Part shown: positions 1-64,000 of the stretch, piece by piece | How the letters are laid out: each line of letters starts with the position of its first letter | How positions within the stretch are numbered: position 1 is the stretch's first letter | Assembly (NCBI GenBank): GCA_030248295.1 | Contig: JASANH010001039.1 | Coordinates: 1,178,001-1,242,000 of the forward strand | Direction of reading: 5' to 3' | DNA: 64,000 nucleotides | Source: Mesodorylaimus sp. YZB2_4 | Taxonomy: Eukaryota > Nematoda > Enoplea > Dorylaimida > Dorylaimidae | The notes under the pieces: model-generated | The model's database searches: none | What the model saw: only the letters and a program-made list of their open reading frames with translations | Told to the model about the DNA's origin: nothing | Translations under genes and position numbers: made by a program

Positions 1-322
1 CTGCAATCGAGATAAGCGGAGCAGACATCTTATTCGCCGCCTGCATAGTGTCACTCAAACTGCAAAGAATAGCTTTTTCAGGTCTGCGGCAGGTTCCAAG
101 TATCTGGCTTGTGGCTTGAATGTGCAGGTGCACAGCTTTTTTTGGAGGGATTGGACCATGAAAACGTTAAGCTCAAACTACAACCTTACGGGCGATAGTT
201 ATGGCTTGAAACTAACAATATTGGGATTCATCCCTGTGTACACAGAAAACAGCAAAAAACCAGGCTCAAGCCAAGAGAAGACTATTAATTGCAATACAGC
301 ATAAGCTTGACCAAAGGAAGAG

Positions 323-445
323 ATGGCAAAGCCAGACCGCACTGTTTCAATCTATCCAGAAGGCACTACTCACGCCAGATTCAATCGCCAGCAACGCACC
401 AACGCAAGTAGACATGGCATTAATGAACTGAATAAATACAAATAA
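323..445 (+). pseudogene. possible PlsC/AGPAT-type acyltransferase fragment
   Basis: A 40-codon open frame holds the tract SIYPEGTT followed by a polar stretch and ASRHGINEL. This resembles the FPEGTR block and the following helix of lysophospholipid acyltransferases of the AGPAT3/5 type, which transfer acyl chains to lysophospholipids in the ER membrane. No HX4D block or transmembrane segment can be joined to it, and the frame closes with TAA at 443-445. I read it as a relic or an isolated exon. The match rests on one short motif, so it could be chance. Confidence 0.22.
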
Positions 446-1835
446 GGTTGGTTATAACGTTATGGTGATGGTCGTTGTCTTTCATGTGCATTAGTTGCAG
501 TGTTTGATAGTGTCATTAGGGGTATGCCCAATGGTCGGCGATTCTGGTGGACGAGGCTCATATATTTCTGTCATTCTTTTCCTGTCACCGAGTCTAATTT
601 TACAGTCACTGAGTAAAGTCTGTAAGTATTTTAGAAAAAAATATTCGCAGAAAAAGTTCGGCGAGATAACGGGGGTGCCAAGAAGAAACTCGAGTCGGTC
701 TCGCAGTATGCCGTAATCGCTTCGACCGCCACATAGAATGCGTGCTTTTCCAACATTTTTGTCTAATGTAAAGCCCGTTTGTTTCCTGCACGATATGATA
801 CCTGGATTAGGAACAGTGTGAGGAGATAAGTCGTTTTTCTCTTGATTTCCATAAAAGTGCCTGTTGGTATTATAGATTCGGCCATCTATCCATAATCCTA
901 AGGGTCTCTAAATGAAATGGCAGGGTCCTAATTAGTGAATGTTGGGTTCTCCTGTTTATCTAACTCAATCCGGATTGAGCGCCATATGCCGACCCCCTCC
1001 AGTCGCCTACGATTTCTAGTCAACAGGTTCTGCCTTCAGTTTGCTCAATAACGCTAGGCAGCGCACTGCCCCCTTCCCAACGCCCACGACGCCTACGATT
1101 TCTAACGACCCGTTCTATTCAACTACACAAGCAACCCCGCATAGAAAAATAGGCCATGTTTGCGGAGCTGTTCAGCTGTCCTAGTAACCTACGATTCTGA
1201 TTCGTGTGCAGCCCAGTACAAGCGAGTCCCCCTTTTGCGCCTTCGTACGCCTCTCTACAAAACCTGTTTATCGGCCGGCCCATTCCTCCTGTGCCTGGGT
1301 TTTAGTCGACAGAGCTGCTCTGCATACTTCTGTCTGGGTTGGCCGTCAGTCGCGTTCGTAGTCGCTAGCCGAAATGTCGATGCATAAACCAGCCGAAGAA
1401 GAGAAGCCGAATATTTGCCCGCATTGCGGGTTAACGTGTTTTAACCATTTGTACAAGCTGCATATTTACGGTTGTAGACAAGTAAGAGAGTTTTGATGAA
1501 TTCTCTAACGTTAATTCAAATATTGACTTTCTAATTTTAGAAGAACAATTCCAACCAAGAAATATGGTGTTGCCCATTCGACCCCATGCATGTCTTACCC
1601 GCATCTGAGGGCATCGATCATTTGATCAGTTGTCCCTACCGCTCATTAATCGATAGCCCTGAGCTATTGGAGGTTGGGCTTTGTAAGACTAGCTTAAGCA
1701 CTACTTACATTCTCACCATATCCGGTAAGAAACTCGTGGATTTGTGTAGGTTTTAGGGAAAGTAATTTATGTTTTTTCAGACACAACTCCGCACCCGGAC
1801 AGTTGCTGAACATAAATGGCGAGTGGCGATATATC
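446..1835. other. stretch without recognised genes
   Basis: Only short frames without family similarity, splice pattern or codon bias are present. I see no repeat or RNA gene here. Confidence 0.5.
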
Positions 1836-2119
1836 GCTTCCTTTAACTCGTTGCCTCCTTCATCTCTCTTCCTTTAACTCGTTGCCTCCTTCATCTCTCT
1901 TCCATTAACTTATTGCCTCCTCTGAAAGTTGAGTATTCCATATTGCCCGCAACCACGAGTTCAACTGCGAGTGGCAGCCTACCCGATGTAGCCATCAATT
2001 TGGCTGCCCAAACTGGACAGAAACAAAATCAACATGGGATGCTAATCGCTTCCTTTAACTCGTTGCCTCCTTCATCTCTCTTTAACTTGTTGCCTCCTCT
2101 GAAAGTTGATAATATCATA
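1836..2119 (+). repeat. partial tandem repeat, CTTCCTTTAACTCGTTGCCTCC units
   Basis: A unit of about 34 bp (TTTAACTCGTTGCCTCC plus TTCATCTCTCTT) occurs three times in a row at about 1836-1920, the last one diverged, and ends in TCTGAAAGTTGA. The same unit and the same ending recur at about 2047-2110. The whole block was therefore duplicated about 210 bp apart. No coding meaning is evident. Confidence 0.75.
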
Positions 2120-2527
2120 TGGAAAATTGATGAGTGTAATAAATTTTGTGCCGCTGGATTTTGTGTTTAAAGGGCGAGTATATCGATCAGTAGTCGCGTG
2201 GTCGCGCACTTTCCCGCTAAGTGGTCGCATGGCCGCGCACATACCCTTTGAGGTGACGCCAGGTGCTCCGCCTCCAATCTCGGCCAATCAGACGCCAGGG
2301 AACAAGTCGCCCACCCCTGACTGGTCTTCTGGTCATTGAGGAGAAGACGGGAAAAATAGTCGCAGCTCCTGCCCTATACCCGCGCTTTAAGAAACTTAAT
2401 CAAACCGCTTTTGTCCCGCTAATCTGCAGATTTATCCCGCTATGCATTTGAATTAGGTCAAGGATAATTACTGTGGCAATGTTTTGGGTTGATCAGTGGT
2501 AATTGATAAAGAGCTTGAGATTCAAAC

Positions 2528-2760
2528 GAGCAGTTCCGCTACATACTATACTCTGCGGCGGCACGAGCGGACACTGGATATGGCTACGGCAATCTCGCAG
2601 CGATCGCTTCGAAATTCAATGAGTCTGGATGACGTATGAAAAGGATGGCTGCCAAAAAACCCGTTTCCCGCATCAGAGGCCGAGAGTACAACAAACGAGT
2701 CAAGGGTATATCAGCTGCTACAAGTGAAGTTTGCGATCATTGAGAAGTCAATTCTATTTT
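2528..2760 (+). pseudogene. degenerate copy of the unrecognised secreted-protein gene at 3.3 kb
   Basis: Reading TGC at 2554 gives CGGTSGHWIWLRQS, then an in-frame TGA, then WMTYEKDG. A frameshift is then needed to continue with RGREYNKRVKG. The order and spacing match GHWIWLWQSS, NWMTYEK and DRDYNK in the copy at 3305-3760. The stop plus the frameshift mark it as a pseudogene. No domain family is recognised. Confidence 0.6.
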
Positions 2761-3304
2761 TCTCAATTTGGGACTAGTCAATGTGTTGAGGAGAGAGTCG
2801 TCATTAATGAATGAGATCGATTAGGAATCCCCAAAGCACCGTCGGTGAAAGGAATTTAGAACTGCGAGGAATTGAGATGGTTACAACTCTTCATGGCATC
2901 CGATGACCGCAAAAACTTCGCAAGGGTATTGTGAATAAGGAAAACCCTTTCAGATCAATTTACTTGAGTTTAGTGAAATACAAAGGTGTGACACCCAGTT
3001 CACCGCTCGTGCCCGGACGCTTTGACTGACGAACATGGCTAGATTACGAATCAAGTTCGTTTTTTCGATAATGTATAGCTCCCCAGGCAAACCGCGTTTG
3101 AAAGCTATTAAAAGCTGTTGCCAAAGAAGTGTGTTCGACTCTTCTTCTTGCGCTCAGTTGGTTCCGGCAAATCCATTTCTTACAATGACAATAAAGACCT
3201 CTGTATCATTCGTCATCTGTATGAGGTAATGGTTCATCTCCGCAGGTATGAGAGTCTTCAAACCGAGCCTGGTGCTAGCGGCCCTTGAGGTCAGTCGCAT
3301 TTAG

Positions 3305-3760
3305 GCAATGCTGCCTCGTGCTATGTTACCACCACAAATGTCAAATGCGCTAGTGGCGTCAATGGTCATTGGATTTGGCTGTGGCAATCCAGCCAAGAAT
3401 ACTACGAGACCCGAGGAAACTGGATGACATATGAAAAGAGGGGTTGGACAGAGAATGTTTTCGCTGTCACAGACCGAGATTACAACAAAATTTACGCCAG
3501 ATGCAAAAACGACACTTTACCCAATGTCGTGGCTGGTGGAAATGGCGAATGGTACTATTTCTTGGTCAAGGAATGTTATCTGAACTGGCCGTAACAGATA
3601 CGCTGTTATCTTTGGAAGCGATATCAATGCTGGTGCGGTCAAAGTGTCATTGACAGACATGATCCCTTATGGACGATGCATCAGCAAAGAGCAACCGCAA
3701 GTGGGTTTACAAATAAAGAACAAGATTTTCAAATCGTTTTGGAAACGTCATAACGAGTAA
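3305..3760 (+). pseudogene. unrecognised secreted-type protein, exon with +1 frameshift
   Basis: After the acceptor-like ATTTAG at 3299-3304, a frame runs to TAA at 3592-3594. It is rich in Trp, Tyr and Cys (GHWIWLWQSSQEYYETRGNW, DRDYNKIYARC, GEWYYFLVKEC). A one-base shift near 3590 opens a second frame with equally protein-like content (RNRYAVIFGSDINAG, SLTDMIPYGRC) that ends at 3758-3760. The two halves probably form one protein broken by an indel, either real or from assembly. Conserved Cys and aromatic spacing and a degenerate paralogue 750 bp upstream support real coding ancestry. An ATG at 3248 followed by a hydrophobic stretch lies just upstream but is not in frame. Function is unknown. 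Confidence 0.5.
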
Positions 3761-4138
3761 CGAAAAATTCCTGCATTACACCTACCTCAACGTCGTTGGA
3801 TGGTAGTTGCCGCCAAGTATGGGCAGGGGAAAAGGGTCTTCTGAATCCTTTGCATTTCTATGAAAATAAAATCTCTTATCATGCATCAGCTATGGAGCAG
3901 CTGTCTATCGAGGGCTGTCGTGCTGATAGTATACGGATGTTTATCAATGGAATCGACTCGAAGGATCCAAGAAAACCAGAATAATTTATGAATTGAATTG
4001 AAATTTATGAATTTAGCGTGAAAAATTTATTGAATTGAACCAGACTTGGGTGTGGAAACCGAGTCGCTGAAACGGGCCAGAGAGAGGAGCCTGCAAGGAT
4101 GCGAACTAGCGGTGACGAGGGGAAGAAAGAGAAAATAA

Positions 4139-4224
4139 AAAAAAAGGGGCTTAAAAAAAAAAAAAGGGGGCCGAAACCGGGCCCCCCCACCCCCCCCGCC
4201 CCCCCGCAAACCCCCCCCCCCCCG
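4139..4224. repeat. A/G then C homopolymer-rich tract
   Basis: Runs of A and G are followed by long C runs (up to about 14). The minus strand carries several G runs that could form a quadruplex. Such a patch may also be an assembly or read-end artefact. Confidence 0.7.
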
Positions 4225-4225
4225 A

Positions 4226-7059
4226 TTTTCTGAGACTGAGAAATCCATCCTAGTCACACCGGATCGGATCAATAAGCTGAAAGTACTGTACATGGTAGGC
4301 AGGCGGTGCCTGATAAATGTGCAAATGTGTGAAATGTGAAATGCATCAACCAAATTGGCTGGAAAAGAATTACATTTTGAAGGAAATTGATTCGGTTCTG
4401 GCATAAAATAAATAGAATAGAATAGATCAATAGAATTGGCTTGGGTGAGCTCCGTGCTACCACACTAAGATAATTCATTGAGGTTTGGGCAAACTCTGTG
4501 CTAAGACACCAGTATTCAAAGTATATCGATTAAATTTGACTACTACTCACCGTATCAGGATGGCCGAAGAAGCTAGCGAGCGATCGCTTCAAAAACACAA
4601 TCTATATTAACGTTATTGTGGTGTCACTGGCGAATGCATTACGTCTTACAGAGGCGCGGCAATGTGTGGTTGGTTTCTGAATGCCTGTGCTCTGTGCATT
4701 GTATTGGCAGTCTGCGCCTGTTTATTTTCCAGTAAACTCCCTTGTGCCAACTTGGTTCTGTGCGTAACTTGCCGTTCGTTGATCTCGTTTGAGAAGTCGA
4801 GCACACGCAATTAAAAAAACAAAGTAGTGGCAAAGTTGAAGCCGTTTCCTGTGGATATGTGCATTGCCAATTTTAAGTACTCACATCTCTCACTTTGAGA
4901 TGTACCTGGTTCGAGAGTATGAAAGAACTGGGCCAGCTGATTTCTTAGCGAGCCGAGAAACTGTTTATGTTTGCCTGTTCACCAAAATAAGATCGAATCA
5001 GACAATTTCAACGCCTAGTGCTGGCAACGTCAAATTTTGTCAAATTTCATTTCCCCTCTTTTTTAATGCTGGAGTTCCAAAAAACGGATAGAGGCCCATG
5101 TTAAAATTTTGACAGTCTTGAGTTGGTCTATGTTCTGGTATGCCCACCCTGGTAGGCTGACGTGAGATTTTTGGTGATTTTCCCACTTGTAAATCTGTTT
5201 TCCAAGTCATGCATTCTGACGATCTTCATCTTCATTAACCTCGCTTCGCTAATCAGATTGTTCGTTATCCGACTGAAATCCACCCCTTGCATCAGCAGGG
5301 AAAGGCCAAGGGCGCAGTGGTGCAACCGTTATTGGCACAGAACTTTCAAGGGGGAAAGCCAGAGCTCGACTCTGTGAGGTGGGGAAACGTCTCATCCCTC
5401 AAAACTTGTTCAAACCTGGGTGTTTGGTATTGGGAAATATGGTCTCGCTTGGGCCAGAAACGGCAGATATTAGCAAAACAGAAATGACAGTGCCTTTGCG
5501 TGTTGCCATGTCACGACCGGATCGGATCGGGAAAATCTTTGATCTGATCGGATGCTTCGGATCGGATGAGTTTCCGATCGGATCTTGTGAAAAAGATACT
5601 TGTACTTTTTTTCAGCAATCAATAACACATCATCGTTTCTCGAAAGTTTGCTCCCCATGATAAACATGAAGTATTTATCATCACGGTGGTGTGAAACATG
5701 CAGCGCGCCTCTCAAGCCTGTGCGACACCGCTCATCGTGGATCTACTTTGTAAGCTGATAATCCATGGGGCGCGGTAGCGTCCCCCCATGTAGTACATGT
5801 GCCACACCAACAACGATATCTCAACAGCCTGTTGTCATAAGGCAATGAAATTTTGTTTCTGAGCGTAACTTTCACTAGACCAAGGTCTTTCGAAGGAATT
5901 TCCATAATCTCCATCCGTTCGGGCTACGCTCATACTACGGGTGCGAGGGCGAAAAGTCGAGTTGGCTTTTATTTTCTTTTTATAACTTTTTTATAACTCT
6001 TTATAACTCAATCAAGTCAGGGAGGTGCGGGGAGCAACTCCTGTTTGAAAACTCACTTTTAACAGAAATTTGCAGGTTTGCTTTTTGTTGTGGGTCTATT
6101 TGACCAGAAAAAACCAAAAAATTTGGAAACACCGAAAATTTCTGCAGGATATGACTGAAAAAGGAGTGAAATTAGCAAAAAATTCATGAAATGAAACTGG
6201 GAAAGGTAGTACATGTGGTATGATGCGCCTTTGGAGCAGGCCAGTCCAGGCTGAGGAAAGGTGATCGAGAAATATTCTGCCTGGCTACTGGCTGGTCACA
6301 TGTACTCGCGCTTTTAGGTTTGACCATAACAACTAGCCTCATTAATATCAAGGGGCGCGCCAGGTGCCACTCATTAGACCTTGAATGACATTGCATGCAG
6401 ATTGTTCATGGAATATAGGATCTTGCGTGCCTTTCTCTTTGATGGCGAATGGTAATAATAAATCACAAGAAGTTAATGCGGTACCTTTTTTTGAGTGAAA
6501 TAAGGCCATCTAGACACTAGAGAATGCGCATTTCATAGTTTACTGAGGCATCGCTTCTTCTTTTCCATCACCGGCAATTCGGTCAAATGTTCACTCGCTC
6601 TCTGAGGGTGCCAAGCATGCGAATCTTACAATACAGCCTTTGGCACCAGGGGGCGATGATCATAGTCAAGCGGAAGGGTGAAAGAGCTATTTCAGAAGAT
6701 GATCAAGATGATTAGCGATGTTACGTGGTTGGTTTGGCTGAGGGAAAGCCAAGGGACACAACCGCAACTGCCGAGTTAGTCTATAGACCTTCTCCCGCCA
6801 AAAGCTTGGAGTTTGAAATTCCCGCTCCGGCTGCTCATAGCAATAACACAAGGATTTAGCAGATCTATGCGCGTTCTAATGCAAATTTTGGCTGACATGA
6901 CAAATATCAATATTTATAACTAAAATTATTGACTACAAAAGCATGGGAAAAAATTGCCTTTGTATTAGCGTTCAAATCCCGATCTTGGTCGGGATCGCCT
7001 CTTCCGAACCCGATTTCGATAAAAAATGATCGTGATTGTATGTTGTGGAGATGTGTGAT
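4226..7059. other. stretch without recognised genes
   Basis: No frame with family similarity is seen. GATCGGATCGG-type short repeats occur at 4258-4270 and 5513-5585. Nothing else stands out. Confidence 0.45.
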
Positions 7060-7609
7060 CATGGCTATACTATATGTTATATATCACTGGCTCGCACGCT
7101 GCATATTCTGGCGGCAGGCAAAGTTGGCTTAGAACCATGTTCTTGGGCCTTTTTTTTTCAAAAAAAAAGGTATTTCAAAAATATAACCATAGAAAGTCAT
7201 AAAAATGGTCACATTGCAAAGAAGTACTCCGGTGCTATGTTTGGACGAGAGGTCAAAATTTTCAAAATGCCTGCCTTACCGTGAACCGTAACGAGAATAA
7301 CTCTGTTTGGTGAACGGTGTGTGCTTCAGGCCTTCTGCTTGTCAGTTTCACGTTTCAAGCATACAGCTACTTGGCATAAGCACTCTTCTAACCAGCCAGC
7401 GGGAATTTTAAAAATTTTGACTTTTCGTCCAAACATAGCACTCAAGTGCTACTTTTCAATTTGACCCTTTTTATGCCTTTCTATTGTTTTTTTTCAAATA
7501 CTTTTTTTCTTGGATAAAATAAGCCCAAGCACATGGTTCTAAGCCAAATTGGCCTGCCACCAGTATATGTAGCATGCGAGCCAGTGATTTATATTATAAC
7601 ATAGCCATG
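7060..7609. mobile_element. fold-back (long inverted repeat) element
   Basis: The left arm (7060 to about 7267) and right arm (about 7410-7609) are inverted copies of each other. Matching landmarks are CATGGCTATA / ATAGCCATG at the outer ends, CACTGGCTCGCA / TGCGAGCCAGTG, AGAACCATGTTCTTGGGC / GCCCAAGCACATGGTTCT, and TTTGGACGA / TCGTCCAAA inside. A 140 bp spacer separates them. There is no transposase, so this is a non-autonomous element. Confidence 0.8.
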
Positions 7610-9981
7610 TGTGTGAAGAAGGGGAAAGGAGTGTTCCAGGAGGGGAAGCTGGTGAATCTTTGGCGAATGATTGAACTGGTAAAGAGGAAGGAAGGGATTC
7701 GTTTGCTAATCGATGAATGACTCTCAACTTTTCTGCTCGCCTGATTTTGAATGCAATTCTAAATACTGAGCAAAAAAGTTTTCGGCTCTATATTTTTTGG
7801 CTACTTGGGGTGGGTTGTGGGTTACCTTCAGCGAATCAGAAGTAAAAAAAACACTGAAAATCCCAGTACCGCTCCTGGCCAGGATTAAGTAAGTCCGGAG
7901 CCTAGATCCCGATCCTAATCCAGAAAAAAGTGATCCCGAACGAACGCTACTTTGTATCATGAAAATGATTTTTAAAAATATACTCGCCCTCGATGATCTC
8001 GATTATTCATTTGATCGATAGAACAAACAGATTTGCTCACCGAGGGCCAGATTGTCATCAGCAGCCAAGCTAAAGTAATAATGGAGATTCAATTTTTTCC
8101 TGACGCTGAAAAGGTCCATTCAAATGCCGAACCTCCAACACACGCTGAGGTGACTGCTCTGACCTACTCAGGAAATGGGTATATTCTTTCAAGGCAGCGA
8201 TACTGTAAAGGAAACAGGCAAAACTAAACTAGGCTGCCTGACGACACGTTCGGCTCGATTTTTCGAGGCCGCATCTTAGAGATTCATAATGAGTGAGGGT
8301 ACTGGAATGTGAAATGGTTTTTCAGGACAGGTCTGAAATTCTGTCTATCGGCACTCAGGACCACTTGAAATTGTCGTGTTTTTGTCCTTTAAACTTTAAT
8401 TAGCGTGGCGATTTACCTCTACTTGAACTATACAGACTGCTTCCCTGCAGACTCACCCTGTGTCACTTCAGCCTCAGCATAAGTTAAAGACGAAATGCTG
8501 TGTAGAATCGATGTCGAAATATTGTGAAAAGAATATGGTATTCAGATATTTGGATTCCAGCACCAACATTAAAAAAGTCGAAATTGTTAATTGGAAGGGG
8601 GACCCTTGAGAAATAAAAATATTTTTTTTAAAGGGAGATAGCGGCTAAAAATTCTGCCGAAGAAGAATACTTGGGTGTTGAGTCGTAATATCATAATATA
8701 TTCTATAATCAATCAATCCTTAGTTTCGATCAAACGTGTAAGAATGCACTCGAGGATCAAAAGACATATTCACAAAAATACAACAAAAAAAATCTACGAG
8801 CATATGCTATAATATTATGGTAAGACCAACCACATGTTTCCCTGGCAACATCCAATGGCACATTATTCCGAAGCAACGTGCTAGATTATGTAAAACATTG
8901 ATAACAGGACTCAAAGTTTGGTTCAGGCACAATTAGATGATGATCAATGCAGTGTACTGCGTCTGAACGCCATTCATTGTCATGCAACAGTTTTTCCGCC
9001 TTGTACTTTTAAGCTACTATATTGCAAAATGAGTCCTACGTCAGCAGTGGTTAAGTCCTGAAGTTTTGTGTGGTAGGAAAGCCCAGCTTCGAGGAAAACA
9101 TGCAGAGTTCTTTCCAAACTCGGTTTTTTGGGTCCCGAGTTTCGAGTTCAAGCTTTCAGCTCTCTGGTTTGGGGTTTTTTGTAAAAACTCCAAAAAACTA
9201 TATGAGGAATTGAAATATTGCACTGTACTCTAAGCGCTGACCACTGCGACCAGTTGACCAGACGCCTCTAAAATTTGCACAGAGCTTTCTTTTGCACCCA
9301 GGGACATGTTACAATTTTCCGTTTTCTGAAGTTCGACTTAACAGTTGGCGATGTTCCCTTGTTAGTTCGTCAGCCAAAAAATGACGACGCAAGCCTGCAG
9401 TCGGGAGATGCTGGTTTCAAACCTGGCAAGGGGAAGTGTTTTCTTTGCCATGAGTTGAAATGCTAACGATGAATCGTGTAAACGCAGCAGTTTGGAACGC
9501 TTGAAAAGCAGATACTGTACTGTTAGTGGAATGAGACCCCTCAATCGGGAGTAGAAAACTTCCTCTGCCTTGACAATACTGAGCAGCCTTACTTCACAAT
9601 AAAACAGGAATTTCAGTTCTGCACTGTAGAAGTATTTATGTCGTTACAGAGTCACCTTTATCTTTTACCAATCACCTTTTTCAGGAAGGATGCAATGGCG
9701 TGGAATTTCTACTCAAATTTCGCTTCGATGATTTAATTTTGTTGTGTTTTTCCTTTCTATACTTCGCACGCATATGGCGCAAAAGTTTTTGCATTGGGCA
9801 GTATCAAAATTTTTGACGTAAGTAAGTCATATGCATCCTTCATTTTCTGCCTTGAAATTTTGTTGAAAGTCTGTGCATATTATTGATAATGAAATATGTT
9901 TATCATTATCTGGAAAATACCTGATAATATCCTACCTGGCTATCACAACAATAAGTGTGTTTGTAAAAACTACCATATCGA
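7610..9981. other. stretch without recognised genes
   Basis: Only short unsupported frames are present. The part nearest 9982 would hold the 3' untranslated region of the acyltransferase on the minus strand. Confidence 0.45.
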
Positions 9982-12547
9982 TCAATGTATCTTCAAATGA
10001 ATATCCTCGGCTACCCCATATTTTAGCTTGTTCTCTTCGAATAATTCAATGAGTCCGTTGACATATGCTTCGTGCATAGCATTCACTTGTTCTTGAGTCG
10101 GATCGCTGCATTGTTCAACCCTTATTGGCTTACCAACTAAAATATAAGAAAACATTGTTGCTGAGTTCTGTGCTGATTGGTGTACAGTCCTTGAAGTGTG
10201 GAATGGCGGTTCATGCGAGATACTGTCGTATACTCGTGTGGTGTGTGTTTTTTAACAGTATTGTAGGTATTGTCCACTCACATTCTCACCATGGCACACT
10301 GCTGTACGTCACTATTTTTTATACATCCTTCCTGTATTTGGGTTTTATATTTATCACATACAGCAAATTTTGCTAAAAGACACTTACAAAACTACAGCAC
10401 ATCACTTACCAACAGTGTGTATAGGTATTCTATACGGCATTATTCCAAAGGTATAGTTAAAAATACCTCGACCGTGAAAAAGTGGTGGTGAATAGCCGCA
10501 AATTTTTTTCATATGCTCCTAAAAAGCGTGAGTGAGGGCTTCTAAAAAAATGGTTTGTTCTGATGATATAATACCTGGATTTTTCGCAGAATTCCACCTT
10601 CTGGATTTTCCACTTGGAGAAATAGATCATTTTCGCCAAACGAAAATACAGGTACAAGATCAGCACTGAAAAAATAAAAGCATGGTAAAATAAAGGAGTG
10701 TGCAACATGGATTATAAGGCTTACAATTTACATTCAAAGCTTTTTTATGATACAAGTTTTGCCGCTTTTGTTTGGGCAACCAAGATTGTTTGGACATAAC
10801 TGGTCCACTCAACTAAAAATGTATTTTTTGTTCATGGCGTGGTGAAGCGGGACCTGTCATACTTTTTTAGAAATTTTTTTAAAGTTGCACATTTGTCATT
10901 TTAGTTTCCTCAATTGCTATATTCTGTGGATATGAGCTTGAGATGTGTGTGTACATGTGTACATGTTTTCGAAATTGTTGCACTCACAATCTAAGCAAAA
11001 AATCGCACTAGACATGTCTATTACATAGCTGCGAAGTGACAAATTTTTTTGCGGGAAGTTCAAATTTTTAAACTGCACGTCGTGCTTACGAAAGATGATT
11101 CTCGCTAAGATTAAATTTGCATACCGCATTTTAGATGTCTGGAGTCCAGATGAGGCCGACAGATTCATGTATGCGCTATGCAAATTTAACGTTGCGAGAA
11201 TCAATTTTAATGAGCGGTATGATTTCAGAAATTTGAATTTCGCGCATTTGATCCAAGGAGCTAATTTTTTAAAGCGCGAGGCTCGGAAATGAGCAGTGAA
11301 TTTTTTTGCTCGGATTGATAATGTGCGATGCATGGTTGCAGCAAGTATCTCGAAACAGGACAGTTACTGTAGCAGGTATCAGAAACACTCGTGGGCATAT
11401 TTAAAAAATTTTAACATTCGTGATAGAAATTTTCGAAGCAATACTGTTGATCTCAGAATCGTCCAAAAAAAACTTGGGTGAGTGAAAAACAGTGTCAGCG
11501 TTGGATGTTAGAGGACACGAACCCGACTTCTGCGTCCACCCCGCATATTATGCACATTACACGGCCGGAAACTTCTGCCCTGCCACCCAGTTATCTGCTG
11601 CAGCCGTGTAGCCGACCTCACAAAAACCATATCCAAAATGGTAAAGAAATTATTGCTGGAAGCTTACCCGCACTGGATAGCCAATTTAACGAAACCTTTT
11701 CTTTTCGATAGAACAATGTTGAAGCGTCCAGGATGTGCGTCCAATGCTTCTTCTGCTCCGCCAATAACAATGACTACCGCATGGCCTTTTTCTGGCCGCG
11801 TCAGCTGCCATTGAATACTGCTGCGACTGACTTCGATGCAGCCTGCAAATACAGTATTGCAGATTCACACATATTTCTGTAGCAGCGCTTAAAAACTGGC
11901 AGAAGGCCTACAAGAGAGCGTGGAAGCCGTTTCTGACTGATTTGTCCTAACTGATGGCTGACTGATCAGAGTTTCAGAAGCTGAAAAGACGCTGTTGCTT
12001 TTGTAGCTAGTCTAAATATGAAGAGTCACGCACAGCCACTCAGAAGCTTACCAAAAAGCATGGTGTATTCTCTTCTAAACGGGAACCAAAACTGTCCAAC
12101 TAATGTGCACAAATGTGGAATAATGCCGGGAAATATTCCACTAAAATTTGTAGCCTCAGTTGCAAAATTGACAAATGCACCAATGCTGACAATTCCATGC
12201 GGGTGATATCCCATAATGTAATTTCGTTCAGGATCGAGTTCGTGAGTTTTTACGAGCTTTATTGGAAAATAATCTCGGAAATATTCCCATAATTTCGATC
12301 GTCGAAACCATTGCGATGGCCTCGATCCTCGTTTTGGCGTGTTAAAATCGTAGAAAAACCATGCAGCGTATAAAATCATTGTCCACCAATAAGAAGTAAA
12401 TAACGTGACATAAATCGGCAAGAAAACACAGAGTGAAGGTAAAAGGATGAAAATACTGATGTAATGCAGGACAGCCAAAGTCTGTAACCTTCTACTCAAT
12501 GGAATACGCAATGGTGCAAATTCTACACCAAGAACTTTTGTAGTCAT
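9982..12547 (-). CDS. DGAT2: diacylglycerol/monoacylglycerol acyltransferase (DGAT2 family)
   Basis: This gene should transfer an acyl group from acyl-CoA to diacylglycerol (or monoacylglycerol) in the ER or lipid-droplet membrane, the last step of triacylglycerol synthesis. I joined five exons with GT-AG borders in consistent phase: 12547-12052, 11842-11668, 10665-10575, 10518-10410 and 10136-9982, giving about 341 residues, typical for the family. The N-terminus opens with [18 protein letters not shown] and a long hydrophobic hairpin. The signature YHPHG follows in [17 protein letters not shown], then [55 protein letters not shown] and GKPIRVEQ. No key motif is missing. MGAT and DGAT2 cannot be told apart by eye. 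The start is the only ATG giving a normal-length N-terminus. Intron 2 (about 1 kb) carries an inverted repeat. Confidence 0.93.
11094..11204. repeat. inverted repeat inside DGAT2 intron 2
   Basis: GATTCTCGCTAAGATTAAAT and TTGCATA on the left pair with TATGCAAATTTAACGTTGCG and AGAATC on the right, around a short centre. Weaker pairing seems to continue outward. It looks like a small fold-back element. The open frames reported by translation on both strands here arise from this palindrome. Confidence 0.7.
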
Positions 12548-12889
12548 TTTTGTGATTTTTTGTGATTTTTCAATTCAATAATTTTGAAGTTTTCAACCCT
12601 GTCTAGCCAGAGACTTTGAAAAAGTGGGAAAAGCTTCAGTTCAATATTGCTTATCTGCAAGCTAGCGGAGGCTCAGGTCAATCTCAAAAGAGTATAGCAT
12701 TCTAAAATCGAGGCTGCGAGAAGAAACTGAATTTTGCACCGGCAAGAAAGTGGAATTGAGATAACGGATTTAAGCAAATGTTTGCTCTCTGGGGCGAAGG
12801 TTTTTGCACTTTGGACTTTAGAAGCACGTGTTTAAGAGGCTTTGCCGCGCAAAAGAGGAACAAGAAGAAGCTGGGTGAAAGCAAGCAGC

Positions 12890-12895
12890 TTTATT
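12890..12895 (-). terminator. polyadenylation signal of the serine protease gene
   Basis: TTTATT on the plus strand is AATAAA on the minus strand, about 75 bp past the protease stop codon. Spacing and strand fit a cleavage/polyadenylation signal. Confidence 0.55.
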
Positions 12896-12971
12896 TTTCA
12901 CGCGCATGCCACGTGTGGAAGAATCCATGTTTTTCTCGACTGTCACAGTGAAGAATGCTGGTTTCTTCACC

Positions 12972-15187
12972 TTATTTTAGTGAAGTCAATATTTTCACTT
13001 CATTTGTAATCCATGCGATATAAGACGATACTCGTACATAGACGCCCGGACTGTCAGGTCGTGCGCAACCATCTCCAAAACTGACAATGCCTTGCAGCAC
13101 GTAACTACCATTGGAATTTTTTTGTAGCCATGGTCCACCTGAATCTTCCTAAAAGTCAGACTCTGTTTAGCGTTTTCTATTACTCTCGTTTCTCACCCTT
13201 ATAATGACATTTTTTTAAATTTGTGTTTTTGATCTAGCATTCACCAATGAAAATTCAAAAATTAATTTCCCGCCAAAATGGTTTAAATTCAAGGCGATGT
13301 CAGGCGGCTTTCAGAGAGCATTGACTTTTCTCTCTCTTCAAGCGCAGGTGTCTCGAGATTGACTACTTGAATCTTTTTTTTTGGGGGTATCGCGGTCAGT
13401 GAAAAATTAAAGAATGCAGAGTTAATGAGAGTCTGCAGCAAAAAATTTGCTTTTGCAAAAGGCGTTTCTGCTGCAGAAATGGTTTTTGTGATGAAAAAAC
13501 TACTTTTCCGGCAGTCCAACGGCTTGTAACCCAGAAGGCGTTTTTCCAGACCGGCTCTCAATCAAATAGAGTACCTTCTTTTTGTACATCTTCATAAAAT
13601 ATGAAGCTGCATGTTTGAACCGAAAAAACAGCAAAATGTCGGGATTTGGGCAGCAAATTTTAACGTTTACAGCGAGTCAATATCCAGTTTTCACTGTTTT
13701 ATCAGTTGGAGATATCGGGTGTCGCAAAAATTATCTGTTTTATTGACCGCCAAGAACAAGTAGTTTGAGACTCTTAAATTTCGCGCCATTCTGCTATATT
13801 TTTTTCGATGTCACTATAAAATCCTCCAGAGCGAGAAATTTTAGGCCTTCCCTAAAATATGTCATCATGGTCATTGACAGCCAAGAAATCCAGAAAATGT
13901 ATTCACATAGTTGTCCTTCTATTAGCAAGAAACATGAAAGAAGAGAAATCGACTTACAGAGCATGAATCAATTTTGCCTTGTGCATACCCAGCACAGAAC
14001 TGAATTTTTTGGTCCACTACAGCCGGTACTGTTTTGTAATGTGCTACGCATTTGTTCATATTGTAAACTGGAATGACGGCTTGCTGCAGTTTGTCTGGAT
14101 AATCTTGGGTGCCTTCTGAAGATAACAAACTGTGTCATGAATTTTTTAGTACTCGCAGCACAAGGGCGAGTCAAGAATTTGTGGGATAATAATTAAGCGC
14201 ATATCTATCTCAGCAGATCAGTGTGAATGAAGTGACCACTGCTTAATACAACAGGAAAAATTCAGAGTTCGCTGAACTCCCCCCCCCCCCCCCTTGTTGT
14301 TGTTTGGCACCTTACCTTTTAGCAACCCCCATCCAATCACAGTGCCCTGTCCCCCCTCGGCCACCTGTTCGCCTGCTGATGGTAGACAGGCTGGCTGAAT
14401 AGTTCGGGTGAAATTCACAGGTTTCTGTAGTTTCAGCAGCGCAATATCATTGGCCACTGTTTGCGAGCTGAATTGAGGGTTAGCGACTGCTTGGGAGATT
14501 AGGACTAGCTGCTGACCCTGGCTCGCCTTGGTTAGGCTGTGAGCGCCGAGGACGACATGAGTAGGCCTGAAATGACTTTAATCCTCCAAAATCTGGTACA
14601 AAATGCTTTTTTGGAATTCAATGCAGAACGCTACCACCAACTTCTTCCTTCCGAAGAGAGGATAGGTTTAGGTCACCACTTACTGTGCGTAGAGGCAATG
14701 TGCGGCAGTGACAACGATGTCACTGGCTTCGATATGATCATTGACTCTGATCAAAGTACCGCCACAGAAATGACTTAATGTCTTATTAGGCAACACATGT
14801 TGAATACTTGCCATCCAAGGATAGGAATTGGGACGAGCCTCTGTTCCACCAACAATTCTTTGATGAGGACCTTTATGCATAGTTGGAGAAAAATACGTGA
14901 CACCGCATTGGCCTATTGCATTTTTGAATCCCTGAAATAACATTCGAGCTCTTTTTTCCATAGAAATCCAGATTACATGCTGTAGTGCGAGTTGCGCTAA
15001 CGATAAGACATGTCAAAGATATGCCAGTACGTTGAAAACCAACTCACTCCTATCCCAACTTGATTACACCTCGTATTTTCGCCATAATTTGAGCAAAAGC
15101 GCGGTTTAAAATTAAGATATATAGAAAACTTACTTCCACGAGTGAAATACACAAAAGAAAAATAGTGACTGCGGTATTTTTAATCAT
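12972..15187 (-). CDS. secreted trypsin-like serine protease (S1), Gly193 replaced by Glu
   Basis: Five exons join in phase: 15187-15134 (signal peptide of 18 residues), 14931-14684, 14566-14316, 14115-13958 and 13148-12972, for about 295 residues. The activation site RIVGG is followed by the catalytic His in VVTAAHC, Asp in NDIALLKL and Ser in DSGGPW. Six residues before that Ser is Asp (DSCSEDSGG), which predicts trypsin-like cleavage after Arg/Lys. The residue before DSGGP is Glu (GAA), where nearly all S1 proteases have Gly (chymotrypsin 193), whose backbone NH helps form the oxyanion hole. The first codon of exon 5 supplies this Glu, and no other acceptor keeps the frame. A C run of about 15 sits in intron 3 just past exon 3. 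Spacing to the acyltransferase downstream is about 0.4 kb; there is no sign of joint regulation. Confidence 0.9.
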
Positions 15188-16070
15188 TGATTTAAGAATG
15201 TGCTTTTAATTTTCTCTTTAGTTCATGCGTATACTGTATGAGGTACGATGGCAAGAGAAACAGGAATCAAAGGCTCCCTTTTTCTTGTGTCAGTCATTTA
15301 GCATCGTGTCATTCATCACGGTTATGTTTGATCAGAGGGGCTGCCTCTTACATTTGGCAAAGTCACAACATCCATGTGTTTTCAACGGCACAAGTTCAAA
15401 TATCAAATCTCTGTCAATTTTGCTTGAATGCGCGTCTGCAAAGTCTAAGTTGCTAGAACCTTTACGAAAGCAAGAAGTTTGAGACGTGATTTGATCTTTT
15501 TCCACAAATGCGCGCTTGACAATGACAAAATGAAGGAACACAGCAACAGAACTTGTTTTAGAGGCTAGGCTGTAAATCACACATCTTCTACGTTGTAAGA
15601 AGTTTTTCACGGGTCAGTACATAGCTCTAGGCATACTCTTTGAGAGAGCAGGAATGAGCTTTCCATTTTTTTATGGAAACTTTTGTCTACAATGTCGTAG
15701 GAGAAGTTAATCTACCGCTTTGCAATTTTTATCACCAGAGATGCCTGGGATGTTTTTGTGCTATCAGTAAAGTTGGATATACTCGAGTAGCAGAGTTGCT
15801 TCTCGAGTAGCGAACTCTATAAAATGACTTGTACAAAGTGTCTTTGGACTTTGTCATTCCATAGCTTCGATAGCGTCATAGCTTTATCGTTCTGCACTCG
15901 ACAGTCTTGAATAAAGGAAGTTATTCAAATAAAGCAATACGTCGAAAGTCTGTGTAGAAAATGTTCGATTCAATACGACTGACAATCAAATCTTGTACCC
16001 CTGTTGTACAAACTACATCAATCACATGATAACATGTCGAGTACAACATCGAAAAATTATATTATCTTAC
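15188..16070. other. intergenic stretch
   Basis: This lies between the divergently oriented protease and the first small secreted-protein gene. No coding frame is convincing. AATAAA occurs near 15911 but has no assignable gene. Confidence 0.45.
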
Positions 16071-16076
16071 TTCGAG

Positions 16077-16104
16077 CAGGTGTGATCACAAAAAGGATAT
16101 ATAA
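16077..16104 (+). promoter_or_regulatory. shared upstream element and TATA box of small secreted gene 1
   Basis: CAGGTGTGATCACA (16077-16090) is followed at once by TATATAA (16098-16104), 88 bp before the ATG at 16192. The identical 14-mer stands upstream of the paralogue at 17980. It contains an E-box-like CAGGTG and a TGATCA palindrome. A second shared block, TCGGCAACTCATC, lies in the leader of both genes. Confidence 0.7.
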
Positions 16105-16191
16105 GCCGCAGGAAATATCCGATATGCAATACATTTTGCTTCGGCAACTCATCTGTCTTAAAAACCTGTGACGCCGTTCTTTCTTCCGAAA

Positions 16192-16581
16192 ATGAGACCC
16201 GCCTCATTTCTCCTGTTCGCCCTCGCTTTGGTTGGTGCATCGAGCCTGGGTCAAGCTGGCCTCTTCGATGGATTGGTAGGCGATATCATCAATCAATACA
16301 AAAGTCAATTGGATGTTTTCAAATTGATTACTGCTGGTTTGAGAAGCGGCGAGAATCCTGTAGCCATTATCAAACAAGTTGTACACACTTATCCTAATGT
16401 GCTCAAAAATTTCAACCTGGTTACAGCCGCTTGCAATCTGCCTACTTTGAAAGCTTTTCCATACGTTGGACCAGCTTGTGAATTCATCGATAGCAATGCG
16501 GACAAACTGATTGGGTACATCGATAATTTCAAGCCACAAACTGGCGGCCTCTTCGACAAACTCCAAGGTGTTTTCAATTAA
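16192..16581 (+). CDS. small secreted protein, paralogue 1 (unrecognised family)
   Basis: A single-exon gene of 129 residues. I chose the ATG at 16192, not the in-frame one at 16168, because the paralogue at 18116 begins with the same MRPxSFLLFALAL signal peptide, ending near SLGQAG. The mature part of about 108 residues looks helical (LFDGLVGDIINQYKSQLDVF), has two Cys (AACNLPTLKAFPYVGPAC) and ends with NFKPQTGGLFDKL. AATAAA at 16661-16666 fits the 3' end. I recognise no domain. The strong promoter-like upstream sequence, the signal peptide and the lack of introns suggest an abundant secreted product, but that is inference. Confidence 0.85.
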   Translation: MRPASFLLFALALVGASSLGQAGLFDGLVGDIINQYKSQLDVFKLITAGLRSGENPVAIIKQVVHTYPNVLKNFNLVTAACNLPTLKAFPYVGPACEFIDSNADKLIGYIDNFKPQTGGLFDKLQGVFN

Positions 16582-16660
16582 TGCCGAAAAGCAAACCGTG
16601 ATGATTTAAAATCTGAACGTGGATTTGGGCATCGTTTATAATATGCAGGGTTGACGATGC

Positions 16661-16666
16661 AATAAA
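16661..16666 (+). terminator. polyadenylation signal of small secreted gene 1
   Basis: AATAAA 80 bp past the stop, in a context (GATGCAATAAAATATA) also seen after the paralogue. Confidence 0.65.
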
Positions 16667-17979
16667 ATATATAACTGTTGCTGTTCGACACTGATTTCGA
16701 GATAAAAAACAAAAAAGGGAGTCGCAAGACAGAAGGGAAACAGCTAGATTTTCCTGTCATCCAAACAATATTTTCTTTCTAAATTAAAAAATTGTATAGC
16801 AAATTCGATAAACGAGTTGCCGCGAAGATCCCCAAGCTGTTCTCGATTTATATAGCCAGGCTATGTTAGCAGGAATTGTCCTAGTACTTAAAATAAATTG
16901 ACCCTACTGTAAAATAAAGACATTATTATACTGTAAATAAAAATTTTTCAATTTGCCGAAGTTCTGAGAGTGCCTCCTCCACCATGTCGAATCAACATGT
17001 GATATATTGCAAATTCTCGAATAGAATCTGACTTATTGAAAAACACAGTCATACGAGTCTTTTTTAACACTAGATTTTGACACTTGGTTTCTCGAATTCC
17101 CGCCGCTGTAAGATTAGTGAGCCTGAAACAATGGTTTAAATTTCCCTCCAGAAAGAACCCCCGAACTTATGTCATTCACTGCTGTCGACATACAGCGTAC
17201 GATTTGATTTAGCACGCAGTAAGACAGAGAAAGAATTCAGGGAAAATACTGCATGATTCGCGCACTGCATGTTCTGTTATCTTGAATCTCTCTTTCACAG
17301 ACTGATTGGCTTTTACAGCTTCTTCATGCGCTGCAGAGACACTGGAATGCATTTATTAATCGTTCGATTACAGTGTTTGCGTGTCCGAAATTCAATGATT
17401 TTCCAGGTCGGGCTCCACATAACCACATTATTAACCATGTAGACAGCTTCCAAAAAATCCTTGGAATTCGAAAGTGCAAGACCCTGCGTTTGAGTGAGTG
17501 AAAAAAAGCTGGTCGTGAATTATTTTTGTTCGAAAACATGGTCGAACTTGATGTATGAAAAAAATTGTGCGGGATCTTGCAGTTTTAAGGTGGGGTGAAG
17601 ACGTTGTTTGCCTGTTCAGCCAAATAAGTGAAGTTCAATCGTTTATTGAACCATAAAATGGCAAAGGTCAACCCAACAGGTGAGTTTTCGAAGTGCCTGA
17701 TTCAATATAGTCGCAACTACGGACTTGTCCATCGATCGTTTACATTTCCCTCTATTGGACAAAGCCACTTTATGTTACGAAGCGTGGAAGGCGCATGTAG
17801 AATGAGGCCTGCCAAAGTCGTAAGTCTGGCGACTATATTGCAGCTGAAACATCAACCCGAGAGTCCGAAGTCCCCTAAACATGGAAGGTCAACAATGCTC
17901 CCCCAGTCGCTACGACCCGCAAGGCACGAGAGTTACAATACGAACAAGATGTTGCGAAATGTCATCGCACAAGTTCGAA

Positions 17980-18030
17980 CAGGTGTGATCACAAATTCCA
18001 ATAATCTATTGTGCAAATTCACTATATAAA
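17980..18030 (+). promoter_or_regulatory. shared upstream element and TATA box of small secreted gene 2
   Basis: CAGGTGTGATCACA (17980-17993) is identical to the element of paralogue 1. TATATAAA follows at 18023-18030, 86 bp before the ATG. The distance between element and TATA is longer here than in paralogue 1. Confidence 0.7.
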
Positions 18031-18115
18031 CTAACGAGTCAGCTCAGTATCTATCTTATCTTGCATCGGCAACTCATCCTCTCCCAGACCTTGGTGAAGA
18101 CTTGTTCGCTCGAAA

Positions 18116-18502
18116 ATGAGACCCTCCTCATTTCTCCTGTTCGCTCTCGCTTTGGCCGGTGCATCAAGCCTGGGCCAAGCTGGCTTCTTCGATGGATTGT
18201 TTGGCGATATTGTCAGCCAATACAAAAGCCAGCTGGAAGTGTTCAAGATGATCGCTGCTGGTTTGAAGAATGGCGACAACCCAGCGGCCATTATCAAACA
18301 GGTGGTCCACACTTATCCAAATGTGCTCAAGAACTTCACCTTGTTCACAGCCGCGTGCAACTTGCCAACCCTCAAGGCATTTCCCTACGTCGGACCAGCC
18401 TGCGAGTTCATCGATAGCAATGCCGACAAATTGATCGGATGGATCGATAACTTTAAGCCACAAACTGGTGCACTCATCGACAAATTGGGAGGTGCCGCGT
18501 AA
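18116..18502 (+). CDS. small secreted protein, paralogue 2 (unrecognised family)
   Basis: A single-exon gene of 128 residues, closely similar to the protein encoded at 16192-16581 along its whole length. It has the same signal peptide, the motif FFDGLFGDIVSQYKSQLEVF, the shared stretch AIIKQVVHTYPNVLKNF, two Cys at the same positions and the ending FKPQTGALIDKL. Differences are mostly conservative (LITAGLRSGENP versus MIAAGLKNGDNP), so both copies seem to be under protein-level constraint. The pair arose by a local duplication that included the promoter. No annotated family is recognised. Confidence 0.87.
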   Translation: MRPSSFLLFALALAGASSLGQAGFFDGLFGDIVSQYKSQLEVFKMIAAGLKNGDNPAAIIKQVVHTYPNVLKNFTLFTAACNLPTLKAFPYVGPACEFIDSNADKLIGWIDNFKPQTGALIDKLGGAA

Positions 18503-18571
18503 TAAATAATAGCGATTCAAAATCTGAAATGGATTTAGGTATCGTTAATAAAAATTGAGAGTTGGCAATGC

Positions 18572-18577
18572 AATAAA
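18572..18577 (+). terminator. polyadenylation signal of small secreted gene 2
   Basis: AATAAA 70 bp after the stop, in the same context as in the paralogue (GGCAATGCAATAAAATATA). Confidence 0.65.
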
Positions 18578-19152
18578 ATATAATTGCTACTTCTCACTTA
18601 ACGATAACGAAGCATTCAAGAAACTGACTTATAGGCCATTTTGCAAGAACCACATCATTTAATATACCCTCCATATACTGCCTATGACAGCTATGAATGC
18701 ATGAAAACCCGCATGGTTATGCATGGTTATTACCACAGATTTTCGAAGTGCCAAATTTTTCCCCCATACTTTGTGTGTATTTTGAGTTCGCTAATTATCA
18801 CCCTGAATTTGGCCCAGTCCGCTTATTGTCACATAAATTTCTTGGCCCTGCGGAATAAGTATTTGAGAAAAAAAAAATCATATTCACACTCTTGGTAGTC
18901 TGAAACAAGTGCAAAATCGTCAAACACAAGAATTTCTCGCAAGAAAACGCTTGTATGAAGGCGCATGGCGCCTGTAATTTTCAGCTTTGATATGACTGAT
19001 CCCCATAATTTTGATTTCTTTGGTCACAAAAACTTTTGAAGAAGTGTTCCGTCTATTACAACGCTAGGAATATATGAAAATAATACGAAAGCAAAACGCA
19101 AACGCAAACGCGATGAACACAAATAAGTCAAGTTTTGGCCATTTTAAGCTGG

Positions 19153-19280
19153 AAGTGTAGTTCGATGCGATGCGTCCAATAAGCTTGCAATGCGACGTTT
19201 TAGGCACCTTTTTACATTGTCAGTTGACCCAAAAATGTCGCATCGCACGCTTATTTGACGCATCGCATCGAACTATACTT
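19153..19280. mobile_element. short fold-back MITE
   Basis: AGTGTAGTTCGATGCGATGC at the left is inverted at the right as GCATCGCATCGAACTATACT. Inner arms GCAATGCGACGTTTT and AAAATGTCGCATCGC continue the pairing around a centre of about 30 bp. Confidence 0.75.
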
Positions 19281-19708
19281 TGGGCTTTTAGAGGGCACTT
19301 CGGTTTTTAGTTAAAGTCCGGATATTGTCACACCTTGCAGAATTGACTATCACAGCTTGGCGACGACTCGTTTTGTATAGTACGAGAACAAAATGCGCAA
19401 TAATTTCGCTGGCAATAAATCATAAAGCTCTGAATTTCGAAGCAATACTGCATTTCCAAATTTCGAATTGTGGAGGCTTTAATGAATAAATTGGGCGGTT
19501 GCAATGAGAGCCGAGTTTGTTGCCCGTCATTCAATGAAACCAGACTGATTTGGTGACGGTCGCAGAAGCTTCGATAAAATTGGCAAGAGGTGAAATCGGA
19601 CGAAACGAATCCACTGAACTTTTTTCGCCTGGTTTTGGAGTCGGGACAATGCTGGCAGATGGGAACTGGCCACATTTCAAGCAACAGGACCAGAAATCGA
19701 TTCGGAAA

Positions 19709-19863
19709 TACTGTAAACCGGAATATGTTCGCGGCGGAAAAATTTCGCGGGTCCCCCTAATATGGCTTTTTCGCGGAGGAAAATTTTCGCGGACAAGCGG
19801 AAAATTAAAAACCGCGAAAACCGCGAACTTTTTCCGCCGCGAATAATTTTCCGGTTTACAGTA
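19709..19863. mobile_element. 155 bp MITE with TACTGTAAACCGG termini
   Basis: TACTGTAAACCGGAA at the left and TTCCGGTTTACAGTA at the right form terminal inverted repeats. The inner arms (GCGGCGGAAAAA / TTTTTCCGCCGC) also pair, so almost the whole element folds back. TA at both ends suits a Tc1/mariner-type insertion. Confidence 0.8.
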
Positions 19864-20850
19864 CCGTTCAAGCTGACTCGAGAATATTTTTGGCATAAAT
19901 TTCGTTCAGGCACTAGATGATTGATCAGACCCCAATCTGCCCGTGTTCCACCACCCAGATAAGTCGTTCATCAGGAGGCCGTTTTTTTGCGAAGCAATTT
20001 AAACTAGAAGAAGGAAAAACCGCAACATATGCATGTAGTGCATCCAGAAATAATTTTGTAAGTGAAAAATCACGCTGATTAATTGTAAATTTTTCAAAAG
20101 ATACCCGGTAAATTAACAGTAGCTTGGTGTGTTATACTTGCGAGATGCAGCACGAGAAACGGCATCGTTTTCAGCAAGACCGACTCACTACTGCAGATTC
20201 GACAGTGGAGCTGTTTAGCGTGGGTGAAACTTTAACTCCTACTTAATTCTATGGCGATTTGGCACTTGTGAACACGATAGTTCAATCTGTCGATCTGAAG
20301 TAATGATCGAAATCAACACAAACTGTTCTGACTTGGTATTCTCTAATGTCATAGTAGCAATCCCCCCTTTTTTCATTCCCTGTAAATTAAGTTATAAATT
20401 GATTGTATATACGTATATACCTATGATTTAGCGGAGCATGCGCAAGATCGGAACTCGGAAACTTGGAAAAAGTCGCAATTGTTGTCATAAGATATTTCAT
20501 GAAGCCTGACCTGGAATATTTTCGAATTCGAAGCATTCAGCGACGCTGGAAATGTCTTTAATTTGTTAAACGTTTGCATTCAATCTTTCCCGCCAACAGC
20601 AGACACGCTTTGCTGTGCTATTTTGTTGCCATGACTATCATTCTGTAGAAAGTTGTTGACGTGTTCCTATGTTTGAATTTACTTCTGTTTCTAGGAGAAT
20701 ACGCGGTGAAGACACAAAATTGACAAAACTTTCTGTTCAAAATTATGTGTGCCATTATGTTTTTATAATTCATCTGTTTTGTATCTCTGAACACAGAAGC
20801 TGTACGGATATTGATTGAGCGGTTGGCGATACATTCAAGCATTCAAGCTA

Positions 20851-20870
20851 GGAATTTTCCAGTTTTCACC
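20851..20870 (+). promoter_or_regulatory. GGAATTTTCC element upstream of trehalase copy 1
   Basis: GGAATTTTCCAGTTTTCACC lies 180 bp before the ATG. The same core stands 140-200 bp upstream of every trehalase copy. It resembles a Rel/NF-kB-type site, but only by look. Homology to the copy 3 upstream region reaches back to CCGCCAACAGCAGACA at about 20589. Confidence 0.55.
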
Positions 20871-21030
20871 CTATTGCCATCTCTGGCATACCAGGTAGCA
20901 GCACTGGCTCTGTCCGAACAAAAGATCCTAGCGGCTGCGCTGTGCCAAACTCCAACTAACGTGCGAACCCAAAAACTTCGTCCCTTCGCACAATTTTTCT
21001 CAAGCTTGATAAAATTTCTAGTTCGAGAAA

Positions 21031-24000
21031 ATGTTATGGAATTTCGTTTTGATTTTTTATTTTTCCAAAGTTTGGTCTGCCTTGGAACTGTCTACACCTG
21101 TGTATATGTGTGATAGGTAAGAGCTCGAGTGTGGTGCAAGGTTGGCCGAAAGTAAAACTATTTTTTTTCAATTCTAGCAAAATTTTTTGCCAAGGTAAGC
21201 GCGTCTGATGTTTTGTGAGTAGACTGAGGCTTATGATTTTTTTACAGGGCCTATTTATGACACTGCAGTCCGTCTACGCATTCACAACGATTCTGCTGAA
21301 TATGCTGGTATGACCTTAAAAAAGTCGCCAGGTAGGCTGTCGTACCATTTTTTATGCCAAGCAGTAGTGAATGGCTAGGCCTGGTCTGAAGAATCAGGAT
21401 GGCTTGGAGGTGGTTTCTCTACAGATGATGATTATTGTCAGAAGTGCACCCTTCGCGGATGTGGTGCATCCTGTATCGTGGCTGCTGCAAGCTATAGCTT
21501 AGTAACTGTGCTGGAAGAGTAATATTAGTTTTGAAGTGTAACACTGAAATTTGGCTGTCAAAAAGTTGACAGTCATTTGTGGTACCACCAAAAACCATAA
21601 TTGTTGACCAACACTACGTAGATCTGTCTGTCTTCTATTGCTTTATATGTTTCAGCTGAGACATTGGCTAATTTTGCTGCTCGGTTTCCGAATCCTCAAG
21701 AAGTATCTGGCGATGACATGAGACGATTTGTAGCCGATCATTTCTACAAACCTGGTACAAGGATTTTTTAAAATCTCCAGCTTAGGATTACAAGTATTTT
21801 CATGAAACTCGTATTCTTCTCTAGATCAAGAATTAAGCAATTGTAAACCGAGTGATTGGGTCTCTGATCCAAAATCCTTCGGCTTAATCAAGGATCCGAA
21901 TTATAAGGCGTGGTACGTAGAGCTGGTCGAATAGACCACAGATGCTTGGCCTATGACTTTTTTACTTGCTTCATTTGGTGTTTCTGCAGAGCGACAGATA
22001 TTATCTTTTTTTAGGGCAAAAGACTTGAAGAATATTTGGTCAGAACTATGCCGGCGAGTATGACCTATTATTGAGCCGTGAAACTTTTTTAATGGTCGTG
22101 TAATTTTTTTATTTTCAGATGGATAAAAGATTATTTGAAAAGTTTGACAGTTCTATCCTGATTTATGTACCCAACAATTTTATCGCTCCTGGTGGAATTT
22201 TCGACCACTTCTATTACTGGGATTCCTACTGGATAATCAAAGTGAGCCTTGTGTCATATGGTGCTTGACATACACTATGCGCTTTTGCGAATGAATTAGA
22301 ACATATATCTCGTTTGATGATATATTCTCCCTCAGTGACCAGTGCAAGCAACTGCTGTTGTTGGATGAAAAATTGGACTAATATGTAGCAGATCAAATAA
22401 TCTCAACATGTACAGCAGAATATTTAGTGCATATATCTTTATACACCTAATATCTATATATATTGAGTATATATATACTAGGTATATATATATATTAGGT
22501 ATATGTATATTAGGTATATATATTATGTATATAAATATATTAGGTATATGTTTATTAGGAATATATTTATTACAGAACCAAAGAAATAATTGTGTCCAAC
22601 GAATATTTTTCCACGTAACTGAAGAAATTAACAATTACTGGGTTTAAATGAACAATTACAAGGTATTCATGTACATAGTACATACTCATAAATATCCAGC
22701 ACTTATTCACATATACTCTCATATGTGTATAAATATATATATATATATATGACGTTTTGTATAAGTACGCACTGTATTATATATTTATTGATTTATTTAT
22801 ATGCGCTGTATCATTTATATGTATATATATATATAAGATAAAGTGCATATACAAAACTTCTTTACTCGCACAGTATATTTAGCAGTTGAATTCACAGTTT
22901 CATTTTTTTTATCACTTACTTCTCTATAGGTGCTGGTTTAGAGCTACAAATTTGCTTTTGCGAAAATGTGGTTCCCCTGAGCGCGTTCACACTCACACTC
23001 ACACGTTCATACTCACGCAACCTTCTCGCTTTAAAAAATTGTCTTATCGATGCTAACTTTTATTTCCATTCTTAGGGTCTCTTAGCGTCTCAAATGTACA
23101 ATACCACGAAAGGAATGATACGAAATTTTGCGTATCTGCTTGATCGGTAAGAGCATACTGATCAACTGCTTGAGCACTTCAGTACTGAAAATTAATAATT
23201 TTCTCAGCTTTGGATTCATTCCTAATGGAGGCCTCGTCTACTACCTTTAACGATCGCAGCCCCCCTTTTTTATACCAATGGTTTACGAATACTATTCTGA
23301 AACGCAAGACTTAAAATTTGCGACTGAAATGCTGCCTTACATGAAAAAAGAGCTTGACTTTTGGTTTAAGAATCGAACAGTCAATGTTCGAGTCGGCTTG
23401 AAGAATTATACAGTATATCGATATTGCACACAAAGTAGTACACCCAGACCTGAATCGTTTTCTGGAGATTATAGGTTGGGACAGCAGGTGGCAGCAGGTA
23501 AGCAGCATAAAAAGCTTTCAAGAAAATCGTTTGATTGGAATTCACATGTTGTAGATTTACGACCTCAGCTTTACAAAGATATAGCATCGGGGGCGGAATC
23601 TGGTATGGATTTTAGTAGTAGATTTTTCGGTAATAAAAAAGATATGATCACTATTCGAACAACTGATGTGTTGCCAGTCGATTTGAATGCCATTTTATGC
23701 TGGGGCAATGATATTTTGCATTTGTTATATATGGAACTGGGTAAGCTTATTTCTGTATCTTCAGGCTGATCGGGAGGCTATTGCGAGACTCACATGTTGG
23801 AACTCGCCTTGAACGAGGCATATGCTGAATGTTGCTTGTCTAGGAGCCCGTTTGGCAGTCAAACTTTTACTAGGACTAACATAACATAGACAGCAGTCAG
23901 CAGCAACAGTGAAAAAATTTTGTGGCAAAAGGAAAAGGCTAACATGACATGCTTCATTTTTTGTGCCTAAACTTTTGATGTCTCCTAAACGTACTCATCT

Positions 24001-26022
24001 AATTGTAAGTCGTTGCACCCATGACTCAATACAATGGCGTCCTCACAGATCACATAGATTCAATTTTAGTTTGGAAAAGCTAGGAGTAATTCGAATGCTC
24101 TCATCACTCCTAAAGGTACATCTCAGGCCGCATTTTATCCTGTTGGTCGGCAATTAGTAGTGTCAGGATTAGTATATATATTGGAGATGGGTTACTCTAA
24201 ATGGATTAGATTTAAGCCATAACTAATTTCAGGCAATCATGAAGAAGCGAAAAACTTTCTGCAAAAAAGAGAAGAATTTCGAGAAATGGTCCAAGCTGTA
24301 TTTTACAACGAGTCTGCTGGTAGCTGGTTCGATCGTGATTACAAGGCTGGGCTCCACATTCCGTATTTTTATGCCTCGAATGCTGTACCTTTATTTACTG
24401 GCTGCTATGATTCATCGGATACAAATAAGCCAAAAAGACTGCACGATTATATGAAAGTAAGCATCATTGAGAGATGAATTCGGATTCAGCAGGCAAATTT
24501 ACTGAAAAACTGTGTTTTTAGTCAGTTGGAGCATTGTCTTTTCCAATGGGCATCCCGAGCTCATTGGCGGCAACTGGCCAGCAGTGGGACTTGCCTAATG
24601 GTAAGTTCTCATAAACACTATAAACACTCATAAACACAGGATACTGTAAATTCTTATTCAATATAATCTTTCAGTTTTTCCTCCCAATAATTGTTCTCCA
24701 AGGTCCTATTTGATAAATTCTTCTTTTCCTCAAATGCAAACTTCTCTTTCGAGTGCAATTTTAAGTTTTTCAGGTATCACTAGAACATAATGATGATGAT
24801 GTAGGTTCCATGGGGTACCTAGAGAAATCAACTCGGCAGAATGTGGTTTGACCCACTCACTGGGCCCTGCCATGATGCTTTTTTGACGAAAAGGAGAAAA
24901 ATGCGGGACTACGTTATTTTTTAACCTTTCTCTTATGAATGCTTGCCCGAGCAAAAGATTTGTAAGCAACGTTAAATGTTTTTCAGGTTGGGCGCCTCAC
25001 AACCACATGATTATCGAAGGCTTTCGAAAATCTGGCCATCCAGAAATGCAAGAACTTGCTTTCGAGTTGGCAAAAAAATGGCTGAACGTTAACTACCTGG
25101 TTTACAAGAAAACTGGTCATATGTATGAAAAAGTATGTGAAATCTCGCCATTTAAAAACAACATGATTCTGGATGCTTAACGAATAGACCCTTATTAGTC
25201 CTGGATATTTGGCTGGCCATATATCCAGACAGTAATGCTGGCTGGTTACTATATAGCGACTGTTACACCCCAGCAGGTCAGTGGCGAACGCAAGACTGGC
25301 GGTCAATTAGCTTGCAGTGCCGTGTGCTCAGTTTTTTTTGTTGGCTAGACCCCAACGAGCCTGGAGAGTACTTCAGCTTACGATTAGAGTTTTTGTCCCA
25401 GACTTTTGCCTTTTCATACAATAGTCTCGATTACGTGTGCTGTATATTCCTTTTTGAACTGGTTTATAATTTTTTAGGGTGATTCCCTGTAAGTGCTTCT
25501 TTGTTATCACTTCTCCATTCATAGTTCTTTAGACAGTTTTGTTTACCGTGTCACAAATCCTTATTTGCACTACGTTAGGGGAAAGTAAGGATTTGCGATA
25601 TCTCACTGAGTATTAGATGTAATTGACACACAACTCACTTCCAATCACTTTTATCATAATTTCTCACCACTGGCTGCAAAGTAAGCACTGACTATTTTCA
25701 GTACAACGTGACCGACACCATATATCAGCCTGGCGGTGGGGGCAATTACGAGGTACAGATTGGGTTTGGGTGGACCAATGGCGCGGTACTGGATTTATTG
25801 AGAACGTATGGGTCTCGTCTCGTTGCTCCTGTCGATACTTTGACAGGCGGAGGAGGTTTCGGTTTGAGAAAAAGATGGCACTCCTTGGAGGGCCAGTTTA
25901 TCGCTGTTTTACAGCTGCTTTGCCTTGAGTTTCTAGTTTTTATATTAAGCAAAGTTTTCAGGCCTAATATATTGCATTATATAAATGTGTTTTTTGGGTG
26001 TGTAAAAGCACATGCTCTATGA
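21031..26022 (+). pseudogene. Treh: trehalase-like (GH37) copy 1, one in-frame stop
   Basis: Fourteen exons: 21031-21116, 21178-21194, 21248-21331, 21656-21754, 21825-21912, 22015-22057, 22119-22241, 23076-23146, 23208-23497, 23555-23740, 24233-24456, 24522-24600, 24987-25132, 25702-26022. Trehalase hydrolyses trehalose to two glucoses. The frame would give about 618 residues but meets TAA at 23248-23250 (codon 218), where copy 2 has CAG, just before the RSQPPFF motif. All splice sites and the rest of the frame are intact, so inactivation is recent, or the stop is an allele or an error. Visible motifs: signal peptide, PGGIFDHFYYWDSYW (canonical Arg replaced by Ile), [33 protein letters not shown], and PGGGGNY with Asn for Glu. 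The C-terminus has a long hydrophobic stretch. Intron 7 is TA-rich. Confidence 0.85.
22437..22830. repeat. TA-rich microsatellite region, trehalase 1 intron 7
   Basis: Interrupted TATATA and TAGGTATATATAT-type runs fill much of the intron. Similar tracts stand in introns of copies 2-4. Confidence 0.8.
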
Positions 26023-26344
26023 CTAATCGTGAGTGGCTCTGTGAGCAACCGTTTTTTCGACGAAGCAACAGTGCAAACTAAATTTTTAAAAACAGCGTTG
26101 CGGGATTAAGACAGCATCCTTAGTTAAGTGCAGCAATCAATGATAGAGCATCAGAAAAATTATACGTGTTTGATTTATTCCACGAATCAGTATGCCTTTG
26201 TCATTACGCACGTGCGGCCAAATTTGACAATATTTTATACCATCTACTATCTATTCAAAAATCGTATAATTCTTTCAGCCAGTGTCCATTTTGTTCAGCC
26301 GTGTGATAGAACTATCCTGCTGATTGTATTTTTATTACATGCAC

Positions 26345-26350
26345 AATAAA
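26345..26350 (+). terminator. polyadenylation signal downstream of trehalase copy 1
   Basis: AATAAA about 320 bp past the stop, just before a dispersed repeat starts at 26397. Assignment to this gene is by position only. Confidence 0.4.
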
Positions 26351-26396
26351 ATTCAAAAAATTGTACTCGTCACTCTTTCGTGTTATCAATGTCTCA

Positions 26397-26725
26397 TTAA
26401 GAGAGGGTTTCTGGGAGACTCGACCCATATGGAGTCGATGTGTGTGTATACTTGGCCAGTCGATTTTTTGACCCCTTTTTTTATGTGCTCTATCGAAGTA
26501 CTCACAAACCTGACTGTCTTGGCGAAAGTCAACTATTTTAAAACGCCTGTAAATGAAAAAAAGGTGAAAAGTGATGACTTTGGAAAAAAATCATAACTTG
26601 CTTAGTTTTTGGCCTAAAACAATTTTAAAAATGCAGAAATGACCGCTACATTCTGAGGAGTCCGATCCTTTTTCTTTTTTAATTAGGCTAGCTATAACCG
26701 TCTGTGATCAGCCGTGATCAGTAAC
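26397..26725 (+). mobile_element. single arm of the GAGAGGGTTTCTG dispersed repeat
   Basis: TTAAGAGAGGGTTTCTGGGA followed by GACTCGACCCATATG matches the arms of the fold-back element at 30391-31471. The match continues through ACTCACAAA...CTGTCTTG and GACCGCTACATTCTGAG. Only one arm is present here. Confidence 0.75.
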
Positions 26726-27026
26726 AAAATCAATTATTAAATTAGCAAATTATTAAAACCGCTCAACTCCTCCCGTCAAACTTTTTATCGTTGTAGTGCT
26801 CTATTCGGATCTGGTCAAAGATGTTTGAGATAAAGCTGTTTTGTAGCGTTTTTGGCGAACTGTAATGTGTGTGCAGAAATTTTTCTTGTGTGCTGGATAG
26901 GGCGGATACTTTGTCGATTTCCAAAGTGCGATCGAAATCAGTCGAATGAAAATGGCTGGGTCGACCATGTTGTGAGCGGAAAGAATTTACGGGATGCCCG
27001 AAAGTGCGTCAAGAACACTTGGGACC

Positions 27027-27196
27027 GGCCTCGTGGCCTGGTGGGTTAGACGTTTGCCTCTCACGCCAGGTGCGCAGTTACGGGCGAGTGCTCGACTTGC
27101 GGGCCGGTAAATCATTTCGTGTAAAATGTGTCCCTTCACCCTCGAGTGCGCATAAGCGTTTGGTGATGCGGGTAAAACATGAACATGAACATGGGA
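27027..27196 (+). mobile_element. tRNA-derived SINE
   Basis: The head resembles a tRNA gene: an A-box-like TGGCCTGGTGGGTTAGACG, then CTCACGCCAGGTGCGCAG, then a B-box-like GAGTGCTCGACTTGC. A body (CCGGTAAATCATTTCGTG, GAGTGCGCATAAGCG) and a short tandem tail of ACATGA units follow. Body matches occur at 58181-58278, 46621-46655 and 47891-48085, which identifies a family and rules out a single tRNA gene. Confidence 0.75.
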
Positions 27197-28679
27197 CTTT
27201 CATCTGGAAACGCGCCCAGTCGACGATAATTACGAAAACTCTGGTCAAAAGCGGTGAGAAAGTGCAAGCGACGATCATTTGTTGGTGTCACTAGCAATGG
27301 GAAAACATGAATTTCATTCCGAGGCCTTCAACGAGACTTTGCCGTTGTTTAAATCAAATTTTACTGCTCAACAGCGTCTAATCGCTCTTTCGTTAATTGC
27401 ATGAAAAGATCCCTGGCTTATTCAGCCCCTCATATATCGGAAACGCAGCCGAAAATCGAAGAAATTGATGGCAAGAGCGAAAAGACTGCACAGACGAAAA
27501 CTGCTTGAATGTCATTCGGAGCTATCAGTCATATTGCAAACTTCTTCATTCTTCTGTGGAGGTCTGGGATCGTCGTCTTTTGACTTCAGAGCAATGCTCG
27601 AGGCCGTGCGACACTTAGGACAAGTTGGTAAAGGCAAACTGACTGCGCGGTGCTGCTTTTAAGGGAAGAGGCTGGTTTCCTGATTTTTATCAAGGGAACA
27701 GTCGATTCGTCTGTTCACGTCCCGATCATGAATAACCATCTTTTTTGCATCATCAAAGTCGCAATATCCGCTTGAAGCTATACCAACAGCACAGTGCTCC
27801 GTGCTATGAGTCAAAACTCGCAGGATCGTGGATCGTGGATCGTGGATCAAACTTGAAGATTGCTATTGCCTGCCACGACTGCAGTTTTAATTTTTCAATT
27901 GAGAATCTGTGGCACGTCCTGAACTTGTTTTTTTTTTGAAAGAGGAAACATGGAAACGTTCAAGAACTCAAGGCAGCATAGCGAGAACCATGAAATTTGA
28001 TTGGTATGGCTTCTACTCAACGTGTAATCATTGAAATTGATGGATGGATAAAAAAGTGATAAAAGTCAACAGGATGGTGTTTCAGACATTTAATCCAAAC
28101 AGATGCGAGCGATAGACCTTTTTCGTTATGTGAGTACTTTAGGGATTTGGTTCTGTGCATACACAATGTTTTTTCCCATCTGGTTGGTAATTCACATGTT
28201 ACGCTGAAAAAATGTGAAAAAGAGGGTAGTTTGCTATCATTTTGAGAGGCACTGTATTCGTTTAGTGCAAGGCATTGAACAGTGATAAGGTTTTGTGCCA
28301 CCAGCGAGCAGTTCATTTTCTTCACTTGTGCTTTTCGAGGAGTATCCGAGCTCAAGCGACTTGCGTCAAAGTGTCTTCCACATTCAATCAGGCCCGTGCG
28401 CCCAGCCATTGTCTGTATGCCAACGAGACCCAGAAAGTTGACCATTGCGATAGCGTTCTTTTTGGAGTCTATTCATTCAATATGTCTGAAATTTAGAACC
28501 AAGTCCGAATGCGGAACCCATGTGCTGCTGGCGACTGCTGAATCTCATCTTTGTTCTTGCTTTTAGAATTTTCTTCTCTTTGCGCGTTTTTAGTCGCTGA
28601 GTGTACTTTTTTGATCGAGATAAAAACACGCAACGATCAGATTTCACAAGCAGTTCATCATGTTCGGACTCGATGGTGA

Positions 28680-30030
28680 TCACTTTTTGGCGATGGGGCC
28701 GCCCTTCTTCTTGGCCGATCCTCCCGTGTCGGCACTCGACAAGTCGGCGGCCATTCCAGCTTCGGCTCCCTGCTGAGCCATGTACACTGACATGCTGTTG
28801 ATAGTCTCGGTCAGTTTCTCGATTTGAGTATCGGCTTCTTTCTTCTGAGCGTTGCGTTTCTTGAGGAAGAAGGAGATGCCAATCGCAATGGCGATAATGA
28901 GCAGCACAAAAATGGCGCAGGCGGCGACGATGATGATGGTGGTTTGAGAGATGGCTTCGTCAAGGGCAGTGTGACCTTCGCATGGAGGGCACTTAAACGA
29001 TGGACAATTTTCGAACTTGGGTGGTGGATGCCCTTCCGTTCGCTTGATTTCGGAGGCCTCGCCGCACATGTTTCCACCGCACTCGACCTTGGTCGACTCC
29101 AATGGCCAGTGTTCGTCGCAGTCGTCATCGCAGTCTTTCGCGGTGCAGCTGCGATCGGAGGGTTTGCTCTTTTCGCACACGTCCCCGCTGATGTAGGTGC
29201 CAGTGTGATTCTTCCAGGCATCGAATACGCACGTGCTTGCCTCCTTGTCCGCGTAGCGACAGGCGCTTTTCCACCTGCACAAGTCGCGAACGGGCATCCT
29301 TGACCTTGGACATGACCTTGTCGAGGCTTGAACCCGAGTATTTCTCTTCGGGGACGCTGAACAGCCTGTCTTTGTGGCTAGCAAGCAGTTTGGCTTCTTG
29401 CATGGCGGACTCGAAGTTTCCATTCTTTCCTGACACATTGCGGGCGATGGTGTATGTGAAGACACCTGTGCTCCGAGCCTTGAAACCAGTCTCATTCGCA
29501 TGATCGTAGCTGTTGAATCCATTGTTCGTGAAGACCATAACGACGACTTTTGCTCGGTTGGCAGCGTCGGCGCTGAAGATGTGCTCGCGGATCGCAGCGA
29601 ATGTGCTAAGAGCATTGGTTCGGTAATCTTGCGCTCCCGCAGCGTCCAGAACAGCTTTTGTTGGTTTCCACGAACGCAGCGCAGTTTCGAACGCCGTTTG
29701 ATTTTCAGTCATTCGGAGTACCACTTTTTCGATGACGCCGATGGATTCGTTCAGCGATGTCATTTGGGAAGCGATTCCAAAGCGAGCTGCACTTTGACCA
29801 GGTTGGAACATTTCAGACAGTTTGATGTAGGCCTCATTGATGGCGGTGACTTCATTCTGGAGAACGGCTTCGTCGTTGCTTCCTTGCACACCGCCATGCG
29901 TCACAACCACAACCAGGTCCATGGCGGCAACGATTTTCTGCCCATCGATGATCATTGGCCCACTAAAGAGGGTAAACAGCACGATGATCATGGCATGCAT
30001 CTTAAACAAAGACCAGCTCGGTGATTTCAT
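28680..30030 (-). pseudogene. vWA-domain type I membrane protein, +1 frameshift
   Basis: A single-exon gene. From the ATG at 30030: a signal peptide (hydrophobic IIVLFTLFSG), then a vWA-like domain (DLVVVVTHGG, VVVMVFTNNGFNSYDHANET, GVFTYTIARNV, LDKVMSKVKDARSRL). Near 29280-29300 the frame must shift by one base to continue with a Cys-rich part (LCRWKSACRY, CTAKDCDDDCDEHWP, FKCPPC), a transmembrane helix (IIIVAACAIFVLLIIAIAIG) and a Lys-rich tail ending GGPIAKK. The order signal, vWA, Cys-rich module, membrane helix recalls adhesion receptors. The metal-site motif DxSxS is not seen (THGGV in its place). GC content is clearly above that of neighbours. No splice pair repairs the frame. It may be a pseudogene, a retrocopy, a sequence error, or less likely a programmed frameshift. 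Another in-frame ATG lies at 30051. Confidence 0.75.
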
Positions 30031-30390
30031 GTTCTTTTCGAGTCGGATCACGACTTTACACTTTCGACAGCGTTGAGCGAACAGCGATTCAGGGAAACAA
30101 CCGCACAGCGAGGAGACGGCAGAGATAATGATAGATGCTGGGTAAAAGTACTTACCAGCCTGAATCGACTTTACACTGTTTCAAATCAGCAAAAACACAG
30201 CCCGATAGTTTAGCCGAATTGGCGGGAATTCAAACATTTCAAACCTTCCCCCTGTTCTTTCCATCCTTTATTCCAATCAGCAGCAGTTCGAGCGCGTATC
30301 CCAAAGTGAGGTATCGGATTTTTAAATTCTTTCACTATTGCTTTCTAACGAAAAAAGTTTCATAATTGTCCTCGTTCATATTTGAAAAGT

Positions 30391-31471
30391 GGGTTTCTGA
30401 GAGACTCGACCCATATGAAATATACCTACTCAGCCAGTCGACTTTTTTGACTCCACTTTTTTATGTGCTTAATCGAAAGAACTCACAAAACTCATTGTCT
30501 TGACCGGAGTAAAAATTTTTTTAAAATGCCCATACATGGAAATATAGAACATTATAGTTAAAAAGTGGTCACTTATGGTCAAAATATCATGACTTGCTTA
30601 TTGTTGGGCCTCAAACAAGCTTGGAGTACAGAAATAACCGCTACATTCTGAGCAGTCGGAACCTTTTTTTCATTAACCTAGATGTAACCGTTAATGAGAT
30701 ATTTAACAAAAACCGCCCGTGATCAGTCACATAATCGATTTTGGGTAAATTGTTATAACAGTACAACCCCTTTTTGTCATTGAAATAGTAGCCTAGGGCC
30801 ACTACATTACAAAGCAGCTTGCAATTTCACCCTACGACCATACATTATTGCGAACTACCATAGATTATTGAGACACTACTATTGAATTTCCCGCCAGCGT
30901 GCCGCTCATTATTAGAGAAGAGCGGGCTTGGCTGCTTACTTTTTAAATCGCCAGAAAACTTATAACTTTTCTTTTTTTCATGAAAGATAGATGCTCTAGC
31001 ACAGAATTAGACTGACACGCAGTGAAAAAGTGAAAAAGTTATGTATTTTCTCGCGATTTCTATAGTATGCAGCTGAAACCACTCCAATCTTTTGGGCCTG
31101 ATCATCGTGATCATCGATTTTGTGCCTGCCTGATCCTCTTAACAGTTGATTACAGCTGGCTTTTCGGATATCTCATGACCACCAAAGCGAGGCTAATTTT
31201 TAAAAAAGTTTCAGATTCTTTGAAATGTAGCGGTCATTTCTGTATCTCAAAAATTGTTCTAGACCCAAATAAGCGAGCTATGATTTTTTGACTAAATGCA
31301 ACCACTTTTTGCATATAATGTGCTATCTTTCCATATATAGGCACATTAGCAAAATTTTACTTCTGACAAGACAATCAGTTTTGTGAGTACTCTTGATTGA
31401 GGACATAAAAAGGGAATCAAAGAATCGACTGGCTAAATATATTTCATACGGGTTGAGTCTCTCAGAAACCC
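30391..31471. mobile_element. fold-back element with arms of about 300 bp
   Basis: GGGTTTCTGAGAGACTCGAC opens the left arm (to about 30690). The right arm (about 31195-31471) is its inverse and ends in GAGTCTCTCAGAAACCC. Shared inner landmarks include ACTCACAAAACT...TTGTCTTG, AAAAAGTGG and ACCGCTACATT. About 500 bp lie between the arms, with no transposase. The right end continues to CTCTCTTAA, matching the TTAAGAGAG end of the copy at 26397, so TTAA may be the target site. Confidence 0.8.
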
Positions 31472-31489
31472 TCTCTTAAAACAATATAT

Positions 31490-32520
31490 TCGCTGTGACG
31501 GGTTTGCAAAGACACTTTGCGCGCATTGCGCAGAAGTCTGCTGTTGCTAAATAAAGGGCATTTTGTAATCTTTTTTGCACAGTTCGGATACGTTTGCGCT
31601 TGGATACGTGAGTTTTCGGGTTAGTTGCAAAAAATGGCGGCTTCACAAAAGTAGCGCGACAGCCCCCGTCAAATGGAAGTGTCACAGCCTTACTCCTGCG
31701 TGAAAGTGAATTTCAGCGTTATTGCTGCAAGACGCAAAGCCATGCAAAAAAGCTGTCGCTGTGATAAGTGAGTTATTTTAGAGGAGATATAACATGGCGT
31801 ATAAACAAAATCAATTTCTGTTGCGTGTGCGCATTGTCAAAGGCAACTGATTCAGCTGGCTAAAATGAAAACGGGACAACTTGCGTCAGACTTCAATGCA
31901 GTGGATGATCGTTCTCAAAACCATAGCAAATACTGTATATAGATATGGTCAGCAAATTTTGAATTTCGCGCCTCGCGGGTTTTACCGCTGCTCACTGCAC
32001 TATGCTACTTTCAGCGCAAAAAAAAACAGGCTCCGTGGTCGCAGAAATAGCAGACAAAGAAAAACTCAGCTGGTTTTCGATCAGCTGCACCTTAGCGACC
32101 AGCTGGCTTCCAAGGTCATTCTTTGTGGGACGAGTGGATACCTCCATGAAAGAAATCCTCAAAAAAATCGTTGCTTTGTCACGCGATAACATGCTTTTAG
32201 CTTAACTGGTTTATCGCTGTTGGGGAGACTTGAAATATTTTTTAAGCCCTGCGAATGTACCGCAACTATGGAAATCGTTGCGCAAAACAGGTTATCGAAA
32301 AGATCCTTAGAGCAGGGTGTTCAAAACCAGTTTTTTCGATGTCTAAAGACTTGGTACCTAAAGCTAGTTTTTGTGTATGCTAGAGGAAGCGAATGTAGTA
32401 GTTCGAGTTAAAAACAGCATGTTTTTTTTTTTTATAAGCCAGGTACGTATCTCGTGGTCCTGTTCACAAAACATCATCAACGGATATTGATCTCGACTGG
32501 GCGTGCCTGGTGAAACCAAC
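31490..32520. other. intergenic stretch before trehalase copy 2
   Basis: No supported gene. Short frames here lack similarity and splice structure. Confidence 0.45.
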
Positions 32521-32526
32521 AACCTT

Positions 32527-32598
32527 GGAATTTTCCAGTTTTTCACTACAATCGCCGCCGCGTTATATTCGCTGGGGAGGTACACAGGTGTCGAGTCT
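32527..32598 (+). promoter_or_regulatory. conserved promoter block of trehalase copy 2
   Basis: GGAATTTTCCAGTTTTTCAC (32527-32546) continues into an AATCGC stretch shared with copy 3. GGTGTCGAGTCTC follows (about 32588), also shared with copy 3 and in part with copy 5. It lies about 110-180 bp before the ATG. Confidence 0.6.
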
Positions 32599-32708
32599 CT
32601 CTGCACACGGTCGACTTTACGATGGTTAGTTGAAAATAAAACTAACTAAAGACGCATCATAATTTTTCGCCTGATGCTTTTCACGTTTGTTGACAGAATC
32701 CACGAAAA

Positions 32709-35700
32709 ATGTGGTTTGTAAAATGGATAGTGTTGATCTTTTATTTTGGCAATATTTGGTCAGTTTCACCAGCATCGTCGAATTCGCCTGTTTATCTGTG
32801 TGACAGGTGAGATATTATTCTTAGATAATAATATGAAACATTACGTTTTTCCAGATTTTCAGCAAAATCTTTTGTCAAGGTAAGCGCGAATAATACTTTG
32901 CATTTTGGAAAAAAATATAATTTCTTTGCAGGTCCCATTTTCGAAACTATGTTTCGGCTGCGCATTCAAAACGAGTCGGTTGACTACTCCGGCATGACGT
33001 TGAAAAAATCAGCAGGTATGAGATTTGATCAATTTCAGCTGTTATGCAACCATGAACGTGGGGTACTCTTCCACTATACTTCCCGGCGCACGCGCACGGA
33101 TGGTTATTCTGCTAGCCGTGCCGTTAAAAACGAGATTCATTTTTAGGCTTGGCGCGCTTTTCTATATTGTGCCTGCAGCGAAAGCAGAGCATGGAGAAGA
33201 CGCGGCGCTGACAGGAAGAGTTTCTGGGTCAGAGGGCAGAGAGATTTAGACCACCCCAAACACACCCTCCCTATAAAGGTCTGAAGAGGAAGAGTTCATC
33301 AGTGCTAAAATGCTAACGATCACTGCAGCAGTTGTGGGCCATGACTGTACAGACAAGGGGTTCTGCACTCGCGCTGGGTTAATAACATACAGGACCACCA
33401 TACAAAGATCGCAAAAGCACTCTTATTATCTAGTCGCTTTAGCTCAGTCAGTGAAGGGCCCACGCTTTGTGACGCCCCGCTCAACACCTGGTCCGCGGGG
33501 TTCTTTCGAAAAGCTTCTGAAAATGTCTGCAACAAGCCCGAAACTGCGCGGCTAACAAGAAGTCACAAAGGAGGTGGCTTGGCTTTCTAAAACTGCAGCT
33601 GGCTTCCGGCCCTTGTGACGATGGTCTGATATATTTTTCGCGCTGCACCTATTGTAAGCATCAAACGCAGTGTAGCTATCTAAAGTGCAGATAATTTCAA
33701 TGATAAGGTGTCAGGCTCACGATCAGACACAGCCAGGTATATTTCGGGTGTCTGCATAGCGCACTACTCTGATTCGTAACAGTCCAAAGCCAGTGTCACA
33801 TGTGAGTCGTAAGCTAAGCTACCCCCCCCCCCCCTGGCGGTCGGTTTCGAATTTTTGTCCATTTTCTTAATGCAACATGCCGAAACACAATATGCAATGT
33901 GACACGCTACTAAAATTGAACCCCTAACTTTACTGTGCATACAGTACAGGTGATATTGTCAAAAACATGAAACAGCATTGTAGCACCTATAAAATGCAAG
34001 CAATGCAATCAAACGACTTCATATCCAATTATATTTTCAGCTGAAACATTGGGTGATTTTGCTGCTCAGTTTCCGAATCCTGAAGATGTATCAGGAGACG
34101 ATATGAGGCGGTTCATTTTTGATCATTTTCAGAAGCGTGGTATAGTATGAGTGTAGCATATGTGGCCTCAGAGCCCAATGTAATCAAAATTTTTTCAGAT
34201 CAAGAATTGATTGCCTGTAAACCAGGTGATTGGAACACTGAACCAGAGACCTTTGAATTAATCAAAGATCCTAAATATAAGGCATGGTGAGGACCAAAGC
34301 GCTGGCTACTTTTTTAGTGCTGCTTGTGCAGAAAGTACAAAAGATTTTTTAGGGCACATGATTTAAACAATATTTGGTTACAATTATGCCGGCAAGTGCG
34401 TCAATTTTGTTTCATGCATAGTCAAGAAGCTAGGAATTTTTTTTCAAGATGAGCAAGACAGTTTTGAAATATCCGGACAGGACAGTCTTGGTTTATGTGC
34501 CAAACGAGTTTGTCGTGCCAGGTGGAATATTTGATCACTACTATTACTGGGATACCTACTGGATAATCAAGGTGAGCTTACTTGCTAAAAACGTTAACAA
34601 TAACTTCACGTTCACACAACAAGCACAATCCTTATTTTACCGCTACATTGAGTTCTTCAAAGATGGTTGGGCATTTGTGTAGCTGAGGAGGACAGCAAAA
34701 ATTTTCTTAGCCCGGGGAGTAGGAAATGGCTGGCTTCAAGTCTTCACAATTCATAATTGCTGTATAGCTGTACTGACGATGAGTGAGGACAAAACAACGA
34801 TAACCAGATGTCTGCAGCAATGCTGCAGGTATATAAAAACACTGTACCAGACTTGGGTATCGCATGCAAATTATGTCACGCTTTTGCATGTATAACAGTC
34901 CTATTATTTAGCAAAATCACCCAGGTCAAATACTCAAGGAAAACTTTTGTGTTTTGCATTTTTGTTCGTAACCTTTAAATATATCTATTTGACTGATCAT
35001 CTCATAGACGGTGCTTTGAAAGTCAGATGTATCCAGATAACCAGAGGAAATAATTCCACCCAAGCGCTTTTATTCGTCATCGCTCTCTGTCAATCTTATG
35101 AATACTTATCTTTTTCGCCATTTTTAGGGTCTCTTGGCTTCTAAAATGTACAATACATCGAAAGGGATGATACACAATTTTGCATATCTTCTTGACCAGT
35201 AAGTGCAAAATGACTGGCTGTCCGCATATCAGAACTCTAAATCTGCTACTTTTTCAGCCTTGGCTTTATTCCTAATGGCGGCCTAGTCTACTACCTACAG
35301 CGATCACAGCCTCCTTTTTTTATACCCATGGTTTACGAATACTATACTGAGACGTTAGATTTGGACTTCGTGGCTGAAATGATGCCTTATATGATAAAAG
35401 AGCTTGACTTCTGGTTCAAGAATCGAACAGTGAATGTTCGAGTTGGTATTAAGAATTATACTGCGTACAGATATTGCACACCGAGTAATGCGCCTAATCC
35501 ATGGGATTATAATTTAGCACAGCAGTTAGCCCCGGGTAAACAGTAATATATTACCTTCCGAAAATCATTTGAAACCGCAATCACACAAATTATTTTTTTT
35601 AGAGTCGAGACCGAAGTTTTACCAAGATTCAGCTTCAGCAGCAGAATCTGGTATCGATTTTAGTGGTAGATTTTTTGGTAATCAGGAGGACAAAATAACT

Positions 35701-36041
35701 ATTCGAACAACCGACGTGCTACCAGTCGATCTAAATGCTTATTTATGCTGGGCCAATGATATTTTGCACATGCTCTACCTTGAATTAGGTGAGTTTGTTC
35801 TGGTATTTTTCACGGTAGCTGCGTAAATATACAAAAAATGATTACTTCAAAGGTTGTATGATACATAAATGCATATGTTCACGCAGACCTATAGGTGTAA
35901 TATATATATATATATATATGTATATGTATATATATATATGTATATATAAACAATGCCTTCTAGAATAGAGAGCTCAGCTCAAAATCAGGCTGGAGTAAAG
36001 ACATATATAGACATATATATATTTGTCTTGACTTCAGTCTG

Positions 36042-36072
<31 letters not shown>

Positions 36073-38105
36073 ATATATAATATTAGGTATATATTATATG
36101 CATATAAATATTAATATATCTATAGATTGCATTGCATATCTATATATTGCATAACTATATTAATATTTTTTATGTACATACATACATACGCATAGAAATA
36201 TTAATATAAAGTTCATTTTTTCATTCATACGTATAACAGCATGTATATTGCATCACCTGACTAATATATGACGCAAGTTATTACGCTCAACTCGGCTACA
36301 ATCTTGGCTGAGCAATGACAGAATTAAAAGTGCTAATGAAATGTAACACAGGAAATTTTAGGGAACCACGAAGAAGCGAAAAAGTTTTTGCAAAAACGAG
36401 AGGAGTCTAGAGAAATGCTTGAAACATTGTTCTATAACGAGTCGGCTGGAACTTGGTTTGATCGCGACTATAAAACAGGAGTTCATATTCCATATTTCTA
36501 TGCATCGAATGCTGTTCCTTTATTCACTGGATGCTACGATACACTGGATATGAGAAAGTCAAAAAGGTTGTACGACTATATGAAAGTGAGTAGGGATATA
36601 CTGTAAATGCTGCGCTAGTGGCGAAGCAGTTGCACTTGTTTTGTAGTCGGTTGGGGCATTGTCTTTTCCGATGGGTATTCCAAGCTCAATGGTGGACACT
36701 GGACAGCAGTGGGATTTGCCTAATGGTATGTTTCAGTATACTTCTGGCGGGTTGAAAACTCATAAATGCGTCTCGGTTAGGTTTGTAGAGGCTCGACTGA
36801 CAATCGATACTCTGCACGGAGCCGGCAGCTGGGAGCGTCACCCGTCAGGGTGACGGTTTAGCCATGTACTAGGTCGGAGGACTTAGTAGGCTGCCCTGGG
36901 TTTTTGGCGTGGTGCAAAAGCTCCACCGGTCACTCCCTCCAGTAATACGGACCCAGTCGTATTACATTGGTGCGTCGGCGGACCCGACCTTGGTCACCCC
37001 TCGTGGTATCCTGGTCTCGTCTCGCCTCGCCTCCGTCCTTCTGCAGTTGTCCTCGTTCGGGCCTGCCGGCGGACGAGAAGGGAGTGATGTAGAGGCTCGA
37101 CTGACAATCGATACTCTGCACGGAGCCGGCAGCTGGGAGCGTCACTCGTCAGGGTGACGTTTCAGCCATGTACTAGGTCGGAGGACTTAGTAGGCTGCCC
37201 TGGGTTTTTGGCGTGGTGCAAAAGCTCCACCGGTCACTCCCTCCAGTAATACGGACCCAGTCGTATTACAGGTTGTCGGTAGACGCGCCTTTAGGGAGCA
37301 AAGTGGGTAACTTCATCATGATATATGGGTGTCTAACAATGGGTGTTTTTTAGGCTGGGCACCGCATAACCACATGATTATCGAGGGTTTAAGGAAATCT
37401 GGCCATCCAGAAATGCAAAAACATGCGTTTGAATTGGCGAAAAAGTGGCTGAAGGTGAATTATCTGGTTTACAAGAAAACGGGCCATATGTATGAAAAGG
37501 TATGTAAAATATCACAAAAAAATATGGAGCAGCATGCTTTTCAGATTATTTTGTAGGTGGGACTCTTCAGGTTTTTTGGTGTATATGTATATTCACCCAG
37601 AAATATTCACGCATATAAGAAAAAAGATATGCGTGAATATGTATTCGCCTGTATTTGCATATATCCATGTATCTGCACATCTGTACATATATATATCTAT
37701 ATATTTATATATGCATAAATGTATATGTATATGTATATGTATGTACACTATATCAGAGGACTGATCAGCGGACTGATCGTGCTCTAATCACTCCCACTCA
37801 GTGGTAGTAGGTACTCTTGTTACCCAATTAACATCCGTTTTTAGTACAACGTGACTGACACCACATATCAGCCTGGCGGTGGAGGTGACTACCAGGTGCA
37901 GATCGGTTTTGGATGGACCAATGGTGCAGCACTCGATTTGTTGAGAACATACGGGGACCGTCTCGTTGCGCCTCCAGATAGTTTGACGAGTGGAGTAGGT
38001 TTGAGTTTGAGGAATGGGTGGAATTTCATGTCAGGACATTTTTTTGCAGCCTTACAACTCGTTTGTCTAAGTGTCATTCTTCACATGCGAAGCCATTGTT
38101 TTTGA
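32709..38105 (+). CDS. Treh: trehalase-like (GH37) copy 2, probable pseudo-enzyme
   Basis: Fourteen exons with intact frame, 598 residues: 32709-32806, 32863-32879, 32932-33015, 34041-34139, 34199-34286, 34353-34395, 34449-34571, 35128-35198, 35258-35535, 35603-35788, 36362-36585, 36647-36725, 37354-37499, 37845-38105. Kept motifs: signal peptide, [26 protein letters not shown] with the acid Asp, [11 protein letters not shown] and MYEK|YN. Lost or changed: PGGRF is PGGIF, PNGxR has Leu for Arg, TPRPES is APNPW with a four-residue deletion (exon 9 is 278 nt, not 290), and GGGGEY is GGGGDY. Three changes hit residues that contact the sugar in known trehalases, yet the frame is open over 14 exons, so a non-catalytic role or altered specificity is plausible. 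The C-terminus is short and hydrophobic. Confidence 0.9.
35899..36190. repeat. TA microsatellite with flanking inverted fragment, trehalase 2 intron 10
   Basis: Several (TA)n and TATG runs surround a fragment (about 35951-35990, TCTAGAATAGAGAGCTCAGC) that recurs inverted at about 41027-41082. CTGGAGTAAAGAC and GTCTTGACTTCAG form a local inverted pair. Confidence 0.75.
36785..36966 (+). repeat. 182 bp duplicated unit, copy a
   Basis: Starts GTAGAGGCTCGACTGACAAT and ends CAGTCGTATTACA. It is nearly identical to 37089-37270, with few differences (CACCCGTC/CACTCGTC; GACGGTTTAG/GACGTTTCAG). It contains the stem GTCACCC-GTCA-GGGTGAC. Both units lie in trehalase 2 intron 12. Confidence 0.85.
37089..37270 (+). 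repeat. 182 bp duplicated unit, copy b
   Basis: Second copy of the unit at 36785-36966, separated from it by 122 bp. The near identity shows a recent duplication inside the intron. Confidence 0.85.
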
Positions 38106-38279
38106 ACTGGAGGAAGTGTGCGTGCCGTTCTTGTATTGTGTACCGTTTGTTTACGTGTCAAGTGCTTTGTGAGCATTTTATATTGTGCCATTCAAGATGT
38201 TCCTGTATGTGGACGACATCATTAAGGGTAAGATATTGTGCCATATGGCTGGGAGAAATCACAGCAATCGCTGACAACT

Positions 38280-39115
38280 CGCTACAACCTGCCACGTCCC
38301 GCCAAAACCTGACAAACCTGCCATACTTCCAATGCTCTGCTGTTACCTGCTATGCTTTTTCAATACCTGCCGTGCTCGGCCTGAACCTGCCATGCTCTTC
38401 ATCAGCCTTGTACAGATTTTAGGAACATGCAATGCCGTGCTACAGCCTGCCAGACTCCGCCACAACCTGTCACGCTCGGTCACAACTTCTAATGGTTTGC
38501 CACAACCTGGCAGACAATGCTAAAACAAGACCTGCTCTGCATCAACTTGTTATGCTGAATATAGAAATGCTGTACAAACCTGTCATGGTCGTCTTCAAAC
38601 TGCCATGCTAAAGCCAGACGTGCTTCGCCATAACCGGCAATAACTTTTCATGCTCTGTCACAACGTGCTATAGTTTGCCACTTCTACAACCTGTAGCAGA
38701 ACATGGGAGGTTGTGGTCAAGCATGGGAGGTTGCGGTCAAGCATGGGAGGTTGTGGTCAAGCATGACAGGTTGTGGCACACCATGACAGGAGGCTGCACA
38801 GCATGGCAGGTTGCGGCAGAGAATGCCAGATTGTGGTGAAGCGTGGCACTGTGGCACAACATGGCAGGTTTCGAAAAGATGTGGCAAACTTTTGCAGAGT
38901 ATCGCATGGTCAGCTGCAAATTGCCAATCTCTCATTAGCTTTTACATTTAACCTCCTTGTGCCACAACCTGCAGTACTTTGCTACATACACTGAAATGCA
39001 TAGGAATGCGCTGCAATGCTTTTTCACGATCTGCCATGCTGTGTCGCAACTCGCCATCTTCTGCCACAGGCTCATATGCTTGGCCACAACCTGCTATACA
39101 CTGTCTGCTCTTGCA
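38280..39115. repeat. degenerate minisatellite with strand switches
   Basis: Units of about 15-25 bp built on CACAACCTGCCATGCTC run forward to about 38690. From 38700 to about 38880 the inverted form (AGCATGGGAGGTTGTGGTCA) takes over, and forward units return at about 38955-39115. Overlapping open frames on both strands follow from the repeat and are not genes. Confidence 0.75.
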
Positions 39116-40061
39116 TAAAATGCTCTAGCAATAGCCATAACGTGTGGCGTACACCTGCATGTTGTGGATATATGTAGGCAATGTTGAATCTCATGTCTGT
39201 CGTTTTTTTTCAAATTTTATCAAGATTTTTTGGATAGCACGACATAAAAATCACATGCCACAATATTTTCCTAGCTGCTCTGTCTCGAAAAAAGGCAGCT
39301 ATTCGCTGCGCTTACTTTTTTCCTGTAATGTAATATATAAAATCATACAGATCGGCCGCTATCTCGTCTCCGCAGTTTCGACCTCGATGTCCGCATTTCC
39401 CTTTACGCGGCGAGGTTTGACTGCTGGCCGGCTAGGCGCAAAAATGGGGTTCGGCCCACAAAAATTGGCGGAAAATCAAGACCTGCAGGCGTGGAAGAGG
39501 AGGTTTGCTGGGCAAGTACTCTGAATGTGAGAGCGAGCGACTGTATCTGTGGCTGAAACATCAACTCCCCATCCGGGGTGATAGATTCCTGGTGCCTGGG
39601 GGCTATTAGGATGTCAGAGATGCTGGATAATTATAGCATCGACTGATCCGACCCTCGACGCGAATTCCGATCTCGATCTGGTTGATCCGTTCAAGAAATA
39701 AGATATTTCCATGGGGATGACGTCCCTAGCAGCCTGCACTACTGTGTATTTCCTTTCCTCGCTGTCACTGTCCATCAAACCACTTCAAAAATTCAGGAGA
39801 ACTACCTTGCACCTGAAGCGGGATTCAATTCTGATTTTGGAGGAATTGAATTGGATTTTGGAGGAGTTTTAAATTGGATGTGGGATGACACATTTGCAGC
39901 GAGAGAGCGTAAAATTTTAGTTCCCAATTTGCCTGATGCAGCAGTCGAATTCGAATCAAACTGAAGACTGAATGGCCCATTATTTCATCGGCGGATCAGT
40001 CGATGCTGGGAGCAATTCTTTTTCGAAGTGAATATTTTCCTATAAGGAAGGGTCTGCTTAA

Positions 40062-40240
40062 GTGGACGTCCATTTTTTAGAGGGGTCTAGGCGAGACGAA
40101 TGAAAAGTGGATAGGGGGAGGGGTAGCCAAAAAATAGCATTTTTTGGTGGACGTCCATTTTTAGGGGGGTCTAGGCGAAACGGACGAAAAGTGAATAGGG
40201 GGAGGGGTAGTCAAAAAATAGCATTTTTTGGTGGACGTCC
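40062..40240 (+). repeat. tandem repeat, about 85 bp unit, two copies plus a partial
   Basis: GTGGACGTCC recurs at 40062, 40147 and 40231. Each full unit continues with a GGGGTCTAGGCGA stretch, GATAGGGGGAGGGGTAG-like sequence and AAAAAATAGCATTTTTTG. Confidence 0.85.
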
Positions 40241-40552
40241 TTAATGCATGGCCCCCGTACCCTTACTAATACACGTGCCTCGTAAGGACTGGTCTATCAG
40301 AATAAATATTCACACCAGGGAGCAGATCTAACCTAAAGGATATGAGATAAAATGGCACAATGCAAAATAAGCTACATCATGGGACCTGGCCCGCGATTCA
40401 AAACATATTACCTGTGCACACCTAATCAAACATGACAAACTGGGTCTATTCTAATGTGTGAGGATCCATTCGTGATTATGGCCTGGCACCGTGCTTGTCA
40501 TAGGAAGTCATTGTCAACGGAAAATCGCAAAGTTTGACTTCGAATAGCCTTA

Positions 40553-41021
40553 TCACACACGCTGGGGATTAAGACGAGAGCGTTCTCCCTCGTCATTACT
40601 TCTTCGTAGTCCATGACTCTGGCTGATATCGCTCTGTCTTGGTTGGATTAGGCCGCAGACTCTACTACAAGTTGGTGCTTGGGTTGGTATTTTTGATCGA
40701 CAGGACTTGGAAATTGCTGACGTCGATGTCGTTGGCTCGGTCGGTAGCACTGCTGGTACAGGCATTTTCGGAGGAGGTTGTCGAGGTGGCTTGCTTGACA
40801 CACCCATGGTCGGTGGTGATACGGGTTCTACTGGCTTGCTGGGTGATGATGGCGGCATCTGGAATTTTGGAGATTATCGACCTAAACCTACCTCAAGAGA
40901 CTCCCGAGATGAAAATGGCAGCTCGTATAGTGGCTGCGGCTGTTCTTGTGCCCGTGGTTGCTTCTGCTATATCGTGTCTCAAGGCTCTGTACTTTCTGGT
41001 AGTCGGTCAGCTATTATGTAA
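40553..41021. other. GC-richer block open in several frames, gene not assigned
   Basis: Three overlapping frames of 101-131 codons are open: a Pro-rich one on the minus strand (40553-40858) and a hydrophobic and a Gly-rich one on the plus strand (40639-41034 and 40707-41021). None matches a family I know, and the composition explains the openness. It may be part of a repeat, since an inverted repeat fragment begins at about 41027. Confidence 0.4.
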
Positions 41022-41082
41022 TAGAATGTCTTGACTCCAGTCTGATTTTGAGCTGAGCTCTCTATTCTAGACGGCATTGTCG

Positions 41083-42520
41083 CTGTAAAACTGACCAAAA
41101 AACAACCAGCGCATATGTAAATCAGCCTTCTTCTCGAGGGCAGATCAAACTTGTATCTGGCTCCTTGACTACTGCCTAGCCCACCAGACCACGAGCCTGG
41201 TGCCAACACGCAACCTGATTCTCCCACGGTCACTCAGGGAAGTTTACTAGCCAGACGCCCACAAGATGTCAAACAACCCTTTCCCTTCCACTCGGCTGCA
41301 TTTTTGATCAACTTGTTCCCCATAAATTTCCCGCATCTTCCGCAGAATTGCCAATCGCCAACGTTATAATTTTATGCCAAGCCTGCATAGTGGCTGGAGG
41401 TAATGTCTTATCGATGTCAAAAGTAGCTACTTTGGATTTAGGATCGGTTTCGACCAATTAAGTCAAACAATTGACCTCCATATCGCGTTTCTCGCGAATT
41501 CCCTACAGGGTTTCGGCGCATTTCAGAGCACTGAGCATGGCGCCCAAGGCAGTGTTGTAGATGAGTTTCGCCCAGTCCCGTTTTTCATGCCGAAATGAGA
41601 GAAGCTGGCTGTTTGTGAGAACCACTTAAGCAGCCATCAGCCAGTAGAGACGAAGCTCGGAGAACAGAGACTGTCAAACATGGCCTGACACCCGACCCTC
41701 CTTGGGGGGGAAGGGGAGGGGGAGTTGTGGTGCTGCACACTCATGGCGGCCTAACCCGTGCCTTTGACATATAGTCGTGATGGTAGCAGCAGGAAACACT
41801 GGGCACATGTTGAAAACGAGTCCTTTGTGTCTGATGGTCTGCTCAAGTTTCAAACGAAGTTTGTAGCATGAAACAAAGATGATCAAAAAAGTTTTAGTGG
41901 CACCATTTGATAATCAACACACTTTATCACTTGGCCTGGCACGTGATAAGTCAACAAAAGAGCAGTGCGCCCTAGCGAAATACAGTATCTGTCTGCTTCT
42001 GTCTCCTGACCTCATGCAAGCGCTCATGGTCGTATGCTGATGAGAACTTGCGAAACGTGTTGTTTGCTCCGTCCTCACCGCCAACAGCAGACAAGGTAAT
42101 TTGTGCCACTTTGTTGCCATGCCTTCCGATTTTATTACACCAAGCATAAAACAGGTTTAGCGAAAAGAGCATAACAACAGGTCGCGCAAAACCTGTTTTT
42201 CTTTTTTGAGTTGAAGAATGCAGTGGGTATAAGAGTCGGCGAGTAGACCACATCTGTTCTCATTGTGAATGTTTCGTTAGGTTTCCATTGTGTATATTTC
42301 AAAATGCAGCAAATAGTTTTAAAGGATTTTTGTGTGCTCACATGCTTGAATTTACTTCCTTGTCTGTTTTTGAGAATTAGTATAGTTTTCTTTCATGTTT
42401 GCCATGTTTTTGGCTCACAGTACCTAATCTCATGTTGGTATTTTTAATGATTCTCTATGTACGCTAAAAACCAGTTGGGTATATTGATCGTGAGCTGGGC
42501 GTGAGCGAAAATACTTCAAG
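41083..42520. other. intergenic stretch before trehalase copy 3
   Basis: No supported coding sequence. The part 42070-42360 resembles 20585-20700 upstream of copy 1 (CCGCCAACAGCAGACA, TTTGTTGCCATG, TTGAATTTACTTC), so it belongs to the duplicated unit. Confidence 0.5.
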
Positions 42521-42523
42521 CTG

Positions 42524-42610
42524 GGAATTTTCCAGTTTTTCACTGTAATCGCTATCTCTTTCATCCATTTCTCTTCAGGTGTGTCAGGAAACGCAGTCGG
42601 TGTCGAGTCT
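42524..42610 (+). promoter_or_regulatory. conserved promoter block of trehalase copy 3
   Basis: GGAATTTTCCAGTTTTTCAC starts at 42524, 198 bp before the ATG. GCAGTCGGTGTCGAGTCT follows at 42593-42610. Both parts recur upstream of other copies. Confidence 0.6.
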
Positions 42611-42721
42611 TCGTGAACTAACGGTCGCGCCGACGTCGCTGCGCCAACTTATCGTTAGATAATATATAAGAACTTGGAAAATTTTTCATTCTGGCAACGA
42701 TCTTGTGGCTGGTCCATGAAA

Positions 42722-45700
42722 ATGTGGGTTTTGAATTGGATGATTTTGGTTTTGTATTTTGGTCAAGTTTGGTCAGCTTTACCGACTCCACCACCCGCAC
42801 CTGTGTATATGTGTGATAGGTAAGTACATGCGTGGATGCAAATATGGCACTCAGTAAAGTATTTTCTTGATTTTCAGCAAAATTTTTTGTCAAGGTATAC
42901 GCTTGATGCTTTGAGAGTAAAATGAGTGTGACAATATTCTATCCAGGGCCAATTTTCGAAACTACTGTACGACTACGCATTCACAACGACTCGGCTGAAT
43001 ATGCTGATATGACGTTGCAAAAGTCTCCAGGTAGGAAGATCCCATTCATTTGCCCAGCTGGTGTGCGCTAAGACTGGCTTGGATCGGTCTGAAGTGAAGC
43101 TATAGCATGGATTGAAATGGGCTTCTGCCCCCGATGAATTATGCTGGAGGAAGAGAACCTTTGTAAATACTGCTTTCTCTGCCGTATCCACCCTAGCCAC
43201 ATAAAAATCTGGAGTTGTGGACAGTTGTGAAAATCCGATTTCCTGTAATGCAATAACAACATTAGCATTTTCAAGGGGCAGTCATACAACTGAGTCTGAT
43301 GGTAGACCGCACTGAAAAGGCATTGGCAGTTAGTAGAAACGGGGGCCTAAGCTGGACTGTCCACATCTTGATTAAAAGTACCAGTGTTAAAAGTTAAGAT
43401 TGATTAATCGATTGAAGATTAATTGATTGAAACTGCTGACTGAACCTGAGTGAGCCATTATCTCATGTCAAACCATTCCATGTCAGTACCATAATATCAT
43501 CATCTGTGTGTGGCCATAATATCACCAATATCATCTCTGTTTTCTATGATCCTGCAGTAGATTAAGGATATCTTTTCTTTGCTGTTTTAGAGTGTACCCC
43601 TGGCTCTTTGACTTGTAATTGTGAAAACATGAAATAACGTACTCGTGATTTTCACTGTGTGTGTGTTTACTCTACACTATTGGGCTTTTTTTAGAGGAGA
43701 CATTGGCTGATTTTGCTGCTCAGTTTCCTAATCCTCAAGAAATATCTGGCGATGATATGAGACGATTTCTGGCAGATCATTTCTACAAGCCCGGTAAAAA
43801 AGACAGGATCTTCTCTAGTTTGGCATAATTTTTTGAATTCACATCTTACTTTAGGTCAAGAATTAATTAGTTGTGAGCCAAGCGATTGGGTCTCTGATCC
43901 AAAATCATTCGAGCTGATTAAAGATCCAAAGTTTAAGGCATGGTAAGTTTGAGGCTATGTGGTTGGCCCCAAGCACTCTTCTTACTTCTTTTTGGTGCTT
44001 GTTTTTATACAAAGCACACATTTTTAGGGCGAAAGATTTAAATAATATTTGGTTAAAATTATGCCGACGAGTATGGCCTACTCATTTTTCTTGAAATTTC
44101 TAATTTTGTGACACGGTTCTTTTTTCAGATCAATGAAACAGTTTTGAAAAATTTTGACAGAACTTCGTTGATTTATGTGCCAAATAATTTCATCGCCCCT
44201 GGAGGAATTTTCGGTGAATATTATTACTGGGATACGTACTGGATTATTAAAGTATGTTGTAGGTCTTACATCGTGTACAGTACTGAGCATCTTGGGCAAA
44301 CCTTCGGCTGGTTTCACAATCACCCAGGACATGTGCTGGAGTTGGGAGGGTTGAGGCAGTGATGCAAGGTTGTAGGAACTACAATAGGGTATCGCAATAC
44401 TTAGGACATGGCCGGAATGGTTGTGGAACTAGCCTCTCAGCACTTAAGTTGGGTTATTACCGCCTGAACAACATCACTACAACAAAAACTGCGCCCTGAC
44501 TACACAGTATACCGATTAAGCACCTGTTTCATGGTCTCTGCTATTTTCGAACACACAGCTTTTAATAATCACAGGTGACAAATTCAAATTTTTTAAAGCA
44601 GCAATTGGAATAAACCAGTTTCCCACACATCGTGCTCACAAATGTGGTCTAGAGTACAAAAATGACCACTTATGTGAGTATCTGAAAGCTAGCAAGAGTT
44701 ATTCAAAGATTACGCGCTCATGAAAACACAAGCATAATATACCTTACTAGCTGTAAGGATGTGTACAGTATGATTATGTATCTAGTAGACGACATTATAG
44801 AAAAAATTATATTTTGATATTGTATTTTGTATATTGTGTATAGATTTATATATATATGTATTATATACTTCTTCCTCTTCTGGACTGTTAAATATAAAAA
44901 ATATATTATTATATATATCATTTTAATTTTAATACCTATATATGAGCATAATACATATATATATATATATATCCTGCTTATATAAATATATATAGTAGCT
45001 AAATATAGTATATCTACCAAATTTTGTATATTTATATATATATATATTCATAATTTGAATGAAAATATAATCTGCTGTATGTATAATGTGTATGGAGCAT
45101 GGAATTCTGGTGAGTAATGGCGCAATGGCGTGATGGTATGCAGAAACGCAAGTACAAATCTCGCCGAGGCGTCCCTTTCTCTCACGACCAGTATTTGCAA
45201 CAAACAGTTCTCTAATCTTTTGCCTGTTATTATATTAAGCAAAATCACTTTTCATACATGCATTAGCAAATATATTCCGTGATCATGTATTTTTCTTCTC
45301 CAGGGCCTTCTGGCGTCTCAAATGTACAATACGTCAAAAGCGATTATACAAAATTTTGCTTTTCTTCTTGACCAGTAAGTCGCACAAAGATCCCGTTTTA
45401 AGATTAAGGTGACGCGAAAAAATATTTTGATTGGTTTTTTACAGCCATGGCTTTATTCCTAATGGTGGCCGATTGTACTATATGAAAAGGTCGCAGCCAC
45501 CCTTTTTCATACCCATGGTTTACGAATACTACTCTGAGACGCTGGACTCAAATTTCGTGGCTGAAATGCTGCCTTATATGGAAAAAGAGCTTGACTTCTG
45601 GTTCAAGAATCGATCAGTTAATGTTCGAGTTGGTAATAAGGATTATACTGTGTACAGATATAACACACCAAGTAACACGCCCAGACCCGAATCGTATCAA

Positions 45701-48700
45701 GAGGATTATAAATTAGCGCAGCAGATAGACGAAAGTGAGTTTAAGAATATTTTTCATAAAATATGTATTATCATCGAGTCTGCATTTTTCAGATCTGCGA
45801 CCTCAAGTGTATAGAGATATAGCCTCGGCCGCAGAATCTGGTATGGATTTCAGTAGTCGATTTTTTGGGAATGGAAAAGATATGACTACTATTCAAACGA
45901 CTAACGTACTACCGGTCGACCTGAATGGTATATTGTGCTGGGCGCATGATATTTTGCATGTGTTATATATGGAATTGGGTACGTGGATTTATTTTTGGTT
46001 TGATTCTCAGGTTAAGTCATACACTGCAGATAGGAAGGACTGAACTTGTCAGGTTGTTAAGTTCTTCTTTTAAAAATTTTTATCTGCCGCCAGACCTATA
46101 AATATATATAAATGTATATATATGCATATATATATATATATAGACATGCCTAGGTACATTTATACATACAAATGCAACACCTGAATATGTATACATTCAA
46201 ATATGTATATACATTTATACATATATATACTGGATACACGTAATTCACAGCTATTCTTATAATGGTGGTATTGACTATAAATTAAAAAAACTGTTTCAGG
46301 CAGTTTGATTTTTACACCATGATATAAAAGTTTTATGAAGAATATCTTGAACCGAAAAAATGGAAAAGGCACCTTTCAGCCTTTAGTATGAATTTTACCT
46401 TTTGTTCATAAAACATCAATAATATCCACTCATTGTGCAGGAATGTTTTTGTTTTTATAATTATAACAAAGTCGCGATAGAAAAATAAATATTAAAAATC
46501 CATCAGAGTTCACGGAAAAAATACAGTATGCAGAAATGGATTAAAATATGTTTGTTTTTACGCTTCTGAAAATATATTCTATATGCGTTTAAGGATAAGA
46601 ATATGCTTAATGTACTACCACATCACCAAACGCTTATGCACACTCGAGGGTGACTAGACACAATTACACACGAATGTCAATGTCATTGCTTATAGATGTA
46701 GTTATATTATGCATATTTCAGGCAACCATGAAGAAGCAAAAAAGTTTCTGCAGAAAAGAGAGGAATTTCGTGAAATGGTGCAAGCAGTATTTTACAACGA
46801 GTCGGCTGGAACCTGGTTTGATCGTGATTATAAGTCTGGTTTACATAATCCACATTTCTTTGCCTCGAATGCTGTCCCTTTGTTCACTGGTTGCTATGAC
46901 TCGTCAGATTCGAGAAAGCCGAAAAGATTGTACGCCTATATGGAAGTAAGCCTGCCTTGGAGATGTTACGCTTGCGACTAACAGAAGTACTTGCATGTAT
47001 TTCAGTCAGTTGGAGCACTGTCATTTCCGATGGGCATTCCAACCTCGCTGACGGCAACCGGACAGCAGTGGGACTTGCCGAATGGTATGTCTGTGTAGCC
47101 CTCGTGCCTGGCTGACCTTGGTTAGTCAGCAGTGATAATGAATACTCCTTTTCTGGCTGGGAGACGTCAACCCCTCGGGTTGATATTTTAGCCGTAGGTA
47201 TAGTCGCGAGATTAGCCTGGTTTAATTGGAGTTTTAGTCCGGACGACTTTGCAAGGCCACATTCACCTCTCCGCCCGCCAGGCTTCGGTGTATCTGGCTG
47301 AGAATCTGGCCAATGTACTGCAGGGTATTTCACGCACATCACGTCGCGAACACATGCCTCATCACAGCGTGCATTATGCAGTATAGACAGTAATCACTGA
47401 CAAAGCTTGCTTGTGGGTGTACAGAGTAATGCGCACTCGTTTTATCACTGCTTGTGATTTCTTTCTAGGCTGGGCACCTCACAACCACATGATTATCGAA
47501 GGCTTTCGAAAATCTGGCCATCCACAAGTGCAAGAGCATGCTTTCGAGTTGGCGAAAAAGTGGCTGAACGTGAATTACTTGGTTTACAAGAAAACTGGTC
47601 ATATGTATGAAAAGGTATGTGAAATATTACATTTCCAAAAAAGCAAACTCTCTTTGTTCGTATTCTAAGCATGAGTTTTACTGTGTTAACCTTGCGACAC
47701 AGAGGATAGTGGAGGCAGGACGAGTAGAGAAAATTGTTAGACACTGGAAAATCACAGAAATATGGGGACAGTTAGGTCCGATGATCTACTTTGCAGTGTT
47801 AAATCATTGTGGCTACAATTTATTCTCTGCACAGGTTGGCGAGTTTGGTTCGATGGTACCCTGAATCCCAGGCTAGTAGAATTCGATACTGGTCATGTCA
47901 TGTCATGTCGTGTTATACTTTATCCATAGCCAAGCTTTATACAGCGCACTCGAGGGCCAAGGAATTCTGCCTAAGGAACTAGGGGGCTAAGGAAGTCGAG
48001 GGGCTGTCTGACATATCATTTTGTACCAAGGCGGGAGTCGAACTCTTCCCCGTAAGTGCGCACCTGCGCGACCCATCGTGGTCAATGTATTACGGTGGGT
48101 TAAAAAAGACAAGAGAGAAACTGGATGGTCTTTAGGAGGATACGATATGTTAGAATGCTGAAACAGTGACATAGATATGCCCGAAGTTCAAGCATGCAGA
48201 GCCCTGAAAGACTATGAAGGATCTTTTGCGAATAGCTGGTAAAGTTGAAGTAGTGTTTCCGAAAAGTGATGCTGAGACAAGGAATGTGAAATAGCAAAAA
48301 CTCTCCTGTCACAGTTATCCTCGTGTTAGAACAACTCTGAAGCTTTTATATACCCGTGTGCAACCCTTCGACTCGCGGGCGTGGGGTGGATGTGACTGTG
48401 CAAGATTTGTGGGACATCAGCTTCATTTAGAAGGAGGCGAGTCTATGATTACTTCTGCTGAAACATCAACCATACGGGTTGATCTTTAGGAGAGTTATAA
48501 TTCTCCCACCCACCATGGCCCAGACGAGTGCGAGGGCCCTTCGATAATTAAAGATTAGCGATCTTCGCTGTACTATTCTCTGACATCACTTTTCACCTCT
48601 TGCTCAGAGTCAAAAGTAATCACTGACGATTTCTTGTTTCAGTACAACGTAACCGACACCACGTACCAGCCAGGAGGTGGAGGTGAATACGGAGTACAGA

Positions 48701-48903
48701 TCGGGTTTGGATGGACAAATGGTGCGGCGCTTGATATACTGAGAACGTACGGGGCTCGTCTTGTTGCCCCTGCCGATAACCCAACTGGCGCAGCAGGTCT
48801 TGGTTTGAGAAATGGGCCATTTATTACGTCGAATCAACTATTCGCAGTCTTACAGCTGCTCTGCCTTAGTCTTGCGGTTTTTATGAAGGGCCAGACATTT
48901 TAA
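42722..48903 (+). CDS. Treh: trehalase-like (GH37) copy 3, membrane-anchored
   Basis: Fourteen exons, open frame of 602 residues: 42722-42819, 42878-42894, 42947-43030, 43695-43793, 43855-43942, 44028-44070, 44129-44251, 45304-45374, 45445-45734, 45793-45978, 46722-46945, 47006-47084, 47469-47614, 48643-48903. After a signal peptide comes CDSKIFCQGPIF, the usual GH37 start. Signature 1 at about residues 167-182 reads [15 protein letters not shown], with Ile 170 for the usual Arg. Then PNGGR, RSQPPFF (Arg 223), TPRPESY (Arg 288), ESGMDF (acid Asp 323), [11 protein letters not shown] (signature 2), MYEKYN (Glu 515) and PGGGGEY (Glu 531). Apart from the Arg-to-Ile change the active site looks complete. 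The last 25 residues are hydrophobic with a short polar tail, fitting a GPI signal or membrane anchor. SINE fragments sit in introns 10 and 13. Confidence 0.93.
44815..45050. repeat. TA-rich microsatellite region, trehalase 3 intron 7
   Basis: Interrupted TATATA runs. The long minus-strand frame of Tyr/Ile codons here is an artefact of the repeat. Confidence 0.8.
46098..46235. repeat. TA-rich microsatellite region, trehalase 3 intron 10
   Basis: Runs of TATATA and ATGTATATAC repeats, in the same intron number as the TA block of copy 2. Confidence 0.75.
46621..46655 (-). mobile_element. SINE fragment
   Basis: CATCACCAAACGCTTATGCA followed by CACTCGAGGGTGA is the inverse of the body of the SINE at 27027-27196. 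Confidence 0.6.
47891..48085 (-). mobile_element. tRNA-derived SINE, diverged copy
   Basis: On the minus strand it begins with a tRNA-like head (GGTCGCGCAGGTGCGCACTT, B-box-like GAGTTCGACTCCC), continues with CCCTCGAGTGCGC and ends in a tandem tail of ACATG units. Head, body and tail order match the SINE at 27027. It lies in trehalase 3 intron 13. Confidence 0.65.
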
Positions 48904-49177
48904 AGCTATATTTTGTGTTTGTGTGTGCGTTATTATGTTATGCACTATAACACAAGGGTTCTGTGAATGCCAGGCTTAATAATCTTGAAATCAACAAGTT
49001 ACTGAGGGTAAGCTATTCTGCTGGATTTTTTATGTCACATTACGCCCATGCCATTGCTGTTTATGCTTAGAAATTACCAAGGTTCAGAAAACTTGGAGAC
49101 AGAATTTCTTATTAATCTGTGCTCTCTAACCCTTGGGGCGGGTCATTTATGCGGTGCCATGTTTATTGTTTCTTTCT

Positions 49178-49183
49178 AATAAA
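49178..49183 (+). terminator. possible polyadenylation signal of trehalase copy 3
   Basis: AATAAA about 275 bp past the stop. Assignment by position only. Confidence 0.4.
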
Positions 49184-49442
49184 AAAACCTAGTTTTGGGC
49201 TGGTTTACACATGCCTAATATGGCGAGTAAAATTTAGTTCCGGACACAGAAGGTTGCATTAAAAAGTTCAACTTGAAAAAAATATTTCATCTAAATCTAA
49301 AACCCCACCACCAAGTTTCGAAGAATTTATACATTGCTATTGTATTTTTTGCACACTGAAATTTGTACTCCAGACTGTGACGATAGTTATTTTTACAAAT
49401 TACCTGACCACGCCAAAATTCGTAGCTATAAGTAGAAAAATT

Positions 49443-49988
49443 CTACCTTCTAATTATTTTCCATATACTTCTTAAAATCAATACTCCAACCCAAGCCCGA
49501 GCAATTAAATGAGTCCATACACCAATCACATATCCGAAATCGACCAAGAATCGACCCAGTTCTTCTAAACCCAATGCTATCATTAATGGATAAAATGCGA
49601 AGTGGGTGCAAATTGAAATTATTACTGGTGTGAATCCAATAATTGCACTAATTGTCCAGTCAAGGTCACTTAAAATGGTCATAGACAAAATTATAACCAA
49701 GATGGAAAATACAAATGCCGTGATTCCATTGCTTGGCTTAGATCCTCTCAGTAAATAATTCAAATTTGAATTTCCCGCCAAATCGCAGTCAGCGGGATTT
49801 TTCTCTTTCTGTTTTCTCTCTTGAGAATAGAAGTAATCAGAATTAATGTAATCGCTTTGGACCTTTGACCTTGAAATGCCTGGGTGAAATTCCTTCTTCT
49901 TTTTTTGTTTGCTTTCAACAGTTGTTGGGAGCGTAATTACAAAAATAAACAAAAGTAACAATAAAGTTGAAAACTTGATTTCGAACAT
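49443..49988 (-). CDS. small membrane protein of unknown function
   Basis: An uninterrupted frame of 181 residues. It begins with a strong signal peptide or anchor (FSTLLLLLFIFVITLPTT), then a Lys-rich polar segment (SKQKKKKEFHPG), then about three hydrophobic helices (residues about 88-108, 112-140 and 150-172), and ends IWKIIRR. Codon use is AT-rich. It sits on the strand opposite to the trehalases, between copies 3 and 4. I recognise no family. Length, signal peptide and well-spaced helices argue for a real gene; lack of any paralogue or splice evidence keeps it unproven. Confidence 0.6.
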   Translation of the reverse strand: MFEIKFSTLLLLLFIFVITLPTTVESKQKKKKEFHPGISRSKVQSDYINSDYFYSQERKQKEKNPADCDLAGNSNLNYLLRGSKPSNGITAFVFSILVIILSMTILSDLDWTISAIIGFTPVIISICTHFAFYPLMIALGLEELGRFLVDFGYVIGVWTHLIARAWVGVLILRSIWKIIRR

Positions 49989-50364
49989 TTTTAGTAGCTT
50001 ATTTCTTAGCTTGAAAAATGATATTCAAATGCAATATGATTTCTTTGGATGGTATCTACTGCACGAACAACCTGATTGACTTTGCTCACAAACCAAGAAA
50101 CATACGTATCAGTGTCAAGGAGACCAAAACTAGTTATGCGCTCTACAACATATGGTGACCGAAATACTCTTTGTCATATGAGCATATGGAAGTCAGTCTA
50201 TGCCATTTTTGGCGCAGTTGCTGTCGCTGTCTTGTGGTCTTGTGATGTTGGCCTGTGGCAGTCATATGATCATGATTCAAATTTCGCGCTCTATTTGACC
50301 GAGTTTTGTGATGTCTGCTGGCTGGAGGGAATCTCTAACTAATGCTCGATCCACAATGGAGGAG

Positions 50365-51081
50365 CAGCGTTGCCAGATGCAGCTAGAATCCGCTAGATCT
50401 AGCGGATTTTTTGTCAGACAGCGGGAAAAATAGCGGATTGAGTGTTTTAGCGAAATTTGCAGCTACTTTTGGGTTTTTCAGCGGATTCTAGCGGATTTAT
50501 GCCAATCTATGTTCGAGTTGCCTATGCGGGAAGTTTTTGAAACAACTCGCCCATTTTTCTGCGACTTTTGAGACAGTTTTGTCCGTGCGTTGAGGTCTAA
50601 AGGTCAGTGTTGACAAGGGACGGGGTAGGCGACAGTAATTTCGACCATGGGTCTACGATTTTGAATAAAAGACCGTATTTGACAACAAATTCACAGTTGA
50701 CTGCTCAGTCGGTGTTACAGTAGGCCTAAGCACAGTCCAGCCTTTGGCGCGAGTGTGGGTCTCACAGGCGGTTACCCCGTATTCCATCCTCCCTTTTTTT
50801 GTCCCTCTTGTTTGGTATTAATAGAAATTTTCTTTTTCCCCTCTCTTCTTGCCTTCGACCCCCAGCCCGGTATGAACGATCCTTGAAATATGTTGTTAAT
50901 GGTACAGCATTTGAGCAAGTGTGAGTAAACGCTTCCTCATACGCCCTTATCTACTGCATTCCATGTTTCATTTTCTAAAATAGCTTGCTTTCGCGATAAA
51001 CTTTTGGCGAACTTTGTACCATTTACAGCGGATTCTCAGGTCTCTGGCAGCGAGGTTTCACTTTTGCATCTGGCAACGCTG
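50365..51081. mobile_element. 717 bp element with CAGCGTTGCCAGATGCA termini
   Basis: CAGCGTTGCCAGATGCA at the left is matched by TGCATCTGGCAACGCTG at the right. The inside holds several AGCGGATT repeats near the left end and one near the right end. Termini of this kind are reminiscent of hAT elements, but I find no matching 8-bp target duplication and no transposase. Confidence 0.65.
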
Positions 51082-51570
51082 CACTTGAGGAACGTGTGAA
51101 ATGGTTTGTAGAGAAGAGAGCTACTGGGGCAGGGAGGGGGTGATTGACGAAAAGGGATTAGGCCTGTTAAAAGATTACTTTCATGCATGTTCGCTGCCTA
51201 ATTAGAAATATTCACCTAAAGTTTCTGGTATTTCTAGAAATTTTCAGCCTGGCATGATTGAGCTTAAAAAAATTGACTTTTGAAATGACTTAGTGCGAAA
51301 CGCTTTTTTACTGATATTTGTCCCGAAATCGGCGAAGTCAGTATTTCCAGAGTGATATTAGCCCGGAATTTTTGTGATGTATGATGTAATTACTTATGTC
51401 CTGCCCAGATTACTGTACTGCATGTTGCGGTACGAGATAAGCATAAAATGTTTCTTGTTTACATCATGATCGAACATTTTTTAAATTATTTTTTCAGTGA
51501 TTTACACTCGCCGATTTCCACTCTGTTTCCTTTAAATGTTTTTCTGAGGTGTGGTTGGGCGAAATAACGC

Positions 51571-51580
51571 GGAATTTTCC
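51571..51580 (+). promoter_or_regulatory. GGAATTTTCC element upstream of trehalase copy 4
   Basis: The ten-base core is identical to that of copies 1-3 and lies 140 bp before the ATG. The flanking AGTTTTTCAC is not kept here. Confidence 0.5.
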
Positions 51581-51710
51581 ATGATGCACTTCCCAATATG
51601 TGCTGCGCTGGCGTGCGGGACCGACATATATGTTTTCACGAACAAAACTAACCGCTTTTTATCAACTTAGACCGAAGCCATTTTTTAGCGGATGACTGAT
51701 CCTTGATATA

Positions 51711-53265
51711 ATGATTCTAAGATTGATATTTTTCGTGATTTTATTTGGCCATGGGTCAAGCTTACTGCCATCATCCACACCTATTTATATGTGTGATAGG
51801 TAAGGGTCGTGAGTTATATTCTTGTAAAAAGTCAAAAAACAGATGTCAATTTTTAGTCAGATTTATTGTCAAGGTAAGTGCTAATTAGGCTTGGTATAAA
51901 GTGTACGTTTTTCTGACAAGTTTTGTCTAGGACCGATTTTGGAAACGGTAAATCGGTTAGGCATATACAATCGTTCGGCTCAATATGTCCATTTACTTTT
52001 GAAAAAATCGCAAGGTATGAATAAGAGGCTGCGTCGCTATGGAACTCTTAGTCATTCTGCCATTCTGTGCTCTAGTCAAGTTCATGTGCTCGATTCTGGA
52101 GAGACAGAAAGGAATGATTGGATTCTAGGCGGAACAGGATCCCAAAAAATAATTTTATCGACCCTCTTGTACAGTAGGTCAGGCATGGGTACCACGGGAG
52201 CAGAGCAGGTATGTAAGCAGTGGGCTGCATGGTCTGCTAATACCCATTACTGCTACTACATTTTCTGCTGTCTTGTCACATAGAAAAAAATTGTACACTG
52301 GTTTAAGTCAGGAGTACGGTTATTATAGATGTCTTTACCCTATCAGATATAATTCTTACTGAAGTAGATGATTTTTTGTCTGCGGTCTACTGAATTTGCA
52401 CTGAGGGACACACAGCTGCAATCACAAACAGTGATCATGGCCACAATACACAGCAGGTGGTTAGTAACGGTATAGAGGTATATGTAACCTTACTGTTGGC
52501 AGGCCACAGCGTGAGAAAGATCGTTCTTGGTCTCCCCTGACGTAGAGACGTTAACCCCTGGGGTTGCTGCTTCAGCCGCAGGTATAGTCGGAAGAATTGC
52601 CTGATTCAGTCGGAAATTTTGTCCCATCGACTTCGGTCAGCCTCATTCCTTCGCCTGCCAGACACAATTGCATGTGTTTGTATGCTAACCTGGTTCCTTC
52701 TTTTCAGCTGAGACACTCAGTGATTTTGCTGCTCAATTTCCCACTCCGCGAAATGCATCTGCAAAAGATGTTAGAAAGTTTTTGGCCAATCACTTTGATG
52801 AGCCTGGTTAGTGCTGATGTTTACTTACTCGCTGTGCTGTACTTTTCTGCGAGGGCTGATAGGGTGATGGGGTGGGGCTTGTAATCTACAGTGTCTTTGA
52901 GGTTCATTTACTGTCAAAAGTACGTTGTAAAACAGATTTATATGCCCCTTGTTTCAGGCGAAGAATTAACCAGCTGTACTCCTGGCGATTGGATTCCTGA
53001 GCCTAAAGCCTTCGACTTGATCGAGGATCAGAATTATAAGGCATGGTAAGTAATGGATCCGTCGATCAAAAACTGGAGAGCTGATTTCAGATCAAAATTC
53101 CAGTTTTGACGCGCTTTAGATTTTTGTTATTGGTTATGGGCTACAGGCAGAACTTTGGTGGTGTCTGGAGGTCTTATTGCATTTTACAATATCACTTTCA
53201 GAAGACAAGCTGCATAGATTTAGAATAGAATCAATTGCAAAGCAAGATATTCTATGGTACATAAC

Positions 53266-53298
<33 letters not shown>

Positions 53299-56200
53299 GC
53301 TTACTGTATATACCCGTATAGTGAAAAAGTCCGAAACATGTTTTATTTTTGTCCAGTACTGAACATATGCTCAGAGAATATATAACACAGCATATACCCT
53401 CAGTATCACCGAAGTATAAAGATATATATGCATATACTTAATGCATATATATATAAAATAATAATACACGCTTGTTTCATATTTACCCGGAATAATTCCT
53501 GCTGTTTTCCAGGGCGAAAGACCTGCACAGTATTTGGTTAAAGTTATGCCGACGGGTATGTAATCGTGTTTTGTTCAGGATGATTTTTAATAACATCGCT
53601 TTTTATTTGCCACTTTAGTTTAGAGACTCGGATGCAAAAGATTTTGCCAGAAATACTTTGCTCTATGTCCCTAATATCTTTATCGCTCCTGGTGGGCTTT
53701 TTCGAGAATATTATTATTGGGACACTTATTGGACAATAAAAGTACGTTGGCATAAGATATGCCATTTTAGTGTACCTGCTACAAGCATGTGCTTCTGCCG
53801 CAATTTAGCTGCTACAGTTTGCAAAAAAAATGTTGAGGGTCTCAGCAAGAAAAGCGGGCGCAGGATTTAATTAATTTTTGATGGCTAAGATATGAACTAA
53901 TTTTTGACTTAAGTGATGCCCTATCAATTGACTTCCAAAGCAAACTAAAGTTTTTGGCGTTTCAAGAATGCGAAATAGGCGACTTCATATTTCATATATG
54001 TACTGCACAGATATATATATATATATATATAGATAGATAGATATACATGTGTGAATATAATACATATACTTTATATGTAAGTATATGTGTATATATCGTG
54101 ACCTTTCATACAGTAAACTGTATAAAGGTCACGCTGGCTCATAAGTTTGCATCATCAGGCGTATTTGTATATTGTTGATCTAATTAGATGTTATAATTCG
54201 GTTATCTGTTATTACTATAACTCTGACTGATCCCAAGTATATCCTTAGGGTCTCCTGGTCTCACAAATGTATGATACTTCAAAGGCGATTATCGAAAATT
54301 TTGCATACCTTATTCGCTAGTAAGATTTTTAACCAGCCATTCATCTGATCCCCCTACAGTATTCCAATATATTCTAACAGCTATGGTTATATTCCTAACG
54401 GTGGTCGAACGTACTATCTGCATCGAACACAGCCACCCTTTTTCATACCTATGGTCTATGAATATTATACTCAAACCCGAGACTCGGAATTCTTAATCGA
54501 GATGCTGCCTTACATGAAAACAGAACTCAATTTTTGGTTCAATAATCGAACTGTAAGTGTCTATTCGGGTCAGAAGAATTATACTGTGTATCGATATTGT
54601 ACACTGAGTAACACACCCAGACCTGAAATGCATCGTGAAGATACTGAATTGGCGCTCAAGAAAAACCCAGGTGGGTACACTGTATTTTGATTTTTCGGAA
54701 AATTGTTAAAATTAAAACTAGGCTCAAATTTTGAAGATGAAAGACCCGCATTATACAGAGATATAGCCTCAGCAACAGAAGCTGGTATGGATTTTAGTGG
54801 TCGATTTTTTGGTAATCACAAAGACATGATAACTATTCGAACAACGGATGTGCTACCAGTCGACCTGAATGCTATTTTATGCTGGGCATATGATATTATG
54901 CACTTGCTGCATAAAGCTTTGGGTAAGCAATTTTTTAAGTAGGCGGGTTTTATCAAAAAAAATTTGCGTGAGCATTGAAGAATTGTACTGCATCAAAACT
55001 TTGAGAAGCTGAAATCTCTGGCTCTATGGCTGACCAGAGGATAGTTTAAGCCACATTTCAGACAAAATATTTTTTACTGTATTTGATGGCAAAATGGGTA
55101 ATGCAGTGAATGGGGTCCGTGTGCTAGAACTCACACTCAGCACTGCAGACTCGATATAGAATTACAGAGAGAGAGTTTGAGGAGAATCAAGAAGTTATTA
55201 AAATTTTTGTAAAGTTTGCCGCTTCAAACAGGGCTCATAAAAGCTGGAGGACCTTGGAAAAGTCAGGGAAAACAGGTATTTTGGAGCAAAAATCAGGGAG
55301 GTTATCTTCTGAGGCTCCAAATTTTGCGTCCCCGCCTTTTCTATGTGCCTGACAAATGCTGGAAGCCAGTGAATCAGGTTAAGTTAATTTTTTACTGCCA
55401 AGACACTGTGGAAGTATTTTGGGAAAAAATTAAATTTTTGGTTTGAGAACCTAGAAAAATCAGAAAACATTATTTTTCGCCCTTTTTATGAACCCTGATG
55501 AACTTGAAACTAACTTTTTAGTTTGAATTCACTGTACTTTAGGGAATCTCAGTGAAGCAGACAAATATTTAGAAAAACGGCAAGAACTTCGGGAAATGCT
55601 TAAAGCATTATTCTATAATGAATCCTCTGGTACATGGTTCGACCGTGATTACAAATCCGGCTTACATATATCCAACTTTTATCCTTCGAATGCCGTACCA
55701 TTATTCACTGGCTGCTATGATCCATTGGACAAAAAGAAATCGAGTAGATTGTACGATTATATGGAAGTAAGCCTGGTGTAGGATGTTAGGAAACTAAAAT
55801 TTTTTGCTTTGTTCGGATACCTTTGTGAACGAAGCTAAGCCAACAGTGACCAGCCCACTGATCTGGGCCAGAAGCTGTTAATCCGAATTTCAAATTCCCG
55901 CCAAAATAAGCTCTTTTCTGTTGGCTGAATCACTGTATCCTTCAAGGCGCAATTATAGTCGACAAAATTTCTACTCCTACCCCTAGGGTAGGTGTAATGG
56001 CCATATACTTAAGCGTATGCTATTACTCCTACCCTAGGGGTAGGTGTAGAAATTTTGTCGACTATAAATGCGCCTTCAAGCCCACCCATCTTGACTATGG
56101 GTTCCCTAAATATAGTCGGATTAATCAGCCTAGAGGCACTACGATGCACGGCGCCAGTCTGGCGGGGAGGCCCATGGCCGCGCGAAACACAAAACTAGTA

Positions 56201-59000
56201 ACGAGAGCGCGCCTGAAAACAGGTTTCTTGTATGCTAGGGGCGGGAGAGTTTTAGCAAAAGGACATGTATCTAAGGATTGTCCCGCTCGGCAGGGGTGGA
56301 TTTTATTGACCTTTTAGGGCGGGCGGGGCGGGGTGTAAGGCGGAAAAAATTAAGGCTTGCATTGATCACTGCTAGCCTTAGTTGTACATCGGGGCTATCG
56401 AATTTCTCGATTGGTGCCAAAGCATCTTTGTGAAATTCAGGACGCAACTGTACTTTTCCATCATGAACTTTCGAGCATTGAACTGAGGCATCTGGAGCAC
56501 TGCTGGCACAAGGTACTCATGATCCTGAGTGGCCTTCATTTCTTTCATTTGCAGCGGGATCAGCTTGCAATTGAGGAATAAATTTAAGGTATGCTGCGTG
56601 ATCCCACATGGACGTTTTTGAGTGCGTTTTGACGCTAATCCGCTATCCACTCCATCATTCAAATTCAAATCTGTGTTTAACTGGACGTGAACTTCTAGTA
56701 TGTTCATGTCTACATCCATACTTGTGTCCATGTCAATATAAATACTGGCATCTGGCTCCGTAAACAGCTCGGTGTCCTCATCAGTGTCGCCATGTTAGCT
56801 TTCGCGAACTAATAGTAATAAAATTATTGGTACTATAAATAGAGTTTTCATGATTTTCATATATCACGACTTATCCAATTCAGGTACCGTAGCGAATGGT
56901 CGCAAAGGATAGTTCAGCCTGCTGTATGGATGTGCAGCGGGGAGAAAGACCAATTCACTGAACAAAACCGAGCTGGGTTCAAAAACATCGGCTTTTCTGC
57001 ATTTATCAATGTGCAGATGGTCTTCTCGATGTCATGCGGCTATCTTGAAGGCCTCACTCAAAAAAGGTATCACACATCTGGCGCTAGGAATTCGAAAAAA
57101 ACGCCGCCCCTAGCATACATGAAACCTGTTTTCAGGCGCGCGCTCGTCACTAGTTTTGTGTTTCGCGCGGCCATGGGCCTCCCCGCCAGACTGGCGCCGT
57201 GCATCGTAGTGCCTCTAGGCTGATTGATCCGACTATAGCGAGAGAAAGTATCATCACTCCAGAAAACTTATGACCAGGCTCAATACATTGTTGGATCAGG
57301 TCAGGTCGAACGGGTCGGTTGCCCCACACCTGGGTCGTTCGATGCTGGTAGGTGCAATAATGAGTTAAATGAGAACTGCTTAAATTTTAGGCAGTTGGAG
57401 CGTTGTCTTTCCCAGGTGGTATTCCCAGCTCGTTAGTGGTAACTGGTCACCAGTGGGATATGCCTAATGGTGAGTCTGTTTTGATCATGCCGGCGGGGCT
57501 TTTGGTTGTACTGTAGAGCACAGGTGTGCTTTAAAAAATTTGTCGCGAAAAGCACAGGCTGGGCCGGAATGTTCCACGCAGGATGAATTTCACCGAATGG
57601 AACATCCAGGCTAGTGTGTTCCATTCGAATAAAATTCGATTGATCCGGAGCTACATTTCTGCCAGTGCGGTCAGTCAGCGTGCCAAAGCGATCACTTTAT
57701 AAAACTCTTGAAAACCGCGAGATGCTGTACTACTCTTGAATTGTGTACTACACTTAAACTGTTTCTACACTTGAATTGTGGCGCCTATGCCAATTCGCCT
57801 ATCATTCAATGAGGCTTAATAAGAGCAAAAATTGTCGACGGCATTTCTAATTTCTCTGATTACTGTCTTCCATTTTTTATGTCCCTAAAAAGGAAAGCAA
57901 AGTGATCAAATTTTTTGACTTTCAACTTTTTAAGGTTGGGCGCCGCAGAATCACATGATTATCGAGGGCTTACGGAAATCTGGTCATCAGAAAATGCAAG
58001 AACACGCTTTCGACTTGGCGAAAAAATGGCTCAAAGTGAATTATCTGGTTTATAAAAAAACCGGTCATATGTATGAAAAGGTATATTTTTGATGATTTGA
58101 GATTATTTTTTAAAACGGTTTCTGGGTGATGCTAAAAGTTTCTTGGATTCAGGGCCCATTGAACTCAACTTGCGGGTGTCCGACTCGCGGGCCGGTAAAT
58201 CATTTCATGTAAAATGTGTCCCTTCACCCACGAGTGCGCATAAGCGTTTGGTGATGTGATAAAACATGAATATGAATTAGAAAAAATCGCACAGAATTTG
58301 CTTGGGGATGTCTCCTGGGGACTGGAGTTACCGGAAGCTGCGTTTCTAATGAGGCAGTTCTAGGATATAACTGAGGTACCGACTGCAGGCTCTCATATGG
58401 CCAGGCAAATTATTTCAGTTTGCTTCAAGGTGGCATTAAAATGGCATCGAAGTGCCATCAAATATAAATGGCAGTTTAGTTCTCAAAATCGGAGCTGAAA
58501 ATCTTTCAGTACCCTCAGAGATGGAGTCCACTCAAGATGGTTTCCTAGCGTCTGGCCCTCTGCAACAGAATCGTCCAAGTATCTACATAGGTATCACTAG
58601 CCCAGGGACCTGTTCGAGGCGGCGAGTGATCAGCATCTTTTTCTTAACCGGTAGAAATCTTACCCCTACAGCAATTCCTTTTTAGTACAACGTTACTGAC
58701 AGCACATATCAGCCAGGTGGTGGTGGCGAATACCAAGTGCAGACTGGATTTGGATGGACCAATGGCGTTGCACTTGATCTATTAAAAACATATGGTGCCC
58801 GCCTTGTCGCACCTCACGATCAGGCTAACGACAGGCCAGCTGGTAGCGTATCTGTTCAGAGCGGATGGTCGTTCATGTCATTCCAACAAGTCACAGCTTT
58901 ACAGGTTTTCTGTGTTTTGGTTAGCCTGGTAGCTTTTTTGAAATTGCTTCGGTGTTTCATGAAGTTAGTGTATAGACGCTGTGAGAATCAGGGTTTATGA
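51711..59000 (+). CDS. Treh: trehalase-like (GH37) copy 4, membrane-anchored
   Basis: Fourteen exons, open frame of 617 residues: 51711-51799, 51857-51873, 51931-52014, 52708-52806, 52958-53045, 53513-53555, 53619-53741, 54249-54319, 54381-54670, 54737-54922, 55543-55766, 57391-57469, 57935-58080, 58686-59000. The ATG at 51711 opens a signal peptide that leads to [19 protein letters not shown], the best match in the window to the standard GH37 start together with copy 5. Signature 1 is [15 protein letters not shown] (Leu for Arg). Present: PNGGR, RTQPPFF, TPRPE (then Met, not Ser), [34 protein letters not shown]. The C-terminus has a longer hydrophobic segment ending in a basic tail ([12 protein letters not shown]), more like a transmembrane anchor than a GPI signal. 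Intron 11 (1.6 kb) holds two nested inverted-repeat elements. Confidence 0.92.
53266..53300. repeat. (TA)n microsatellite, trehalase 4 intron 5
   Basis: An almost pure run of TA dinucleotides. Confidence 0.85.
54009..54075. repeat. TA/GATA microsatellite, trehalase 4 intron 7
   Basis: TATATA run followed by GATAGATAGATA. Intron 7 is the same intron that carries TA blocks in copies 1 and 3. Confidence 0.8.
55944..56077. mobile_element. 134 bp near-perfect palindrome
   Basis: Arms of about 60 nt pair almost fully: AAGGCGCAATTATAGTCGAC on the left and GTCGACTATAAATGCGCCTT on the right, with CCTACCCCTAGGGTAGG and CCTACCCTAGGGGTAGG inside. It is either a fold-back MITE or a very stable hairpin in trehalase 4 intron 11. 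Confidence 0.85.
56111..57237. mobile_element. 1.1 kb element with terminal inverted repeats of about 145 bp
   Basis: TATAGTCGGATTAATCAGCC at the left is inverted at the right as GGCTGATTGATCCGACTATA. The repeats continue through CACTACGATGCACGGCGCC, GGCCCATGGCCGCGCG and CGCCTGAAAACAGG. TA at both ends may be the target site. Inside, the minus strand has a 117-codon frame (56378-56731) rich in Asp and Met at its start that I do not recognise; it may be a decayed transposase part. Lies in trehalase 4 intron 11. Confidence 0.85.
58181..58278 (+). mobile_element. SINE, 3' part
   Basis: CGACTCGCGGGCCGGTAAAT, GTGTCCCTTCACCC, GCGCATAAGCGTTTGGTGAT and an ACATGAAT tail match the SINE at 27027-27196. 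The tRNA-like head is degenerate. It lies in trehalase 4 intron 13. Confidence 0.75.
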
Positions 59001-59803
59001 AGAAACCAGCAAAGTAATACGAAATTGGGTGGTTATTTTGCTTGAAAACGTCTTCTTTGTCTAGTTCACAAGTGAACTGTGCAGCTTGTGTTTTTCCTTT
59101 TTGCTGTTAACCCAGTGGGGTAGGCGTCTCTCATTTATTTTTGCCGACTCGAGTGTGTTTCAAACAATTGACACTTATTATACAAAATGAATGAAATCAT
59201 CACAGAGTCACTAGGTTATCTTTGATAATCATTTCGCTGTCTTCCCAATGATCGCCTCAGCCAGCAGTACTTGGTGAGCAAGGAGCTCCCAGCCAGGAAA
59301 ACGTCTTTATCTGGCCTCACTGGTAAATTTTTGTTTGCTGAGGCCAGATGAATTTTCCTTGGACGCGAGCATGTAAGAAATATCAGATGAGAGAGGTACT
59401 AAAAGATCGAACATGAGACGCCAGAGGGCATTTGCAAAGGCTTCAAGAAACAGCGGCTGGGAATTTCTGAATAGTGAGGTTGCAACATTTTACAGCAGAA
59501 CTTCCCTTTGCTGGATCGATCGATGAATATTAATTTGGATCGCCAGAGTAAAAGAAATCAAATTGTCGTAAAGGTTTACGATACCAAAATCGCGGGAATG
59601 CAAATAGCGGTACTTGCTGAATCTGATGCAGCCAAAACACGAACTCCGATTCTCTGTCTTGTGGTTGAACAGTTGAACAGCAGAATCAACCGCAATTGGA
59701 AATGATCCTGAGCATTATTTTGCTTAAGTCAGTCATAGACTAATTAGATAAACTTAGATAGGAATCTCAAGCATATGCACTCTAGCATGTTCTGCATATT
59801 ATA
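59001..59803. other. intergenic stretch after trehalase copy 4
   Basis: No supported gene. The 65-codon frame at 59508-59705 has no family match, signal peptide or splice context. Confidence 0.45.
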
Positions 59804-61016
59804 CAGTCGACCTCGGATATTTGCACCTCGGATAATTGCAAAGTCCGGATAAATGCAGCAAGTTCTCATTCCCCGATTTTTGGTCCCATGTTTTTCATGT
59901 GTGTGAACCTCGGATAATTGCACCTAGGATATTTGCAACTTCGCTTAATTGGAACCCTTTTTTTACACCCCCCCCCCCCCCCCTAAGGCCAGTTTACCAC
60001 GCATAATTGCAATTTTTCTCTTACAATAGACGATTAATTAGACTTCGACAACGAATTCAGACTTCCCGCACTTTGGCCTAGGCAGTTAGTCGTCTGCAGT
60101 ATGCTGGTTTTTATGAAATTGAGGATACAGGCGAGTCCACTCACTATCACCAGCCACGGATGGGGAGAAAATGTGACAAAATCCGGACTGTGACTAATCC
60201 GAGGTACGATTTTTCGTGTATTCCTACCTATTTGAAAGACGCAACGCTTTTGCAAACAATTTTAGTAATTTAAGAAGGTTAAATTATGCGAGTCAGTCAA
60301 CAAATCAAAGCTGAAGCATAAGGTGCTATGCCCCAAAATGTGCGCGTTATATTGTAAAAATCATAGTTTTTGACGATTTTGCGCTTGTGTTAGGGCCTAA
60401 TCATAGTTGGTCGCTACCCTGTTGTACGACAGGCGCGTGTGCACCCGACTATAATCAGGCCCTTAGTCTGCCAAGGTTGTAAATGTGACCCTTTTCTGCT
60501 CCTAATCATCCTCGGTACAGAACTTTGTGTGACAATAAGCGGACTGGGCCAAATTCGGCTTGATAATAAGCGAACTCAAAATACACACAAAGTATAAGGC
60601 AAAAAATCGGATTAAAAAAAAAACTGTGACAATAACTGGAGTGTGACATTATCCGGTGTGACTATAAGTGGACCCGACTGTATGGTTGAAAAGAACTTTG
60701 TAATTCATCATCGTCACCGCAAAATTGATATTTGTTTTGCTGTAAGATTAGTAAGGTAGAGATTTCGGTTGTACTCGATTAGTCAAGACTATGTGACTAA
60801 GAAAATGTTGTTTCCCTGGTAAAAAACTTTTTTGAAAGCATTAAGAAAGAGTGATAGTGACTTCTGTGCGCGAAGCATGGAAAACTTCGCGTGACTGCAG
60901 CTTTTTTCAAAAATTCATCAGGACTTCGCGTAATCGCAATATCGGATAATTGCAACTTCGGCTAATTGCAACTCTTTTTGGCGTCCAGAGCGGTTGCAAG
61001 TATCCGAGGTCGACTG
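59804..61016. mobile_element. pogo/Tigger-like non-autonomous DNA transposon, with a second element nested inside
   Basis: The 1213 bp unit starts CAGTCGACCTCGGATATTTG and ends with the inverse, ATCCGAGGTCGACTG, with TA on each side. Sub-terminal copies of CTCGGATAATTGCA recur at both ends, typical of pogo/Tigger-type termini. No transposase remains. Inside, a CCGGATAATGTCACA-type motif, read on the minus strand near 60640-60685, ends CGGGTCCACTTATAGTCACA, with a weak partner near 60133-60200, suggesting a second related element. A C run of about 16 lies near 59970. Confidence 0.85.
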
Positions 61017-62640
61017 TATCAGTTTTTCTGCATAAATATCTCGTAATCACTTGCTGAGTCGATAAGAGCGTCGGAAGTCATGGCAAAAAATATTTCTACA
61101 GTCGGTCATCATGTAAATGAAAACAATTCAAATTACGCGCGCTTTATTTCGGTGTTGTCTGCTGAAGGCGGGTGTCCGCCGTTTTTACGCATTTTAGGTT
61201 CTTCGGCTGGAAGCTGAATGGGAACTGTGCATTATTTCGCTGATTAATAGAGCTACACAAAATTCTCTTCCTAACAGACTCTCTGTGATTTAACCATCTT
61301 AAAATTTAAACTTCCCTGTCTTTAAAATTACAGGGTTGACGTTGTCTGCTAGCGGGCGGGAAGCATGTGGAAGTACCCGAAAACAAGTTCGCCACTCGTA
61401 GCCTAAAATAGATGTGAAACTTATTTTGAGCGACTTTATCAGTTATAGTCGTCGCTCACATCATTTTTGTTTAAAAGTTTTTAAACTATTTAAGTCTTTC
61501 TATGACTCTTTCTTTGCAATCATAGTTTTATTTATCTCACTCGTTTTATTTATCAACAGCTATGGCTTCAATCCTTTATCAGTAACTTTGGCCCCGAATT
61601 CTTTGGCTATTCTTCAAACGTAACGGATAATCTACTTTAGAAGTTTTCGTTAATAGTTTTTTCACATTTTCTGCACTTTCTGCATTTTCTGCATTTTCTG
61701 CGATATCATCACATGCCGACTATCGAAGTCATTCAATGATTCCGATAAGGTATCGTATGAAGTCTTGTTACAGGCTGAAAGTAATCCAATATCCTCCATT
61801 AGACCAAGAGTGCAGAAAGATTTTAGTGTTTTAAGTAATTCAAGATTTAGTGATCAAACAATCGTTAAGTGACTTTTATTTAATCACCTTGCCTCTGAAT
61901 CCGGTAATGGCTTTTTCGCATGTGACTCGCCCCGCTAGTGATAAGCGTTGCTAAACGTGGCATGGCGAGTGGACGAATTAAAATTGTTGTGTGGTTGCTA
62001 AAGTTTAATGTAGCGAGCGAAGCATAAAACCGGATGTCGGGTATTAGTTACCGTCATTGGCGAATATGTTCTTATATTTGCTAGGTTTTTGCAGTTTTAG
62101 GCATTTCTGAGGCTGCTTAAACCTGCTTTTGCGTTTCGACTCGTTGCTGCTTTATGAGACTACGAATTCATGGCATTCCAAAAACTAGCGGTACTTGGTA
62201 GCTAACCAACTGTGGCGACTGTTTTCATCAAATTCCAGGCTAGGACAAGTTTAAGGATTCAACTTGTATAACGCTTTTTCTCCATGAATACTCTTTTCTT
62301 GTCAGATTAGAACCCAAGCACTTGTGATTTCCATCGCGTTAGTCAACGGTTCTTCGAACAAGCATGTTTGCTGAACTGATGCCAAAAACTTTTTTCTTCA
62401 CTCACCCCGACTATCTTGATTTATAAAGCGGCCGGTATGTCAGTTTGCACGGCAGTGAAAGTTTTGAACGTTGGATTAGTAGAAAGTAGGAACTGGAATT
62501 TTGTATACAGTATGTTACTTAATTTTAGCAGACAATTTTCAGAATTCGGCAATTTCATAAATTTTTCCGCATGTTTACTCTCACTTGCATGATTTCAGCG
62601 GGTTGGCGGGTGATAAAGAGAGCTCAGTGGGTGGAACTAT
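61017..62640. other. intergenic stretch before trehalase copy 5
   Basis: No supported gene. Short frames such as 61414-61623 (hydrophobic) lack further support. The segment 62316-62385 resembles 63786-63863 (AAGCACTTGTGATTTCCATC; CGAACAA-CATGT), marking a dispersed repeat. Confidence 0.45.
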
Positions 62641-62649
62641 GTCCAGCTG

Positions 62650-62732
62650 AGAATTTTCCAATCTGCTGCACTTTATCGTAACTGTTGGTCCTAATTTCCT
62701 TCAAGCAGATAAAAGAACGCAGTCGGTGTCGA
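62650..62732 (+). promoter_or_regulatory. conserved promoter block of trehalase copy 5
   Basis: AGAATTTTCC (62650-62659), one base off the core of the other copies, lies 161 bp before the ATG. GCAGTCGGTGTCGA (62719-62732) matches the block upstream of copy 3 base for base. Confidence 0.55.
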
Positions 62733-62810
62733 AGGGTGCCAAAGAAAAGAGACATAAACTGAATTTATTGTCTAAAATTATTCGAATTACAGGCTGGCTG
62801 GTGTGGAAAA

Positions 62811-63117
62811 ATGTGGGTAACGAAATTTATATTTTTTGCGGTGTATTTCGGTAAAGTTTGGTTAGCTTCATTACCACCAACATCGACACCTGTTTATATG
62901 TGTGACAGGTAGGAGGTCATTTTTGATAAACAAAAACATTGATACAAAAAAATTTACTTTTAGTCGCATTTATTGTCAAGGTAAGAATGTTCGTTTTTAA
63001 TGGTTTCAGATAGTTCTTACAAATATTTTTAAGGACCAATTTTGGAAACTGTCAATCGCTTAAGCATTTATAACGATTCCAAGCATTATGTCGACATGCC
63101 ATTGAAAAAGTCGGAAG
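62811..63117 (+). CDS. Treh: trehalase-like (GH37) copy 5, 5' end only
   Basis: Exons 62811-62908, 62964-62980 and 63034-63117 join in phase and encode a signal peptide followed by [20 protein letters not shown] and the tract YNDSKHYVDMPLKKSEG. This is the closest match in the window to the standard GH37 N-terminus (DSKTFVDMPLK-type). Exon 3 is 84 nt and exon 2 is 17 nt, as in the other copies. No exon 4 is visible up to 64000, so intron 3 is at least 0.88 kb and the rest lies outside. Activity-defining motifs cannot be judged. Confidence 0.85.
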
Positions 63118-64000
63118 GTATGAAATCCTTGGCTCGCCCTAGGACTATTCTAGGGCTGACCAGAGGATGGCTCAAGCCAGGAACCAACCCACGCAGTCCA
63201 CGGACACCTTGTAATATAGTTTATTAGTCCCCACACCACAAGGGCCGTGTAGACTCACAATTCGGGGAGCAGCCGCACGTGCCTGCCGTCAAAAGGGTTC
63301 TGACGGACCTGAGCCCGAAGTGCTCACAGAGCAAGTTCGGACCAGGAACTCAAGACTAGTTCTCAACCGATGCCTGCAATCAGACCAGTCACTCGACCTC
63401 GACCTCGCTCTCGGTCTCGTGTTGGCCCTGACTTAGGAGAGGCGGACCGGTTCCCTGAACCAGTGCACACGTAGGCCAGAGGGCATAGCACATGCCTAGT
63501 CCATGCCTATTACAGGTACAGTAATGTTGGAACATAAATTTTTTTGGTTTTTATTGGGACCCCAGTGGACCCCCAGTTTCGGTCACTCTGACAACGGATT
63601 ACTCTCTTACAATCACTCTGTCACTCTGACTCTAAAAAAGACAATTTTTCAAAATTGTCTTCCTTAGAGTCAGAGTCTTTGTGCCTTTGGCCTTTCTGGT
63701 AATGCTCAAATTTTGAAAATAGATTGTACCCTCCGGGTGACCCAAACATTAGTGACTCCTCCATGGGAAGGACAAGGAACAACAAGGACAAGCACTTGTG
63801 ATTTTCATCGCATATACAACGATTCCCCGAACAATCATGTCTGTAGAATCCTGACGCCTGCCAGACTTGGCGTGGCCCTGTGCGAATCACATTCTCGAAA
63901 TGAAAAAATATTAGCGAACAGAGAATGTGCTATGATTTTGTGCTAAAACTTTTTGATAGTCAAATATTTGAATTTGCCGCGCGATTGATGCTCAGGTGCC
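63118..64000. other. intron 3 of trehalase copy 5 with repeats
   Basis: A GC-richer block of about 350 bp (63135-63490) stands out from the AT-rich surroundings. A hairpin follows at 63624-63675 and a dispersed repeat at about 63786-63863. No coding exon was seen. Confidence 0.5.
63624..63675. repeat. 52 nt near-perfect hairpin
   Basis: CTCTGACTCTAA...AGACAATTTT pairs with AAAATTGTCT...TTAGAGTCAGAG around a loop of two to three bases. Confidence 0.8.

What the first reader, a model, noticed from the sequence alone, without database searches (positions are those of the whole stretch)
22119..53741. All readable trehalase copies lack the essential Arg of the PGGRF signature
In exon 7 the four copies read PGGIF, PGGIF, PGGIF and PGGLF. 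In copy 3 the changed residue is number 170. Spodoptera frugiperda trehalase (from memory) needs Arg169, Arg222 and Arg287 besides Asp322 and Glu520. Copy 3 keeps the matching Arg 223, Arg 288, Asp 323 and Glu 515, a constant one-residue offset for four positions, so the alignment is firm. Losing the same Arg across the array while keeping the acid and base points to a subfamily with changed substrate, weak activity or a binding role.
Basis: partly seen in the sequence, partly recalled or inferred. Interest (0 to 1): 0.82.

Follow-up and report, generated by a model that had tools for sequence, protein, structure and literature searches.

The report
Nematode trehalase copies missing key arginine
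In an unidentified roundworm, four of five side-by-side copies of a sugar-splitting (trehalase) gene have lost an arginine that active trehalases need, yet at least two look like intact, selected proteins, so they may have stopped cutting trehalose and taken on another role.

Summary
Joined 14-exon gene models give PGGIF, PGGIF, PGGIF and PGGLF in the four complete copies in the window. The changed residue aligns with E. coli TreA Arg152, which is Arg in 95 of 95 distinct bacterial GH37 genes examined, in the solved-structure sequences shown, and in the three other GH37 genes found in this genome. The catalytic acid (Ec Asp312) and base (Ec Glu496) are kept in all four.

The claim "lost across the array" is wrong. 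A fifth tandem copy begins at the window's edge, and its exon 7, 2.4 kb beyond the edge, reads PGGRF. Codons are CGT (copy 5), CTT (copy 4), ATT (copies 1, 3), ATA (copy 2). The loss most likely arose inside the array, once or twice (unresolved). Copy 1 has an in-frame stop; copy 2 has lost further conserved residues. Copies 3 and 4 are intact, with dN/dS about 0.13-0.17. The genome looks like a nematode's, not an insect's.

Best reading: secreted, probably membrane-anchored GH37 proteins that lost most trehalose hydrolysis but kept the fold and most of the pocket, beside an Arg-bearing paralogue that likely still works. No activity data exist, so a new substrate or residual activity stays open.

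The parts
21031..26022 (+). Copy 1, 14-exon GH37 gene, PGGIF; in-frame TAA at 23248-23250 in exon 9; Ec R199->L, E511->N
   Evidence: joined exons, all GT-AG; residues by alignment; stop
22197..22199 (+). ATT (Ile) at the PGGRF arginine position, copy 1
32709..38105 (+). Copy 2, 14-exon GH37 gene, open frame, PGGIF; Ec R199->L, R277->N, E279 deleted, E511->D
34527..34529 (+). ATA (Ile) at the arginine position, copy 2
42716..48903 (+). Copy 3, 14-exon GH37 gene, open frame of 604 aa, PGGIF; signal-like N-terminus and short hydrophobic C-terminus
44207..44209 (+). ATT (Ile) at the arginine position, copy 3 (residue 172 from the first ATG)
51711..59000 (+). Copy 4, 14-exon GH37 gene, open frame of 617 aa, PGGLF; C-terminal hydrophobic stretch with a 19-aa tail
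53697..53699 (+). CTT (Leu) at the arginine position, copy 4
62811..63117 (+). Copy 5, exons 1-3; the gene continues past the window to C5:1247835 and keeps Arg (CGT) in exon 7

Best explanation
A five-gene tandem array of secreted, probably membrane-anchored GH37 proteins in a nematode. The founding array gene probably still had the PGGRF arginine, as copy 5 does, besides other array-wide changes (Ec W311->Met/Ile, W317->Phe). In copies 1-4 this arginine is replaced by Leu (copy 4) or Ile (copies 1-3). Shown: the replacement, retention of the general acid and base, intact frames and splice sites in copies 3 and 4, and purifying selection. Inferred: losing the substrate-contacting arginine removes most trehalose hydrolysis; copies 3 and 4 are kept as folded proteins whose pocket may still bind a glucose- or trehalose-like ligand (a pseudo-trehalase); copy 5 and the three dispersed GH37 genes supply the enzyme; copies 1 and 2 are drifting further from the enzyme, copy 1 already with a stop.
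For: Arg at this position in 95 of 95 distinct bacterial genes, in the solved-structure sequences whose alignments I saw (7e9u, 7e9x, 5z66, 2jf4, 5m4a), in the three other GH37 genes and copy 5. Of 77 columns invariant in E. coli, three other bacteria, three conventional paralogues and copy 5, copy 3 differs at two only: Ec K61 and R152. Of 57 positions identical in the 96 bacterial loci, copy 3 differs from copy 5 only at R152 and, where both had already changed, at E345. Three Arg are essential in Spodoptera trehalase (PMC4731906 passages), and three conserved Arg are docked trehalose contacts in Lissorhoptrus (PMC9604388 passages); that these include the PGGRF Arg I infer from their spacing. 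dN/dS is well below 1 on all five terminal branches (two-ratio fits; each rejects omega = 1 by 2dlnL 52-88).
Against: No activity, expression or structure data. Arg-less copies keep acid, base and most conserved residues, so some activity may remain. The branch to copies 1+2 has omega 1.75 (5.6 in the free-ratio fit), not distinguishable from 1, and copy 1 has a stop, which suits decay for part of the array. Branch omega is averaged over the whole protein. Copy 5 has the lowest omega (0.087 against 0.163 for the rest, 2dlnL 7.17), so the Arg-less copies are somewhat less constrained.
Confidence: 0.55

Rival explanations
1. Active glycosidase with a changed substrate: the pocket was re-tuned (Arg lost, Trp next to the acid changed to Met or Ile) for a disaccharide or glucoside other than trehalose.
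For: Acid and base kept in all four copies, few other invariant columns changed in copies 3 and 4; purifying selection; array-wide changes Ec W311M/I and W317F are also in Arg-bearing copy 5.
Against: No other residue was seen here in 95 distinct bacterial genes (no eukaryote collection was at hand beyond this genome); Ec W311 is already Cys in 7e9u and His in 5m4a, so that change alone says little; the Arg-less copies do not share one new residue (Ile or Leu).
Confidence: 0.2
2. Ordinary decay of surplus tandem duplicates: the Arg went because nothing kept it.
For: Copy 1 has a TAA stop; copy 2 lost Ec R199, R277, E279 and E511 besides; omega about 1.75 (not distinguishable from 1) on the stem of copies 1+2.
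Against: Omega 0.125-0.174 on the branches to copies 1-4, each rejecting 1; frames and splice sites intact in copies 3 and 4, with two and six of 77 invariant columns changed; all four copies changed at one conserved signature residue.
Confidence: 0.15
3. Still a normal trehalase: in this subfamily the Arg is dispensable or another residue stands in.
For: The other compared catalytic and binding residues are kept in copies 3 and 4 apart from Ec W311 and, in copy 4, S309; copy 4 keeps the next Arg (LFRE), two residues on.
Against: Site-directed work on the insect enzyme found three Arg essential (PMC4731906 passages); copies 1-3 lack the next Arg too (IFDH, IFGE).
Confidence: 0.1

Closest known systems
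GH37 alpha,alpha-trehalase (Pfam PF01204), e.g. E. coli TreA/Tre37A and Spodoptera frugiperda trehalase
   Same: Pfam GH37 matches, signature 2 (QWDxPNGWAP), Ec R205, D312, E496 in all four copies; R277 in three of four; GGGGEY in copies 3 and 4
   Different: Arg of signature 1 (PGGRF) is Ile/Ile/Ile/Leu; Ec W311 is Met or Ile; copies 1 and 2 lack the Glu of GGGGEY
Trehalase 7e9u (best solved-structure hit, E 2.4e-108; that it is from Arabidopsis is recalled)
   Same: Aligned to residues 58-555 of copy 3; also lacks Trp at the Ec W311 position (Cys)
   Different: Keeps the Arg (PGSRF)
The three dispersed GH37 genes of the same genome (contigs C4, C239, C246)
   Same: 39.5-45.9% identity to the array proteins over the pieces joined
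   Different: All keep PGGRF and Trp at the Ec W311 position. C246 and C239 meet a stop soon after the GH37 domain in the frame read, with no hydrophobic tail seen; a further exon is not excluded, and the tail of C4 was not looked at
Pseudoenzymes in general (review PMC10211241, seen only as a search listing with the start of its abstract)
   Same: Paralogue kept after loss of a conserved catalytic-site residue
   Different: Acid and base are kept here, so inactivity is inferred, not evident

Membership tests
GH37 protein family (PF01204) | Match to the Pfam model above its cut-off | tested here: met
   Exons of all five array copies are listed over the 21-bit cut-off
GH37 protein family (PF01204) | Signature 2, QWDxPx[G/A]W[P/A/S]P (pattern as printed in PMC6384254) | tested here: met
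   QWD[LM]PNGWAP in all five copies
Functional trehalase | Signature 1, PGGRFxExYxWDxY (pattern as printed in PMC6384254) | tested here: not met
   Arg replaced in 4 of 4 window copies; met in copy 5
Functional trehalase | General acid Asp and base Glu (Ec D312, E496) | tested here: met
   D and E in all five copies. The papers read differ on the base: Glu496 (PMC9604388), Glu469 (PMC7411730)
Functional trehalase | Three essential Arg (Sf R169, R222, R287) | tested here: not met
   First lost in copies 1-4; second kept in all; third kept in copies 1, 3, 4, 5 and lost in copy 2
Functional trehalase | Glycine-rich GGGGEY | tested here: inconclusive
   Met in copies 3, 4, 5; GGGGNY in copy 1, GGGGDY in copy 2
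Functional trehalase | Hydrolysis of trehalose | not testable with these tools
   No assay
Pseudogene array | Broken frames or loss of constraint | tested here: not met
   A broken frame in copy 1 only (one stop); copies 2-5 open; omega far below 1 on all five terminal branches; the stem of copies 1+2 is not below 1

The most novel reading that the evidence does not exclude
The same essential arginine was lost twice independently in neighbouring tandem copies (to Leu in copy 4, to Ile in the ancestor of copies 1-3), together with the conserved Lys of the DSK motif (Ec K61), while copy 5 kept both: repeated selection turned secreted trehalases into sugar-binding or regulatory pseudo-enzymes beside an active sister.
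Probability: 0.25. Interest if true: 0.65.

Novelty: new variant of a known kind. Interest (0 to 1): 0.45.

Why it matters
The five genes are a natural mutant series (Arg, Leu, Ile, Ile, Ile) on closely related scaffolds (62-77% identical proteins). They could show whether GH37 proteins can be kept for something other than cutting trehalose, and what the signature arginine does. They also warn that a GH37 or 'trehalase' label in nematode genomes, where secreted trehalases matter biologically (PMC12309661), need not mean trehalase activity.

Tried and rejected
Single versus double loss: tested user trees with the site left out (six trees, three). The single-loss tree (copy 5 outside copies 1-4) gets AU p 0.007 (WAG+G4), 0.009 (Q.pfam+G4), 0.30 (LG+C20+G4) and 0.054 (codon GY); with the Lys column left out as well, 0.004 (WAG+G4) and 0.30 (LG+C20+G4). 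The signal comes mainly from exons 8-14; exons 1-7, where the Arg lies, do not resolve it. Left open.

Regain of Arg in copy 5 costs no more nucleotide changes than two losses on the favoured tree (my count from the codons); not excluded.

Sequencing or assembly error at the site: rejected, because four diverged copies carry three different codons.

An insect source: rejected. 133 cuticle-collagen PF01484 matches and 0 PF00379 matches (no control genome rang for either, and that the first domain marks nematodes and the second arthropods is recalled). Against a typical nematode: no exact copy of the SL1 leader, with up to three mismatches one match against two for the reversed control, and no hit for Rfam SL1, whose search rang in no control either. 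The clade is unknown.

I did not send one.

Full report
What is there. Tblastn with three bacterial trehalases, and a comparison of the window's own stop-to-stop peptides with each other, found repeated exons of GH37 (trehalase family) genes on the + strand. Using splice sites, I joined four complete 14-exon genes: copy 1 (21031-26022), copy 2 (32709-38105), copy 3 (42716-48903), copy 4 (51711-59000), and exons 1-3 of copy 5 (62811-63117). Every junction is GT-AG and the phases agree between copies. Copies 2-4 are open from ATG to stop; copy 1 has one in-frame stop in exon 9 (TAA). All start with a hydrophobic, signal-like stretch and the five complete proteins end with a hydrophobic stretch, followed by 4-7 residues in copies 2, 3 and 5 (GPI-like) and by 19-24 in copies 1 and 4 (hydropathy only; the anchor type is inference).

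The arginine. Exon 7 gives PGGIF, PGGIF, PGGIF and PGGLF. Aligned with E. coli TreA (fetched), the position is R152; the copies keep Ec R205, D312 and E496 in 4 of 4 and R277 in 3 of 4. Passages of PMC4731906 state that Spodoptera R169, R222 and R287 are essential and D322 and E520 are acid and base (Silva et al., not read). Passages of PMC9604388 list R179, R232 and R297 of a weevil trehalase among docked trehalose contacts. I hold neither sequence; that R169 and R179 are the PGGRF arginine is inferred from the constant spacing. Papers differ on the E. coli base (Glu496 in PMC9604388, Glu469 in PMC7411730); motif 5, EK[Y/F]D, of PMC10969515 (passages) fits Glu496.

How unusual. In 80 of 80 genome-contig loci the residue is Arg. 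These are the best 80 of 593 confirmed relatives of an alignment headed by a Spirosoma protein, mostly Bacteroidota by title; the scan patterns ExYYWD[ST]Y and QWDxPNGW do not contain the Arg. A first regex count placed 73 of the 80, all Arg; the other seven were placed by alignment. A search of 200 genomes of the phylum of a Paraburkholderia listed 26 matches; 16 cover most of the family model and all 16 have Arg. The other ten (seven over the cut-off, three below) start past model position 250, do not cover the site and were not counted. One gene is in both sets (L095 = L121), so the sum is 95 distinct genes. These are prokaryotes only; no collection of eukaryote genomes was on hand. The five solved-structure sequences shown (7e9u, 7e9x, 5z66, 2jf4, 5m4a) have Arg.

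The rest of the array and genome. The window's own genome is held (145 Mb, 1067 contigs; window = C5:1178001-1242000), and the 38 PF01204 matches listed fall in eight genes: the five-gene array and one gene each on C4, C239 and C246 (best candidates only, so a lower bound). I fetched these. Copy 5 runs to C5:1247835 with the same 14 exons, all GT-AG, and reads PGGRF. The three dispersed genes read PGGRF. The next 10 kb (L013) gave no hit to copy 4 or the Spirosoma protein. So 'lost across the array' must be narrowed to 'lost in four of five copies'.

Codons and order. Copy 5 CGT, copy 4 CTT, copies 1 and 3 ATT, copy 2 ATA; dispersed genes CGT, CGA, CGG. CGT to CTT to ATT is a path of single steps through Leu. 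The best tree is ((1,2),3) with (4,5) (support of the last pair 80/81), which needs two losses, or one loss and a regain. The single-loss tree is rejected by two simple protein models, borderline by a codon model, and not rejected by LG+C20+G4; the part of the gene that holds the Arg does not resolve it. I leave this open.

Specificity. Of 77 columns invariant in eight reference sequences (copy 5 being one of them), two are changed in all four Arg-less copies: R152 and the Lys of the DSK motif (Ec K61). Copy 3 is changed at these two alone, copy 4 at six, copy 1 at seven, copy 2 at thirteen. Without copy 5 among the references there are 87 such columns, five of which (Ec Q52, F63, W311, W317, W380) are changed in all five copies and so do not track the Arg. 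The Lys is K in 95 of 96 bacterial loci. W311 is Cys in 7e9u and His in 5m4a.

Selection. A codon model on 589 shared codons gives omega 0.148 overall. Two-ratio fits give 0.153, 0.162, 0.125, 0.174 and 0.087 for copies 1-5, each rejecting 1. The stem of copies 1+2 gives 1.75 (2dlnL 4.84 against one ratio), not distinguishable from 1; copy 5 is slower than the rest (2dlnL 7.17). This was my own likelihood code on one fixed tree without outgroups; the tests are nominal and not corrected for number.

Organism. 133 cuticle-collagen (PF01484) matches and no arthropod-type cuticle (PF00379) match point to a nematode (the meaning of these domains is recalled); the SL1 tests were negative, so the clade is not known.

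Mechanism. In GH37 the first signature arginine lies in the pocket; swapping it for an aliphatic side chain while acid and base stay should cut trehalose turnover strongly (inference). Constraint on copies 3 and 4 says that the protein is still used. I therefore favour secreted, anchored pseudo-trehalases beside an Arg-bearing sister, with changed substrate as the chief rival.

In print. In the listings of seven searches (open-licence library only, listing 20 of 325) and in the passages that I opened I saw nothing on GH37 proteins lacking this Arg. I opened seven papers (PMC6384254, PMC7411730, PMC9604388, PMC10969515, PMC4731906, PMC7263609, PMC12309661): passages of each, one section of the last, no whole text.

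Noticed in passing
L012 311-7335 (C5:1240811-1247835): Copy 5 of the array keeps PGGRF and the DSK lysine, and has the lowest dN/dS of the five.
   Followed up: yes
exon 3 of copies 1-4 (e.g. copy 3 residue 57): The conserved Lys of the DSK motif (Ec K61) is lost in exactly the copies that lost the Arg.
   Followed up: partly
start of exon 9 in each copy (e.g. 45445-45500): By eye, the region homologous to a published nematode trehalase peptide that plants sense (PMC12309661, one section and passages read); that paper also calls a secreted cyst-nematode trehalase an effector candidate.
   Followed up: no
28680-30180, - strand: Two long overlapping open frames at about 49% GC between copies 1 and 2; one has a signal-like stretch, the other a membrane-like stretch near its end; no Pfam match at E 0.01. 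Resembles a von Willebrand A-type domain by eye (recall, not tested).
   Followed up: partly
12026-12574, - strand: Open frame matching diacylglycerol acyltransferase (DAGAT, E 1.9e-51) upstream of the array.
   Followed up: no
window, among 43 open frames scanned: Two open frames match Trypsin (best E 4.4e-18); the table does not say which two.
   Followed up: no
36784-37269: A direct repeat with 304-base spacing, 91-100% alike in the translated pieces, inside intron 12 of copy 2.
   Followed up: no
40062-40240: Tandem repeat of period 84, 2.1 copies, 92% matches.
   Followed up: no
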